Positions 1 to 64,000 of a stretch of 64,000 nt of DNA are shown here, piece after piece. Both the position numbers and the translations under genes were made by a program. This DNA is from Asterochloris sp. CNOR1 (taxonomy: Eukaryota > Chlorophyta > Trebouxiophyceae > Trebouxiales > Trebouxiaceae). The stretch's first letter is position 1. Every line of letters begins with the position of its first letter. The notes under the pieces are model-generated. The model did not search any database and had not been told where the DNA came from. It saw only the letters and a program-made list of their open reading frames with translations. Where the stretch lies: NCBI GenBank assembly GCA_963969365.1, contig OZ017759.1, positions 868,001-932,000 of the forward strand, given 5' to 3'.

Positions 1-847
1 CAGGCACAGGGGTGCAGCTTGCTGCACGCTTGATGCTCAGCTCAGGCTGTGCTCATGCCTGCAGAGTTGTGCACAGAGCTGTGCTGATTCCAGGTGAATG
101 CAGTGCAGCCCGCATGGCTGTGCATGCAGCAAGGGGCAATTATTGGTGAACGCTTACATTCACAGCTACCTCCATCCACCAGATCGCCTTCCCTGGATGC
201 AGATATGCATAACAACCATGGCCATTGTGGCAGCCTACCTGCTGGCACAGTATGCCATTGCCCACACCTTCACCATCGCCACTGTGGGCTGCGTGGCAGT
301 CGGGGCGTTCATCACTGCCTGCGTGTGGCTCACAGTGCATGATCAGGTGAGCCCGGGCTGCAGGGGGCCTGCCCAGGCAGATGTGCTGTGCGCCCATCCA
401 ATTGCGCATGCGAGTTGAAAGTGTGCTGTCAGGGTGCACACTGCTTTGGCTGACCTGCTGTCTGGCCATGCAAGCTGGCCATGCAAATCGTTGCAGGCCT
501 GGTCTGAGACTGTGCTGCTGGTTGAGTGCCACACTGCCAGTGCGTTGTGGTGGATGCCAAGCGTGTGATTGGTGCTGCAGGCTGTTGAAACAATGCTGCA
601 GTGTTTTTGCGAGGACTGCGAGCGCAATGACGGCTCCCCCATGCACCCCTTTTACATGCCCACCAAGCTGAAGCGCCTCATACTGGCATCAGACCAGCGA
701 TTGCGGCAGCAGAATAAAAGCAGCAGCAGCTCAGCAGCAGGAGGCACTCCGGAGCATGCCCCCGGCCTCATGGGCAGGATCAGAGACAGCATCTTCACAC
801 AACATGCATCGCCGAAGACGCAGCAGGTCTATGCTAGATTGACTTGA
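1..847 (+). CDS. choline-transporter-like (CTL/SLC44) protein, 3' end only
   Basis: Last part of a gene entering from the left. The final exon is 581-847. The one before ends at 346 (donor GTGAGC) and starts at about 203 or earlier (a TGCAG near 131 is an alternative), joining in phase 0. It encodes two hydrophobic segments and then the characteristic SLC44 C-terminal signature AVETMLQCFCEDCERNDGS, followed by PFYM and a basic Ser-rich cytosolic tail. CTL proteins are multi-pass membrane proteins linked to choline and lipid-headgroup transport and membrane trafficking. The substrate here is inferred from the family only. Exons further 5' lie outside the window or were not recognised in positions 1-200. 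The gene converges on the CHI-like gene with only 99 bp between the two stop codons. Confidence 0.75.
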
Positions 848-946
848 TCATCTTTGGAGCAGGTTCATCTTGCTCACACTCAACTGAAACATTCAGAAAT
901 GAAATTCAAATGTTGAGGCTGGGCAGGGGCCAGGTCAAGCGCATGG

Positions 947-3900
947 TCAGCCGCTGCCACCCCTGCGAGAGGCGCGCCGAACTTCCTCGCTGTCCAGCAG
1001 TTGCCGTGCGCCCTTGGCCCAGGCGGCCTTGGCCTCTGGCACCACAGTGCTGCCCCCAAGGTACACCTCGAACAGGGCGCGGCACATTCCAGGGGAGTCT
1101 ATCCTCAGGTCAGGCTCCGCCTGCAGGCCGGTCAATAAAGTGGTGGCAACCTTTGACGGGCTGGTCCTTGCAAGCCTGATCTTGCACTGGTTGCCAACAC
1201 TGACAGCGTAACCACACTCAGAGCAGCTGCTGGCAGGCTGGGGTGTGCAGCTGCAAGAGTAGCGCTCTGAGGTAGCATGTGCTGTCAGGCGGCCCCCTAC
1301 TGCTGACAAGCTTCATTTTGCTAAGGTCAGACTCAGTCATCCTGGATGCAGTTGATGTCCCCAGTCTGCGCTGTCTTGACTACCAGGGCTTCTGCTGCTG
1401 CTAGGCAACAGGACAAGACAGCCTGTCGGACAGGCTCATTTAGGAGTGACAGCCGGACAAGTTCAACTCCACTGTTGCTGTCAGATGGACCACACAATAT
1501 GCCCCATAGGTCAATCAGCTGTAGGAGTCAGGCTGCTCAAGTCTGGCAGGGCTCACCCTGGCATAGCTGTCCCCAGCCTGCCCAGCCTTGACGTCTAGGC
1601 GCCCGCTGGGATTCCACAGCAGCACAACGTCGCTGCCCTTCTCCAGGGTTCTGCCCTCAAAGAATTGCTTGAACTTGTTCAGCTTTGCTGTCTCCCCTGA
1701 CAATTGCAGGCGGGGCGCCAGAGCCTCCTCGATGGCCTGCAGTCCAAAACATCTGGAAGCTTGCTCAGCCTGGCTGTCTCCGCAGACAGCTGCAGGGCGG
1801 GGGCCTGAGGCCCCTCGGTTGCCTGCAGCTCAGAGGGTTTTGCTTGGAGGGGGGGAACAGCAGGTGGCGGCCAGATGGCACCTGCCTGGCTAACCTTCAG
1901 AAATCATGGCTGCACTTGCAGCGTTGCAACAACCCCCTTATGAGCAAAGAACAGAATCAGCATGCAGCGTGTGATGTTCAATTGCACACTGTTATAGGCA
2001 GAGGCTGCACAAAGCAGGCACAGCATGTGGCACCACTCATCATGTGTTCATTGGGTCACCCATGAGCAGAAGATGTGCATCCAGCAAGTTATGATTCCGC
2101 TTGCAGTCCTAATATGCAAGGGGAAGCCCAGATTGCGACCTGCTGTTACATTGCACCCCTCTCCTCAATATTGTTTCCTTCAATTCCGCAGAGTTGCACA
2201 AGTCCACAGGACTACTGGCCGCTGCAGCTTTCCCCACAACACAGCTAGACGCTGCCACTCACATCTCAAGCTCTTGCTGGCTGATGCAGCCCAGTCGGCA
2301 AAGAGGAGGTGCTGTTGAAACCCTCCCCACCACTTGTGCATACCGTGCAGATGCTGCTGGCTGCCCCTTTGCAGACCACACCTCAAAGAACTGCTTCCCC
2401 TCCACCTTCCGCGCCAGCTGCACATGCAGCACCTTGCCAAAAGCTCCATCGGTCAGCGCTTGGGCATAATCATCATCCCTGCAGCCAGGAGAGGAGAGAC
2501 AGTCAACAGAGCAAGCAGGCACCAGCAGCACTGCAGCTTCGCAGCAGCTGCATGTGCCGGGTACTGATAGCGTTTATGCAATGCTGCAGTCATTGCACTG
2601 CCTTTGTCAGTTGCATCTGGACAAGGTGGTGCCAACTGTCAGCAGCTGCAAGGCCTGGGCAGTACAAGGCCTTTGTAGAGGGGCTGCAGGAAGCTTTTGC
2701 CTCAAAATGGCACAGATGAGGCAGAGACACAATGAGCCCTTTGCAGAACAGGAAGCATCAGAAAGGAGCTGCAGGGAGCTATTGCCCAAGACTGTAGCAC
2801 AGACAAGGCCATCATACGTAGCTGAAAGCCAGCAGGTAGGACAGGCAGGGCAAGTTCAGGATCTCTGACAAGCCGCTCCACTTAAAATAGTGGGCAAGCG
2901 AGTTTCCTGAAACGCCCAGTCAGCAAGGATGTCAGGAGCAATTTGTTGTATGAAAAGGAGTATCCAGAGCCAACAGGCAGGGCAATCGTAGTTTCCAAAA
3001 GCTCCCTTTCAGACGGCCCACTACGCGCACCTGTTGTCTCCAAAGAAGCCCCCCCGGCTGCGGACGGCCAGCTCTGAGGCTGCCTTCTCGGCCTCCACAT
3101 ACAGGGCCACTGCATACACCTGTAGCCAGGCCACAGGTCTTGTACGTAACTCAACAGGGTATCTCAGTTCTCAGCCTCCACATACCAGGCGGGGCACACA
3201 CCTGCAGCCAGCCCACCAATCTTCTGCGTAGCACAATGCTACACTCAATTCTCTGCATCGCCACACACAAGACTAGGGTACACAAGCCTGCAGCCAGGCC
3301 ACGCATCTGATGTCAGCACAGCATCTCTGCAGCCCTGTGCATGGCCCAAGCCTTCAGGGCTGCCATACAGGCCTGGCATGAACTTCTGCTGCTGCCCCTG
3401 CTGCTGCTTGGACTGTTGTGGCTGTGTGGCAGCTCCGCACAGGCACAGCGCTGCATCCTTGCCTGCACCTGCAGCCAGGGTGCAGCTCTAGCACCGGAAT
3501 GCAGCTTTCTGTGGGCCGGCTGGGCGGCCGAGGGAGACAGCTCCGGCTGCAGTGGTGCACTCTGCTCGGCTGGGTTTGTGCCCTAAGCAGTCACCAACTG
3601 TTTTGCAATCCAAACGGAAACAGTTGTGCCTTCTGGTCTGTCAGAGGCTGGAAGGCCCACGAGTGACGCGAGGTGAGAGCGCTGGATCACCAGGTGCCTC
3701 ACCTTGACGCCAATGAAGCCGAACTTCTTTGACCGCACACCAGCGCCCATGCAGCGGAAGGGAGTGTCCCCCTCCCAGAAGCGCGCGACCAGCGGAAACT
3801 GGACTCCAGTGGCCTGCACACGGCACAGACCCAGTGCTGAGGTACCTGTCCAGGACAACAGCGGAAAGCTTAACGTAAAGACAAGTGATGTGCCCCGAGG

Positions 3901-4188
3901 CAGTAGCGACAGAGCAACAATAAGTGGGACGCGGCATTTCAGGTGGCACCGCAGATGGCAATGTTGGCCAGGGTGACAGCATACACTGGTGAGTACAACA
4001 CCGTGGCCACTCACTGGCTCAGTGACCGTCTGCTCAGCGCCTGCCATGGCCACAACACCTGCAGCTCCCCACAAGGCTGCGCGTCTGGCATTTGCCCGTT
4101 TGCTGCGAAACAGGGAAGTGTGAATCGAGCACTGGCCGAGCCGCTGGGGTAGCTGAGGGGCTGGCAGTGAGCACCTCCAATGCTGCAT
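947..4188 (-). CDS. chalcone-isomerase-fold fatty-acid-binding protein (FAP/CHI-like), probably plastid
   Basis: Six exons in phase: 4188-4015, 3813-3703, 3119-3031, 2478-2382, 1736-1557 and 1120-947, giving 274 aa. The first about 50 residues are basic and Ser/Ala-rich, like a transit peptide. The CHI fold follows: ATGVQFP near residue 59, GAGVRSKKFGFIGVKVYAVA with ALYVEAEKAA, GAFGKVLHVQLARKVEG, then FKQFFEG and a C-terminal SPGMCRALFEVYLGG. In plants and algae, proteins of this type (FAP) bind fatty acids in plastids, and true chalcone isomerases arose from them. Flavonoid isomerase activity is not expected here, and I could not check the catalytic residues by alignment. Introns hold decayed copies of two exons (see repeats). 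Start chosen at the first in-frame ATG of exon 1. Confidence 0.85.
1759..1828 (-). repeat. ghost copy of the FAP exon that starts at 1736
   Basis: Read on the minus strand, the intron just upstream of the exon holds a copy of its acceptor and first about 22 codons: CTGCAGGCAACCGAGG against CTGCAGGCCATCGAGG, then a shared GGAGACAGC and GCTGA(A/G)CAAG. The frame is broken by small indels. Confidence 0.75.
3166..3310 (-). repeat. ghost copies of the FAP exon that starts at 3119
   Basis: The plus-strand text ctcagcctccacatacca (3169-3186), followed by cacacctgcagccagcccac (3197-3216), repeats the exon start and acceptor region at about 3089-3130. A second, weaker copy of the acceptor side lies at about 3272-3305. 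Confidence 0.6.
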
Positions 4189-4345
4189 GTGCAGTGGAAT
4201 AGTGGTACATTAGATGCAATGAGCAAGTGCAGCCTGTATGCTCCAATGCCAAAGATTGCAATTTGCAGGTGCTGATGTTCAGTCACGATATGGTTCTGTC
4301 CCATGTTGTACCTGCTGTCCTTGAAGAGGCTTGTGGCAGGTCCTC

Positions 4346-5919
4346 TCAGCATGCACCAGCAGTTTGTGAGCAGATCTGACACACTGATTGCATGCCAAGC
4401 CCTGCATTGCTGCCTTCACCGTTGCTGGAATTCAGAAATCTGAAGATCATCACCTCGTTTGACCTGGAGGCAGCTATGTCACGGCTGTTCATTGCAGCTT
4501 CATATTGGAATGCTTTTAGCTGCTGCATGTGCCCGAAGGGCAGCACCTTTGAGGAAACTCAAGTAACTAGTAGTGGGCCATGCATATCCAACACTGCACC
4601 CATGTGGGCTAGTGATCTAGCTCAAACTGCAATGTGTCGCTCAGTACACCGACCTGCAGTGCAGCAGATGGCTCTGTGAGTGCTGCTGTGCTTAGGTTTG
4701 CCGGTTGGGTCTGGGAGCACCATGCAGATGGTTAAGAGCTAGCAGCTGCTTACTTTGCTGTACTCTTCTCTTGACTTGAGCTTCAGCTCCTCAATGGCCT
4801 GCAGGGAGGTCAGGCGACGGAGTGTAGCTAGCTCTCTGCATGAGTCTGCATATGTCACTCCTGGCAGGTGGGGCCCTAGCAACCCTGTCAGGCTGAGGCC
4901 ATGCCGCTGTCATCAAGATCCTCTGGCTGCCCATATCCAGCAGCAGATCAAAACTCAAGAGCAGGCAAATCGCCTGAGCTTACCTTCAAAGCAAAGAACA
5001 CTGCCAAAAGATGCAAGCAGAAGCTGAAGAAGATGAAAGAGGCTGCTGCCTTCTCGTATGGCCGGATGCCCTCATCACTCTGCCGTCTGCAAGCAGCAGC
5101 GGGGGCATAAAGATTATGTCAAGGTGAAGAGCGGACCTTTTGCTCTGTGTCACAAATGCCAGTGGCACCTGCGTAGACATGCAGAAAGCTTCCAGTCTGC
5201 AAGGAGTACCTGATATTGATGTCTGTACAAACATCCACGAACAAATGGAATGTACCCACGAGAGCGACGGCTGAGGAACTGAAGAATGCTGTGACCATCC
5301 ATCTTTGCTGGGCTAGCACACCTGCAACAAGGCGCCCCATGGTCGGGAAGGGTTTTGATTTCACCAGCTAAGACCAGTGTGCAGGCCAGCAGCAGCCGCA
5401 ATGCAGCATACAGGCTAAGTGTTCATATACCTATCAAGCCAAGGACAGCAAAGACCTGCAGGCAGTGCACTTGGTCTTGTCTGGCAGCGGGAGCTGCCAT
5501 TAGCACAGTAAGCATTCAGCCATACAGGCAGGCATCACACAATCCAGCAAGACCATTGTACCCACATTGTTGATGATGCTGAGCAGAAAGACCGGCGTTA
5601 GGGTATTGAAGGCCAGCCCACTGCCTGCAGCGGAATGCTCGTGTCACATCCGACACCCAGGTACAGAGAAGGCGTCCTGGTGCAGCATGATAAGACAGCT
5701 TGTTGCCAAGGGGCTCACCTGCAGCTGCCGGAACAATCTTGGTCCGCTTTGCCTCTGCGACCTGCACCGTACCATGTACAGTCTCTTGCTACCGTGGTTG
5801 AGGCAGGTGCCCGATGCATCACAGACACTTGCCTTGAACCCCTCATAGGTGCCCAGTAGGACAAGGCCAATGCATAACTGAAGGAGTCCAACCAGAAGGA
5901 CGCCGCCGCCGCTCTTCAT
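4346..5919 (-). CDS. unrecognised small multi-pass membrane protein
   Basis: Seven exons join in phase: 5919-5793, 5624-5507, 5414-5365, 5321-5210, 5086-4984, 4798-4754 and 4522-4346, giving 243 aa. It starts MKSGGGVLLVGLLQLCIGLV, so the N terminus is itself a membrane helix. A Cys-containing loop and about four more hydrophobic segments follow (around FNTLTPVFLLSIINNVG, LRLLLACTLVLAG, FFSSSAVALVGTFHLF and AASFIFFSFCLHLLAVFFAL), then a charged tail with EELKLKSREEYSK. I recognise no family. The donors of exons 1 and 2 (CACG|GTAGC, CT|GTGCT) are the weakest joins, and the last exon may be further spliced. The gene follows the same strand as FAP and diverges from the EF-hand gene. Confidence 0.5.
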
Positions 5920-6341
5920 CTGCCTGCAGCAATGCCGTGTGCCTTCTTCAGATCAGCCCAGCATAATCAACAGGCCACTGGCTGACATATAATTGCAGAC
6001 ATATAGGAGCTGATCACACCATGCCGCCATGAATTTACTATTGCAAACTCTTTGGCCTATCCAGGACACAAACCGCTTGCTTCACCTGAGCTGTTCCACC
6101 AGCCTCATCACGCTTCTGGCTGGCACTTGTCTGAGTCCTGAGGTGAGGCCAGGAAGCACCGGTCAAGTGTTCAGGTGCAGTCCTGCATCTGCCCGGTCAT
6201 GAACAGATCGATCAGCAAGAGTGCAGTCTGCTGGCTAGTACAGGCCGTTCACCGTTCTTCACACTTAAACTCGGAAGGTTGAGTCTGTGGGCAGTTGAGT
6301 CATGACTGATCAGGTCAAAGGGGACAGTATAGCTGGCTCTG
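5920..6341. promoter_or_regulatory. divergent promoter region, membrane protein / EF-hand gene
   Basis: A 422-bp gap lies between two predicted start codons that point away from each other, so both promoters and 5' UTRs must lie here unless non-coding first exons exist. I saw no TATA box or named motif. An alternative in-frame start for the right-hand gene may exist upstream of 6342. Confidence 0.35.
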
Positions 6342-8346
6342 ATGAATTGCAAAGAGCTGCGCGATGTCTTTACATACTGCAAGCTGCAGAAACTACAGAG
6401 GAACAGGAAACAGGTTGGTGGACCAAGAGCTGTCCTGCAATGCTGCACCCTCAGGCTGCTGCTGAAGCCTCTCCATCTCATGGTACAGAGTCACATTGAG
6501 GCCCTGCTGCTGCGCCAGAAACACAAGGATTGGCTTGGCCAGGTGCTGGTCATGCATGCTGCACTAGCATGCTGCACAGGCACGTGAAGCCTCATGCTGA
6601 TCCTGCCTGTCCTGCAGCGAGAGAAGCGCCTGCCACTGCCCCCTCTTCCACCACAAATCTTGCAGTTGTTCAAGGAGTGGTGCGCCTGCCTGAGCCACAA
6701 GGCAGGCTGCGGCCCTGTGTGCCACCAAGCAGTGCATGCACACCTGGACCCTTTGGCTGTTGCCCTCCTCTCCCAGCAGCAGCCTTAAAAAGGCATGACT
6801 GCTGTCCACGCTGCATGATTTGCTTTGCCTCCTTTGCTCCCCGCACATTGCGGCTGTCATGCCCTCCCGTCCCAGCTGGGATGGAGCTGTCTGTTGTATG
6901 GGCTACAAGTTGGGAAGAGGTGAGTGCTGTTTGTACATCTTTCTGCAGGTTTCAGCTTGTGGACGAGGAGCGCACAGGCTTCATCACCATCGCTATGGTC
7001 AAGCAGAAGATGGAGGGTGACCACAGCTGCCTCCAGCAGACTTGCTTCCGTCACCACTTGTAGTGAGGAATCGGCCGCAGGTAGCAAGCGGCCCCACAGC
7101 GAGCGCAGATCCCTGTCTGCAATTGCTGCACAGACCCCGGTCTGCACTGGGCATGCCATCTGCAGGTCAGTCAGAGCAGGTACTTGCATGGCAGGCACAG
7201 GAGGAATGGCTGGCCAATGCTGCTCTGCCACAGCAGGAGGTGCAGTGTGTACAGAAAGTCTGGCTCACGCTGCAACTGCAGAAGAGACCTGCACACACAG
7301 CAGGCACTGGAAGGGATGCTGGCCACTGCTGCTGATTCACACAAGTTGTTGAGCGTGGCTCCCTGTGCTGCAGACTCTGGCATCCCCCACACTCTGGAGA
7401 CAGTTCAGGAGCTGATGGATTTGATCGATATCGATAGAGGGGGGATCACAGACTGGCACGAATTCCAATCATTTGTGGCCAACGAGCTGGAGTCAGGTGC
7501 AGCACACCACGGTGTACCTGCTGCCGCCTGCTGAGGGATTCTGACACAACGGAAATGCCTGCAAGTGTGTCTGCGACTGGTGGCTGAGGTGCTGGCCACA
7601 GCTTGTACAGTATGTACGTCAGGTACAGTTATGCATGCCCTCTGCTATGCCAGGCCTTAGGCTCAACGGCAGGCGCAGACTGTCTTGCAGGTGCTGGCAG
7701 GCTGTTCCTGGAAGGGGAGTACCTCCTGCCATCTGGGCGGGGCATCATGTTTGCTCCAATGGTCCAGGCCCTGCGCCGCAAGCACATGGTGGCTTGTGTC
7801 AGTGCGGTGAGTGCAGCTCTGGTGCACCTCACTGCTATTGCAGTCATGCTTGCTGTGGCTGCTGAGCTGCATGCACTTGAATGTCGCCTAATGCAACAGC
7901 CTCATGCTGCTCCCCTGCTGGAAGCCTGATGCAGCTGCAAGGGACAAAGGGTGGCGCTGCTGCTTTGCAAGACAGTGATGACTGACGCTGCAAGCCTGCT
8001 GCAGGGTGGCAATTGCAACTTCAGGTGACGCCGCTGTAGAAGAGCAGATGATCTGAGCACTGCATCGCTCCTGGTGCAGGGTGGCAGGCGCAGGAATGAC
8101 ATGCTGGAGAGTCTTATTGCAGAGCACACCCCCGCCGCTGCAGCCAGCCACTCAGCTGGAACTGCTAGCACCCTCAGCAGGCAGGCCATGGAGCAGCAGC
8201 TGTGGCTGCAGAACACAGCCAAGTTTGAGCATGCTGGAAGGGCCGCTGTAGGTCAGAGTGCAGCAATGCAGACCAAGCAGCAATCTCCTGCCAAGAGCGC
8301 TGTCACTTTACCAGCCTTTCGCCCCATCAGGGTGCAGCCACCATGA
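6342..8346 (+). CDS. EF-hand-like calcium-binding protein
   Basis: Six exons in phase: 6342-6542, 6618-6718, 6949-7016, 7374-7496, 7691-7806 and 8080-8346, giving 291 aa. Two EF-hand-like segments are visible. The first reads LVDEERTGFITIAM; position 12 of its loop is Met rather than Glu, so calcium binding is doubtful. The second reads LIDIDRGGITDWHEF and keeps Asp at 1, 3 and 9, Gly at 6 and Glu at 12, with the Ile shifted by one. A Pro-rich hinge and a QLFKEW helix come before, and an Ala/Ser/Gln-rich tail follows. The role is probably calcium sensing or a scaffold, and I cannot name the family. The least certain parts are the first exon and the donor at 6718. Confidence 0.65.
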
Positions 8347-8635
8347 CGCCCACTATTGCTTGGTAGGAATACCCAAAGCCCTTCTTAAGACTTCACCCAG
8401 TCTGTGGACTCTTTTCCAGGGCTGCTATCCCTTTGCTGTAGCCGCTTGCACTGCTGCTTTTGCCAGAACTCAAACTGGTCAGCAGATTGCATCTAGCTTC
8501 CCAAAATATGCAATATAGTATTTCTTGGCGCCACCTTGACGTTGTCAGAATGGTGTGCCCTGGCCAGCCCGAAACATGAGCCCAGCACCGACAGCACACC
8601 TACAGGACACTATCGAGGCGAAGGCAACCTAGGCA
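8347..8635. other. short same-strand intergenic gap
   Basis: Lies between the EF-hand stop and the TPR start. It should contain the 3' UTR of the former and the promoter of the latter. No TGTAA signal or other motif was recognised. Confidence 0.4.
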
Positions 8636-11600
8636 ATGTTCGTGACGTTCTTGTTGGGGTGTCTCGCAGTGTCCAGTGTCTGTCTGGCTTTGATCCTGCA
8701 CGATGTCGGGACCCTGCGAAATCGCAGGAAGCACAAGCAGGTGCGGCCAACTGCCCTCCAACTGACGCTGGTTGAGCTGGACGCTTTGCTTGGCACACAC
8801 ACTGAGCCCAGCACAGGAGCTCTGAGCATTGCTGATAGAGGAAATCTGTCGGAGGTTGGCAGCTGAGCTGGCACCCATGTGAAACAGCAGATCGCCCAGA
8901 AGGAGAGTCAGTGTCATGCATGCTGTGCAGGCTGATCAGGAGGCAGCTGCCTCTTCAGTCTTGCAGGGGGACCTTCCAGCTGCGGACAGCGGCGCAGACA
9001 GCGAAGAGAGCAGCACCACCGAGGCCGCTGGACTGCTTGTGCACCTGCAGCTGGACCGGTGAGGGCCCCACTCATGTCAGCGATGCTTGCGGCGACATGT
9101 GCAACCTTGTTGCTGCTCATGACACATGGGACATCGGTGCTATGCAGGCAGTGCAGCTCGGAGGGGAACTCTGCAGCCCCAGAACGCACCTTGACATCCA
9201 AGCGGGCAGTGCTTGTGGTGGCAGCCTGTGCCAGCTCAGCTGCAGGCATGGGTGCCCTCTTGCTGGGCACAAGGATCCTGTGGGACCATGGGTGGCACTC
9301 GAGGTCCCATGCATTCAGCGCTGATGCCTGTCAGCCACCAGGTGCCGCTGCTAGGCTGGAGCTGTATGGCAACCTGGGCGGTTTCCATCACCAGATCCTG
9401 ACTGACTCCGCGCAGGCTCAGAGCCTGTTTGACCTGGTGAGGGACTGTGCCTGCATGTTCTGGGAGTACCAGGTGGAAAGCAAAGCTTGCACCGGAATCA
9501 GGGTGCCGAAGCCGCTGCCTTCAAGGCCCCCTTCCATTCCACCACGATCAGCCTGATTGCATGGATTTAGCTCTTGTACATCTTCTGGCCATGCTGTTCC
9601 TGCTGCATGAGGCCCCCACATGCCTGAATGGTGGAGGGGGCCCTCTGTCTTTGCAGCCCCACAGGTGTCACTGGACCAGTGAGCAGCTCCCCGATCTGGC
9701 ATGCATGTGCTGCAGGGCCTGCTGCTGGAGTTTGCGTACAACCAGGGGGAGGCATACAGGACATTCCAGCTGGCAGCAGCTGCTGACCCTGCAGCAGCCA
9801 TGCCCCACTGGGGCATGGCCTTTGCCAAGGGGCCATACCCCAACAAGTGAGCCTGCTCTGGGCCGCCCTCTCATCTCATGTGACAGGAGGTGACACTTGT
9901 TGCCTGGCTGCTTTCCTCTGGTCACACAAGAGATATAGACAAAGTCATGTCACTATGTGGGAGACTCTGCCAGTGCAACTACATCAGGAAGTACGGGCTG
10001 ACGCGCACCAAGTATGCAGCATGATCAGGGCTGGCCTGGCAACTCGGCGGCCAAACCTGACCTGAAAGTGTGCACTGCAGGGCACCTTCGCTGTTCAAGC
10101 TGCCAGTAACAGCCTTTCTGCCAGAGGACTTTGCCGCGGCTCGTGCAAGCGCCGAGACGGCGCTGCAGCTAGCCCATGCAGCCGCTGTGGCACACGCTGG
10201 CGGCTCCCATGCTGAGGTGAGGCGGAGGTGTCGCTTTGCTCTCCACTGAGGCGGTGCTGGCCTGCTGCATCCTGCATGTTGCTGAGCATCGCCGCAGAAA
10301 CAGCGGCATGGCAGCGCAGCTCGCACCAGAGCTCACCCTTTGCATCAGGAATGTGCTATCACATGATCGTTCTGAAGGTGTCGTATGTGGCTGTGGCAGC
10401 TGGCCATCAGAGAGCTTCATCTGGCGGAGGCCATGCTGGCTCGCTTCCCACCTGGAAGCCACATGCCGCCAGCACGGGACGCTGCCGAGCAGCTGTATGC
10501 CCAGCGCATGGAGCAGCTTGGGGAGGAGGCAGGGGATGTGCACATGCTGGGGGTCGCTGCTGAAGCCTGGATGAATCACAGTCCAGCTTGGGACTATCTA
10601 CAGGTCAGCTGCTTGTGTGGTGGATGACATGTCTGGTCAAAGGCCATGTACATAATCTGGGTGCTGCAATTGTATCTGATTGCACCTCAAATTCTTGGGC
10701 TCAGTGCGGTTCAGCTGAACTGCACCAAGAAGGACCCAAGGTTCATCCAGACACAACTGCAGCACCCAGGTTGTGTACAGCATGGACTTCAAGCCTGAGA
10801 AGCCTGGCAGCCTGCAAGATTGTGGGTGCCAGGGTGGCAAAGCCTGGCTGAGCCTGAGGACCTCGGACTGAGTAGGGGTCAGTTGCCTGCTTTGCACAGG
10901 GTGGTTGCATGCCCGACGAAACATGTGGGCTGCAGGCACGGCCGGGCATCCCCTTGTACTTTGCATCTCACCGCAGCCTCGATTCAAGCTGCTCTGCAGG
11001 TGATGGGGTGTGTCTCTTCTCTGGCAGCAAGTGTACACTTCATCAGCTGCAGGAGATGGCTGTGTACACGGTGGGTTCAAAGCAGCAAGCCATCTTTCAG
11101 GTAGTGCAACAGTATTCAAGTTGCCCTTGCAGGGAGATGACGGCACACTCTTGGTGCTAACCCCTCTCTTCCCCCCTGTGGAGCCATTCACACTTCATGT
11201 TGCAAGAAGCTGCGCAACCCCCTCTTAAGGCCTGCAGGATGACAGCATGTACCCCAGCGTCAAGCAGGCTGAGCCTGTCATGATAGGAGCCTGACGCTAC
11301 CTTCCACCGCCTTGCAGGAGGATGGCAGCATGCGCCCCAGTGCCCAGCAGGCAGAGCGCATCATCGAGCGCGCCCTGCAGCTGGCCCCTGCCGATGCGCT
11401 GGCGCAGCACCTGAAAATCCACATTGCAGAGGCCTGCAGCCCGCTCAGGTGAGAACTTTTGCTGCATGCAGCTGGCTCCACAGCTGACTGCACCGTCACA
11501 GTCCGGGCATAGAAGCCTGCAGCCCTGTCTGGTGTGTACCCTGCTGCTTGGTGAGTGAGTGCGGGCACTCTTCTGTGCCCTGACTGCTGCTGCGTCCCTC

Positions 11601-14600
11601 AGTCGTGTTAAGGCCCCGAAGCCCATGGGTGCCAACAGGTGCGACATGGGCCCCAGCAGGCCAGTGCAGCTGTGGCACTGCAGACCGCTTGCTGCTTGAT
11701 GCCGCACTGGAGACCTGGACAAGCTAGATGCAGAGTGAATGCCTGCTGCTGCTGCAGGGATGCTGAGCTGTCTGCCGCGCGCGCAGAGGCCTCCGCAGAC
11801 GCCCTGAGGACAGAGGCGGCCCATGCCTCGTCGTCCATGGGCCACCTCCTGCACATGCCAGCCCACACCTATGTCAGAATTGGACGTTGGCAGGCAAGCA
11901 ACTCTGCGGGGTGGTGTGTTCTTGGGCCTGCCCTTGCTGTGCACCTCTGGCCCACTCTGCTTTCTGATAGTGTGTTTACAGGCCCTTGCAACATCCTGAA
12001 GCAGTCTAAGCTGTGATGAGGCAGGCAGTTTTGCAGCCTCTGCCCACATCCCAGACCCCAGTAGCATGCCCAATGCTGCACCTCAACTGCTTGTCTGCTG
12101 TCCACTGCAGGACGCTGTCGAGGCCAACATTGTGGCCCATGAGGCGGACCTGCTGCTGTCCAAGAGCTGCCTGAAGGCTGTGGCACCTGAGCACAATGTG
12201 GCCATGCTGGTCTATGCAGCGTCCATGGCGGGGCAGGTGACTGGCAATGCTTGATCTGCTTGCAGACAGCAGCAATGCACTGCTTGCCCTCATGTGGGCC
12301 GCGCTGATGCACACCTCAAGCCTGTTGAGGCTTATGCTGCAAGCATGCTTGCTGCACGCCAGGGCAACTTATTGGTAGGTGCACATGGCTTGTGCTGATG
12401 CCTTCAGTCATGCCTGGCATGACATGATGCCTCGCGGGATGCTGCTGGCCCTGACGTCTTTCATGGCAGCCAGCAGGACTCATGGCGCTTGCCGCGCTGC
12501 AGGCATTTGGGCTGCAATGACATCTTTGCTGAGGCAGCACAGTCCTGCTTCTGCAGGCTGAGCGGGCACTGGAGTACAGTCTGAGGCTCAGAGGGATTGC
12601 ACAGCAGATGCCCCTGGCGTCAGACCCCGGCGTGGAGTGGACCTTCCTGCCCCTGCAGCAGGTCCTGTTTGGACGCTGGGAGTCGCTCCTGGCCATGCAG
12701 CCACCCTCTGCAGGCGCGCGTGGCCTGTGCAGGTCAGTACTGCGACGATGCCAGGCCTGCAGTTGCCTAGTGCCTGCTTGAGGTGGACCTGCAGCTGGCC
12801 AGTGCCTACAGCAGCAGCATGTGGGAGGCCACTGGTCCAGGATGCTCCACCCACTGTGTCTTGTGGAACTTCTGCGAGAGGCATCAAGCATGCTGAGCAG
12901 TCCCTGACAGCTGCTCAGAGGCTTCTGATCATGCCAGAGATGCATACCACTGGGAGCCTTCAGCTGCCCTGCAAGTTGCAGGAAATCACTGCGCACAGCA
13001 AGAGCAGTCAGTGCTGCTGCTCTGCTTACCTGGGTTGCTCCTATCCGAGTGGTGCTTTGGGCGCAGGAGTGAGTCCTCACATTCTCAACCTTCTGCTTGC
13101 AGTGCTGGTGGACATGAATATGCACAGGCTGTCTTCCACTTTGCTCGTGCAATGGCGCTGGCAGCCAGCGCAGAGCACCGCCCTGAGGCAGCTGTGGCCG
13201 CAGAGCGAGAGGTAGTGCTTCTCAAGGTGAGCTGCAACTGTGGTCTGGCCTGCTCAACCATAGTGCTGTCATTGTCCATGCCACTGTGCTCTGGCCTGTT
13301 CACGCTCTTTCTCCTGCAGTTGTCGTCATCCTCATCATGTGTTGCGCATGAAAGCAGCCCAAGAGTGTCTGTTTTGCTTGAGAGCCCTTTCTGCTGCAGC
13401 AGCCCTGTGTAGGCTGACATGTTGCAAGCAGTGGCTGCATGCCAAAGCTGGAGGCTGTCCTACTTTGCAATCACTCCTGGCAGGCAGTTGCCGGGTGCGT
13501 TTCGCTTTGTTTTCATTGGAAATGCTCTCTTTGTACCCACCTGCAGCGCCCCACATCCTAGGCCAAAGAAGCCCCGACTTCTGGCCTGAGGCATGCCAGC
13601 TTGACTCTTGTTTGCCACTTGACCTGATGCCTTCTCCAACTGCTGCAGGCGGCCTCCAGCCTGGTGTCCCCTGAGCCTCACTACCTTCCCGGCCCCTACC
13701 CTGGCCTGAACAACTGTGACTACTACAACCTCGTACGAGTCTACATGCTAGTAGCACAGGCCCGCATTGCCCTCATGCAGGGCCAGCTGTCTGCATCTGA
13801 GGTGGGGTCAAAAGCTTGCGTGCCGGCCGGCCTGCAGCGCTGTCATGTTGTGCCCGCGTCAGACATGGTATCACCTCTCCTGTTTAATGGCACGAATTGC
13901 AGCATGCATGGCTTAGGCCAACAGGTGCCTGAAAGCTGTTGTGTCTGATCTCGTCTGAGGCTGCACCACCCTCTAATCCCAGCAGTGAGACTCCCGGAAT
14001 GACAATACCCCTATGCTTAGCTCTGGCTTCCTGTGCTCAGCCCATACCTGACATGTTTTCTAATGTGCAGGCTCTGCTCCTCCAAGCTCAAGAGGTTGAT
14101 GATGGCATGAACTACGTGGAGCCCCCTCGCCTGTATCAGCCCGTACGCCACTGCCTGGCAGCACTGCAGCTCCGTCTGGCACAACCAACGAAGGCAGAGC
14201 AGGTGGGCTCCAGGCATGCTTGCCTTCAGCCAAAACGATGGCTCGTTGTTTGGGCTATGTGGCTTGCAGCGCAGCAGCTGGCACTCTGCCCCTGGGAACG
14301 GGCTCTCAGGGACATGCCTGCAGGCTATTTTGCAATGTATGGCTGCTGTGCCTCTGCAACATTGACAGTGATCGCACTCAGGTGGGCCGCATGGCTCAGC
14401 AGCATCCAATGCACACTGCAAGCTGTGAGGATGCAGATCTCCCTGAAGCAGCTCCCTTGCTCTGGCTGCAGGCCTGCGTGGAGGACCTGGCACAGCACCC
14501 CCACAACGTCTGGGCCCTCAGCGGCCTGGCTGCAAGCAGGGCGTTCCAGGGCTTGCCAGCTGACAACTCGTCGGCGGCAGAGCTGGCCGCAGCACAGGGC

Positions 14601-14645
14601 CAGCCAGATGCTCAATTTGCCAGCAGCTGCCTTGCCTTTGCCTGA
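8636..14645 (+). CDS. membrane-anchored tetratricopeptide-repeat protein
   Basis: Fourteen exons in phase: 8636-8740, 8931-9058, 9157-9436, 9716-9846, 10081-10216, 10400-10603, 11318-11448, 11758-11893, 12111-12236, 12557-12732, 13103-13226, 13649-13801, 14071-14202 and 14472-14645; about 711 aa. The N terminus has two hydrophobic helices (MFVTFLLGCLAVSSVCLALI and one around VLVVAACASSAAGMGALLLG) separated by an acidic linker. The rest is a TPR solenoid of the type in which a repeat ends DPAAAMPHWGMAFAKGP and a later one reads GHLLHMPAHTYVRIGRW. That variant is common in bacterial and plant proteins of unknown role. Exon 11758-11893 ends CAG|GCAAGC, a GC-AG intron. The partner and pathway are unknown. 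The solenoid presumably binds proteins at a membrane. Confidence 0.8.
11229..11284 (+). repeat. ghost copy of the TPR exon that starts at 11318
   Basis: CTGCAGGATGACAGCATGTA at 11232 parallels TTGCAGGAGGATGGCAGCAT at 11312, and the similarity continues through CAGGC(T/A)GAGC. The copy lies directly upstream and carries an acceptor-like end, but its frame is not kept. Confidence 0.65.
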
Positions 14646-14950
14646 GAGCCCTTCCGTCCCTTGTACACTTGTCTCTGTGATTGTTGCATGTTGTACAACA
14701 TCTGTGCTAGCATCGTTGCATTTTGTGGGCATGCCACACATCTGTAGTATATGCTGAGACTCTGTGAGCATTGTGCTTTGTCCTCCTGCTCCTCAATGGG
14801 CCCCCTTGATCATTGCTCTACGCGCTGCCTGGCCCCATACCCTTGTTTGATAACGTTTCATTCTGTGAATGTGGCCAGAGCCAATTGTGCTCTAAGCCAC
14901 TGCTGCTGTAACGCATGTTTGGTTCGTCATTGCACAAACTATCATTGGTG
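14646..14950. other. convergent 3' ends of the TPR and RNF25-like genes
   Basis: A 305-bp gap with no gene. A TGTAA pentamer on the plus strand at about 14906 could be the algal polyadenylation signal of the TPR gene, although it lies about 260 nt past the stop. The segment is AT-richer than its surroundings. Confidence 0.4.
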
Positions 14951-17900
14951 CTACGACAAGCCCCCTTGTGGTTCCTGTTTACAGTGGGTGCTGGAGTGTT
15001 TGTGGCGGCATGTGTTGCGCAGCCGGGTGTCAGAGGCCTTCTCATGCGGCACCCCACCCTTTCCTTTCTGCAGACCCCGCCTTTGCTGTCTGGAGCTCTG
15101 TGCCTGAGCAGACTTGGCTGAACCCCCCTGTGATGACTCTGCTCCTGCCTCCTGGCTGGACTGGTCTCCTGCTGCCGCCTCAGCTGCAGCTGCTGCTGAA
15201 GCCTGCAGGTCATCCAGGCTCCTGCCCCAGTGCTGGCTCACTATGGCGCCCTGCAGCCGCATCTCACAGCCCTGGTCAGCCTCTCCAGCCTGCTACATTA
15301 CTGAGGAAGCAAACGGGTGTCACATCCTCTAAGTACAGGCACGCACTGCCATCAGAGAGCTCCAGGCAGGTGCCAGGTCTGTTGGGCATGCACTGCTGCA
15401 GCCAGCTCTGCAGGGAGTGCATGAGCAGCAAGGGGCTGCCTTGTACTGTTGCCTCCTCTGTTGCGGTCTGAAGGGATTCACCCTCTCCCAGGGTCCCACA
15501 GAGGGACATGCTACGCAGGGGCCATGCTGCAGGAAGACTTGTGGCCCGCCTCCAAACGAGCATTCGATGCTACCCTGCCACGCCCTTTCCACATGCGCTG
15601 TAACGGAGGGGTGCAGGCACCCAAGAGAAGCAGGTGCCTCTGTGCAGGGGCAGCTCTCCGCTGAGACAACTGAGCAGCACGGTAGTGGCTTGCCTGAGCT
15701 GCCTGGCGGGCGTGCAGGGCCGCGTGTCGCTGCTGCGTCACCTTGAGCTGGGCCAGCTCCTGCGCAGCCCACTGCACAGTTTCTGTGCATGAATCTGCTG
15801 GCTGGTCCTGCTGCAGCTCAGGCAGATCATGAGCTAGGTCGGCGGGCGTCGCAGGCGTCCTGCAGAGGACAGAGGTGTCTTAGATGCCAAGCAAGCTCAG
15901 ACACGCCGAGCCCACAATTGGAGACAAGGATACGCCCTTATGCACTGGACACCCTGGCCTGACTGGGTCCGAACCACTGTCACAGCTGCTGAGTGAGAAG
16001 CACTGTACAGCCATAGGCAAGCTGGGTAGTCCAGTCACGCTTGCTGCCTACCTGCAGGCTGGCATGGATTGGTGAAGTCGCCACGTTAATCTGCACCAGC
16101 CCTAAGCCTGCAGCTTGCTAGCAGCAGTGACCCACTTCACAAAACTGGTCGAGGCTTACTGCCTACAAGCAGGCTGAGCCTCAAGAAGCATGAGGGCGCC
16201 ACATATGTCATGCAGCAGCCCTCTTTCCTGCGGCTCGCAAGCAGCTGTCAGTATGACTGCCCACCTGCAGGCTGGGCACTGGATGGTGAAGAGGCCGTGT
16301 GGGTCTGGCACCAGGCCCCGTTCCTGCAGCTTGCTGGCAGCTGTGGTCAGACCCAGGTCATCTTTGAGCTGCTGGGCCTCCCTGCACTGCTGCTGCTGCT
16401 GCCACTGCCACCAGGAAGCAAAGCAAGCCCTGCACACAGGCAGAGAATGGCAGCAGTTGGCTGTAGTTTGTGGTTTGGGTCCACCCTGTTGTGGAACTAC
16501 CGGTCCTGATGTCCACCTAACACCACAGGAACCAATGCAGCACCGGACCCTGCAGGGACTTGCCAAGATGTTGCCCAGACATTGGTGCCCCTTGAAAACT
16601 GCCCGAGTTTGACTAGAGCCTTGCGGCAGGGCCACATGCTGCTGACTAAGCTCCGCCAGCCGGAGTGCCCGCAACACTTCCTGGCCAAGCACCCAAGTCT
16701 CCCCTTGTTCTCACCACCTGCGTTATGATGCGACAGACAATCTGTGTTAATCCTACAGTGCCTTGGCAGTAGACAGGCCACCCGCTGCTCAGCACGACAG
16801 GCATCGAGGCATAGGGAAGATAAGTACACCCACACGCCGCACCCACTCTTTAAAGCAGCAGAGCAGGCAGCTCCAGCGGCTTGTTGCCAGCTGTTTTGGG
16901 CTGCAGGGCTGACCCACATCTGGGCTGCCTTGGCTGTCGTGTTACTGCCAACAGGAGAGTATCGCATTAACAAATCTCTCAAGCTGGACAGCGCCCCACC
17001 TGTGAAAGCAGTGGAAGCAAGGCAGCTTCAGCAGGTCTTCCACCAGCTGTGCCGGGCTCCAGCCTGGCTGCAGCAGGGGCTCCAGGCAGAAACAGCAGTT
17101 GCCCTCAGGGTAGTTGAGCTCAGTCAGCTGCTCCCTCGCAGCATCGATCAGCTGACCCAGCATCATCTCGCCACCCAGCCCCTGGGCCTGCTGGGCCAGG
17201 TGCTGCAGCACTGCAGCTATGCGCTTGTCGCTCAGGCCTGCAGGAGGATCGGAGAAGTGGGTTAACTGCTTGAAATCAAGATCGAAATGCTGCTGTGATG
17301 TGTTGGTGCCTCAGGCCTGCCACTCCAGTGGCCTGCTGAGCCAGATGGTGCAGCATGTGGGCAATGTGCTCGTTGCTGAGGCCTGCAAAACATCCAGAGA
17401 GGTCAAAGCTGTGCATCTTGTGTCAGGCCTTCAGGCGTTTGCCTGAAGCAGGCGTGTTGCCTCGAGACATGGGGTGTGTGCTGAACTCTCCTCTGTTCAG
17501 GCAAGAGCCAGGTTGTGCTGTATAGATGGGCAATGGGCCTGTTGCTCAGGCCCGCAACGACCACAACAGCTGATGATGCATATATTGCTGAGGCCTGCGG
17601 GAGCCCAACTGACCCACCAGCACTTGTGCTTGCTGCTCAGGCCTCCAGGGGCGCAAGGAAGTGCTGCAGCACCTCAGCAAAGCGCTTCAGATCTGCAAAA
17701 CTCAATTCCGGTCCCCATGACTTGGTGCTTGTCGCTCAGGCATGCAGGAGCCCAGAAGAGGCAGTGCAACATATGGTCAAGGCTGTTGTTGCTCAGGCCA
17801 CCTGGTGCAACAGCAGGGCATGCAAGCCCTACTTTGAGCAGCATGGAGTGCAATACAGCTGCAGCTGCAAGCCTTGACGGCCTGCGAAGCCCAGCACAGC

Positions 17901-18351
17901 ACAGTACAGCGTCAGCAGTTTTCACCCTTGGCAGCCAGCAGGCGCACAGCAGGGACTGCATCTGGGTAGCCGGCCTCTGTCCAACACTCTAGCCGGGCAT
18001 CCACAAAGCAGGCACCACTCTGCTGGCCTGTGTCTGGGGTCACTGCCACACTGATGGCCAGCGGCTGCTGCTGCAGGACCTGCAGCTCCTCGCCATAGGT
18101 CATCTGCATGCAGCCATGCATTCAGCCCGACATCGAACCCATGCAGTGATTGCAGGGCTGCCTCACGCTGTCCAAAACAGGGGTACAGCCACAGCCAGGA
18201 AAGCGCACAAGCTCAGGCAGGCATATCTTGGAATGGGGAATGTGGTCCTTGAGATGCAAGCAGAGGTGGATCCCATCCCTGCTGCTGCTGTGTTGATCCT
18301 GGTGGGCCTCACCTGAAGGGCCTCCAGCTCAGTACCAGCATCGTCATTCAT
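14951..18351 (-). CDS. RWD-RING E3 ubiquitin ligase, RNF25-like
   Basis: Six exons in phase: 18351-18313, 18103-17926, 17237-17000, 16429-16265, 15859-15742 and 15250-14951; 345 aa. Residues 1 to about 110 form a RWD domain, including EALQMTYGEE and the YPDAVP turn. A RING follows: CCFC at 120-123, LPCFHCFHRACF at 144-155, then after a long Gln-rich insert the closing CPACR. A long insert in the RING is typical of RNF25-type ligases. The C terminus is coiled, Gln/Ala-rich and basic. The expected role is transfer of ubiquitin from an E2; RNF25 acts in ribosome and DNA-damage signalling in animals, and the role here is inferred. The last two exons are the least certain. The 690-bp second intron holds an array of copies of exon 3. 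Confidence 0.82.
17300..17805 (-). repeat. array of decayed copies of RNF25-like exon 3 edge
   Basis: The true acceptor and exon start read GCAGGCCTGAGCGACAAGCG on the minus strand (17241-17222). The same GGCCT(G/C)AGC(A/G)A core recurs at about 17331-17385 (longest, about 55 nt, still readable as GLSNEHIAHMLHHL), 17513-17557, 17571-17601, 17620-17645, 17710-17745 and 17760-17800, with a weak one at about 17414-17432. All are on the same strand, all lie within one intron, and spacing is irregular. Confidence 0.8.
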
Positions 18352-18534
18352 GAGGAAACATCAGGGCATGTTCTGTACACAGTATGGCATGTATGAAAAT
18401 TCTCAGATAGCGTGCTTCGGAGTGCCAAGTCTGGACGTGGTGAAGAAAGCAAAGTTGATGAATGAACTTCAGTATCCGCTCGCTCCCAGGAGGTCAAGAC
18501 TTTGGGGCTCTGAGGGAAGGACACTGCTTGCAGA
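18352..18534. promoter_or_regulatory. compact divergent promoter, RNF25-like / oxygenase 1
   Basis: Only 183 bp separate the two predicted start codons, so the genes probably share a bidirectional promoter. No named motif is evident. The last few bases before the oxygenase ATG contain a TTGCAG, which could instead be the acceptor of a 5' UTR intron. Confidence 0.45.
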
Positions 18535-21500
18535 ATGACTGCCACTGCTCGGATCCCTGTCATAGACATGCAACAAAAGGATCAGCTGGTGTCAGCAATG
18601 AGGGAAGCCTGTCACTCCAGTGGTTTTTTTCAAGGTGGGCTTTCTTGCTGCAGCGGAGGCTGAGGAGGGGCTCAAACAGTTCAAACATGAACAACATCGG
18701 CTGCAGTTGTCAACCACGGCATCCCTGCCAAGACCATCTCACAGCACTGGGAGGCCAGCAGGTCTTTCTTCAATCTGCCAGAGTCCACCAAACAGGAAAT
18801 TGTTGCAGATGACAACTTCAGGCAGGCCGCTGTTGTGACACTCTTCTATCTGCGCCAGCTCAGCGGCATGATGCAGGCGCCAGGCACCAGGTCGCTCACT
18901 GCATGGTGGTGGCTGCTCACCATTGCAATAGCTTGTCTCCCGCCAGAGACTGCTCTGTCTGCGCTGTGTGCATGGGCATGCCTGCTGGCCGCAATGCTCA
19001 AAGGCCTCTTGTGCTGTTTGCTACCTCAGTATAGTCAAGAGTTGTTGAGGTCTTGCATGGTCTCAGGTGTCCCTGGGCTACAGTGATGTCTCGTGCAGGG
19101 GCCATGGACTGTCTCTAATGCATGCGCCTCAGATGGTCTCTGATGCTGATGCAGGGGCTACACACCCATGCAGGATCAGACACTGGGCGGATCCACTCAG
19201 AAAGAGGGTGACACAAAAGAAGGTCTGGCCCTGACAGGCTGCGCTACATGCCTGCGGCCGACGCAACTTTTGACTCTGCAACTTAGCTCTGGTAGTCATG
19301 CGTCTGTGCTGCTGTTCTCAAGCCAAGCATTACTCAGCAGAGTAAGAACAGGAATGCATGCCACCAGCCCTGCTGCCACCAGTCTGCCGTAATTTGCACC
19401 TGTGTCTCCCACATGGCGGCTTCAACTATCTGCAGCCCAGGTTCAGCAAGGGATAACATGTGGTCACTGCCTCCTCTGCTGAGGCATTATGTACACACTT
19501 GCTTCTGAATTGCAAGCCTGTCTGCAGGTCTCTACTTCGGCCGCGAGGTCAGCGCAGACTCTGAGGAGGGCAAGCTGCCTCTGCATGGCCCCAACCAGTG
19601 GCCCTCGCCGGTGAGCAGCAGCAACGGCATTAAGCGTCACCAGTACCTCATGATCATCAGACAGCCTTCGTCACGTCTACATTGCCTGCCCCTGCGTGCC
19701 CAGAGTAGCGGCTCCCACTTCCAGCATTGCTGCCTGCATGTCGCCCTGCTTGGTCCCCATCAGTGGCAGGGGCGTCGAGCACCGATTTTGCCATGGATCA
19801 AGGAAGAGATTATCTGCCACAACAACAGACAACACGTCCTGTGCTGCAGAGATTTACTACTTGAATTGAGGCCAGCGTTGATGCTGCTTCCAGGGTCCGG
19901 GCTCTCAGCAGCTCTCCATGCTCAATGTCGTCTGAATCTTGAGCTCCCCATGTCTGTCTGACACAATCACCTTCCCTGCAGGAGGTTCTGCCTGCCTTCA
20001 GGCCAGCAATGCAGGCCTACTGGAAAGCAGTCGAGCAGCTGGGAATGCAGCTTGTAGCTCTGCTTGCTGAAGCACTGGGCCTTGACGTCGAGGCCTTCCT
20101 CAAGTTCTTTGACAAGCCTATGCTCCACCTCCGGCCCCTCCACTACAGCTCTAAAAGGTCAGTCCCTGACCAGGTGAGCACTGTGTGCAACAATCAGAAA
20201 CTCAGCAATGTCAGCAGACCCCTATTGTGCAGCCCTGTGCGGTGAGTAGTTTGCTCCAGTGAGTAATGTTGTGCTGGTACAGGCCCTGCAAGCACCGGCA
20301 AGCTGCATACAGAGTATGTGCAGCAGGGCACTGCGCTACAGTCATGTTGCAAGTTGAGCATCATGCAATGCACTTTCTGCACAGCAGTTTGACTCGGGCC
20401 TGACTGATTGGCTGCTGCTTGAGCGCCACCATATTGTTCTGCGCAGAGCACCTGCGCAGTCACCAGCTTGATGCAGCTGCCACACAGGGCTCATCTGACA
20501 ATCTGCACAGGTGCAACCTCAGGCACTCTTTTGCCCTTTGCAGGGCCTCTTTGGAGCAGGGGGGCACAGTGATTGTATGCTCAGGATGCACAGCCCTCCT
20601 GGAAGCAAGAAGTCTGCAGAAGTGGTTGTTTGTTGTGCGCGCAGGGCATCTTTGCAGCAGGGGCACATTCAGATTGGGGGTGCATCACCCTGCTGTTAAC
20701 AGATGGCACGCCAGGCTTACAGATCTACACCGCAGGCTCCTGGCAGAACGTCATCCCTGCTGCTTCAGATGCGTACATTGTCAACCTGGGAGACATGCTT
20801 GAAAGGTGAGGCACGCAGGCTGGCTGCAGCTTTGGCGTGGCTGGGACTTTGGGTTGATTGGGTAAGAAGCATAACACAGTGTTATGGGCCTCCTCTAGGT
20901 TCTACTTTAGATGGTGCTCCTGCCTGTTCTGTCTCTCAGCGCCAGTAGGCTGGTCATGCCTCCAATGACTGTGTCCATTTGAGGTGATCATGGATTGTCT
21001 GCTTGATGTGATCCGGAAGTTGAGTCCATCATAAAGTGTCTTGCTGGTTCCTTTGAGAGGCCTGGCCTTATTGAGTGGAGATTCTCATTACCTGGTCCCT
21101 CAGAGTCCCGCTGGACATGATGAGTTCAAATCTTGCACTCACACAGAGTGCCCCATGCAGGTGGACCAATGGTGTCTGCAAGTCCACTCTGCATCGTGTG
21201 GTCACAGACGGCACCAAGGAGCGCTACAGCACAGCCTTCTTCATGGAGCCCAACTTTCATGCGGTGAGTGCTCATTGTGGAGGCTTGGTGGCCCTGTGGG
21301 AAGGGTCTCAGTACAGGCTGCCAATACCGCAGAGATTCTGACAAAGACTGAGCTTGGGTTGTTCTACGTCTGCATCTGGTGTGTGCCGCACCAGCGATGC
21401 AAACCCTGTGTGAGAAGGCTCAGCCTGATTTGCCCTTCGACACGTGAGGGCCGCGCAGGTGCAACACTGTTTGTAGCAACCACTGCAGCCCAGCTATAGT

Positions 21501-21762
21501 GCACCTGTCGGTACTGGCTGCGGCACTAAAGCGTTGAGTTGTGCTGCTGCTGCAGGTCAAGCTGCCTCTGCTGCCCATGCCCAGGGGGGCTGCTGTTGTT
21601 CCTAGCACTACATGGTTGCCTCTGCAGGTTGTCAAGTGCCTGCCCGAGTGCTGCAGCCCTGGGAATCCGCCCAAGCATGCCCCCACAACAGCAGGAGCCT
21701 ACATGCTGGAGCGCTATGGGGGCACCCATGCATCATTCTCTGACGCAGCAGTCAATGCATGA
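18535..21762 (+). CDS. 2-oxoglutarate/Fe(II)-dependent oxygenase, tandem copy 1
   Basis: Eight exons in phase: 18535-18634, 18707-18821, 19155-19222, 19528-19610, 19982-20173, 20645-20805, 21161-21263 and 21628-21762; 318 aa. It has an N-terminal DIOX_N region (IPVIDM, VVNHGIP near residue 34, RGYTPM) and a C-terminal jelly roll with iron ligands His194, Asp196 and His251 and the co-substrate pair Arg261-x-Ser263 (ERYSTAFF). These soluble enzymes hydroxylate or desaturate small molecules. Relatives include plant hormone and flavonoid oxygenases and isopenicillin N synthase, and the substrate cannot be told here. The HxD motif reads AHSDWG rather than the usual AHTDYG kept in copy 2. Intron 2 appears to be GC-AG (TTCAG|GCAGGC). 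Confidence 0.9.
20539..20577 (+). repeat. ghost copy of oxygenase exon 6 start, copy 1
   Basis: TGCAGGGCCTCTTTGGAGCA lies about 105 nt upstream of the true acceptor and exon start GCAGGGCATCTTTGCAGCAG. The matching place in copy 2 (24797-24837) has the same kind of ghost. Confidence 0.7.
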
Positions 21763-22935
21763 CATGTCCCTCATGCTGCCATCCCAGTATGGGGTGGACT
21801 GCAGATTGTCGTTGCTTTTGCCCCACTTCCTCTTGAACACTGTAGTAGTGTTCATTGCCAGTGTTTGCTGTTGCTTTTGATGCAGGGCCATGTGCACAAT
21901 CGCTGACTCGCTTCAGCGTCAATGTCAAGCAGGTCGTACAACCTGTGAAACCATGTGACAACAGATGGGCAGTTCTGACAGCATGCCACCCTCTTTACAA
22001 TCTTGACATTACTGCATGCGGACAAGCCGCAGAGACGTCAATGCAGCAGACGATTGCACAGTGGCTCAAGGCTCCTAGCCCTGGCATGCCAAGCAGCAGG
22101 CTGCGTCCTCTCAACAAGTAGATTGCGCAGCGTGGCAGCAGCAACCTCATACTGAGCATGCTGCTGATGCTTCAGCAAGGCAAAGTGCCAAGGTTCTAAG
22201 TCTGTGGGCAGGCCTGCGAAGGCCTCTCTTTGCTGGTGGGGCATGGCGGGCTGTGCAGGCCAGATGCCCTGGCCGTGCAGCAAAGTTGGGGGCTGGCTGT
22301 GCTCAGAGGTGCTGTGTCATGAATCTCATCAGGATGGAGGTCTACAGCACCAGCCCGAGTGTCAGTGATGCAGGCTGAGCATCAATCAACTGTGTTCATG
22401 AACGAGTTGAAGTCGCTTCTTCCCTGGCTGATCATATGGCTGCTGCTGTGGACAAATGCAAACATCATATTGTCCTCCCAGCACCATGGCTCATGCTGAG
22501 GGCTTCACAGCTTTCCTCTCTGCAGTGCTGCTTGTGGCGCTTCCTCTCTGCTCGCTAGGCTGTTGTTTGCACAAGGAGGTGCTGGGAACAATCTGAAGGA
22601 TCGGGCAGCTCGAGCGTCTGACACAGGCTGCAGTTCCGGTGTGTGCAGCAGAGAGCACTGCGATCCTGCTGCAGGTGCAGCCAGGGCCTCCCCTCTGCAG
22701 GCACCCATTTGCTTCAGGGTGCCCTGGCATCGAGCGCTGCAGCAGCCCTCATGCACAGCAATTTGACCGCCGGTACTGACCAGCACAGATCAGCTCTGTG
22801 CCTACTGCAATGCGAAAGCAGGGGATCTCACAAGAATGCCAGTCGAATTATCTGCACAATTTTGCTCAATTGGGTCAATAATTATTATTGTCAGGAGCAT
22901 AAGCACTGCTCTAAGGGAAGGGCACAGCTTTCAAT
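21763..22935. other. spacer between the tandem oxygenase genes
   Basis: It contains the copy-1 3' UTR, a partial copy of the neighbouring minus-strand gene (22038-22340) and about 600 bp in which I see nothing. The polyadenylation pentamer TGTAA present after copy 2 is absent at the matching place (tgtagtagtg at 21841). Confidence 0.5.
22038..22340 (-). pseudogene. truncated duplicate of the last exon of the gene at 26404-27505
   Basis: The minus-strand text encodes REAFAGLPTDLEPWHFALLK and ATLRNLLVERTQPA, matching REAFTGLPTDLDHLHLALPR and TMLRNLHFERTQRA at the end of the intact gene. The similarity stops near 22340, with no upstream exons, acceptor or start. It was presumably carried along when the oxygenase gene was tandemly duplicated. 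Confidence 0.7.
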
Positions 22936-25900
22936 ATGACTGCCACTGCTCAGATCCCTGTCATAGACATGCAACAAAAGGATCAGCTGGTGTCAGCAAT
23001 GAGGGAAGCCTGTCAGTCCACTGGTTTCTTCCAAGGTGGGCTTTTCTTCTGCAACACAGGCTGAGGAGGGCTCAAACAGTCTAAATGAACAATCTCGGCT
23101 GCAGTTGTCAACCATGGCATCCCTGCCAAGACCATCTCACAGCACTGGGAGGCCAGCAGGTCTTTCTTCACTCTGCCAGAGGCCACCAAACGGGAGATTA
23201 TTGCTGATGACAACTTCAGGCAGGCCTCTGTTGTGATGTTGCTCTACCTGCACCAGGTCAGCAGCAGGCTGCAGGCCCCAGGCACTGGGTTGCTCACTGC
23301 ATGGTGGTGGCTGCTCACCACAGCAGTAGCTCGTCCCTGCCAGAGGCTGCTCTGTCTGCGCTGTGTGCATGGGCATGCCTGCTGGCAGAAATGCTCAAAG
23401 GCCTCTTGTGCTGTTTGCTACCTCAGTATAGTCAAGAGTTGTTGAGGTCTTGCATGGTCTCAGGTGTCCCTGGGCTACAGTGATGTCTCGTGCAGGGGCT
23501 ACAGTTTGTCTCTAGTGCAGAGGCTACAGTGTGTCTCTGAATGCAGGGGCTACACACCCATGCAGGAGGAGACACTGGGGGGATCCACTCAGAAGGAGGG
23601 TGACACAAAAGAAGGTCAGGCCCTGACAGGCTGCGTTGCATGCCTGCGGCTCCTCTGCCCCCAGCAACCTCTGACTCTGCAACTCAGCTGTGGCAGTCAT
23701 GCATCTGTGCTGCTGTTCTCAGGCAAGGTTGCCTCAGCAAAGCAGGGACTGGAATGCATGCCGCCATCCCTGCTGCCATCAGTCTGCCGGAATCTGCACC
23801 TGTTGCTCCCAGCATGACAGCTTCCATTGCCTGCAGCTCTGTCAAGCCCTGAGAGGTTACTGCTTGCCTGCCACATCTGCTCCTCTGCTGAGACGTTGTG
23901 TGCCCGTCTGCAGGCCTCTACTTTGGCCGTGAGGTTAGCGCAGACTCTGAGGAAGGCAAGCTGCCCCTGCATGGCCCCAACCAGTGGCCCTCGCCGGTGA
24001 GCAGCGGCGACGCCAGAGTGACATCCACCTCATGTCATGATCATCAGTCAGCTCCCGTCACGCTCACATGGCCTGCCCCTGCATGCCCAGATCAGCGGCT
24101 CTAAGTCACCTCAGTGCTGTGCATCCTGCCTGGTTATCTGCCACAACAGCAGACATAGAATTGTCAATGCATTTTGTGCTGCAGAGATGTACTGCGTGAG
24201 TTGAGGCTGACATTATGCTGCTTTCAAGGTCTGGCTCTTCGGCTCTCCAGGAGAGTGCTCAATGCTGTCTGACTTCTGAGCTTTCATGTCTGCTGAAAGA
24301 ATGCCCTTTTCTGCAGGAGGTTCTGCCTGCCTTCAGGCTAGCAATGCGGGCCTACTGGGATGCAGTAGAGCAGCTGGGAATGCAGCTTATTGCTCTGCTC
24401 GCTGAAGCATTGGGCCTGGACGTTGAGGCCTTCCTCAAGTTCTTTGACAAACCTATGCTCTTTCTCCGGCCCCTCCACTACAGCCCTAGGAGGTCAGTGC
24501 CCGACCAGGTGAGCACCGTCTTTAACTGATTCTGCAACTGCATGCAAGTACCGGCAAGCTGCATACAGATCGGGTGCAGCAGGGCACTGCGCTGCAATCC
24601 TGCTGTAAGTGGAGCGTTCACCCAGTGCACCTTCTGCACATCAATTTGAAGGCACAGGCAGATTGCTCTGCAGATGCTTCAGCACCAGCTTATTGTCCTG
24701 TGCAGAGCACCTTTCCAGTCACTGGCTTGATAGGGCTGCCACACAGGGTTGATCTGACGTTCTGCAAAAGGTCTAACTTCAGGTACATCTTTGCCATTTG
24801 CATGGCCTCTTTGAGGCAGGGGCGCACAGTGCCTGTACATTCAGGCTGCACACCCCTGCTGGAAGCCATACCTCTGCAAAGGTGGTTGTTTGTTGTGTGT
24901 GCAGGGCATCTTTGGAGCAGGGGCACATACAGATTATGGGTGCATCACCCTGCTGTTGACGGACGGCACGCCAGGCTTGCAGATCTACACTGCAGGCTCC
25001 TGGCAGAACGTCATCCCTGTTGCTCCAGATGCATTCATTGTCAACCTGTGTGATATGCTTGAAAGGTGAGCACACAGGCTGGCTGCAGCTCGGCATGGGC
25101 TGGGGACAGTCCCCTGGGTTGCCCCCTGGGTTGCTTGGTGAGAAAGAAGGAAGTTTACTGAGGGCATCTGCTATGTTCTGGTCCATCTGGTGCTGTGCCT
25201 GTGCTGTCTTGACTGCCAACATAGATGGTCATGCCTGGGATAGCTGTGTTCGTTCAAGGTGTATGACTCACTCGCCTGCTTGATGTGATGCAAAAGCTGT
25301 TTCCCATCAAACGCTGTCATGCTGGTCCCCTTGAAGGGCCTGGCCTTTGTAAGTAAGCTTCCCTCACTTGGTCCTCAGGAGTCCCACTGGATGAAGCGAG
25401 CTTGTTGATTGCACTCACACAGCTGCCCCGTGCAGGTGGACCAATGGTGTGTGCAAGTCCACTCTGCATCGCGTGATCACAGATGGCACCAGGGAGCGCT
25501 ACAGCACAGCCTTTTTCATGGAGCCCAACTTTCACGCGGTGAGTGCTCTTTGTGGAGGCGTGGTGGCCTTGTGAGAAGCCAGCTTGATTGAGTAAAGGGT
25601 CCCAGCACAGGCTGCCAGTATTTTGCAGAGCTGAGGATGCCTCATGGCAAGACCTGAGCTCGGGTGGTTCCGGCTATGGTTCTAGCATGTGTGCCACGCC
25701 AGCTTGACACCCCTGTGACAAGGCCCAGCCTGATTTGCCCTTTCATGCGTGAGGGCTGCCTGGAGCGCAGGTGCAACACTGTTTGCAGCAACCACAGCAG
25801 CACAGCCACTGCACACCTGTCGGGTGCTGGCTGCGGCACCAAAGCGGCAAGGTGCCTCTGCTGCCCAGGCCAGGGCGGGAACATTCTGTTCTTAGCACTA

Positions 25901-26052
25901 CCTGGTTGCCCCTGCAGGTCGTCGCGTGCCTGCCTGAGTGCTGCAGCCCTGGGAACCCGCCCAAGCATGCCCCCACAACAGCAGGAGCCTACATGCTGGG
26001 GCGCTATGGGGACACCCATGCATCATTCTCTGACACCGCAGTCAACGCGTGA
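22936..26052 (+). CDS. 2-oxoglutarate/Fe(II)-dependent oxygenase, tandem copy 2
   Basis: Eight exons with lengths identical to copy 1: 22936-23035, 23105-23219, 23547-23614, 23914-23996, 24317-24508, 24905-25065, 25436-25538 and 25918-26052; 318 aa. It has the same domains, with His194 and Asp196 in a canonical [11 protein letters not shown], His251, and Arg261-x-Ser263. The strand before His251 reads NLCDMLERW instead of the usual NLGDMLERW kept in copy 1. Intron 2 again starts GC (TTCAG|GCAGGC). Both genes look intact. They could have split substrates or expression after duplication. Confidence 0.9.
24797..24837 (+). repeat. ghost copy of oxygenase exon 6 start, copy 2
   Basis: TTTGCATGGCCTCTTTGAGG upstream of the true GCAGGGCATCTTTGGAGCAG. 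The acceptor has changed from GCAG to GCAT, so this copy can no longer splice at that point. Same relative position as in copy 1. Confidence 0.65.
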
Positions 26053-26403
26053 CATGTGGAGCTGGGGTCCCTCATGCTGCCACTCCAGTCTGGGTTGGCC
26101 TGCGAGTTGCTGTTGCTGTTCGCGTTAATATTTTTGGGATGCTGCTGTAGTGTAATTTGCTAGTGCTTGCTGTTGTAGGGCCATGTACATAATTGCTGAC
26201 TTAACTCCAGTGTTAATTTGAGTGTTGAGATCTGTAATATGTTGAAGAACATATGTGAGAAAGAAATGTTTTACAAACATGGGAGATAATGTAACAACAG
26301 ATGGGCACTTGAAGGCACGCAAATCTCTGTTTTGACTTGAATTTTTAAAAGTGCATGCTGAAAGGCACAGAGAGGTCAATGCAGATGAGAATTGCACAAT
26401 GGC
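26053..26403. other. convergent 3' gap, oxygenase 2 and the uncharacterised gene
   Basis: AT-rich segment with a TGTAA at 26151 and a second at about 26289. No gene seen. Part of it is homologous to 21763-22040 after copy 1. Confidence 0.4.
26151..26155 (+). terminator. likely polyadenylation signal TGTAA of oxygenase copy 2
   Basis: UGUAA is the main polyadenylation signal of chlorophyte algae. This one is 99 nt past the stop codon. The matching site after copy 1 has lost it. Confidence 0.4.
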
Positions 26404-27505
26404 TCAAATGCTGCCGGCCCTGGCATGCCCAGCAGCACGCTGCGTCCTTTCAAAATGGAGATTGCGCAGCATGGTAGCAGCAGCTTCATACTGAGCAATG
26501 GTATCGTGCCAGGGTGCAGGGTTTGGCTGTTGATGCCGCGGCAAGGCTAAGTGCAAATGATCCAAGTCTGTGGGCAGGCCTGTGAAGGCCTCTCTTGGCT
26601 GATGGGACATGGTGGCCTGGGCAGGCCAGCTGCCCTGGCTGTGCAGTGAGTTTGGGGCTTGGCTGTGCTCAGAGGTGCTGTGTCGTGTCCCCAGAGTAAA
26701 TCGCATGAAGCTCATGTCGGGTGCCACCCCGCGGCTGCCTGGTGCCTGCCCTGCTGAAGCTGTTTGCTGTCCAGAAGCAGGGTGAAAAAGGGCCCCTGGG
26801 GCTGGTTGTGCTGCCAGGGGGCTTGGCAGCCTATGGGGGCCATGAGCTGGCTCTGCAGAAGGCAACTGAGCTGATTTTCCTTGTGGCGAGCCATCAGCGT
26901 GCCAGACCCTATCTGCAATTGAGCGAGACCCTGCAGGTTCCTCCAGGCCAGCACTGTCATCATCCATCTCCTGCAGCGCAGGGGGTGATGTGAGACACTG
27001 GCCACCGCACATCAGCCATCTGAATCGTGCTAAGTCTCTGTCACCATCCCATCAGACTCTTCTGTGTCATCTGCGGTTTGCTCTGCTGACTCAGGCCGCC
27101 ACCGCTTGACAGCCCGGCAGAGGTCATCAATGCCCTGCAGCAGATGGCAGCAGCAGTGTTGTCACAGGGAGGATGGAGGTCTGCCCATAAGGGATTGACG
27201 ATGCCCACCCCATCTGGCAGAGCTCTTTTATGTCCACGCTTCCGTGACATGTCTGAGTGTGCCATCAGCGCACAATGAGCCCCCTGTCGGATAGGGCGAG
27301 TTGACATGGAGTGAGATAGGTTCTCCGCAATGCAGAAAGCTGCCTGGCCAGCTTCGATACAGACCAACTGTTACAGCTACTCGTACAGACATGTGGGTAC
27401 GTTGCCATGCTTGGCTGACCTGGCATTTGGCCGCTTGGGCCCCGCAATTTTATTTATCGCAAATTGATCAGGAGGAGCCTGATGTCCCTGTGATTGATGT
27501 TGCAT
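26404..27505 (-). CDS. uncharacterised protein with a disordered C terminus
   Basis: Four exons in phase: 27505-27420, 27367-27274, 27134-27045 and 26970-26404; 278 aa. The N-terminal third is basic and looks structured (KIAGPKRPNAR, then KLARQLSALRRTYLTPCQLA, then IDDLCRAVKRWRPES). An acidic stretch (ADDTEESD, EMDDDSAG) follows, and the rest is Pro/Ala/Gln/His-rich and probably disordered. I recognise no domain; the basic-helix-then-acidic-linker layout would fit a nuclear protein, but that is a guess. A fragment of its last exon was copied to 22038-22340. The gene is divergent from the kinase gene. The donor at 27274 (ATT|GTGCGC) is weak. Confidence 0.45.
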
Positions 27506-27895
27506 ATGCAGGGTCCTGTGTCCCCTAATGCTGTGTGAAGGTGTGCTGAGTCTTGAGAATTTCAGCCACAGCCTGGGCAGTCTCAGGTAGCCAGCAGGGC
27601 AGACATCTTGACAGAGCCTTGCTCTCAGCTGCCACCTGAGGCAGCACACTGCACCAGACAGCTGTCCTTGCAGCTGTGCTCCTGCATGGCCTGTGAAGCC
27701 TGCAGCTGTGCAGAGCCTGCTATGTGCAATCAACATTAGCTGATTGCCTCAGCTTGCTCAAGGCTGTGCCCTTGACGGGCATCTGCTCCCAGCCTCCGAC
27801 CAGGCTGTGTGCTCCAGAGGGAACACCAGGGCAGGCACAGAAGCCCTGCAGATCAGCCAGACGCAAGGCTGTGACCCTGACAGCCTGCAGTCCCC
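27506..27895. promoter_or_regulatory. divergent promoter region, uncharacterised gene / Raf-like kinase
   Basis: A 390-bp gap between two starts that point apart. No core-promoter motif recognised. If the kinase starts at the second ATG (27950), the gap is 444 bp. Confidence 0.35.
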
Positions 27896-30800
27896 TTGCC
27901 AGCTGATCGCCTCAGGCAGTGCCGAGCCCCTCCACATCAGCCAGCCCCAATGTCAGCAGCTGCAAGCTCCACGCAGTCCAGGGTGCCCTCTCTGACAGCT
28001 GTGTCAGCCACACCCTCCTCGGATCAGATGCAGCGTCCAGGGTCCCCTGGGAAGATCAAGTTTGTCTGCCGCTGGAGGGGCGAGATGAAGACCACTGGCA
28101 GAGGGAGGTCCACCTATGACGTGAGCTGCTGGTGCCCGATGTGGGCAGAAATGCTGCTGTCTGCATGAGTAGTCTGCATGGCACCTGCATGCTATAGGTG
28201 CTGCCCTGCACACAGCGATTGTGCAGACAGGCAATATCAAGGCACCTGAAGAGGTAGGTCCACCTGTGGGGTGAGCTGCTGTGTTGCAAAGGGCAGTTGT
28301 GTGGAGGCGCAAGTTGAAGACCACGAGCAGAGGGGCAACACCCAGGGGAGGAGCTGCTGTCGATGGTGCCGCCCTTGAGACTGGCTTCCAGGGTGCCCAT
28401 GCAATCAGGGCTGCTGCTGCCAGCCTTGCTTGTCGCCCGCTCGGTCTTAGCGTGTGGCAATGCTAGAGGGTCAGGTGAAGACCTATACCTTTACCGACAC
28501 AGGCATCTTGGCCAGCACTTGTGGTGGCAGGGATGCCGTCTAAGTGACAGTCTGGGGCCGCCCATGCAATCTAATGTTGCCACCACAAGGGTGCTTAAAG
28601 ACCCATTGCTGTTCTTTTCAGGTTGCTCATGGCCCTGCCTGGCAGCTGGTGCTTGCCACTTGCCCGAGCCTAGCAAGTTCCTTTGCCGCAGCTGCTCAGC
28701 CAGTTGACACGCATCTGCACATGCAGGGTGGCGAGACGAGGCTGTGCACTGTTCCCAGGGCCATCACTCTATCCCAGCTGGTGGCCAAGCTGCGGGAGCT
28801 GACAGGGTGAGCCACCCCATCAGTCTGGAATGACTCAAAGTCTCCAGCGTGCGCTTTGTGGCCTTGAATGCCTGGCCTTGCAGCAGAGCTGCACTTGGGA
28901 CAAATTGGCGCCCCAAGTCAGGCACGCATTTGACTGCCACCAGCCACTGACTGCATTGCAAGCTACACAGTCAACTGCACAATCCATCTCGGCTGTCTGC
29001 ACAGTCCCTGCATGCAGCCACCACCAGACTCCATGCTGCTGCGTGATCGGCAGAGCTCGAAAAGTGCAAGTCCACGGGTCGAGGCAGGTCTTGCGCTGCA
29101 GATATGCTCCCAGCCCGCAGTACGACATGCTGCTCAAGTACCAGCTGCCTGGCACCAATGACATGGAGGAGCTTGTCTCGCTGGAAAACAACGAAGACCT
29201 GGACAACTTCAAGGTCAGTCTTCTTGTGAAGTGGGACAGTTCGAGGAAGGCCATCCAAGCTTGGCAGATCCAAGCACTGCTGGGGACCAGTGAGAACCAG
29301 GACTGCAACTGGTGACTTCATGACTCATACCCTTCTGTTCAGCTGGGTTTTGTGCTGCTGCAACTGGCATGCAGGAGTTATCTGGAGCATGATGCAGCCT
29401 GCCCAACTATCTTCACAATGATATTCAAGCCTTGAGCACACAGGCTCATTTGTTTTGCCTGTATGCCAGCTTCTGGCGGCGCGGCATTCTCCATGCAAAC
29501 CACTGTCAGGGGTAGGCCTTGTCAGAAAGGACATTCAACTGTGTGCCATTGGGTTCACGTTACTCAACACACGCAACAACGAGCAAGATCTGCTCTCCTC
29601 AATGCAGGAGGAAGTCTAAGGCATGCTACCGTAGATGCTGAGCATGCCCGCTCCATGGTACTCTGCCGGGCAGCAGGTGCCCCATGCCCACCGCAGATGG
29701 CTTCCCTGCATTGCAGATGGAGCACAAGGCGTGCTACAGCGCATGCTGGAGAGTCTCGACCGAGAACCCTGCAGTGGAGCAGGTGCCCCATGCTAAGCAT
29801 GCCCGACCCATGAGTCCTGCATTGCAGCAGGTGCACAAGCTCACAGCAGATGTCCTCCTGCTGTGCAGGAGGAGCACGACGCCGTGCTGCAGCAGATGCT
29901 GAGCAACCCGCAGTCCCAGACGGGCAACCGCCTGCGCCTGTTTGTGCTGAACGTCAGCCGCCCGCGGTCCCGTCAGACCAGCGGCGCGGGGGATGGGCAG
30001 GACCTGGTGATGGCGGGGCGCAGCCCCTCATGGACCGGCACCTTCAGCCCCACCTCGGGACAGCACCCACAGGTGGACCGGGCCAGGTGAGGGTGGTGAA
30101 GGGGGGGAGGCGATGCCTGCTAGACGTGCTGGTGACTGCAGTTCACAGCAATGCAGCGGCGCTGCAAGAAAACACCACAACAGTCTCGTACTGGGGTGAA
30201 GGGAAAGGTTGCTGCATAGGTGGCATGGGCCGTGAGTGCGCAGGGGTCTGACACAGGCGCTGCCCCGACCAGGCCGGCAGTCCCATGTGAGCTGAGCGTG
30301 CGGCTTGACCCCTCACCAGCCAGCCGGCTCAAAGTCGGCAGGGGGCAGGCAGGCATGCGTGGCTGGCGGTGTAGTGCATCATACACGTGGCACACACCAA
30401 TGATGGCGTGGCTGAGCAATGCAGGTTACAGTCACAGCTTTAGAGTCTAGTCCTACGCAAGGTGGACACCTCAATGCCAGCAACAACGTCCATGCCTCAC
30501 GTATAGGGTGGTACAAAGCATACAGGGTATGCATGACAGGGAGCAGAATCTGTGCTGCCCTGTGCAGGTCGCAGTCACAGCTGGGGAGCTCGCGTGGCGC
30601 GGCCCAGGCCATGCACCAGCCAGCCAGCTCGATGCCATTGGGGGATGCGCAGGCCTGGCGGGTAAGCAGCGGTGACGGCCGCCCTGGGGGCAGTCGCACC
30701 AAGTCGGATGTCAGCACGGCCACGGCGGTCAGCAACATGGCCATCTCTGAAGACAGTGAGCACGCCTCAGATGCAGGTGAAAGCCCCAACTTTAGGAGAT

Positions 30801-33800
30801 GGCAAAAGCACATCCTCATGTTGCATTGATCAGCACGACTCCAAGGGCAGATGGTACGCCTCAGATGTAGGCAAGGATGGGCGTCTCAGATTGAAGCTAG
30901 CAATGGAGCCAGGGCCATGCCTGAAGTCAGCAGGCAGCCCAATGCAGTGACCTCATTGTGCAGATGATGGTGTTGCAATATCATTAATGGGAAGGTGGGG
31001 AATGGCATTTTCGAATTTTTATGGTCCTTTTCACCAACTTGACAGACAATGTTTTTCTTCTCCATTTGAAAGGCATCATGCGCTTAGAAGCTGCCTGCGC
31101 ATGTTTGCTGCGCACCCAGGATGTGCCCCCCTCCCTTTGTCATGGGGGCTCCATCTGCAGCCATGTCCCTCCGGCAGCATGACATTGATCCCCTGGGCCG
31201 CCCTGGCACGCTTTTGGCATGATTGTGCTGCCATCCTTGGATCATCCACCCTGCATGCGGGCAGGTCTGACTACGTGTGTGGCTTCAGTCCGCTGTGGCC
31301 ACCCCAGCAGTGATCAAAGGACGTCTGAGCTGCAGCTTGCTGATTGTGCCCCCTGGGTGCAGGCATGTCTCCCCGCCGGTATGGCTTCAGTCCCCTGGGC
31401 CACCCCAGCAGCACTCAGGGTCGGCGCTTGTCCACCAACAGTGCTGGGAGCAGCCCTGCTGGCCAGTTCAGGTCCATGAGCTCCAGCGCCGACAGAGAGT
31501 CCCCGACCGGTGAGACACAGCTGCAACAGTTGCTCATGACCCGTGTGGGTGTCTGCTTATTCTGGCTCGGGCATGGTGAGCTGTGAATGCCACGGATGCC
31601 TGCTTGCTGCTGGTCAATGCACCCCTTTGTCACCTCAGGCTTTAGCACTGAGGCTTGGACGCACAATCTGCGAAGCATGGCACAAAAGCACCTGGGCAGC
31701 GGTCTCAGGCTATGGTGCCTCGGCAAGCAACTCAGCCAGGCTCCTCCACTGCAGCATGGCCTTGCTTCAAAGACTCTTGGGCAGCGGTCTCCGGCTCTGG
31801 TGCCTCTGCAGGCAGCTCGGCCAGGAGGGAGCTGCATGCCAGCCGCAGCACGCTGTCGATGAGGCAGCAGCCCATTCAGGACGTAGCAGAAGAGGAGGCC
31901 TCCTCATCAGGTGATGACACGGGCACATGCTGGTGCCGCGGCCAGTGCGCCCGGTGCATTGGACCAGCAGCACAGTGCACAGAGGCTTGCGTAGACCAGC
32001 TGAACTTTGCCTGTGTCCTTTTCCAGCACCTGGCTGCAGCATGGTTGTCCACATGTGGGAGGATGCACGCATCTGCCACTGGCTGCCCTGCAGGAGAGGA
32101 TGGACGGGACTATGGGGAGAGCAGCACTGATGAGGAGTCTGACGACGAATCGATGCAGGAGGCAGCCAGCAATGGGCGTCCAGCTGCCCATGGGTACCAC
32201 CCGCGCTTTGCTGCAGAAACCCTGTCCGAGGCGAGCTGGCAGCCAGGCCTGCTGATTGTGTTCAACTCACAGGCTGCTGATCTGGCAGCCCGCTGCATCT
32301 CGACGATTGCCTGCCGTGCAGCAGCAACTCTGGGGCTTCAGGGCCGCTGTTTGGGTTCCTGTGCTGCCTAGACCCGCGGCCGCGCCAAAGCATAGGGCCG
32401 TCATGGCATCCATCTAGGGCTTCACACATGCCCGCGGATGACACCAATGCTTGGACAAGACTTGCTGCAGTTGTGCAGCCAGCTCCTGAGAAAGGGGTGC
32501 GCATCGCAAATGCCCTTAGATGACCACGGTGCTTGACTGGGGCTGGCCTCAGATGCACAGCGCCTCCCTGAAGATGAGCAAAGCATGTGGCGTGCCTGCA
32601 GGTAACAGCAGTGCTCGACCGGGAGCGGTCCAACGAAAACATGACGAGCTTGCGGCCCCAGGTACGCAACACCTCTCTGAAGGACGACGAGAACATCCAG
32701 AAGTGCCTCAATGAGGTGGAGGCAGCACTGAATGCCGGCCTGCACTTCAAAGGGCGCTTCAACTCAGGACTGCAGGTAGGGCACATGGGTTGCTTGAGTA
32801 GCGGCGTGTCCTGGACTGCACCTTAAGGGACGCTTCTTGTTGGCCGTGTCGTTATGAGTGGGACACTTCAGAAGTGCCTGATTGAGGTGGAGGCAGCAGA
32901 TACATCCCAGACCAGCAGCTTTCCCCTTGACAGCGGCCTCACAGCAGTCATTGGCATCATGTTGGGAGCCAGATCTAGCCGCAACAACGCCTGACTCCCT
33001 CGCTGAAACCCTGCAGGTCATTGCTGGCAGTGGCACTGATCTGGATGAGCCTCAGAGCAGCCATGCCCCTGACCAGCGCCCTCCCTCAGGCAGTGATGTC
33101 AGCATGGAGGCCACCCCTCCAGCCAAACGTAGGGTCCACATCATCATTCCTGAGGCAGGCTCCTCCAAGCAGCAGAGCACGATGGGGGGCCCAGGGATGC
33201 GCAACAAGCCTCCCAGGTGCCGCCCTGCTGGTTTTGGGTGCAGGGTAAAATAAGTTCGGACGCTGCTGTGGCCGCATGGTGTTCCTGCTGCAGCAGTTGG
33301 GGAAATGTATGGCAGGGGGGATGTGTGGGGTCCTGGTCCTTGGCAGACTTTTGTGTGCCCAGTAAAGCCGCAAGTCGTGTTTGCTGGAGATGAAGGAGGC
33401 CAGGTGTGACTCGATTATTGAAAGTCACAGGACAGGCCGTCGTGTTCTGCTGCAGCTCATGGACAAGGGGGAACAGCGCTGTGTGACCTGTGGTGGGTGC
33501 AGGCAGCACCAGCGCCGGGTCTGATGGGGCTGATGCCACCAAAGCCGCACAGTGCTCAACCGCTCTGTTGCGTTGGCCTGCAGGTTGCAGCTGCAGGTGG
33601 GCAGCGATATGAACAATGGGGAGTGGACAGGGTCAGGGAAGTGGCAGGAGGTGCAGGACACCGTCATTGAGGTGAGGCAGCATGCTCCAAATCAGGGTCT
33701 CAAGGGCCTGCATTTAGTTGGCGCATTGCAGCGAACAGCACCCTCCGCCTGATCCGCAGGTGCTTTGCTTGGGCCCTGTTGGGGTCCCTTTGCTGCTTGT

Positions 33801-36800
33801 GAGTTATCTGTCACCATGCTGTGAGCACTTGCACCTCCAGAGGCAGACCCTGTTTGAAATGCAGATGGCACGGGCCCACATGCTGCAGATGCCTGCCTTG
33901 AGCTGCAACCATCCAGTGGCATAGCATATGCAGAAGAAGCAGTGTGCAATGGAAGGGCTTGGCTCCACTTGCGTTCCCTGCGAGAGGGCAATAGTGTTGT
34001 GACCAACTGCTCTCTTGCCGGCTGCAAGCAGCCGCATTGTCAACTCCTGTGATCGCAACCAAACAACCAGATCTGAGCAACCATGTGCCAGCCACCTTGA
34101 CTGCTGTGCTGCCAGCAAAAAGCTGATCATCTGTGCTGTCCACGCAGCGATACCAGAGGCGGCAATTGCAGGACCAGCGCTCCAGCCTGGCAGGCACACT
34201 TTCAGTACGCAGCTGTGCCAACCAGCTGCCCTGGTGCACGCTGATCAGCAGCAAAGAGGGTTCGATTGACAAGATCTAGTGCCTGCAGGTGCCTGCCACC
34301 CTGCAGCAGATCGATGCCAATTACCTGACAAAGGTCAAGGAGCTTGGTCGTGGCCAGTTTGGCAGCGTGTGGCTGTCCCGCTGGCTGGGAGTGGAAGTGG
34401 CTGTCAAGGAGCTGCACACCGCCAACAGCATGCAGAGCAGTGCAGAGATGTACCAGGAGGCTGACACCCTCAATTCCCTGCGCCACCCCTGCATCATTGC
34501 CTTCTATGGGGTGGTGGTCAACCAGGTGGGTGCTCAGTTGCTGAGTGGGGTGCTGCATGAGTCTGCAGCTGCAGGCTGGGCCAGTGCAGGTGGCATTTGA
34601 CTCAGCGCCATTTGCTGTCTGGACTGTGGCTGCAGCTTGACCTCCCAATTCATGCGCCACCCCTGCATCATTGCTTTCTATGTGGCGGTGGTCCGCCAAG
34701 TCAATGCCTGTGGCTGCTTGTGTGGCCACCTGTGGCATAAATTCCGCACAGGAAGGCTTCCAATCTAAAGTGCTGTGCAGCGTCTCAGGCATCCACGTAA
34801 CTGCAGCCGACACACATGAGTCTGTGCCCTGCATATGCAGCGCATTGCTCTTCTGTAGGATGGTTGTGCACCAAGACGGAGAGAGCTGAGGGTTTGGTGT
34901 TGCTCAAAAGTAGGACTTGGTGCATCACTAGCTGCCCACAAGCAGGCAGGGCTGCTGCTACCTTCAGGATCGTGGGGACCAGCTGGCCCAGCAGCTGTCT
35001 GGCAGTGGACGGCTGCAGCCAGCAGCAGTGGCGACAGCTTGATGCACCACATGCCATCGTGTTTGCAAGACAGCTTGTGCAGCTCAGCAGGTGTCGCAGC
35101 CTTCAGTGCCAGACAGCAGAGGACAGGCAGCTGCAGTCCACCCATACTGGCACAGCCACAGCACTGTGGGGTCATCCCATGCTGCTGGAGCAGTGCTTCA
35201 AGGCTGATCAGAAAGTGCTGCAGCTACAGGGGCCAGCATGCGCTGTGATACCTGTTGTGGGACAGCACTTCAGGTCTAACAGCCTGTTGTGGTTCTGGCC
35301 TTGAAGCAAGGGCCCGTCATGTGTCTGTAGGAGAGCCCAGCCAGCGTCCTGGAGTATGTGCGGGGCTCCTCCCTGCGAACTGGCCTCATGAAGCTCAAGC
35401 AGCACAACGTGCTTAGCAAGCGGGTGCGGGCTGCCATCGCTCTGCAGGCTGCCCGAGGTGGGCCCCTTGCTCTACGAGAGCTGCAAGCCATGAGGCTGAT
35501 CATGCATGCAGGTGCTTGACCGCGCTGCCATGCAGCTCGAGTGACTCTGGTCATCAGGACTGAAGCTGGGCCTAGTGATGACTCAGTGGTTCGCCTGCAC
35601 TGCAGGAATGGAGTACTTGCATTCCAGGAGAGTGGTTCACTTTGACCTGGTGAGCTAAGCCAATGCTCATGCCTGCTCTGTCACCTCCTCCCTGTGGCGA
35701 TCTGGTGCTGTCACCTGCATGCCTGCCAGCACAACATCATGCACAAACAGCAGCCTGCCACACCCTTGGGGGACAGCTGAGGGTGGCTAATGGACTGCTG
35801 ACCAGTTTGCTTTTGCTTTCTTGCCATGCCAATCCTCTGCCAGGGCGCGCTTCTGGGTAGAGGGCACACCTGCATGAGCGCTGCTGCTGACATGCTGTGG
35901 CTGCGCCTGCGCAGTTCTGACAAGTGCTGTGCAGTGTGACTGAGTTGGCAGCCGCGCAGGTCTTTGTGCACTGACCCCAGTGCCTGCGCCTGCAGAAATG
36001 CAACAGCCTCATGTGCTGACCATTTCCTTGCAGTACATGCATGCTGCAAGGTATTGAGTGATGCCTTCACTGGCTGCGCCTGCAGAAATGCGACAACCTT
36101 CTGTGTGATCTGCGCGACCTGAACCGCCCCGTGGTCAAGATTGGGGACCTAGGGCTGTCCAAGAAGAAGGCCTCCACCTTTGTCAGCGGGAACATGAGGG
36201 GCACGCTGCCCTGGATGGCGCCTGAGCTGTTCCCCAGCATGGAGCGCAGCAAACCCTCAGAGGACGACCCTGTGAGCTGTGCACCCTGCCTAGGGTCTGT
36301 ATTGGGGGGGATGTGCCGGCACATCTGGCCCTGGCATGCAGTTGCGTTGGTGCTGCAGATGTACCAGCACTGAGCCTGAAACTCCCTGAAGGCTGGCCTT
36401 CTGATTCCCATGTGTCTGTACCCTCTGTGATGTTGTTGTTAGGGGCTGGCCTGCATGCCTAGCCATGGCTTAGTCGCTCCTCAGGCAGCAATCACAGCAA
36501 TCTCAGGGACAGCTGGAGATCTGCACCCTGCGCGAGCCTGCTGGCAATTCTGGGCAGCCTGTAAGGCATGTTCACAGTTCAGGCTTGACTCCTTGCCAAT
36601 CCTGGGCAGCCTGTGGGGCGTCATTATGCCGGTTCAGGCTTGACCCCTTACCTACCTCCTCATCCTTTCTGGTGCCACTGGCTCGCTCAGCCTGCTGCAT
36701 GCCTGGGTCATAGGATGAATGTAAACAATTCCCTGCATGCCTCCCTCGTCCCAAGCAGCTCAGAGAGTCTGCCTCTGCACATCATGACTCCGTGTGATGA

Positions 36801-37441
36801 TGCAACATGAGCACCAGGAGTACTGCTCTGCTGCTCACATCGTCCTCCTGTGCAGATGCAACAAGAGGACAGGGTGACTGAGAAGGTTGACGCCTTCAGC
36901 TTTGGCGTGTGCATGTGGGAGATTTGGACCCTGGGGGAGCAGCCCTACCCCGGCATGAGCCTGCCAGAGATTTTTGCGGTAAGCCATCAACTTGGCCCGG
37001 GGTGTGACATCAGACCTCTCAGTGCCCACCTCTGTAGCATTGTGTTGTTGTGCCCCTGCCAAGGCACCAGACGGCCAGGTTGTCATGCCACAAGCCTCGC
37101 ATGTGCCTGTGTTCGTGCACAAGGAGCTCAGTTTCACTGCGCATACTGGTGGCACTTGCTGCTTGTCAACATGCAGGCCTGTTGCGCTGTTGTCACGGCG
37201 CAATGACTAGCTTGTCAAGGCTGTCTGCTTCAAAGTTTCTACACCTGCCCACCGCCAGACTGACTGTATGCAGGGGGTGATGAATGGCACCTTGAGACCA
37301 GGGCGGCCAGCTGACTGTCCCCGTGAATGGGTCAGTCTGATGGAGCGCTGCTGGGCAACTCAACCAAGTCGGCGAGCAACCTTCACAGAGATTGCAGATG
37401 CCCTGGACGAATTGGTGGTCAAGTATGACAATGCCGAGTAA
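27896..37441 (+). CDS. PB1-domain Raf-like protein kinase (plant MAPKKK group B type)
   Basis: Eighteen exons in phase: 27896-28120, 28727-28806, 29102-29213, 29869-30086, 30568-30776, 31363-31509, 31812-31910, 32094-32257, 32602-32775, 33017-33216, 33584-33671, 34148-34204, 34289-34525, 35331-35457, 35606-35649, 36086-36271, 36856-36978 and 37274-37441; 885 aa. PB1 is at about 53-167 (KIKFVCRWRG, GGETRLCTVP, the acidic ENNEDLDNF). A long Ser-rich disordered middle follows. The kinase domain runs from about 605 to the end: GRGQFGSV at 611-618, Lys631 in EVAVKEL, catalytic HFDLKCDN at 724-731 (Asp726), DLG at 748-750 in place of DFG, and APE at 772-774. HFDLK and DLG are usual in plant Raf-like kinases, so it should be active. 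PB1 suggests hetero-oligomerisation. A start at 27950 is possible. Confidence 0.9.
28247..28343 (+). repeat. ghosts of the 3' edge of kinase exon 1
   Basis: Exon 1 ends ...AGGTCCACCTATGAC|GTGAGCTGCTG. Downstream in the same intron, AGGTCCACCTGTGGGGTGAG (28256) repeats the donor side, and GTTGAAGACCACGAGCAGAG (28313) repeats the codons before it. Here the donor, not the acceptor, was copied. Confidence 0.6.
29601..29858 (+). repeat. three ghosts of the kinase exon that starts at 29869
   Basis: The true edge reads TGTGCAGGAGGAGCACGACG with GTGCTGCAGCAGATGCTGAG after it. Copies: AATGCAGGAGGAAGTCTAAG (29601) with GTAGATGCTGAGCATGCCCG; TTGCAGATGGAGCACAAGGC (29711) with GCATGCTGGAGAG; and a shorter one from about 29817. 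Confidence 0.75.
31155..31312 (+). repeat. two ghosts of the kinase exon that starts at 31363
   Basis: The true exon start includes CATGTCTCCCCGCCGGTATG and TCAGTCCCCTGGGCCACCCC. Copies: TGCAGCCATGTCCCTCCGGC (31156) with GATCCCCTGGGCCGCCC; and GTGGCTTCAGTCCGCTGTGG (31279) with CCACCCCAGCAG. Confidence 0.75.
31686..31740 (+). repeat. ghost of the kinase exon that starts at 31812
   Basis: CTGGGCAGCGGTCTCAGGCT, then ATGGTGCCTCGGCAAGCAAC, closely parallels TTGGGCAGCGGTCTCCGGCT, then CTGGTGCCTCTGCAGGCAGC at the true intron-exon boundary. The copy's acceptor CAG is now CAA. Confidence 0.8.
32865..32900 (+). repeat. ghost of an inner part of the kinase exon 32602-32775
   Basis: CAGAAGTGCCTGATTGAGGT, then GGAGGCAGCA, repeats CAGAAGTGCCTCAATGAGGT, then GGAGGCAGCA from 32698. 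The copy lies in the downstream intron and carries no splice signal of its own. Confidence 0.75.
34639..34700 (+). repeat. ghost of the 3' part of the first kinase-domain exon
   Basis: TGCGCCACCCCTGCATCATT, then GCTTTCTATGTGGCGGTGG, repeats the true TGCGCCACCCCTGCATCATT, then GCCTTCTATGGGGTGGTGG (34480-34519). It is one of the best preserved ghosts, but the donor side has drifted. Confidence 0.85.
35983..36020 (+). repeat. ghost of the catalytic-loop exon start
   Basis: CCTGCAGAAATGCAACAGCC with TCATGTG parallels the true CCTGCAGAAATGCGACAACC with TTCTGTG at 36080, in the intron directly upstream. The acceptor is still intact in the copy. Confidence 0.75.
36542..36643 (+). repeat. two-copy tandem repeat of about 51 bp in a kinase intron
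   Basis: Both copies share TGGGCAGCCTGT, then about 17 variable bases, then TTCAGGCTTGAC. They do not resemble a neighbouring exon, unlike the ghosts. Confidence 0.6.
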
Positions 37442-37814
37442 GCATGGAGCAAAAACACGTCAGGCGCCTGCATTCATCCCCAGTAGCTTTTGGCAGGCAA
37501 TGCGTCTGCTTCAAGCACCAAGCCTGTGTTCACACACATCCTGTGACATGATGATGCTGTGCATCCATGCAAGAGATCACTCATTGAAGGTCAACTGAAC
37601 TAAGTCAAGAGTGCAAGTCAGTGCATGGTTCAGAGGGGGTTCGTCGACTAGAGCACAGGTTGCAGCCAGCGCTCCAGAATCAAGGAGCGCCATCAGTGCT
37701 GGGTTTCATGATATTCATCTGCTGCGCAGCCTGCTGACTCCTGCAGGCATGGGTCAGGGGTTCAAAAGCAGGCATCACGTAGATGGCAAACATCTTGACA
37801 TGCATCTGCTGTGC
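37442..37814. other. convergent 3' gap, kinase and mitochondrial carrier
   Basis: A 373-bp stretch holding the 3' UTRs of both genes. No ORF of interest and no clear TGTAA on either strand. Confidence 0.4.
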
Positions 37815-40800
37815 TCACCTGCTGTCTTCAGCAAAAGTTTTGAGGTTCCGGGAGATCAGTTCAAATGAAGTGAAGGTCAGAGCTGCAGCAGGTGTTGTGC
37901 GCAACAGATTGGTGACACAGCCGCGGTAGAAGCCTGGGAGCCCGTCGTGGGCTATGATCTGCAGCAGGAATTGTACTTTTGTCAAGGCACCAATGGTGCT
38001 GATGGGCCACAGCGATGTACACAGGTGCAGTATAAGAGATGGATAGGGCAGTGGGACGTCCAGTCAACATCTCTGAAGGGCTGCAGGAAGTTGCATAAGT
38101 GCAGCATTTGCGATATCATGCAGCAAACACAGCTTTCCTGTCAGGCTCCAGAGCGAGTTGAGTGGAGGGTCACCAGGCAGAATGCTGCTGTTGTGCCAGT
38201 GCTTTTACCAAGCCTGGCCTCAGTGGTGATAGCACATGACATGCACAGGAGCAGCATGTGAGGATAGAGGCAGGAGGCAAGGCAGGCAGAAACGCTGGCA
38301 TTCATTTTCACCTGCTTGCAGACTGAGCCAAATCCCCCAAAGGGTCCAGAGCCCGTCACGTGCATATGGGATCGGATGACCTCCTGCAGATGGGAAACAA
38401 AAATGAAGTCAGTCACCCCACACAGAGGGGCAGCCGTCCACCCAGCAGGTCTGTATAGCTCAGCAGCTGGGCACTTCTTGCTGTGCTGGGCAGGCTGGTC
38501 AGCCTGCATTGCTGAGCAGTTGGGCATCCTCTGCTGTGGAGGCCAAGCGGGTCAGGCAGCCTGCTACGTGCCAAGTTGCTGTAGCTGCGCGGCAGAAGCA
38601 GTGCGGCCGGGCTGCTGACTTGCTCAGCAGTCTGGTAGGTCCTCATATGGAGCGACAAGGTAGACAGACTCCAGCAGCATCTACCCAGCAGGCCTGAATG
38701 GCATAAGGTGTGCCACCATGTTGAGACCTTTTGACCGCATGCAGGCTGTCACAGGAGGGCTGCCCAGACATGCTTGCATGCTGTCACATGCGGACTCTCA
38801 CATGGGGACTGCTTCACGGTGCATGCATGCTGCTCCATGCAGGTCCTCACATGGGGGTACGTGGCTGTGGAGGCCACCATTTTAGAGAAGACGCTGGCTA
38901 TCACGAGCTCACTGGCGGTCAGCTGCCTGTCAGGGTTGCCCTCTGCCACTGCGCGCTGGCGGAACCAGTGCTTGCTAGCCTCGTACAATGGGAACTGCAG
39001 CAGGGAAACTCGTGGTTGCAGGCAGCAATTGCCCTGCCATGATGAAAGCAGTGTGTGCTGGCCACATGCAATGCTGGCCCAGCGCTTGCTGGTGCAGTGC
39101 CACGCGGAGTGCACATGTGGCATTGATATCAGCAAGCAGCTGTGCCTCAGCACAAGTCCTCTGCACGTCTGTATAGCGGCAGGGGCAGGTACGGAGCACA
39201 GTGGCTGGCTGCTGACCTGAATGGCGACATGAGCCACGCCGAACAGGGAGGGGAGCAGGCCACTGCAGGCAGCAGGGAACCTAGATTAAATCTTGTGCAG
39301 CGTGACAGGGCTCATAGGCAGTGCCTGCAGCCTTGCGAGACTTTTGTCTCCATGTGTCCGTAACATGTAGGCAGCAGGGAGATGAATATGATGCGGGGAC
39401 GGCCAGCAGAGCAGTACGAAGGGGCACAGGCTGACACAATGACGGGTCTGTCAGCCACAACAGCTCGAGCTGGCTGATCAGAGAGTCAGCCCTCGCACTC
39501 ACGAGTAGAGCCCCAGGATGCCTTCCTCACGCCCGATACGCGTCAAGGCGTCCCATGTGCCCTTGTACAGGGGACCTACAGCACACAAGTCACAGACTTG
39601 CATCTTTGACAGTGCTCAAAAATGTCTGGGGTTCCCTTGTGTCCACGGTATTTGCAGCACAGCAGCTATGACTGACATGCAGCCTGGTGAGCAAGCTCCT
39701 AATGACTGACTACCTGATCTGAGACTGAGCCAGCGCAGTGTCATGAGGTCATTGAACCAACAAGCTGCATGACCTGAGGTCGCCTGCGCCTTGGGGCGAG
39801 CGGCAGGAACACACTGAGCGGGGCACTGCAACCTGGCCCCAGAGAGAGTGCTGCTGTCGCAGCCAGTGGCAGCATGCACCCTGGTGCCCCCGTTCTCCAT
39901 CAATCGGTCTCACCTGCGACGTTGCGCCCCATCTTGAGACCCAGGTGCTGCGTCTGCAGGCGGGTCTTCACCACCCACAGGGGGTTGGTAAACGCCAGCG
40001 TGGCCATGCCTGCCCCGCTGGCAGCTGCCATGTGCAGCAGGGGGTCCGATACCCTCCAGGGCAGGGATGCTGCACGGATCTTGAGCGTGCCCTTGAGCTT
40101 CTCGTAGACCGTGAAGTAGACCTGCAGGCATGCACTGTGCTTAATGCAGGCTTGGAGGTCTGCCAGGGCCATGACTTGTACTGAGGCAGTTGAAGCATGA
40201 GGACCCCTGCTCACTGCAGACTAAGTAGCAGGCCCACCAGCGTGGGCGTGAGCTTCACTCCACCATCTCACGTCAAGCCATGAAGGAGCAACAGCTCTGC
40301 GTGACCCCTCACTCACCGCCCAGTTTGGGAGCAGGGCCACCAGGGTGGGCGTGAGCCCACGGTATAGGCCCTTGACTCCCTCCTGCTTGAAGATGGCAGA
40401 CAGCCCTCCTGCATGCAGGACAGGGCAAAAGGTCAACACCATGAGCTGGACTGGTCTACACACACAGTGCACAGGCTGCTATTGAAACGGCACCGCCCTG
40501 CCAAAAACCCCAAAGCTGCCTGTCCCGAAGTCAATAAGCTGTAGGAGGGTGAAGCTCTTTAAGGGTGCACCTCACATTCGATTTCGGCGTGCAACACAAT
40601 GCTCACCTCCGATGCTGAGGTAGCCCTGTCCTGATGGCTGGCGGCGCTGCACCTGAAGCCTCGTTTTGAGGACATCCAGGGGGCACACAAAGGTGGCAGT
40701 GAGGGCGCCTGCACAGGGTCAGCATCGGGGGTTAGAATTGCAAGCAATCAGTACTTCAAAGCAGGCACGCAGCACAAAGGTGATCATCAGGACACCGGCA

Positions 40801-41118
40801 TGGGGACAGGGTTGTGATCGGTCCCTGCTGTTGAACGCATGCATGCAGAAGGAGCTGTCCAGCATGCTCCCTGGTGCCCCTGAACACCATGGCATGGCGC
40901 CAGCAGGCGGCATGCAGCTTGCTGGCAAGCTGCACAGGCGGCGGCCACGTGCCCGCGGGTGGCCCCCACAAGCCGGTCCATGCAGGGGCGAGGGGAGGCT
41001 GCCTGATCAGACACCCCAAAACCACGATAGGCGCAATGTTGCATATGCGTGAGGTTGGCTCACCTGCCAGGCCCCCTGAAATGGTGTTCAGCACCTCAGG
41101 ATCATCGAGGTGTCGTTT
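37815..41118 (-). CDS. mitochondrial carrier family protein, NAD/folate/pyrimidine-nucleotide type
   Basis: Nine exons in phase: 41118-41064, 40708-40607, 40408-40317, 40121-39914, 39575-39503, 39262-39217, 38994-38851, 38383-38312 and 37958-37815; 311 aa from the first recognised exon. It has three carrier repeats with signatures [26 protein letters not shown] and YPHEVIRSHM. The Trp in the second and the His in the third are typical of the subgroup of plant NDT NAD+ carriers and SLC25A32/33/36. Other family blocks are [20 protein letters not shown] and HVAIQFPLYE. It would exchange a nucleotide cofactor across the inner membrane, and the exact substrate is not decidable. The start codon is uncertain: the frame stays open to an ATG at 41202, but a TGTGCAG just before 41118 suggests an upstream exon. 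Confidence 0.85.
38760..38825 (-). repeat. ghost of the carrier exon 7 donor edge
   Basis: The true exon 7/intron boundary on the plus strand reads GGTCCTCACATGGGGGTAC. GACTCTCACATGGGGACTGC (38790-38809) in the downstream intron repeats it, together with the flanking ATGCTG(T/C) text. Confidence 0.5.
40209..40258 (-). repeat. ghost of the carrier exon 3 donor edge
   Basis: AGCAGGCCCACCAGCGTGGG, then CGTGAGC, parallels AGCAGGGCCACCAGGGTGGG, then CGTGAGC of the true exon (40330-40356), about 110 bp into the downstream intron. Confidence 0.75.
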
Positions 41119-41202
41119 CTGCACATAAAGCAGACAGCCGAATGTCAGCAGCAGAATATAAGCCTGACAACAACACTGGCGGCAGGCTGTTGCACTCAGC
41201 AT

Positions 41203-41727
41203 AGCACTCTAAAAGACAGGGACCAGCATGGCATGACCTCCAGGTGGGCAGGCGCCTCTGCTGCGTTTACACTGGTGCTTGCAGGAATTTCAAGCGCACA
41301 CCCACACAACCACAAAGGAAAGGGGAGTGTGCAGGAGGGCACCGCCACGTACAGGACAGCAGAATCAGGGGAGGCTTGCCTTTGTCAGCCAGTTGGCCAT
41401 GCCCTGAGCCAGGGCAGGCGCTGGGCTGGCTGCAGGTGCACCCCCGTCTTGCACTGCCAAGCCCAGTCAGAACCTGTTCAGGTGCCTGGTAGCAGGGAGA
41501 AGGGGCTGATGTCGTTGAAACCCCGTGCCTGATGGATTCACCAGTGAAGACTCCCTGTTGTCACCAACACGTGCAGTCCAGTGAGGCTGGATGGGGCTCA
41601 ACAGCAACTTGTCAGGGCTCTCAGCCAATGGCTTGCTGAGCTCCGAGGGATCTGCCAGCTCGATTTAGAGTCCTACAGACCTGCAGGTTGAGTTCGCCTC
41701 GCTCAATACCCAGGCTGCATCAGACCG
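41203..41727. promoter_or_regulatory. divergent region, mitochondrial carrier / ankyrin gene
   Basis: A gap between the carrier 5' end and the ankyrin start. It must hold both promoters and perhaps a first carrier exon that I could not place. Confidence 0.3.
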
Positions 41728-43754
41728 ATGGGAAGCCTGCACCATGCTGCTCGCAATGGGGATCTGGTGGAGCTCTCAAAACTGCTGGCAGCAGGTAGAG
41801 ACCTGTATTGGCAGGCAACCTCCTGCGTGCACTTCAGCTATTGCATGTAGCTTTGCATACATGTGTCTCAGGTGTTGCGCGCTGTGGCCAAGGCTTATGC
41901 TCAGCGCAGATGCCTGAACCAAACTGCCGCATGCTGCAGGCGCAGCTGTCGACGAGAAGGACAAGCACTTGCGCACACCGCTGCACATGGCAGCCTGGTC
42001 GGGGCAGGTGGACTGCCTCAACACACTGGTAGGCCATCCAGCCTTGCACTGCACTGCCTGCAGATGTAAAGCTTGCCCGGGCTCTTCACTGCCCGCATGC
42101 AGTGCAAGGCAAGCCTGAGACAGAAGCACTGCATGGCTTGCAGCGCATGCTTGATCCCACACCAGGCATCCGCAAGCCAGGGTATCTGTCGCTGACCCCT
42201 GCAGCCTGGAACGTCATGGGCAGGCTCCTGAGCCCTGTGCTGCACCTCACAGATAGGGGCAGGTGCCAAGGTCATGCAGCCAGCGTCAGATGATGTCAAT
42301 GCGCTGCACTTCGCAGCCCAGAAGGGGCATCTGGAGGTCTGCCGGGCTCTCCTCAATGAGGGTGAGCCAGTCCACATTGCATTCCTGCTTTGCAGCAGGC
42401 CAAGCTGCATACCCTTTTGCGACTGCTGGTGTTGACAGCTTGCCTGTGCCTGATCACAGTCTCGGCGTCCATTGTGCTGAGGACTGTGGCAGCATCTTCA
42501 CTACGTGCTGGATGCAGGGGCCAAGGTGAACAGCAAGAATAGGAAGGGCATGAGCGCAGCTTTTTTTGCAGCGTCAGGAGGTGAGCAGCTTCATTGTTGC
42601 TTCCAAGCTGGGCAAAATGTGTCTGCAGAATGGCGCCTGCATCCAGCACTGCACCTTGTTCTGCCATGAGCTGCTCTAGCTGTGTGCCATTGGCAAAGTC
42701 CAGTGTAGATCAGTATATGCACCCTTGAAAGCAAGCTGAACTGTCTGTGAGTGCAGGGCATAAGGAGTTGTTGGAGTTCCTGGCCAAGCGCAAGGCCAAT
42801 TTGAACGGCACCAACAAGGCTGGCAAGACTTTGCCAGAGCTGTGCAAGACGCCACAGATGCGGCAGCTGGCAGAACGGCTGGTAGGTGCAGTTTGACAGT
42901 GTGACGGCACAATCCCCGGAGTCTGCACTGCCTGTTGTGCTATGCACTGCCCGAGCTGTGGTAGTCGTCACCACTGCAGCAGCTGGCTGGACTGCTGCTC
43001 ACAAATATTTGTAGTCAAGGCTGGCATACTGCTGCTGGCAGCACCTGCATGCTTTGCAGCCTGCGGTGGGGGTGTGCAGGACCTTGCCTCGGGCTTACTA
43101 TGCGTACCTCCTCATCGCTCATGCCACTCGGCCTGCAGGTGACTGAGGCCAAGACTGAGGCAGCAAACAGGAAAGACTCAGCAGGTGAGGGTCCAGTCAA
43201 GCATCGAGCATTGCATCCTGTCAGCTGGACTGCGCCTTCAGCATCTGTTCGCAGGACTGGAGAGCATTGTACATGCCTGCTCTCCCGAACCTTCCCTAGC
43301 CGACTTCAGGCGGTGATGCACATTTCCTTGATAGTCTTGTCTTTTATGTGCTGCAGGAGACATGGCAGCACCTGCAGCAGCCGGCCCAGACATTGGACCG
43401 CAGCTGCCGCCGCAGACCGGTGCAGCAGAGCAGATAGATGCCTCTGCCACAGCGGACCTAATAGGGCCTCAGTTGCCACCAGGCAACACGTCAGATAACA
43501 GTGAAAAAGCTGGTCAGAATGGCGTAGATAGCTGGACGGCCGGGCCTCCTACTGGCCACCCTGCCGCTGCTCAGGCAGCAGCAGGTGGGGAGGGTGCTCC
43601 CCCATGGCCTGGGGAGGGCCAGCCTGGCATGAGGCAGGCCAGAAAGCGTCACGTGGAAGGCGACAGTGCCGCAGGGGCAGAGGCAGCTGCACAGGCGCGG
43701 CCTGCGAAGGCAGCCAAGCTGTCCTTTGCCGACGAAGACAATGAGGAGGGATGA
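41728..43754 (+). CDS. ankyrin-repeat protein with an acidic C terminus
   Basis: Seven exons in phase: 41728-41794, 41940-42028, 42253-42361, 42518-42580, 42757-42881, 43139-43184 and 43357-43754; 298 aa. It starts directly in an ankyrin helix (MGSLHHAARNGDLVELSKLL), followed by TPLHMAAWSGQVDCLNTL, NALHFAAQKGHLEVCRALL and two weaker repeats (about residues 2-145). The second half is disordered: two IGPQLPP motifs (DIGPQLPP, LIGPQLPP), a Gly/Ala-rich stretch and a final KLSFADEDNEEG. The IGPQLPP repeats and the basic-then-acidic tail suggest a short-linear-motif partner, possibly nuclear. No enzymatic domain. It ends about 200 bp before the NSE3 start. Confidence 0.8.
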
Positions 43755-43864
43755 CTTAGCAGCTGGATTTCTGACACCTACTTAACTGTTGTGCCGTGGT
43801 GACAGCAATCCATGAACTTGCAGATCAGGGCAAACTCAGTCTCCTGCACCCCTCTTGGAACTGT

Positions 43865-43869
43865 TGTAA
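43865..43869 (+). terminator. possible polyadenylation signal TGTAA of the ankyrin gene
   Basis: A TGTAA pentamer 111 nt after the stop and 89 nt before the next start codon on the same strand, in the only 203 bp available for both a 3' end and a promoter. Confidence 0.4.
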
Positions 43870-43957
43870 GGATTCAGTATCACATGTTTGACTTTGACAT
43901 GTTCTCTCCGCCAGTCCACCAAGCAGAGTGATTGCTGAAATCCATCAAATCCCCACG

Positions 43958-46900
43958 ATGCCAAGGGAGAGGAAGAGGAGCATCAAGCTCGAGCAAAACG
44001 CAGCACAGCAGGCTGAGGATGAGGGTCCAGCAGGGGAGCAGGCCAGCCCACCCCAACGTAAGAAGGCCAAGAAAGGCGCCGCGTCGCAGAGGGCCTCCCA
44101 AGGGCAGAGCGGGCACCAAAGCATGGCTGCCAGTCAGGCAGCTAGCCCAGGTGCGTCGCACCGATCTCATGACATCATGCTTGCGCCAGGTGCTGGGAGC
44201 AAGGCTGACGCTGCGCCATGAGTATGCATAACATCTGTGCACACCATGCAGGAGGTCACAACCCTGTGCAGCCATCCCAGCAGGAGGAGCCTGCAGACAT
44301 CAGCAGCTTGGCAGCAGAGCTGCAACGAGCCAAGGGCACTGTGAGTTCCAGGAGGACCATGCTTATGCTGTGAAGAGTTTCCTTGTCAGAGGCCACAGCA
44401 ACTGCTCGCGCTATGGAGTGTTTTCGCTCATTTCAGGCAGCATCTCTCTGCAGATTGCTCTCAAGTCCAGTCAGCCTAGCTGCATTGTCCTTTCCTGCGC
44501 TACGGCAACCATTAGCCTCAAGTAAAGCAATTGTCTGCTTACGCTGCAGGCACAGACATATGAGATGAAGCTTTTTGTGAGCCAGAGCCCTGTTTCGGAG
44601 CGGGTAAGTGCACCATCTGCCCTGTTGCCTCAGCAGCATGAGATCGATGGCACTTCTGCCTCTGTGAACACCTGTCATCACCCTTGCCTAGGCAGAAGGT
44701 GCTGTAGGAACTCCTGTCAAGCAGGGACATCCCAGAGAGGACAGTCGTCAGTTGTCAGGCTTGATGCCAGGCACCGATGGCCCAACACTGCCAGCTTCCT
44801 GCATGGCAGTGCCTCTGCCTGCATGCACTCTGCTCCTGCTGGCGTTCCTGCCACCAGGAGTTTTTGGAGCCACCAGTGATTTTCTAAGGCCTGCCCCGTC
44901 AGAAGGCTGATGCGCTGCGTGCAGGCTCCAATGATGATTTGTTGGGAGCTCCTCTGCCTTGCACTTCTGTGGTACATGCTGACGTCTCTGTGGACGCCGT
45001 GAGCGCAGCAGGTGGCCATGTGCTCTCCATGAGATGAGTGCTTTGCCCCCATGCGCTGCCAAGGACTGGAAAACCGTGGTTGATACCTACGACTCAAAAT
45101 TGTCGTGTCATCCTGCAGGAGAATGAAATTCCGTATGCATGTTGCAGGAAGCTGACACCTGCCCTGCAGGTCCCTGACAAGCGGCGCCGCCCTGCAGCAC
45201 TGTGCAGCATATCAGTGTCTCTCTGGGAAGCGCAGCTCTGGATACAAGGCCTGTGCACTGCGCGTTGCTCACCCAGGAGGCGCCGGGCTGGCGCAGCCTC
45301 CTTAAACAAGTGATGGGAAGCAAGCTGCGGCGGGAAGGGGTGGAGCAACAACAAGCCATCACAGCAGCAAAGAAAGGGACAGGGGTCCAACAAGGCGATG
45401 AAATGCACCCTGCAGGAGGCTGAGAAGTTGCAGCGTGAGGTGATGCGCTACATGATCTTCAAGTATGCCTCCAGCCCCATGGAGCCCGTGACCCGCGCAG
45501 AGCTCAGCAAATCCATCCTGGAGGGGTACCAGCACCACAAAAAGTCCAACCTGACATCACATGTCATCATGATGGCACAGGTGGGACGAGCTGCATGTCA
45601 TGCACCATGATGGGTATGCGTGGGTTGCTGTCTGCAGCTTGCTGAACTTGCTGCCTGGCTTCTGTTGCTCCAACTCAATTCTGAGGCTCTGTTTCCCAAA
45701 GGACTGCTTCCGCAGGCGTCTGGGGCATGCCTGCCAGAGTGAGCTGGGTGGAGGTGCAGGCACAGCGGGAGAGCACCACAGCCATTCACAGTACCAGGTG
45801 TTGTGTAGGAGAGCTCCCCTGAGGCCCGTGAAGATGAACAGTTTGCACAAGCTTTCAGAGGGTTTTGGCATAGACATGAAGGAGCTGCACAATGCCTGTG
45901 CTTGAACCAACTTCAATCAGCATTGTACCTTCATTTGTGCAGGAAAGGTTCCCTGTCTTGTTTGGCATGGAGATGAAGGAGCTGCGCATCCGGCCGGCGT
46001 CGCGCACAGTCAAGGGGCAGGCCTTTGGTGAGCCTGCACCTATCGTCAACACTACACGTAGGCATGGGGCGCTGTCTGCACATGAACCAGGCAAGGCCCT
46101 CATGCTTGTGCGACTGCCAGAGCACAGCTGCGCCACTGCATGGTGTGCAAGTAGCACTTTGCGCACGAGCAGCCAGTGTGTGGTAAGTATGCGCCTTTGT
46201 GATTCTGCGCGGCGCGCTTCGTGATGTGTGTGGCACTTTTGTAGTACAGGTGAGCAAGGGGAGGCCGCCATAGTCAAGGGCAGGGGGTGCATGGTCAGTT
46301 GATGGGTTTGCGCTGAGGGGTACCAATTGTCAAGTGCAGCGCGCTGCCAACTCACGCATGCCTGACGTCAGTCTCTGTTGCGCATGTGCTTCAGGTGTTC
46401 GCATGGCTGTGCGCAGATGCTTTCGACTGCTACATGCTGCCCAGCCTTCTGCCATCTCAGCTGCGGCAGCATGTGTTGTGCTGGCCTGAAGCTGGTGCCT
46501 CCCAGTCCCACTGCAGCCAAGGTCACCAAGCAGCTAAATGCTGTGGGCTACTTACTTTTACTCAACCTCGACCTTCGTCATCCCATTGCTGCAGCCACAG
46601 ACAAGCAAAATGCGGAGGGCTCCAAGTGCTATGTGCTGCGCAGCCTGCTGCCTGCCCACTTGCGGCGGGATGTGACTGATGACCCCAAGGATGATGCACT
46701 GAAGGCGCTGGCCATGATCTGCTGCGGGCTGATTGAGGTCAGCGACGGCAGCCTGGAGGAAGGTGACGCCAGGCTTTGCAGGGCACTGGTGATTGTGGGC
46801 AGCCATGATTTGCTACGGGTCAATTGGGGTCAGCGAGGCGGTCTGGGGTAGATCTGTAAGGATTGGGTGCTGAGCCGGCTGCCTGTGATGTGTGAGCTCA

Positions 46901-48565
46901 GGTGTGACCCATGGTGTGTTCACCCAGTGACCGGCCATGATCAGCTGAGGGCAGCAGGGCCAGCCTGGGTCATGGACAGACTGAGGCCTTTGGTAGCAGT
47001 GCAGCCGCGCTGACTGGTGGTGTGGGCAGCATGATGACCTGCGGCTGGATCAGGTTGGGAAGGCTAGCATGGAGGATCAGGAGAGGGCAGCAAGGCCATC
47101 CTGGATAGTGGTGGCTGGATCAGGTTGGCAAGGCTTGAAGGGAGGAAGGCAAGGATGCTGGTCGACACAGTGGGGCCTGCTTGCGTTGCTGTGGGTGCGA
47201 GGTCGACACAGACAGCCTGGAGGAAGGGCGATGCTGACTGCTGGCACAGCACAATTGGTGAGCAGCCTTGACCTGCTGTGGCGTACTGAGGCCAGCAAGG
47301 GCTCTTTCCATGGGACTGTGATAGAGGAAAAGGACAGCTGGACTGTCCATAGCTTATGTGTGCGTGTGTGCCTTCAGGCGAGTTGTGGCGGTATCTGGAG
47401 CAGCTGGGCATCCAGCAGAAGGTGGCCCATGAACAGTTTGGCAAGCCAGAGGATGCCATAAAGACCCTCATGCAGCGCAGGTGGGTGCAGCTCTGGGCGC
47501 CCCTGCTCTGCTGGGGAGGCAGTGAGATGCAGTGTGGCTATCCTGCGGCCACAAGGCCGCAGTGGGGAGATGTGGTTGGGCCCTTGAGCGGCCATACTTT
47601 GCAAAGGCAGGGAGCGCATTTGTCTGCAGGACTTGCAAGTATGCAGTCATGCTTGCAGCTGGGGCAGGCGGTGAGTCATCTCTCTGCAACAGCAGCCACA
47701 CCAGGGGCATCTATGCTGAGGAAGGCAGTGCAGGTGAATTGTTGCATGCCTTGAGCTTTTCAGGGACAAGTCTGTTTGTAGAGGAATTCGCAGCAGGAGA
47801 GCCATGCAGCAGGGCTTGTGCATGTGCCATGTGCCTGCACCATGTGGCCCCATGAAACATCCTAGGAGCTGGCAGATCTCACTTGCTTATTGCCTGTGTG
47901 CGTGCTGCAGGTACCTGTCGCAGGTAAAGGAGAGCTCAGCCACTGAGGGCATGCGCCTCCTGTATGAGATGGGAGACAATGCCAGGAATGAGTTCGGGAC
48001 TGCTGGCGGCATCAAAAAATTTATTGACATGGTGAGAGCAGCACTGTTGCCTGCTGGGTTTGTTTGCAGTGCATGCCCTTGCAGTCTATCAGCCATTGCT
48101 GGCAGGATGCAGGGGCTTGCTGCTGAGCTGCTGATGGCTGCTATGCTTGAATGCTGCTGACTCTGCCTGTACACAAGCATTGCTGCTCGCTGTTAGTGTA
48201 CGCCTAACATTATCTCATAGCGCAGCGCTGCTCCTAATGCAACAGTGCAGGTGCCCAATCATCTGCAATGCGTCACTACCATCACTGAGCGGCACAGGAG
48301 GGCTGCCTTGCTGTTTGCAGGGGCAATCCTGGCATCACTTGTCCTGCATGCAAGATTGTCCACAATGCAGCACTGCCGTGCCTGGGCGGTGCACCGCAGT
48401 CCCTTGTGTCTGCAACCTGCTGCCGCGTGCCAACCACAAAGTTGTTGCATGTGTGCAAACGTACATGTTATGTTGTTGTTCTGCTGTCTGGGTTTTCAAT
48501 GCCCTTGCCTCCATCTGCAGATGTTTGGTGACGGCCAGGGGAGCAGCGGTGCCGGGGCCGACTGA
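43958..48565 (+). CDS. NSE3: SMC5/6 complex subunit NSE3 (MAGE-domain protein)
   Basis: Nine exons in phase: 43958-44150, 44252-44340, 44550-44603, 45416-45580, 45943-46027, 46595-46762, 47378-47480, 47911-48031 and 48521-48565; 340 aa. A basic, disordered N terminus (RKKAKKG) is followed by the MAGE homology domain from about residue 113: REVMRYMIFKYASSPMEPVT, RFPVLFGMEMKELRI, KCYVLRSLL, then the winged-helix part ELWRYLEQLGIQ with EDAIKTLMQRRYLSQVKE. Algae and plants normally have one MAGE gene, the NSE3 subunit, which with the NSE1 RING and NSE4 binds DNA in the SMC5/6 repair complex. It ends FGDGQGSSGAGAD. The weakest join is between exons 5 and 6, where a short linker may be missing. Confidence 0.88.
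45854..45896 (+). repeat. ghost of NSE3 exon 5
   Basis: TTTTGGCATAGACATGAAGG, then AGCTGCAC, repeats TTTGGCATGGAGATGAAGGA, then GCTGCGC of the exon starting at 45943. The copy is about 90 bp upstream in the same intron. Confidence 0.75.
46422..46476 (+). repeat. ghost of NSE3 exon 6
   Basis: GCTACATGCTGCCCAGCCTT with CTGCC and GCTGCGGCAGCATGTG repeats GCTATGTGCTGCGCAGCCTG with CTGCC and TTGCGGCGGGATGTG of the exon starting at 46595. Confidence 0.75.
47199..47235 (+). repeat. ghost of the NSE3 exon 6 donor edge
   Basis: GACAGCCTGGAGGAAGGGCG in the downstream intron repeats GGCAGCCTGGAGGAAGGTGA at the exon 6 donor (46748-46767). The donor GT is now GG. The same intron also holds a two-copy GGCTGGATCAGGTTGG repeat at about 47043 and 47111. 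Confidence 0.7.
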
Positions 48566-48865
48566 TTTATTGAAGAGCAGCATGAGTCAGTCCTGAAAGC
48601 CAGTTTGTCAGAGACCCCTGTGAGGGCCCATGTGGCTCAATGACTGCTGTACATCATGTCTTGAACCAGAATGCATGCTGATAGCAACTGTTCTGAGAGA
48701 CCTCAGCACTGATTGAACACTTCGAATTCTATTGGATGTGCCACGGCTTTTAAATGGTGTCTACTGGCTGCATCTGACCTGCCATCAGAGCTGCATTCCT
48801 GGTGGTGTGCTGCTGCCCAAGCTGCCCAAGCAGAGCTGTTGAGCCGCAGGCACTCGTCTAAGTTG
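48566..48865. other. convergent 3' gap, NSE3 and type I membrane gene
   Basis: A 300-bp gap containing both 3' UTRs. No ORF, RNA or repeat recognised. Confidence 0.4.
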
Positions 48866-51800
48866 TCACTTCTTGACAGCCTTTGCCCCTGCAACTGGTG
48901 CTGCAGGCCCTGCACTGGCTGTGATCTGCGTTGGGGCTGCTGCTGTAGCTGCCTTGGGGGTGGCTGCTGGCAGAGGCTCCTTGCCAGGGGTGTCTGGTGC
49001 AATCTCACCGACCTGCAGGGAGCCAAGCTGGCCTGTCACAAGCAGGCACCTGAGTGCATGCAGAGCCACACGCTCGACCTGCAATACTGCCTTGCTCACG
49101 GCATCAAGCCGCCTTGCACAGACTCTGAGCGGCCCAAGGCCCCATGTCATGCAAACTAGTGCATTTGGTGAGCAAGGCAGGGAGCCTTTCCTTGTCGCAG
49201 ACTGCCTGGCGTTATGCAATGTCTATGATAACATGCTGCTTAACATGCTGCCTCCCCATGCAGTCACAAACATGCTGGAGAGGGGCAGGCTTGCCTTGCC
49301 GCTGCGCTCCCGGATGTCCCGCACAATCAGCAGCAGGGTCGTCAACGTGATCAGGAAGATGATGCCACCTGCAATGATGCCCTTGACGCCAGCAGGGGTC
49401 AGGTGGGTGTTGTCTGCAGGCGAGGGAATGGTTCATAGCGAGTTGCTTGTGACAGGCCTTACAACCGCGCATACACCCGCAAATGTGAAGGCCATCGCTG
49501 GGGACAGCAATCCACTGCAGTCCACAGCATCTTCAGTCCAGGAAATGCTGCCACAGGCCCCAACATGTGTCTGCTTGAGGGTGCGCTGCACGACAGCAAC
49601 CCGGCTGCCTCACCCCGCAGCACTTCAAAATGCAGCTTGCAAGGCATGGCACACACTCCTGTTTTGTCCCATAGACGTGAGCCCAGTGGTGCTCTGCCAG
49701 CCCTTGACTTGCATCTGTGCTGCGGGGGTGCACTGCTCAGCAGCTGTCTGCTGCATGAGGCTGCAGCCGTGCGGACCACAGCCAGTTGGGGCATCGCACG
49801 CGCTCGCTCACCCAGGCACCAAGGGCCGAAGACATTTTTGCAGGTGGCGCCGGGCACAGTGGCCCCTGGCTTGACCTGGGAGGTGTTGACCAGCGTGATG
49901 CCCCAGGCTGACTCCCCCTGGGCCTGCAGCGCAGTCTGCAGGGCACGAGACATGGGAACGAATCAGAGATGCGAGGCAAAGTTGCTGATGATGACCCAGG
50001 CTGACTCCCCTGAGCCTGCAGCGCTGTCTGCACGCCATGAGACAGGGGAAGAACTCACAGGCTTTGAGCTATGCCTGAGGCTGCCTGCAATGTGGGCGGG
50101 ATGACTCGCAGATGGAGCGCTGGGCCTGCAGGCACGTCTGCAGCGCACAGGGCTCAGCGAGTCACATGCAATTGCTGAGGTCCAGGTAACCCCTGCAGCG
50201 ATGAGGCTCATTTGCAGCGCGAGCCTGCAGCGCTGTCTGGAGGGCACTTGACGGGGTTTCACTCCACAAACTGCACTGTAAGGGTCTTGGTGACACCCGC
50301 CTGGGCCTGCAGTGTCACCTGCAGGGCAGGAGGCAGTGGCATCACCACAGCAGGCTGGGCTTGAAAGCAGCTGTGAGCATGTATGAGCCCGGCAGCCACT
50401 GTTTGCCAATCCCTGCCGCAGCACACAGCGCTGTGTCTTGAGGAAACAGATCCACATCAGAGGAACCCATGAATGCAGTGGCGCTGCCTGCAGGCCCTCA
50501 AGCTCCAGGATGCAGAGTGTGCAACCACTCAGTGCATACAGCAGGGTCAGCCCTGCAGCAAGATCGGCCCTGTCAACATCTGTGAGCAACAGTGAGACCG
50601 CAGGTGAGCACCACCGCAGCACGCACAGCTCCTGCATGATGCCTACAGTCCACAGAGCAAAGGCGCTCAGAAGACACCGCGCTGATCACACTGCACCAAC
50701 AAGAAAGCTGCTTCCAGCAAAAGCTTACCGCGAGGGTGCCCCCGTCAACAGCCTCAACCACAGAGGTGTTGACACCAGACACAGCGCTCTCGCTGGCTGT
50801 ATTCATCTCCATTGTCACATCTGCCACATTGCTGAGATAGGTGCTGGCCAGCAGGCTGCGACGCCGGAAAGATGCGACTCCCTGCATGAGTAGCAGGCGC
50901 AACACCTGAAACGAACTCAGTGCACCACAATGTGTGCGGCGCTCTGCGTGGCTAGCCGGTGCTTTGCAAGAAGGGGGGCAGGCTACAAGGGGCTGCCACT
51001 GACGCGGGCGTCATCAGACTCGCTGCAGTCGCCAAGCGAAAGACAATTTCCTGCCAACTGACCTGCACGTTGGTGATGCGCAGCTTGTCAAAATCAACAT
51101 TGGCAATTGTGTAGCCGACGGCATACAGCAGGATCTTCTGCTTGTTGGTGTCAAAGGGGGTCACGCCGGGGCCAATCAGCCTGAATTTGGCTGCCAGGGC
51201 AGTCTTAAGGGCTGTGGAGGTGAAGGCAGTGGGCGGGGAGGGTGGCGGCGATGGCGGTGCGCCTGCACACAAGGCACAGGGTCCTTGTCATTTGCCCTGC
51301 GTTTCTGACATTGCTAATGGAATGTGCACAGCTTTCTGCATGGTGGGCCTGCAGCAGCCTGCACACGGCTGCACATGCGTGTCACTCCTGCCAAAAGTGG
51401 AGGTGAAGGGAGTCATTGAAGAGGGTGGGTGGCGGAGGCTGCGATTCTGACAGGTTTGTTGTGCAAACTGGAAACAGCGTTCCTGAGTGTCCTGCATCCC
51501 TGGTCGGGTACCAGGACTGTGCAGAGCTGGTGCAAGGAGGGCAATGGTCTGCACAAAGTACACCCAGGGTGGCCACTGGTAGCACTTCATGGGTTTAACA
51601 ATTGTGCAGCGCGGCTGCCAATTTGGGCGTGAGAGGCAGGCCGCACTTTTGCACACAAGACACAGGGATGTCAATCACAAAGGTCCTGCAGCAGGCTGTG
51701 CAGGGGCTTGCTGAATGCTGCGTTGCCATGGAACAGCTTGCTTCCACCAAGCAGGGTGCAGCAGCCCAAGGCATGTGCTGCACTGCAGGCTCGCAACTCC

Positions 51801-52971
51801 CTGGCCCACAAAGGCCAGCTGCCTGCCCGAGCAGATTGCACCCTGGCTGGTGATAATACGGCAGTGGCGGGCGCACTTGCTGACTCACATTTTGCGCTTT
51901 GTGGTCTGCATCGCTGTTCAGCAAACAGCAGGATGCCTAAGCCCCTGTATGAGCAGCAGACTGCAAAGCAACAAGCAAGCAGGGGCCCCTGGCGGTGACC
52001 CATGCTGACACAGATCAGCATGCTTGTGGCTGGCTGCCTCACCAACAGTTAGCTTTCATACAAACAACGAGAACCCCATGCTTAACCTGCCTGCCTCCCA
52101 AGCAGTGGTCCGCCTTGCACGCAAAGAGCAGCTCATGCTTGTCGCCAGCTGCCTCACCAACTGTGGGCAGGGGAGTCGCCGCTGGCGTGGCAGCTGGCGT
52201 GACCTTCGGCGCTGAGGTCGCCACGGGTGATGGTGAGGCCACTGCTGGGCTGGTCACTGCTGCTGGGGATGGGCTGGTCACAGCTGCTGGGGAGGGGCTG
52301 GTCACAGCTGCTGGCGAGGGTGACGTCACCGCTGCTGGGCTGGGGCTTGTCACTGTGGCTGGGCTTGTGACTGCTGCTGGGCTAGGGCTGGTGACGGTGG
52401 CCCCTGCACAGGTCGGAGGCAAAGGGTATTACAAGCCACAGCTGAAAGGAGGCACCGGCTTGGAGCACAGGCTTGAAGGCACAGGCTTGGAGGCAGAAGC
52501 TTTCAGGTAAGGGCTCAAGCAGAAGCAGCGCGTCGCGCAAGCAGAGCTGCAGCCGCTGATCTGGTGCCCATTGGCCATGCAGGGAGGCCATGCAGAGCAG
52601 CAGTGGCTCTGTTGGAGGCACCCTGGGGTTGTGGAAAGGACAGTGCAGCAATGAATTTTTGGCGGGCAGCTTGGCTCATGCATTGCGCTATCAGAGAAGG
52701 CAGATGCAAGCACTGGGACCTCATCTGCCAGCCTGCGCAGCATCAGATGCTGACTGGCTCTGAGCAATTGCAGAGAAGGCATTAGGCATGCTGACAGAGA
52801 GCAGCAGTGGGTGCGCTTGCTGTCAGCATTGACAGGCGGCAGCTTTTGCACGAGAGCAGGCGGGGGAGCATGGCACTGGACAGAAGACTTACCCAGGGCC
52901 TGGCCATGCAGCAGGCATCCTGCCAGCAGGGCCAGCAGGCAGCCTGCCACTGTCCTGCGCTTGAGCGCCAT
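48866..52971 (-). CDS. type I membrane protein with Ser/Pro-rich ectodomain and SEA-like fold
   Basis: Seven exons in phase: 52971-52893, 52403-52158, 51262-51063, 50905-50729, 49935-49812, 49413-49295 and 49012-48866; 363 aa. Signal peptide 1 to about 26 (VAGCLLALLAGCLLHGQALG). Residues 27-110 repeat TSPSPAAV about six times, a likely extensin-like O-glycosylated stalk. A second Pro-rich hinge (APPSPPPSPP) leads to a globular part with TALKTALAAKFRLIG, RRRSLLAS and NVADVTMEMNTASESAV with GGTLATALQAQG. That pattern is like the SEA-like modules often seen in surface proteins of volvocine and trebouxiophyte algae. One membrane helix is at about 287-306 (GIIAGGIIFLITLTTLLLIV), followed by a Lys/Ala/Pro tail. 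The last intron is GC-AG (AAG|GCAAGC). Probably a wall or plasma-membrane adhesion protein. Confidence 0.75.
49987..50335 (-). repeat. four ghosts of the exon that starts at 49935
   Basis: The true boundary on the plus strand reads GGGCCTGCAGCGCAGTCTGC. Related copies: GAGCCTGCAGCGCTGTCTGC (50002, with a CCCAGGCTGACTCCCC flank also shared), GGGCCTGCAGGCACGTCTGC (50122), GAGCCTGCAGCGCTGTCTGG (50222) and GGGCCTGCAGTGTCACCTGC (50304). The last can be read as VTLQAQAGVTKTLTVQFVE but meets a stop. Confidence 0.8.
52158..52403 (-). repeat. coding minisatellite, Ser/Pro/Ala/Val-Thr repeats
   Basis: Exon 2 of the type I gene is built of 18-27 nt units encoding TSPSPAAV and shorter forms. The unit number is expected to vary between strains. 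Confidence 0.7.
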
Positions 52972-54412
52972 GCAGCCGGCTGACTTTCCCTGTCCTGCTG
53001 AGAAGTGGTCTGGACTCAAGCTTAGCAGATGCTCTACATACACACACAGGTAAGGCAGAGCAGTGCTAGGAAATGCCTTAGATTGCTTGCCCCCGAGACC
53101 TAAAGAATAAGCTCGTGCTCACTGCGATGGGAGGTCACATGCTTACCAGCTCAGGGCAGCCTGTGGCTGTGATTGCTAGAGGCTTGGGCCGGCAGGACGG
53201 CCCACCAGCAATGAATGTATGCACGCGGCTGGCCTCGTCTGTTCTGTGGACCTTCAACTAGGCACTGCAAGCTTCCGCAGCAGAAGGCACGCCTTGTGCA
53301 GATTTACCCTATAGGCTTGACGGGCACTCGAGTCAATACGAGTGATGGTTTTATGGCTTCCTTGTTCAGTTCCAATCTGGCCTGCAGCAGAGGTCAATAG
53401 ATTTCGATTCACGGCCAAGGCCAGGAGTTGCTTCTCTGAACCCAAAGTGTCCATTGATCAGCACAACCACACAGCAACTGATGACCCTGGCAGGCCTGCA
53501 CACAGGACGGTGATCGCCAGGTTATCTGGGAGGGTAGGCAAGCTTGCTTGCTTGCTGTAGAAAGACAGGTGGTGAGGCTTGCTCCCCATGCAGAGCTTCA
53601 AATCGCCACAAGAACGGCTATAGTGACCACATGCAACATGTTTACTCAGCTAACAGCCCTGGAAGCTCCCCTTGGCATGTCAAAAACATCTCATGCTGCT
53701 GAGCCAGCTGTGGAAGTCACTGAGTGGTGTGGAGCTCTGGCCGTCGAGGTCCTCTGTGATGCTGGCGGACTGGTACATGTTGCTGACCTGTCTCCTCCGT
53801 GCTGGCTCCTCATGCAGCTGGCCATCGCAGGTGCAGGCAGACCACTGTCACTTGTGGCTTTTTGTGCAACCTGTTGCACCCCAATGTTTGGCAGATGCCA
53901 ATGGGGTCCTTACAGTCAGGCACCCTCTGCACAAGTGAGCATGTATCATTTGAGAGACGCCAATTATTATTCTGCTCAACATCAGTGGGCTGATCTGCAT
54001 CTGTGCAGGCAAGCTCCTGAGCATTTCAATGTGTGTCACCAGCATGAGGCATGTGACATGGACACTCTCATTGGCAGGTTTTCACACAACTGCAGAGCCT
54101 CCTGTTGTGGGCCTCATATATGGCCGCACCATCATTCCCTGCTGCAAGCATTGCACATTTGTGTATGCCACATCAGTGGACAAACAGCTTGTAAGCTGCA
54201 ATGACATCTCTGATGGTCTGAGAACCGAGCATCTTGCAAACATGCAAGCGGCATCAATCATGTTCATGCTTGCAAGCTCTCAAGCTGGCAGGGGTGTGGT
54301 GAAAGTAAGCTCAAGTCACGCCTGCTGCACCACATAGGGTCGACAAGATGCAGCCTGCGCAGCTCTCAGAAAAGCGCTGAGGGCATTATGCAGAGCTATG
54401 GGGCATCCAGCT
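52972..54412. other. unassigned 1.4 kb between two minus-strand genes
   Basis: It should hold the promoter of the type I gene and the 3' UTR of the UBX gene. A plus-strand reading gives a chain of possible exons with usable splice sites (about 53836-53937, 54010-54078, 54097-54192, the last ending at a CTT|GTAAGC donor and readable as VVGLIYGRTIIPCCKHC), but I recognise no family and found no convincing start or end. Confidence 0.25.
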
Positions 54413-57400
54413 CTACTTGTCTGCATACTGCACCAACAGCATGGCAGAGGGCGTCAGGCCCAGCTCTGTAAGCGTCTGCTGCAGGCAGCTGCTGTCGTAC
54501 ACCTTTCGCGGATGGGTGGAGGCCAGGCTGTAGTTCAGGCTGGTCAGCGCGTCCAGGGAGTCCACGAAATCATGCACGGCCTGTAGACAGAACACAGAGC
54601 TTTTGGCATCTGCTGGCTTCTGAGATGCTCAGGCCCTAGATCACGATGCGAGGGGTGATTCTCAAGTCATGCAAACTGTGTCAGGCGATCCACTTCCAGC
54701 AGTCTTCACCTGCAGTGACTGGCAGTGCAGCTGGTCAAGCCCCAAGACACACTCTGTGCAGGCAGCTCAGCCTAGAGTGTTGGTGGGCTGCTGCACAAAC
54801 AGCCCCAGCAGTGACCAGGAGGGTGACCACGTTGTGGCACTGAGTTTGAAAGGGTGGTCCCTCCTACAGCCCCACCTGCAGCTGGTTGGCAGCACGGAAT
54901 CGCCGCTGTGCACTGCTCCCGTCAGGCAACCGGACCCGAATGCTGGCCACCTGGGGACCTGCAGGCACCAACACAGATGCTGCTGGAGCAGCTGCTGACT
55001 TTGTCACTGCAATACAGGCTGCTGCCACTTGCAGGAGGCTGCACAGCAAGCCAGATGCCAGGCTGCATGCGGGCAGGCATCAGGCTGGGCAGCAGGCACA
55101 GTGAGGGCAGGTGCAGCATCAGCGTTTCACAATCAGAACCAGCGTAGCTGAGATGGCACGGCAGCGAGGTGAAGAGCTGACCTGCCGCCGGCTCAGCAGT
55201 CAGGGTTGCCTTCTTGCTGGCTCTGTGCTGATGCAGGTTCATGGCAGCCTGCTCCTCCCTGTGCTTGGCAGCGTCCTCCTCAGCCCTGCACACCCACAGA
55301 AGCTTCTCTGAGCCTGCCAGAAAAGCTTTACATCCTGCCTGAAGAACCTGCAGCAGGGCTGCCTGCTCATCCCTATGCCTGGCAGCGTCCTCCTCAGCCC
55401 TGCACACCATACTGCCATTACATCTGGCCCGCCGAGAACCGGTAAGCCTGTCAGTGTGTGAACCCTGCACACATCAGAAGCTCTCTTGCAATCATACAGA
55501 AAACCTTTGACATGCCAGCCAAACATTTTTCAGCAGGGCAGCCTGCGCCTTCTACTTCTGGGCCGCATCTCTTGTTCTTGTGGCAGAACATTTTGATTTT
55601 ATGGCACTGCCATAAAACCCATGACCTGCACCCTTGCTGCTAGGCAGCCTTCTCCTCAGCCCTGCACGCCGAAGACATGCTGATGTGGGGTGCCAGCACA
55701 GCATTGCTGCCAATGAAGCCATGAGCGCGGCGTGTTGCTCAGCAGCATCCTGTTCAGCCACACAAACCCCCTGAAGCAAATGCGCTTGGGTGTGCCAGAA
55801 AATGCTTTTCATAAGGCAACAAGCCCGAAGGGCACTAGCATCTGACAGGGTCTCTCTGCAAGTGCCCAGCCTGCTGGGTCAGCCGCTGCCAGGAGGCTCT
55901 GCCTCAGGAGCCGCTCATCTTGAGCTCCAACAGCAACAATACATGACAAAGGCAGGGGGCTGATTTTGTCTTGGCTGCGCTTGGCTGCACAGAGCAGCTC
56001 AGCCCTCAGACGCATCAAGTTGACCACTCACTGGTGCCTAGCTGCAGCTGGCGCCTCAGACAGCTCACTGCTTCTGCACCTCGCCACGCAGGGGCTGTGA
56101 CCCCCCGTTTCTCACGCAGCTCACTCTTCTGGCTGCAGCACCCTCCTCAACCTCCCACAGCACCTCAGCTCCCCCAGTGTGGCTCTGGTGCACAATACTG
56201 AGGCAGGTAGCGTGTACCCAGACAGAGGACTTGACAGACTCACTGTTGCTTTGCTGCAGCTGCGTCCTCAGCCTCCCGCGCCTCTTGAGCTGCCTGCTCC
56301 TTGGCAGCTCGCTGCCTCTCACGCTCCTGATCAGCTGCCAGCCCAGCCTCGTACTCTGCATCCTGCTCCTCCCTCAGGCGCCGGTTGAAGTCCTGCAGGC
56401 CGCACTGACACTGGTCAGACATCCAACCCTGTCCCGTCAGCATCCTGATGCTCTGTCAGGCTTTGTGAGTGGTCCTGCAAGCCAAAATGGCCCCAGCAGC
56501 ACCATGTGAGTGGGCCGGCCTGGTGCTCTGCATCCTGCTCCCCCCTTACACTCCGGTGAGACTCTTGCAGTCCTAACATCTCCAGCGGCACCATGTCAAA
56601 TGGCCAGCCTGATGCTCTGCATCCTGGCCCTTGCCCTGAAAGCTTCTATCCAGTTTTGGCAGGGCAGGACGATCATCTTGATGAGGTACATGTTCATGTA
56701 GAAGGGCATGCTAGAAATGTTGGCCCCTCGCCCCTTCGGGCTGCGATCAATGTCCTGCAGGGCAGACATGGCACTTGAATTGGGCTCAGTTGCAATGGGA
56801 ACCTATCTTGCCCTCCGGCAGCATCAGAAGCCCGCAGGGCAGGGCAAGCTGATCTCCTTGATGGCATGGCGCGAGCGCTAAGCTCTGTCTCCTGCTCCTC
56901 TTAAGAGCGGCGGCAAGTCTGGCTGGAGGGCTCTGCCCATTGCAAAGATGTGTTGTGTTCTGCCAGCACAGCAGCTGGCACAAGGTAAGAGCATGTGTTG
57001 TGTGCATCCTGTGCAGACAGCCAGGGCTTGAGCTGAGCACCTGAGCCAATCAGCCTGTTATTTGCATGCGGAACCACCAAGCCTGCCCTTCTGCACAGTA
57101 GACACAGCCACACAAGGCCATGGAAACGGTAATGAAGCTCACCCGCTCATTACGCTCTGTTCGCTCTGCCACAAACTCTGCACCATGATCCTCAACTGCT
57201 TTGCGCAGAGTCTGCATGGCAGAGGGACGTATGTTTGCATGTCGCGCCCCGCCTGCTGTAAACCACAACCGTGGACGGGAGGAGACTTCAAACTCAGCAA
57301 TGTGACAGGAGTGTGGGCCTGCTGTAGCAAGGGTGGCTTAGCTGCTGGCTAGCTTGATCTTGAAGTACAGTAGGTCACCATCACAGCACTACAGTGCTGC

Positions 57401-60400
57401 ATGTTGCAGCGCACAGAATGGCTTGGCAGGCCTGGGGTGAGGCAGGTGAGCTCAACGAGCAGCTGCTGCACCGGCCCTGTTGCGCTTGCAATCAACTTGC
57501 ATGTCACTGATGGCTGCTGCAATTGTGCTGCAGGTGCAGGCACACAGGCGTTGCATGAGGCTGACCTGCAACAGCTGCTGAGGCCCTGTGGCTCCCTGCA
57601 CAGATGCCACCAGCCTCGTGCGGGTTCCCGAGAATGCGAGCAGCCCCACATATGGGTAGGTTGTGACTTGCAGGCTGCTGCTGAGCTGCACAGCAGAGCA
57701 CATGTGTGGGTGCTTGAGCTATTGAGTGGCGTGCTGTGCATGGCACAGCGGAAGGGACAGTCATGACGTGAAAGGTTTGATCTGATCTGGGCTGAGTCTT
57801 GGGGCAGCCTGGGTGCTTATGTGCTGACCCTGCAGAAGGCACCAGGCATGCACAACCACTTCTCAGCTGCGCGACAGAGCCAGTATGTCTCAAGGTGCTG
57901 TTGTATGCTTCTGTGAAGTGCCACACTTCTGCCGCAGACTCCGTCCGCTGGGCTGGGAGATGGTGTCAGCCTGCACATGCCATGAGCCCATGATAGCTGC
58001 AAAGCAATGCAGATGTGCAAGCCCTGTCTGAGGACCACTGCTATTTTGTTGTAGGCTCACCCTCCAGGCATTGCTACTGGAGACATCGCCACCCCACGCG
58101 AGACACTCCTCGTTCAGGTAGCCAACCACTTCTGGGTCGCACAGCGTCCCCTGACAGAACTGTCGCGTGTCCTACATGGCAGATGGGCCCAGCTTTGTGT
58201 TACCACAATTCCTGTCCTGCACAGCAGTGGAGGCATGGAGCATGCGGGCAGCAGCAGCTCAGATGACACCGCCCTGGGTCCCTGGTGTGGCAGGACGGCG
58301 GGAAACCATCTGACCCCCAAGCAGCAGAGGGCGACTACACTGGCATGCACACTCAGTGCTGCTGGGAGCCCAGAAAACTCTGCCTGTTGCACCAGAGTGT
58401 GCCAGTGCATGGTGGTTGCAAGGTCGCAGCGGTAAATGTGGCAGGAACTTGGTACTCCCGCAGCATGCAGCATCTTGCACAGGGTGGTCTGTGCTCAATG
58501 ACAGGCCAGTGTCATACAGCCCGGGTGGGTGCCCAGAAACACCAGAAAGCTCCACATACCAGCTCTGCTGCAGCCGACATGGGGCAACATGCTGCAACAC
58601 CTGGTGCTGTGGGGAGTGCAGGTAGACGAGCAGAAATTTGAACTCTGCGTGGGCCTGCTGCGTGGCCTCCTGCCACCCGCACTCCAGCCACCGGGGCTGC
58701 ACTGCGCCATATGTTTCCCGGAAGCGATTGTTGAAGGAGGCAGCTGCCAGCTGTGCGTCCAGCTCCTGCCCACCCTGGCGCACTGCCTGCACAGCGCCTG
58801 CAGCCAGAGGAGTTGCATACTTTGTCGCCGGGGTGGCATGACTCTACAGTGGTTGCTGAGGGCGGCTGCTGGCTGGGCGTCAAGCTCCTGCTCACCTTAG
58901 CATGCTGCCTGCGTGGTGCCTGCAGCGGGACCGCAACTTGCCAATGAGTTATTGCGACAGCATGGATGATGCAGGAGGCAGCTGCTGGCTGGGCCCCTGC
59001 TTCACTGCTGTCCAGGACCTGCTACCAAGCAAGGCCTGCAGGCTGGACATGCCCACCACCAGCCTCAACACATGTTCGCGCTTCACAGCAACCAGTGTTG
59101 TGGCTAGCTGACAGGCCACCAGCTCATTCTGTCACTACTGGCAAACGCTGCTCCTGCCAGCAGATGGACCAGCGAGGTCAGACGGTACGGCAGTGCGCCC
59201 CACCTGCAAACATGTGGTAGATGGGCCCCGGCAGCAAGCGCTGGCCCAGCAGACTGACCAAGGAGGCCCCCAGGTTGAAGACGCCCGCCACCAGGCGCAG
59301 CCCCAGGCGCACAACGTCCAGGGGCAAGTTGACCACAAAGGCCAGGATGCCCTGTTGCTGAGCGGCACGGGCAGGGGGCCCTGCTTCTGCATGCTGGCGC
59401 CTCGGGCCGGCACTGCCTGCAGCGCAAACATGGGGGCTTGACGGGGGTGTGCAGGGACCAACAGCCAAGGGGGACGCTTGCAGCAGCACGAGCACCAGCC
59501 AGGATGTCCTGACGCATGGATGCTCTGGCAAGTCCACCAGCAGCTGCCCTGTTCTGCTCCGCCTGCAGTGCACCACAGGCAGAGCCTTGCATGGGCCTTC
59601 CAGGGGTCCTAGCCACAGCACGGCATGAGCAGCGCCCTGCTGCTGGGGGGCTCACGCAGTGGGGCCAGCTCCTGCATGCTGGCGGCTGGGGCCTGCACTG
59701 CCTGCAGCGCAGACAGAGCTGCTGTCATTGAGGGAGCGGGTTTTTTCAGCTCAATCGAGGATGCTGCTCCTGTAGCAGCATGAGCCTTAGCTGCCCTGCC
59801 GTTGCAGGCCGCGGCACTGGGCCCTGCTCCTGCGTGAAAAAGGCCCTAGAGGCAGGAGCTCTGGTGCCCTGAACAGCAGAGATGCCTGATAGCATATCAT
59901 GGGGTTGGCAGCTGCATCTGGCGCTACTTGCAGGGCACCACATGTTATTGCTCACGGCTCAGGGTTGAGTGAAGCGTTGGTGTTGCACACAAGCCCGGCT
60001 GGTAAGAGCCTAGAAAGCCATGACTGATTGTCACGCCATTCAAACTACATTGTGCAAAGTATCGTTGCTGGCAGGCCAGAGAATGTGCATGTCTGGCATG
60101 CTGGCAGTATGTAAAATGTTTGTGGGCACAAGAGGAGTGCACAGCACAGGCTCATTAAGTCATGCTGGAAGGGGCAGCATGACAGCAGGCATGCACTGCT
60201 TATGATCAACGCCTAGGTGCTGACCTGGGAGCGGTGCCAGCGGCCTTGGTGGTGTAGCTGCCACACGCGTGGGGGCGAACCGAGTGGGTGGGGATGCAGC
60301 AAGCTGCGACTCCTCTGCAGTACAGCTTGTGACCGTCAGAAGCAGATTGCTCTGCGACGTGTTGCACGCAGCGCCGCACAGCAGTGTGTGACACATGGAG

Positions 60401-60622
60401 ACAGAGCATGCCAGAGAAACCAAGCATTTGGAAACACTGCTTGTACGAAAACAATGCTGCCTTGACAGGGCCTGCCTCACCGTAGTACATGGCAATGGCC
60501 CTATGCATGTCACCCATTGATGCTTCCAGCATGAACTGGGCCTGCTGTGCTGTACACTGGGTCATCTCCATCATGCCAGCCACAGCCTCCTGGCTGACCT
60601 GCGCCTGCTGCGAATGGGACAT
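54413..60622 (-). CDS. UBA-UAS-UBX protein, FAF2/PUX10-like p97 (CDC48) adaptor
   Basis: Twelve exons in phase: 60622-60481, 60314-60225, 59829-59656, 59386-59204, 58797-58601, 58171-58061, 57685-57566, 57211-57143, 56392-56244, 55285-55182, 55006-54876 and 54580-54413; 545 aa. It has a UBA-like domain at 10-47 (MEMTQCTAQQAQFMLEAS), an Ala/Pro linker, a hydrophobic hairpin around 148-187 (FVVNLPLDVVRLGLRL, LGASLVSLLG), a UAS thioredoxin-like domain at about 205-355 (FKFLLVYLHSPQH, DTRQFCQGTL, YPYVGLLAF), a coiled coil at about 360-440, and a C-terminal UBX domain (VRLPDGSSAQRRF, PRKVY). The hairpin anchors such proteins in the ER and in lipid droplets, where they recruit CDC48/p97. The start ATG was chosen at 60622 because the frame further up lacks an ATG. 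Confidence 0.88.
55351..56640 (-). repeat. ghost-exon array of UBX exons 9 and 10
   Basis: True exon 10 edge (plus strand): GCTTGGCAGCGTCCTCCTCA with GCCCTGCACACCC. Copies at 55351-55408 (GCCTGGCAGCGTCCTCCTCA, nearly intact), 55631-55670, 55715-55766, about 55861-55930 and about 55975-56010. Upstream of exon 9, GCTCTGCATCCTGCTCCCCC (56524) and GCTCTGCATCCTGGCCCTTG (56613) repeat the exon's own ACTCTGCATCCTGCTCCTCC. Confidence 0.8.
58855..59010 (-). repeat. two ghosts of UBX exon 5
   Basis: On the minus strand the true exon has GGTGGGCAGGAGCTGGACGC with CAGCTGGCAGCTGCCTCC. A copy at about 58857-58902 reads GGTGAGCAGGAGCTTGACGC with CAGCCAGCAGCCGCC. A second, shorter one at about 58977-59005 keeps CCAGCCAGCAGCTGCCTCC. 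Confidence 0.75.
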
Positions 60623-60859
60623 GCTGGCAAATTCTGCCAATTCACAGACAGGGTAGGTAGGTCAAGCGGAAGAGCGTGTCCGATTGAGCACAGCATGGGC
60701 TTCAGCCTGTAGGCATAGGATTCGGCTGCCAGCTCCTTCAAAAGATCGATGTCCTGGTCAGGGAGCATTTTCACTAGACTGGGGGTGAGCGTCCTGGACG
60801 CTGTCAATCACAATTAGGCTAGTTTCGTTCTGCTGTCAGCCCTGCATGGCAGTCATCGC
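60623..60859. promoter_or_regulatory. compact divergent promoter, UBX protein / DHODH
   Basis: A 237-bp gap between the two starts. On the minus strand an open stretch upstream of the UBX ATG (KMLPDQDIDLLKELAAES) could be an extra 5' exon of the UBX gene, which would shorten the gap. Confidence 0.4.
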
Positions 60860-63800
60860 ATGGGCTTTGCACGAAATCAAATTCTTGAAAGGAGTCAAAC
60901 CAGCAAGCCCTTTGCTCTGCAGAGACGTGTGCTCATTGGCAGTGCAGCAGCAACAGCCGGCGTGGTGGCAGCCTACCGCAATGACTTGACACAGCTGCAA
61001 TTTGACTTCTTTAGTGCTCTGGGACCTTTCCTGCGGCTGTTGGATGCAGAGACATCCCATAATGTGGCGATCTGGACAGCCAAGCAAGGCATCACCCCTC
61101 AGGTGCTTCCCAAGCTTCAGCCTGCTGACATTGCCACCTGCTGCGGTGCTTTGACGCTCTACAATGGCCGGCCTGTGGGCAATTTGCGCTGTGTTGGGAC
61201 TCACCACCATGGTATCGCAGCCACTGTTGGAGACTGTATGCTCTGGGATCCCCAGGAGGAGGGGTGTGCCTGCTAAGGGACTCCCCAAGCAGGGCTGCAC
61301 CTGTGAGGGGGGCCTGAGCGCCTCTGGCCTGCTGCTGGGGCACTCGCATCCACCGACACAGGCTTCTGGAGACTCAGGCAGACAAGCACTGCCCCCTGTG
61401 TTCTGCCGACATTGGTTTCTTGTGAAGCCAGGGAGGCAGGAGCTGCCTGTGGCAGCCATGCCCTTCACACTGTGGGGTTTCTCCCTGCAGGAGACACGTC
61501 CAGACCCACCCTGCCTCGCGGTCACCCTCTGGGGGCAGACCTTCTCAAACCCAGTAGGTGAGCTGCTGCACTGCATCCACCAAGCTGCACTGACATGTCA
61601 GCTCCCCTGCTGAGGGCAGAGGCACCACACAACAGCCTGCCCTTTAGCATTGCCAAAAGGAAGCACCCTGCTGACCTCACCAGCCGCTGTAACAGCGGAG
61701 GGTGTCTTACATGCAAAGCTGCATTCACAACACGGCAACAAGAACACTTGCCCAGAAGGACACCTCCCTTCATGCTGCAGGCCTGGCAGCTGGCTTTGAT
61801 AAGGATGGCGAGGCCCCAAAGGGGCTCCTGGGGCTTGGCTTCGGCTTCATGGAAGTAGGTCAGCTACACCTGCACCAGCAGCAAGCACCAGCAGCAGAGA
61901 ATGTAATGCAGAAGGCTGTGTCCGGTCTTTTCGCATTGTGCTGCATGGCGCCTGTCATGCTCTCTGAAGCAGTGCTGGTGGCCGCCCATTTGGGGGGTTC
62001 TGGGGTCAGTCTTGTATTGTGCACACAGCAGAGCAGGGCTTGGTCAGCTGTAGGCAAGGTTTGCAGAGGCTGGCGGTCTAGAGCCACCCTCTGCAATAGC
62101 AGCTGCTGTGGTATCCAGAGTCAGTTCTCTCAAGGTTTGCATTCAAGCTGCTTCAAGCCAGAGTGCACTTCTGCTGCTGCATCTCAGCACTCATTGTCTA
62201 CGTAGGCGCTGTTCATGTTGGTGCAGGTTCTGTCACACCCCTGCCACAGCCAGGCAACCCAAAGCCCCGCAGCTTCAGACTCCCTGAGCTAGGGTGAGCC
62301 TGCATGCAGCATGTCAATTTGCAAAGCACAGGAGCACCAGCTCCTCAGAGTGCTGTTCAAAATGGCAGCTTTATGCAGGTGTTTCACCTGCTCAGGGTCT
62401 CCCAGGCCATGACCAACATTGCATTGCTGACCTGCCCCTCACATCTAACCGGCCTGGCACTGTGTCACGTTGAGCTGACAGTGCGCTGCTCAGGGTGATC
62501 ACATGGAGAATGATGTCGTGATCCCAGTACGGAAAGCCTTTGCATGCCAACACGGGAGGCACAGGAGCCTCGCAGCCGGACCCAAGCACCTGCTGCCTGT
62601 GCGCCACCAGCAGACTTACAATGTTTGCATGCTGCCTGCAGGGGTCTCATCAACCGCTACGGCTTCAACAGCCAGGGGGTGGACGCTGTGCAGAGGAATC
62701 TGCAGGACTTCCGCGAGCAGCAGGCAGCTGAGCTGCTGCGGCTGCAGCGGCAGCACCAGGAGGCAAAGCAGCAGGCAGACTCTGGTGCTGAGCTCCAGGT
62801 GAGCACCAGGTCTGGCTGCATGTCTGCAGGATGCTTAGCGACAGCAGGAGGCGCGAAATCTAGGCAGGTGCAACCAATCAGGCTGTCGTCCAGACTCAAG
62901 GCTGCAGTGCCCCTGGATCTGCTTTGCCAGGAGGCGCAGCATCAGACAGGGCTCTGCTGACGCTGAGCACCAGGTGAATGCAGCTGTGCTGAAGTTTAGG
63001 TGCAGTAGAGCATGCGCAGCGCCGTGAAGCCCAGCACAATTCAGGTCCCTCAGATGCTAAAGCTCAGCCCCATCTGATGTTCTGCACTGCATCAATTGTG
63101 CAACAATCTGTATTGCAGCACCAGCAGACATGGTCCAGGCTAGCTCTGGTGAAGCTGGCACAGCCCACAGCACATGTTCAGGGTTGGAATTCTGCCGTCA
63201 GGAACCCTCAAGGCAGCACTACAAGGGTCAAAGTCAGAAGCACTCACAAGCACTTGTGTGTCATTGAGCCTGCAGGCGCTGCACTAACAGAGGCCCAGGA
63301 GGTGGCCCTGCCACGGGGTGACCACAGCTGTCTGACCTGCCCGGCATGCTTGCAGGTGCTGTGCCTGCAGTGGCGCAGAGATTGCCCGGCTGCGCCAGCA
63401 CTCCTGTCAGAACCTTTACCCACACGTCTGCAGGTGCTCAGGCCCGATGGCCAGGCCATGGACTGACACCTGACAGGGACACACCTGACAGCAGATCCTT
63501 TAGCTGTGTCTTATAGACCTGTACGCGCCACATTCACAGCACTCCAGGCCTTTATGGTGTGAATCTGGGGAGACCACTTCAGCAGAGCTGGCATCCCTGC
63601 CAACAATGGCTGCAGGCCGCTGCATAAAGTCTGGCCAGCAACCTGGCTGTGCCATTGAGTTGAGCCCAAAGTTGATGGGCATTGATCCCCTGCGTGCTTG
63701 CAGGTGCCCCACCCCCAGTGGCCCAAAGGCCTCTTGGCTGTGAACCTGGGGAAGAACAAGGAAAGCGAGGATGCTGCAGCAGACTACGCCATGGGTGTCA

Positions 63801-64000
63801 GGAAGCTTGGGCATTATGCAGACATACTGGTGGTCAACATCTCATCACCCAACACCCCGGGTGAGGTCAACAGCAGGTCACTCAGCATCATTGTGCCTTT
63901 GTGCCAGTGTGCAGACATGCTGGAGACCAACCATGCGCTCCCACACCTCAGGTCAGGCCCGATCAAAGCTGCTGTGCCTCATGTTCCTGCAAGCCTTGCC
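60860..64000 (+). CDS. dihydroorotate dehydrogenase (quinone), mitochondrial class 2, 5' part
   Basis: Six exons in phase: 60860-61102, 61491-61557, 61781-61858, 62227-62293, 62642-62798 and 63704-63860, about 256 residues; the rest lies beyond the window. The basic N terminus and the helix [20 protein letters not shown] are the mitochondrial signal and inner-membrane anchor. FMN-barrel blocks follow: [63 protein letters not shown] and [13 protein letters not shown]. The enzyme oxidises dihydroorotate to orotate, passing electrons to ubiquinone, in pyrimidine synthesis. About 30 extra Gln/Glu-rich residues sit between the RYGFN block and VNLGKN ([20 protein letters not shown]). Confidence 0.9.
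62925..62976 (+). repeat. ghost of the DHODH exon 5 donor edge
   Basis: CCAGGAGGCGCAGCATCAGA with GCTGAGCACCAGGTGA repeats CCAGGAGGCAAAGCAGCAGG with GCTGAGCTCCAGGTGA (62756-62801). It is about 170 bp into the downstream intron and its GTGA donor is intact. Confidence 0.75.
63430..63457 (+). repeat. ghost of the DHODH exon 6 acceptor edge
   Basis: TGCAGGTGCTCAGGCCCGAT with GGCCAGGCC repeats TGCAGGTGCCCCACCCCCAG with TGGCCCAAAGGCC at 63699. The acceptor is intact. Confidence 0.6.

Follow-up and report, generated by a model that had tools for sequence, protein, structure and literature searches.

Introns of the alga Asterochloris sp. CNOR1 carry short, decayed copies of the edges of neighboring exons, here called ghosts. 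The reading that we favor, with a probability of roughly 0.6, is that a local copy-and-insert process, old and working at the DNA level, produced the ghosts, probably through template switching during repair or replication. The analysis centers on a stretch of 64,000 nt (assembly GCA_963969365.1, contig OZ017759.1, positions 868,001 to 932,000), hereafter the window, and feature coordinates are positions within it.

Self-BLAST was applied to a 264-kb sample comprising the window and 20 further 10-kb loci. Matching segments with an offset of 600 nt or less are termed near pairs, and score cut-offs were at least 40 for the window plus the 20 loci or at least 34 for the window. Gene models were produced by a gene finder trained on the same genome, which predicted 13 genes in the window. 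All eight predicted proteins that were submitted (three of them shortened) match Pfam families fitting the gene names of the preliminary description. An Escherichia coli control serves as a check of the BLAST pipeline only, since this organism has no introns.

Ghosts are real and are not confined to the window

At scores of at least 40, the window and the 20 loci hold 71 near same-strand pairs and no near opposite-strand pair. Far pairs amount to five on the same strand and two on opposite strands, and locally resampled or shuffled sequence yields a single near same-strand pair. Five later loci give 16 versus 0. Exon–intron pairs make up 46 of the 71, whereas random placement predicts 24.7 ± 3.9. 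When introns are compared with their own flanking exons, 27 of 714 comparisons match, against about one expected from exons of other genes. At a score of at least 34, there are 21 matches in 714 against an expectation of 0.15, and none with the reverse complement, which agrees with the view in the preliminary description that introns resemble their own exons more than random ones. Same-strand exon-edge copies in adjacent introns are present in the window far above chance, and they occur outside it as well.

It is hardly credible that base composition, an abundance of CTGCAG, or the gene prediction accounts for these pairs. CTGCAG is indeed over-represented 7–16 times, but the controls are near empty and the pair counts of the 264-kb sample are independent of any gene model. 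The enrichment applies to exons, introns, and intergenic DNA alike, so finding the motif at ghosts does not argue for microhomology, and the earlier suggestion that CTGCAG microhomology assisted the copying loses its basis.

Catalog of ghosts and their sources

At scores of at least 34, the window contains 45 near same-strand pairs, not all of them exon–intron, spread over 10 of the 13 predicted genes; two near opposite-strand pairs score 33 and 32. The pairs fall in the genes for a kinase (11), a type I protein (eight, two being coding repeats), a UBX protein (eight), an RNF25-like protein (five, plus two common to this gene and the end of the TPR gene), NSE3 (four), FAP (two), TPR (two), and oxygenase A, a carrier, and an ankyrin protein (one each). 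Most genes named in the preliminary description are among them (FAP, TPR, RNF25, oxygenase A, kinase, carrier, NSE3, type I, and UBX). Oxygenase B is a weak case, its ghost reaching a score of only 31, and DHODH, with one weak pair of score 32, is unconfirmed.

The kinase gene lies on the plus strand. The 3′ edge of exon 34289–34525 with its donor GT (34471–34527) recurs at 34646–34701 with 86% identity and an offset of 175, and a genome-wide search with this ghost returned only itself and its source. An acceptor edge comprising 34 nt of intron and 14 nt of exon is copied at 31693–31740 (87.5%) from 31778–31825, the acceptor and start of exon 31812–31910. Acceptor edges of exons 31363–31419 and 36086–36271 have ghosts at 31249–31310 (79%) and 35978–36015 (84%), and exon segment 32698–32727 has one at 32869–32898 (93% over 30 nt). 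Exon 27960–28120 bears two: a donor-edge ghost at 28250–28281 (source 28100–28131, 88%) and another at 28302–28334 (source 28073–28105, 85%).

On the minus strand, an acceptor edge of the RNF25-like gene (source 17185–17242) has a series of ghosts at 17330–17387 (78%), 17505–17557 (77% to the preceding ghost), and 17727–17750 (96% over 24 nt to the exon); the 3′ part and donor of another exon (source 16257–16345) recur at 16044–16129 (79%). The UBX gene, also on the minus strand, has an acceptor edge (source 55240–55294) with ghosts at 55354–55408 (91%) and 55638–55670 (88%), and two more acceptor-edge ghosts at 58861–58926 (source 58739–58804, 77%) and 59634–59715 (source 59349–59430, 83% over 82 nt). 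In-frame stops, as read from the alignments, occur at 55638–55670 and 58861–58926, whereas 59634–59715 is partly predicted as exon. Further minus-strand ghosts are acceptor-edge copies in the type I protein gene (49989–50050, source 49896–49958, 87%) and the FAP/chalcone-isomerase-like gene (Pfam PF02431; 1760–1828, source 1674–1742, 78%), and a copy of a carrier exon (40227–40253, source 40330–40356, 93% over 27 nt).

Remaining plus-strand examples are ghosts of an NSE3 exon 3′ edge (46802–46846, source 46711–46756, 80%), an NSE3 exon start (45864–45891, source 45961–45988, 89%), an ankyrin-gene exon 3′ edge (42948–42997, source 42832–42881, 76%), and an oxygenase A acceptor edge (20540–20562, source 20641–20663, score 36). 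The oxygenase paralogs have this last ghost in common; its weaker counterpart in oxygenase B begins at about 24798 and has lost the acceptor AG.

Copies are short and separated by unrelated spacers

Copy lengths in the 71 pairs range from 22 to 180 nt, with 60 falling within 25–69 nt, and exon–intron pairs have a median length of 48 nt. Offsets span 63–504 nt and gaps 10–480 nt (30–248 nt in 58 of 71); at scores of at least 34, 107 of 118 near same-strand pairs have offsets of 50–300 nt. Three pairs beyond base 8600 of locus L019 and two window pairs at 52230–52400 (coding repeats) are left out of the flank, identity-age, exon/intron-class, splice-site, and clustering counts, and the flank-extension test additionally omits locus L028. 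In the 65 of 71 pairs that entered this test, similarity beyond the copies extends for means of 1.57 and 1.49 on the two flanks, slightly exceeding the permuted values of 1.14 and 1.16. Most flanks are unrelated, also at copies that are 86%–93% identical.

The preliminary description proposed that short tandem duplications arose repeatedly at exon edges and then decayed; in that case the offset would equal the duplicated unit and the ghost would be its exonic part. Locality, the common strand, and decay are supported, but duplication of whole units is not supported for most pairs. Tandem units simulated to a median identity of about 75% have a median length of 179 nt and a gap of 16 nt, far from the values observed. 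Copies are short with an unrelated spacer, and therefore most are not whole tandem units. The model is retained for a tandem-like array at 3085–3308 (minus strand), where repeats of an exon edge lie about 83 and 86 nt apart and the spacer aligns too. Exons with two or more ghosts and the slight excess of flank extension would also fit it, yet as an explanation of most pairs it is unlikely. Dispersed copies were simulated with lengths of 25–100 nt chosen by us (as were the offsets in the length simulation against tandem units), so their fit to the observed lengths is partly built in.

The pairs are also local on the scale of the genome. A search with 13 ghosts gave 22 matches, all in the window, each being either the ghost or a local partner. 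Because very common words are skipped and the known source was recovered for only 7 of the 13, this search could have overlooked diverged copies at other sites. All 11 spacers searched match only themselves, with no dispersed source. This pattern differs from that of introners or transposed introns, for which off-locus matches would be expected.

A related idea is that ghosts are footprints of intron creation, either by introners or by tandem genomic duplication, in which an exonic segment is duplicated and part of it turns intronic, as outlined in the portions of PMC3443670 and PMC4974935 used here. Introns do contain copies of flanking exons, and among 581 introns local donor–acceptor junction scores exceed the null (10 versus 0.4 at scores of at least 28; 20 versus 4.2 at scores of at least 24), an excess that we attribute to the ghosts. 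However, such intron gain should leave junctions homologous in register, and junctions of the same intron are no more alike than shuffled ones (0.257 versus 0.256 ± 0.002 in the 581 introns). Intron creation by tandem duplication was rejected for this reason, and with the searched ghosts having no dispersed matches, an origin of either kind is very improbable.

The template was unspliced

Ghosts are about equally frequent on both sides of exons (37 upstream and 40 downstream). With pairs lacking a gene strand omitted, upstream ghosts start 4–34 nt ahead of the acceptor in 22 of 27 cases, and 16 of 32 downstream ghosts extend past the 3′ end of the exon. Non-self matches across exon–intron boundaries number 32 (922 junctions tested), compared with three across exon–exon junctions (461 tested). 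Of these three, the best (score 52, in locus L018) is a copy of a donor edge with a poor match beyond the junction; the other two, in locus L019, are 70%–73% identical with gaps. Copies do run across exon–intron boundaries, whereas those across spliced junctions are rare; therefore, the template was unspliced (DNA or pre-mRNA), and copying from mRNA is rejected.

Ghosts cluster on exons: 12 of 803 exons bear two or more, where 4.35 are expected. A uniform process does not predict this clustering.

Ghosts decay as intron sequence does

Exons and their ghosts differ at 17.8% of positions, or 15.2%, 16.4%, and 21.8% by codon position. Gaps occur in 14 of 59 exon–ghost pairs, and stops take up 12 of 604 codons. 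The ratio of transitions to transversions in ghosts (191/152) is similar to that in paralogous introns (346/298). Splice sites share in this neutral decay: AG is intact in 21 of 30 ghost acceptors and GT or GC in 13 of 23 ghost donors.

Ghosts might instead be functional, serving as selected alternative or decoy exons or as reservoirs of splice sites, which would also account for the paucity of young copies. Some have retained both an acceptor and an open frame, and the gene finder predicts two listed ghosts as exons (17330–17387 and 55354–55408). An exact TGCAG remains in 11 of 30 acceptors, only slightly more than the 27.7% of internal exonic 5-mers (422 of 1526) that are exact. Against a function stand the differences by codon position, nearly flat except at the third, as well as the stops, the loss of AG from 9 of 30 acceptor ghosts and of GT or GC from 10 of 23 donor ghosts, and the oxygenase B ghost without its AG. 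We consider function quite improbable and did not retain it. Tandem or mutually exclusive exons likewise are copies beside an exon, but those are used in splicing, according to the part of PMC6071210 relied on here, whereas ghosts are fragments with no sign of coding constraint in their codon-position differences, stops, and gaps.

An apparently old episode of copying and the probable survivorship of exon-derived copies

Young copies are scarce. Only 2 of 62 pairs of at least 35 nt are at least 90% identical, whereas simulation predicts 30% for copying at steady state, 3.5% for a single age of t = 0.15, and 1.5% for t = 0.20. In the oxygenase paralog pair, none of four insertions of at least 25 nt is a local copy, although a shorter one of 17 nt is a small duplication that abuts. 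The copying appears as an old, faded episode, with new copies rare since roughly 0.12–0.15 neutral substitutions per site ago.

Intron–intron pairs (17) are 81.7% identical, compared with 79.9% for exon–intron pairs (at least 35 nt). A single age would predict intron–intron pairs to be the less alike, which is not so.

The preliminary description saw a process acting at exon edges. An intron–intron copy decays on both sides and an exon-into-intron copy mainly on one, so aim at exon edges is unneeded for most of the pattern. Offsets are mostly below 300 nt, and thus mainly the parts of exons near an edge can pair with an intron. Exon–intron and intron–intron pairs are observed at 57:17; intergenic pairs, of which there are two, do not suffice for a calibration. 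At the age fitted to exon–intron identities (t about 0.20–0.21) the two classes are about equal in simulation, whereas their ratio is 2.3 at t = 0.25 and 4.4 at t = 0.30. Later simulations took the exon rate from the oxygenase paralog pair and an indel rate about that of the pair; simulations with different class rules, indel rates, and offsets give different ratios. The exon bias is probably in large part survivorship, with room for a genuine preference for exons by a factor of up to about three.

That room is what would be filled by exon-directed copying tied to transcription or splicing, for example through R-loops or pausing at splice sites. A bounded episode may have preferentially copied, at a high rate, exon edges of unspliced, transcribed DNA into adjacent introns and then nearly stopped. 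The observed class ratio, up to about threefold above the neutral simulation at t = 0.21, and the clustering of ghosts on exons speak for it. The excess depends on age, however, being small at t = 0.25 and absent at t = 0.30, and upstream and downstream ghosts are nearly equal in number. Both the directed mechanism and such an episode seem doubtful to us, each having perhaps one chance in seven. If the episode were real, introns would be made in part of the debris of their own exons, with a visible pair every 2–5 kb.

Under the undirected copy-and-insert reading, a stretch of some 25–100 nt would have been copied and the copy placed, without change of orientation, mostly 60–300 nt from its source. 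The copying would probably have proceeded through template switching in break repair or replication, that is, synthesis-dependent strand annealing with out-of-register re-annealing. We infer that, of the two members of a pair, the ghost was the one inserted, and that the copying did not target exons. Insertions in introns would be tolerated, and intron-into-intron copies would fade faster. Exon-into-intron copies would remain recognizable because selection holds the exon member; outlasting intron-derived copies, they would give the impression of an exon-edge process.

Relation to known systems

Doublets, attributed to Thomas and colleagues in 2004, are reportedly pairs of short copies (25–100 nt) that lie close together on the same strand around an unduplicated spacer and arise by a local process that conserves polarity. 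In mammals, Arabidopsis, and C. elegans, the two copies are said to match exactly and to lie in part about 1 kb apart. Ghosts resemble them in copy length and strand, in close spacing, and in the unduplicated spacer. Unlike doublets, ghost pairs lack near-exact identity, being mostly 75%–90% alike with hardly any young ones, their offsets mostly end near 300 nt, and most visible pairs join an exon to an intron. The low identity is explicable by age, so we propose that ghosts work like doublets, not that they are doublets.

Doublets are described in section 14 of PMC2671141, and the part of this paper drawn on here also presents repair-mediated duplications (Pace et al. 2009), in which proximal DNA is captured and inserted near its source, an event assigned to synthesis-dependent strand annealing. 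Exons and splice sites can be copied, and activity declines through primate evolution. The two systems are precedents for the pattern, which the preliminary description had thought matched by no named system, and by analogy they appear to be the closest known kind. Donor and acceptor are close together in both ghosts and repair-mediated duplications. The latter, as presented in that part, are at least 50 bp long and lie inside transposable elements, relatives show the corresponding empty sites, and in one reported case an exon was copied in opposite orientation; ghosts are on the same strand, shorter, and closer, and are known from the sequence of one genome. Small tandem duplications made at breaks by polymerase alpha-primase/CST (from the part of PMC8355091 considered) are likewise short and local and are linked to break repair, but they are tandem, in contrast to the spaced pairs found here. 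Among the papers listed by literature searches, none mentions copies of exon edges in the introns of algae in its title or abstract opening.

Implications for intron evolution

Intron growth is usually credited to transposons and small indels. In this genome, local copying has left recognizable exon fragments, often with a splice site, in introns; pairs of one class or another, not only exon–intron, occur at scores of at least 34 in 10 of the 13 predicted genes of the window. The copies offer possible cryptic splice sites that are near by and correctly oriented. Annotation is also affected, as the two ghosts predicted as exons illustrate. Because exons change slowly, they provide a reference by which the ghosts of their edges can be dated. 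These ghosts are therefore also a fossil record of local copying, which in Asterochloris sp. CNOR1 tells of a process that has nearly ceased.

Short same-strand copies lie close to their sources

Comparison of the window (positions 868001–932000 of contig 14 in a 56.4-Mb genome of 21 contigs) with itself at E ≤ 0.1 gave 40 same-strand pairs, two of which stem from tandemly duplicated genes. The two copies are <500 nt apart in 36 of the 38 others. Four opposite-strand matches were also recovered, three of them palindromes. An imperfect palindrome (self inverted repeat; 73.5% over 136 columns) occupies window positions 10647–10779, inside the TPR gene.

The search was extended to 20 further loci of 10 kb, whose positions were chosen beforehand (one or two per contig). 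At BLAST scores of at least 40, the window and these loci hold 71 near same-strand pairs (offset ≤600 nt) and no near opposite-strand pairs, with five far same-strand and two far opposite-strand pairs. Local order-2 resampling gave 1 near same-strand pair. At scores of at least 34, the near counts are 118 same-strand versus 2 opposite-strand. Five later loci gave 16 versus 0. Applied to 50 kb of the E. coli K-12 genome, which lacks introns and thus checks the pipeline alone, the identical procedure found no pairs. Near pairs number 33 in the 64 kb of the window, 38 in the 200 kb of other loci, and 16 in the 50 kb of later loci; density ranges from 0 to 10 per 10 kb, and 19 of the 25 loci outside the window carry at least one pair (coding repeats included). 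The same-strand copy pattern is real and controlled, and it supports a local process, as proposed in the preliminary description.

Within the 43-kb contig C19, a 3.75-kb locus of 49% GC has a 713-amino-acid open frame with a kinase match; it may be foreign DNA or contamination. Locus L028 (10 kb, 52% GC), in which no genes are predicted, carries a 180-nt pair with 87% identity and a 46-nt gap; it is perhaps a transposon.

Introns match their own exons

Genes were modeled with a two-strand exon–intron hidden Markov model, seeded with seven kinase segments and trained on the fetched sequence alone. Small exon predictions are untrustworthy, and some ghosts (decayed copies of an exon edge in the adjacent intron) are labeled as exons. 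The learned signals are a CAG/GTGAG-like donor and a CTGCAG/G-like acceptor. Genes named earlier from inspection of the window are predicted by the model as well, and Pfam assigns eight predicted proteins to chalcone isomerase, RWD, 2OG oxygenase, protein kinase, mitochondrial carrier, MAGE (NSE3), UBX/FAF, and DHODH.

Despite a penalty, the model calls putative GC donors in 55 of 656 predicted introns (window and loci L002–L028). Across the window and loci L009–L033, CpG observed/expected is 0.32 in introns, 0.47 in exons, and 0.38 between genes, TpG and CpA stand at 1.6–1.8, and CTGCAG is over-represented 7–16 times. Such strong CpG depletion suggests CpG methylation over a long period.

Exon–intron pairs make up 46 of the 71, versus 24.7 ± 3.9 by random placement; the other classes (random values in parentheses) are intron–intron 12 (29.0), exon–exon 11 (5.6), and intergenic 2 (7.8). 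When 357 of 609 introns (each ≥60 nt with flanking exons ≥30 nt; 714 comparisons) were compared with exons, 27 own-exon matches scored at least 30, versus 1.05 when exons came from other genes and 2 with reverse complements. At scores of at least 34, the values are 21, 0.15, and 0. Own-exon similarity no higher than that to random exons would have spoken against the preliminary description; these figures therefore fail to refute it. At the same cutoff, near pairs per gene are 11 in the kinase, 8 each in type I and UBX, 5 in RNF25 (plus 2 common to the TPR gene end), 4 in NSE3, 2 each in FAP and TPR, and 1 each in oxygenase A, the carrier, and the ankyrin gene. DHODH, which the preliminary description also lists, has none.

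Copies are short, local, and made from unspliced sequence

Ghosts lie on either side of the exon: 27 upstream and 32 downstream among 59 exon–intron pairs at scores of at least 34, or 37 and 40 with the later loci. Most upstream ghosts (22/27) start 4–34 nt ahead of the acceptor, and 16 of 32 downstream ghosts extend beyond the exon 3′ end. Near-pair offsets at this score fall at 50–100 nt (34 pairs), 100–150 nt (26), 150–200 nt (19), 200–250 nt (17), 250–300 nt (11), and 300–600 nt (11). Because non-self matches span exon–intron boundaries 32 times (922 junctions) versus 3 times for exon–exon junctions (461 junctions), the template was unspliced.

Flank extension scores of 1.57 and 1.49, versus 1.14 and 1.16 permuted (65 of 71 pairs), are a slight excess, and the sequences outside the copies are mostly unrelated. 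Simulated whole tandem units at a median identity of 75% have a median length of 179 nt and a gap of 16 nt, versus an observed median of 48 nt for exon–intron pairs. Simulated dispersed copies, with input lengths of 25–100 nt set by hand, are seen as ∼60 nt at 80%–82%. Of the earlier proposal of local tandem duplication followed by decay, locality is supported, whereas whole tandem units are not supported for most pairs; one array, at 3085–3308, is tandem (periods ∼83 and ∼86). Genome-wide DNA searches with 13 ghosts returned 22 matches, all the ghost itself or its local partner, at a sensitivity limited by such decay (the known source was found for 7 of 13). Searches with 11 spacers, the sequences between ghost and source, returned self-matches only.

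Ghosts are old and decay like introns

Exon–ghost differences by codon position are 97/639, 105/639, and 141/647 for first, second, and third; stops occupy 12 of 604 ghost codons, and transitions/transversions are 191/152. TGCAG survives in 11 of 30 ghost acceptors, and 21 of 30 still have AG; GT or GC persists in 13 of 23 ghost donors, and internal exonic 5-mers are retained in 422 of 1526. From these figures, ghosts, splice sites included, decay much like intron sequence.

Only 2 of 62 pairs of ≥35 nt have ≥90% identity, whereas a steady-rate simulation expects 30% of detected pairs there. Expected shares are 3.5% if all copies share one age, 0.15 neutral substitutions per site, 1.5% if that age is 0.20, and 2.7% for ages uniform between 0.12 and 0.45. 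Under steady state, a density rising with age is ruled out however old copies are removed. Either copying has nearly ended or copies were error-prone from the outset. The latter finds no support, as the substitution spectrum of ghosts resembles that of introns.

Tandem 2OG oxygenase genes (18507–22321 and 22908–26687) provide a local clock. They diverge by 8.7% in exons and 24.7% in introns (transitions/transversions 346/298), and one ghost is common to both, its AG lost in one. A genome DNA search with copy A matched the two copies only. None of four insertions ≥25 nt between these paralogs is a local copy; about two are expected at a steady rate by rough estimate, making this weak evidence. 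A near-identical intron stretch (∼19000–19102 and 23397–23499) looks like gene conversion.

Why exon edges dominate

Exons may dominate simply by keeping a readable source. When sources are taken as uniform and targets as intronic, a neutral model gives exon–intron to intron–intron ratios of 0.67, 1.0, 2.3, and 4.4 at 0.15, 0.21, 0.25, and 0.30 substitutions per site; the observed ratio is 57 to 17. Exon–intron identity (79.9%, ≥35 nt) matches ∼0.20. Intron–intron identity (81.7%) is no lower, contrary to a single age. By this model, survivorship accounts for a large share of the seeming preference for exons, and could suffice alone if copies are rather older or exons slower than assumed. A true exon excess of up to threefold may remain. 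Ghosts also cluster, with two or more on 12 of 803 exons versus 4.35 expected (maximum 11 over 2000 draws). Exon excess and clustering sit least well with the main account, and are the basis for a less likely reading in which exon edges were preferentially copied.

Related processes have been described. PMC2671141 reports 824 proximal duplications in the human genome, ascribes them to synthesis-dependent strand annealing, includes exons and splice sites among the sequences duplicated, describes an intensity that waned over the course of primate evolution, and points to the "doublets" of Thomas et al. as a comparable case. Tandem genomic duplication is a described source of introns (PMC3443670); the in-register homology of donor and acceptor junctions that would mark it was no higher than shuffled across 581 introns, and this candidate was rejected. 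Near-exact identity is a feature of doublets, and ghost pairs fall short of it. Judged from this one genome, ghosts are most reasonably classed as a variant working in the manner of doublets. The preliminary description knew of no named system, a view that gives way to these partial parallels (PMC2671141). We conclude that the process is an old, short-copy one of an already known kind, visible mostly at exon edges, largely as a result of the reference copy being preserved in exons.
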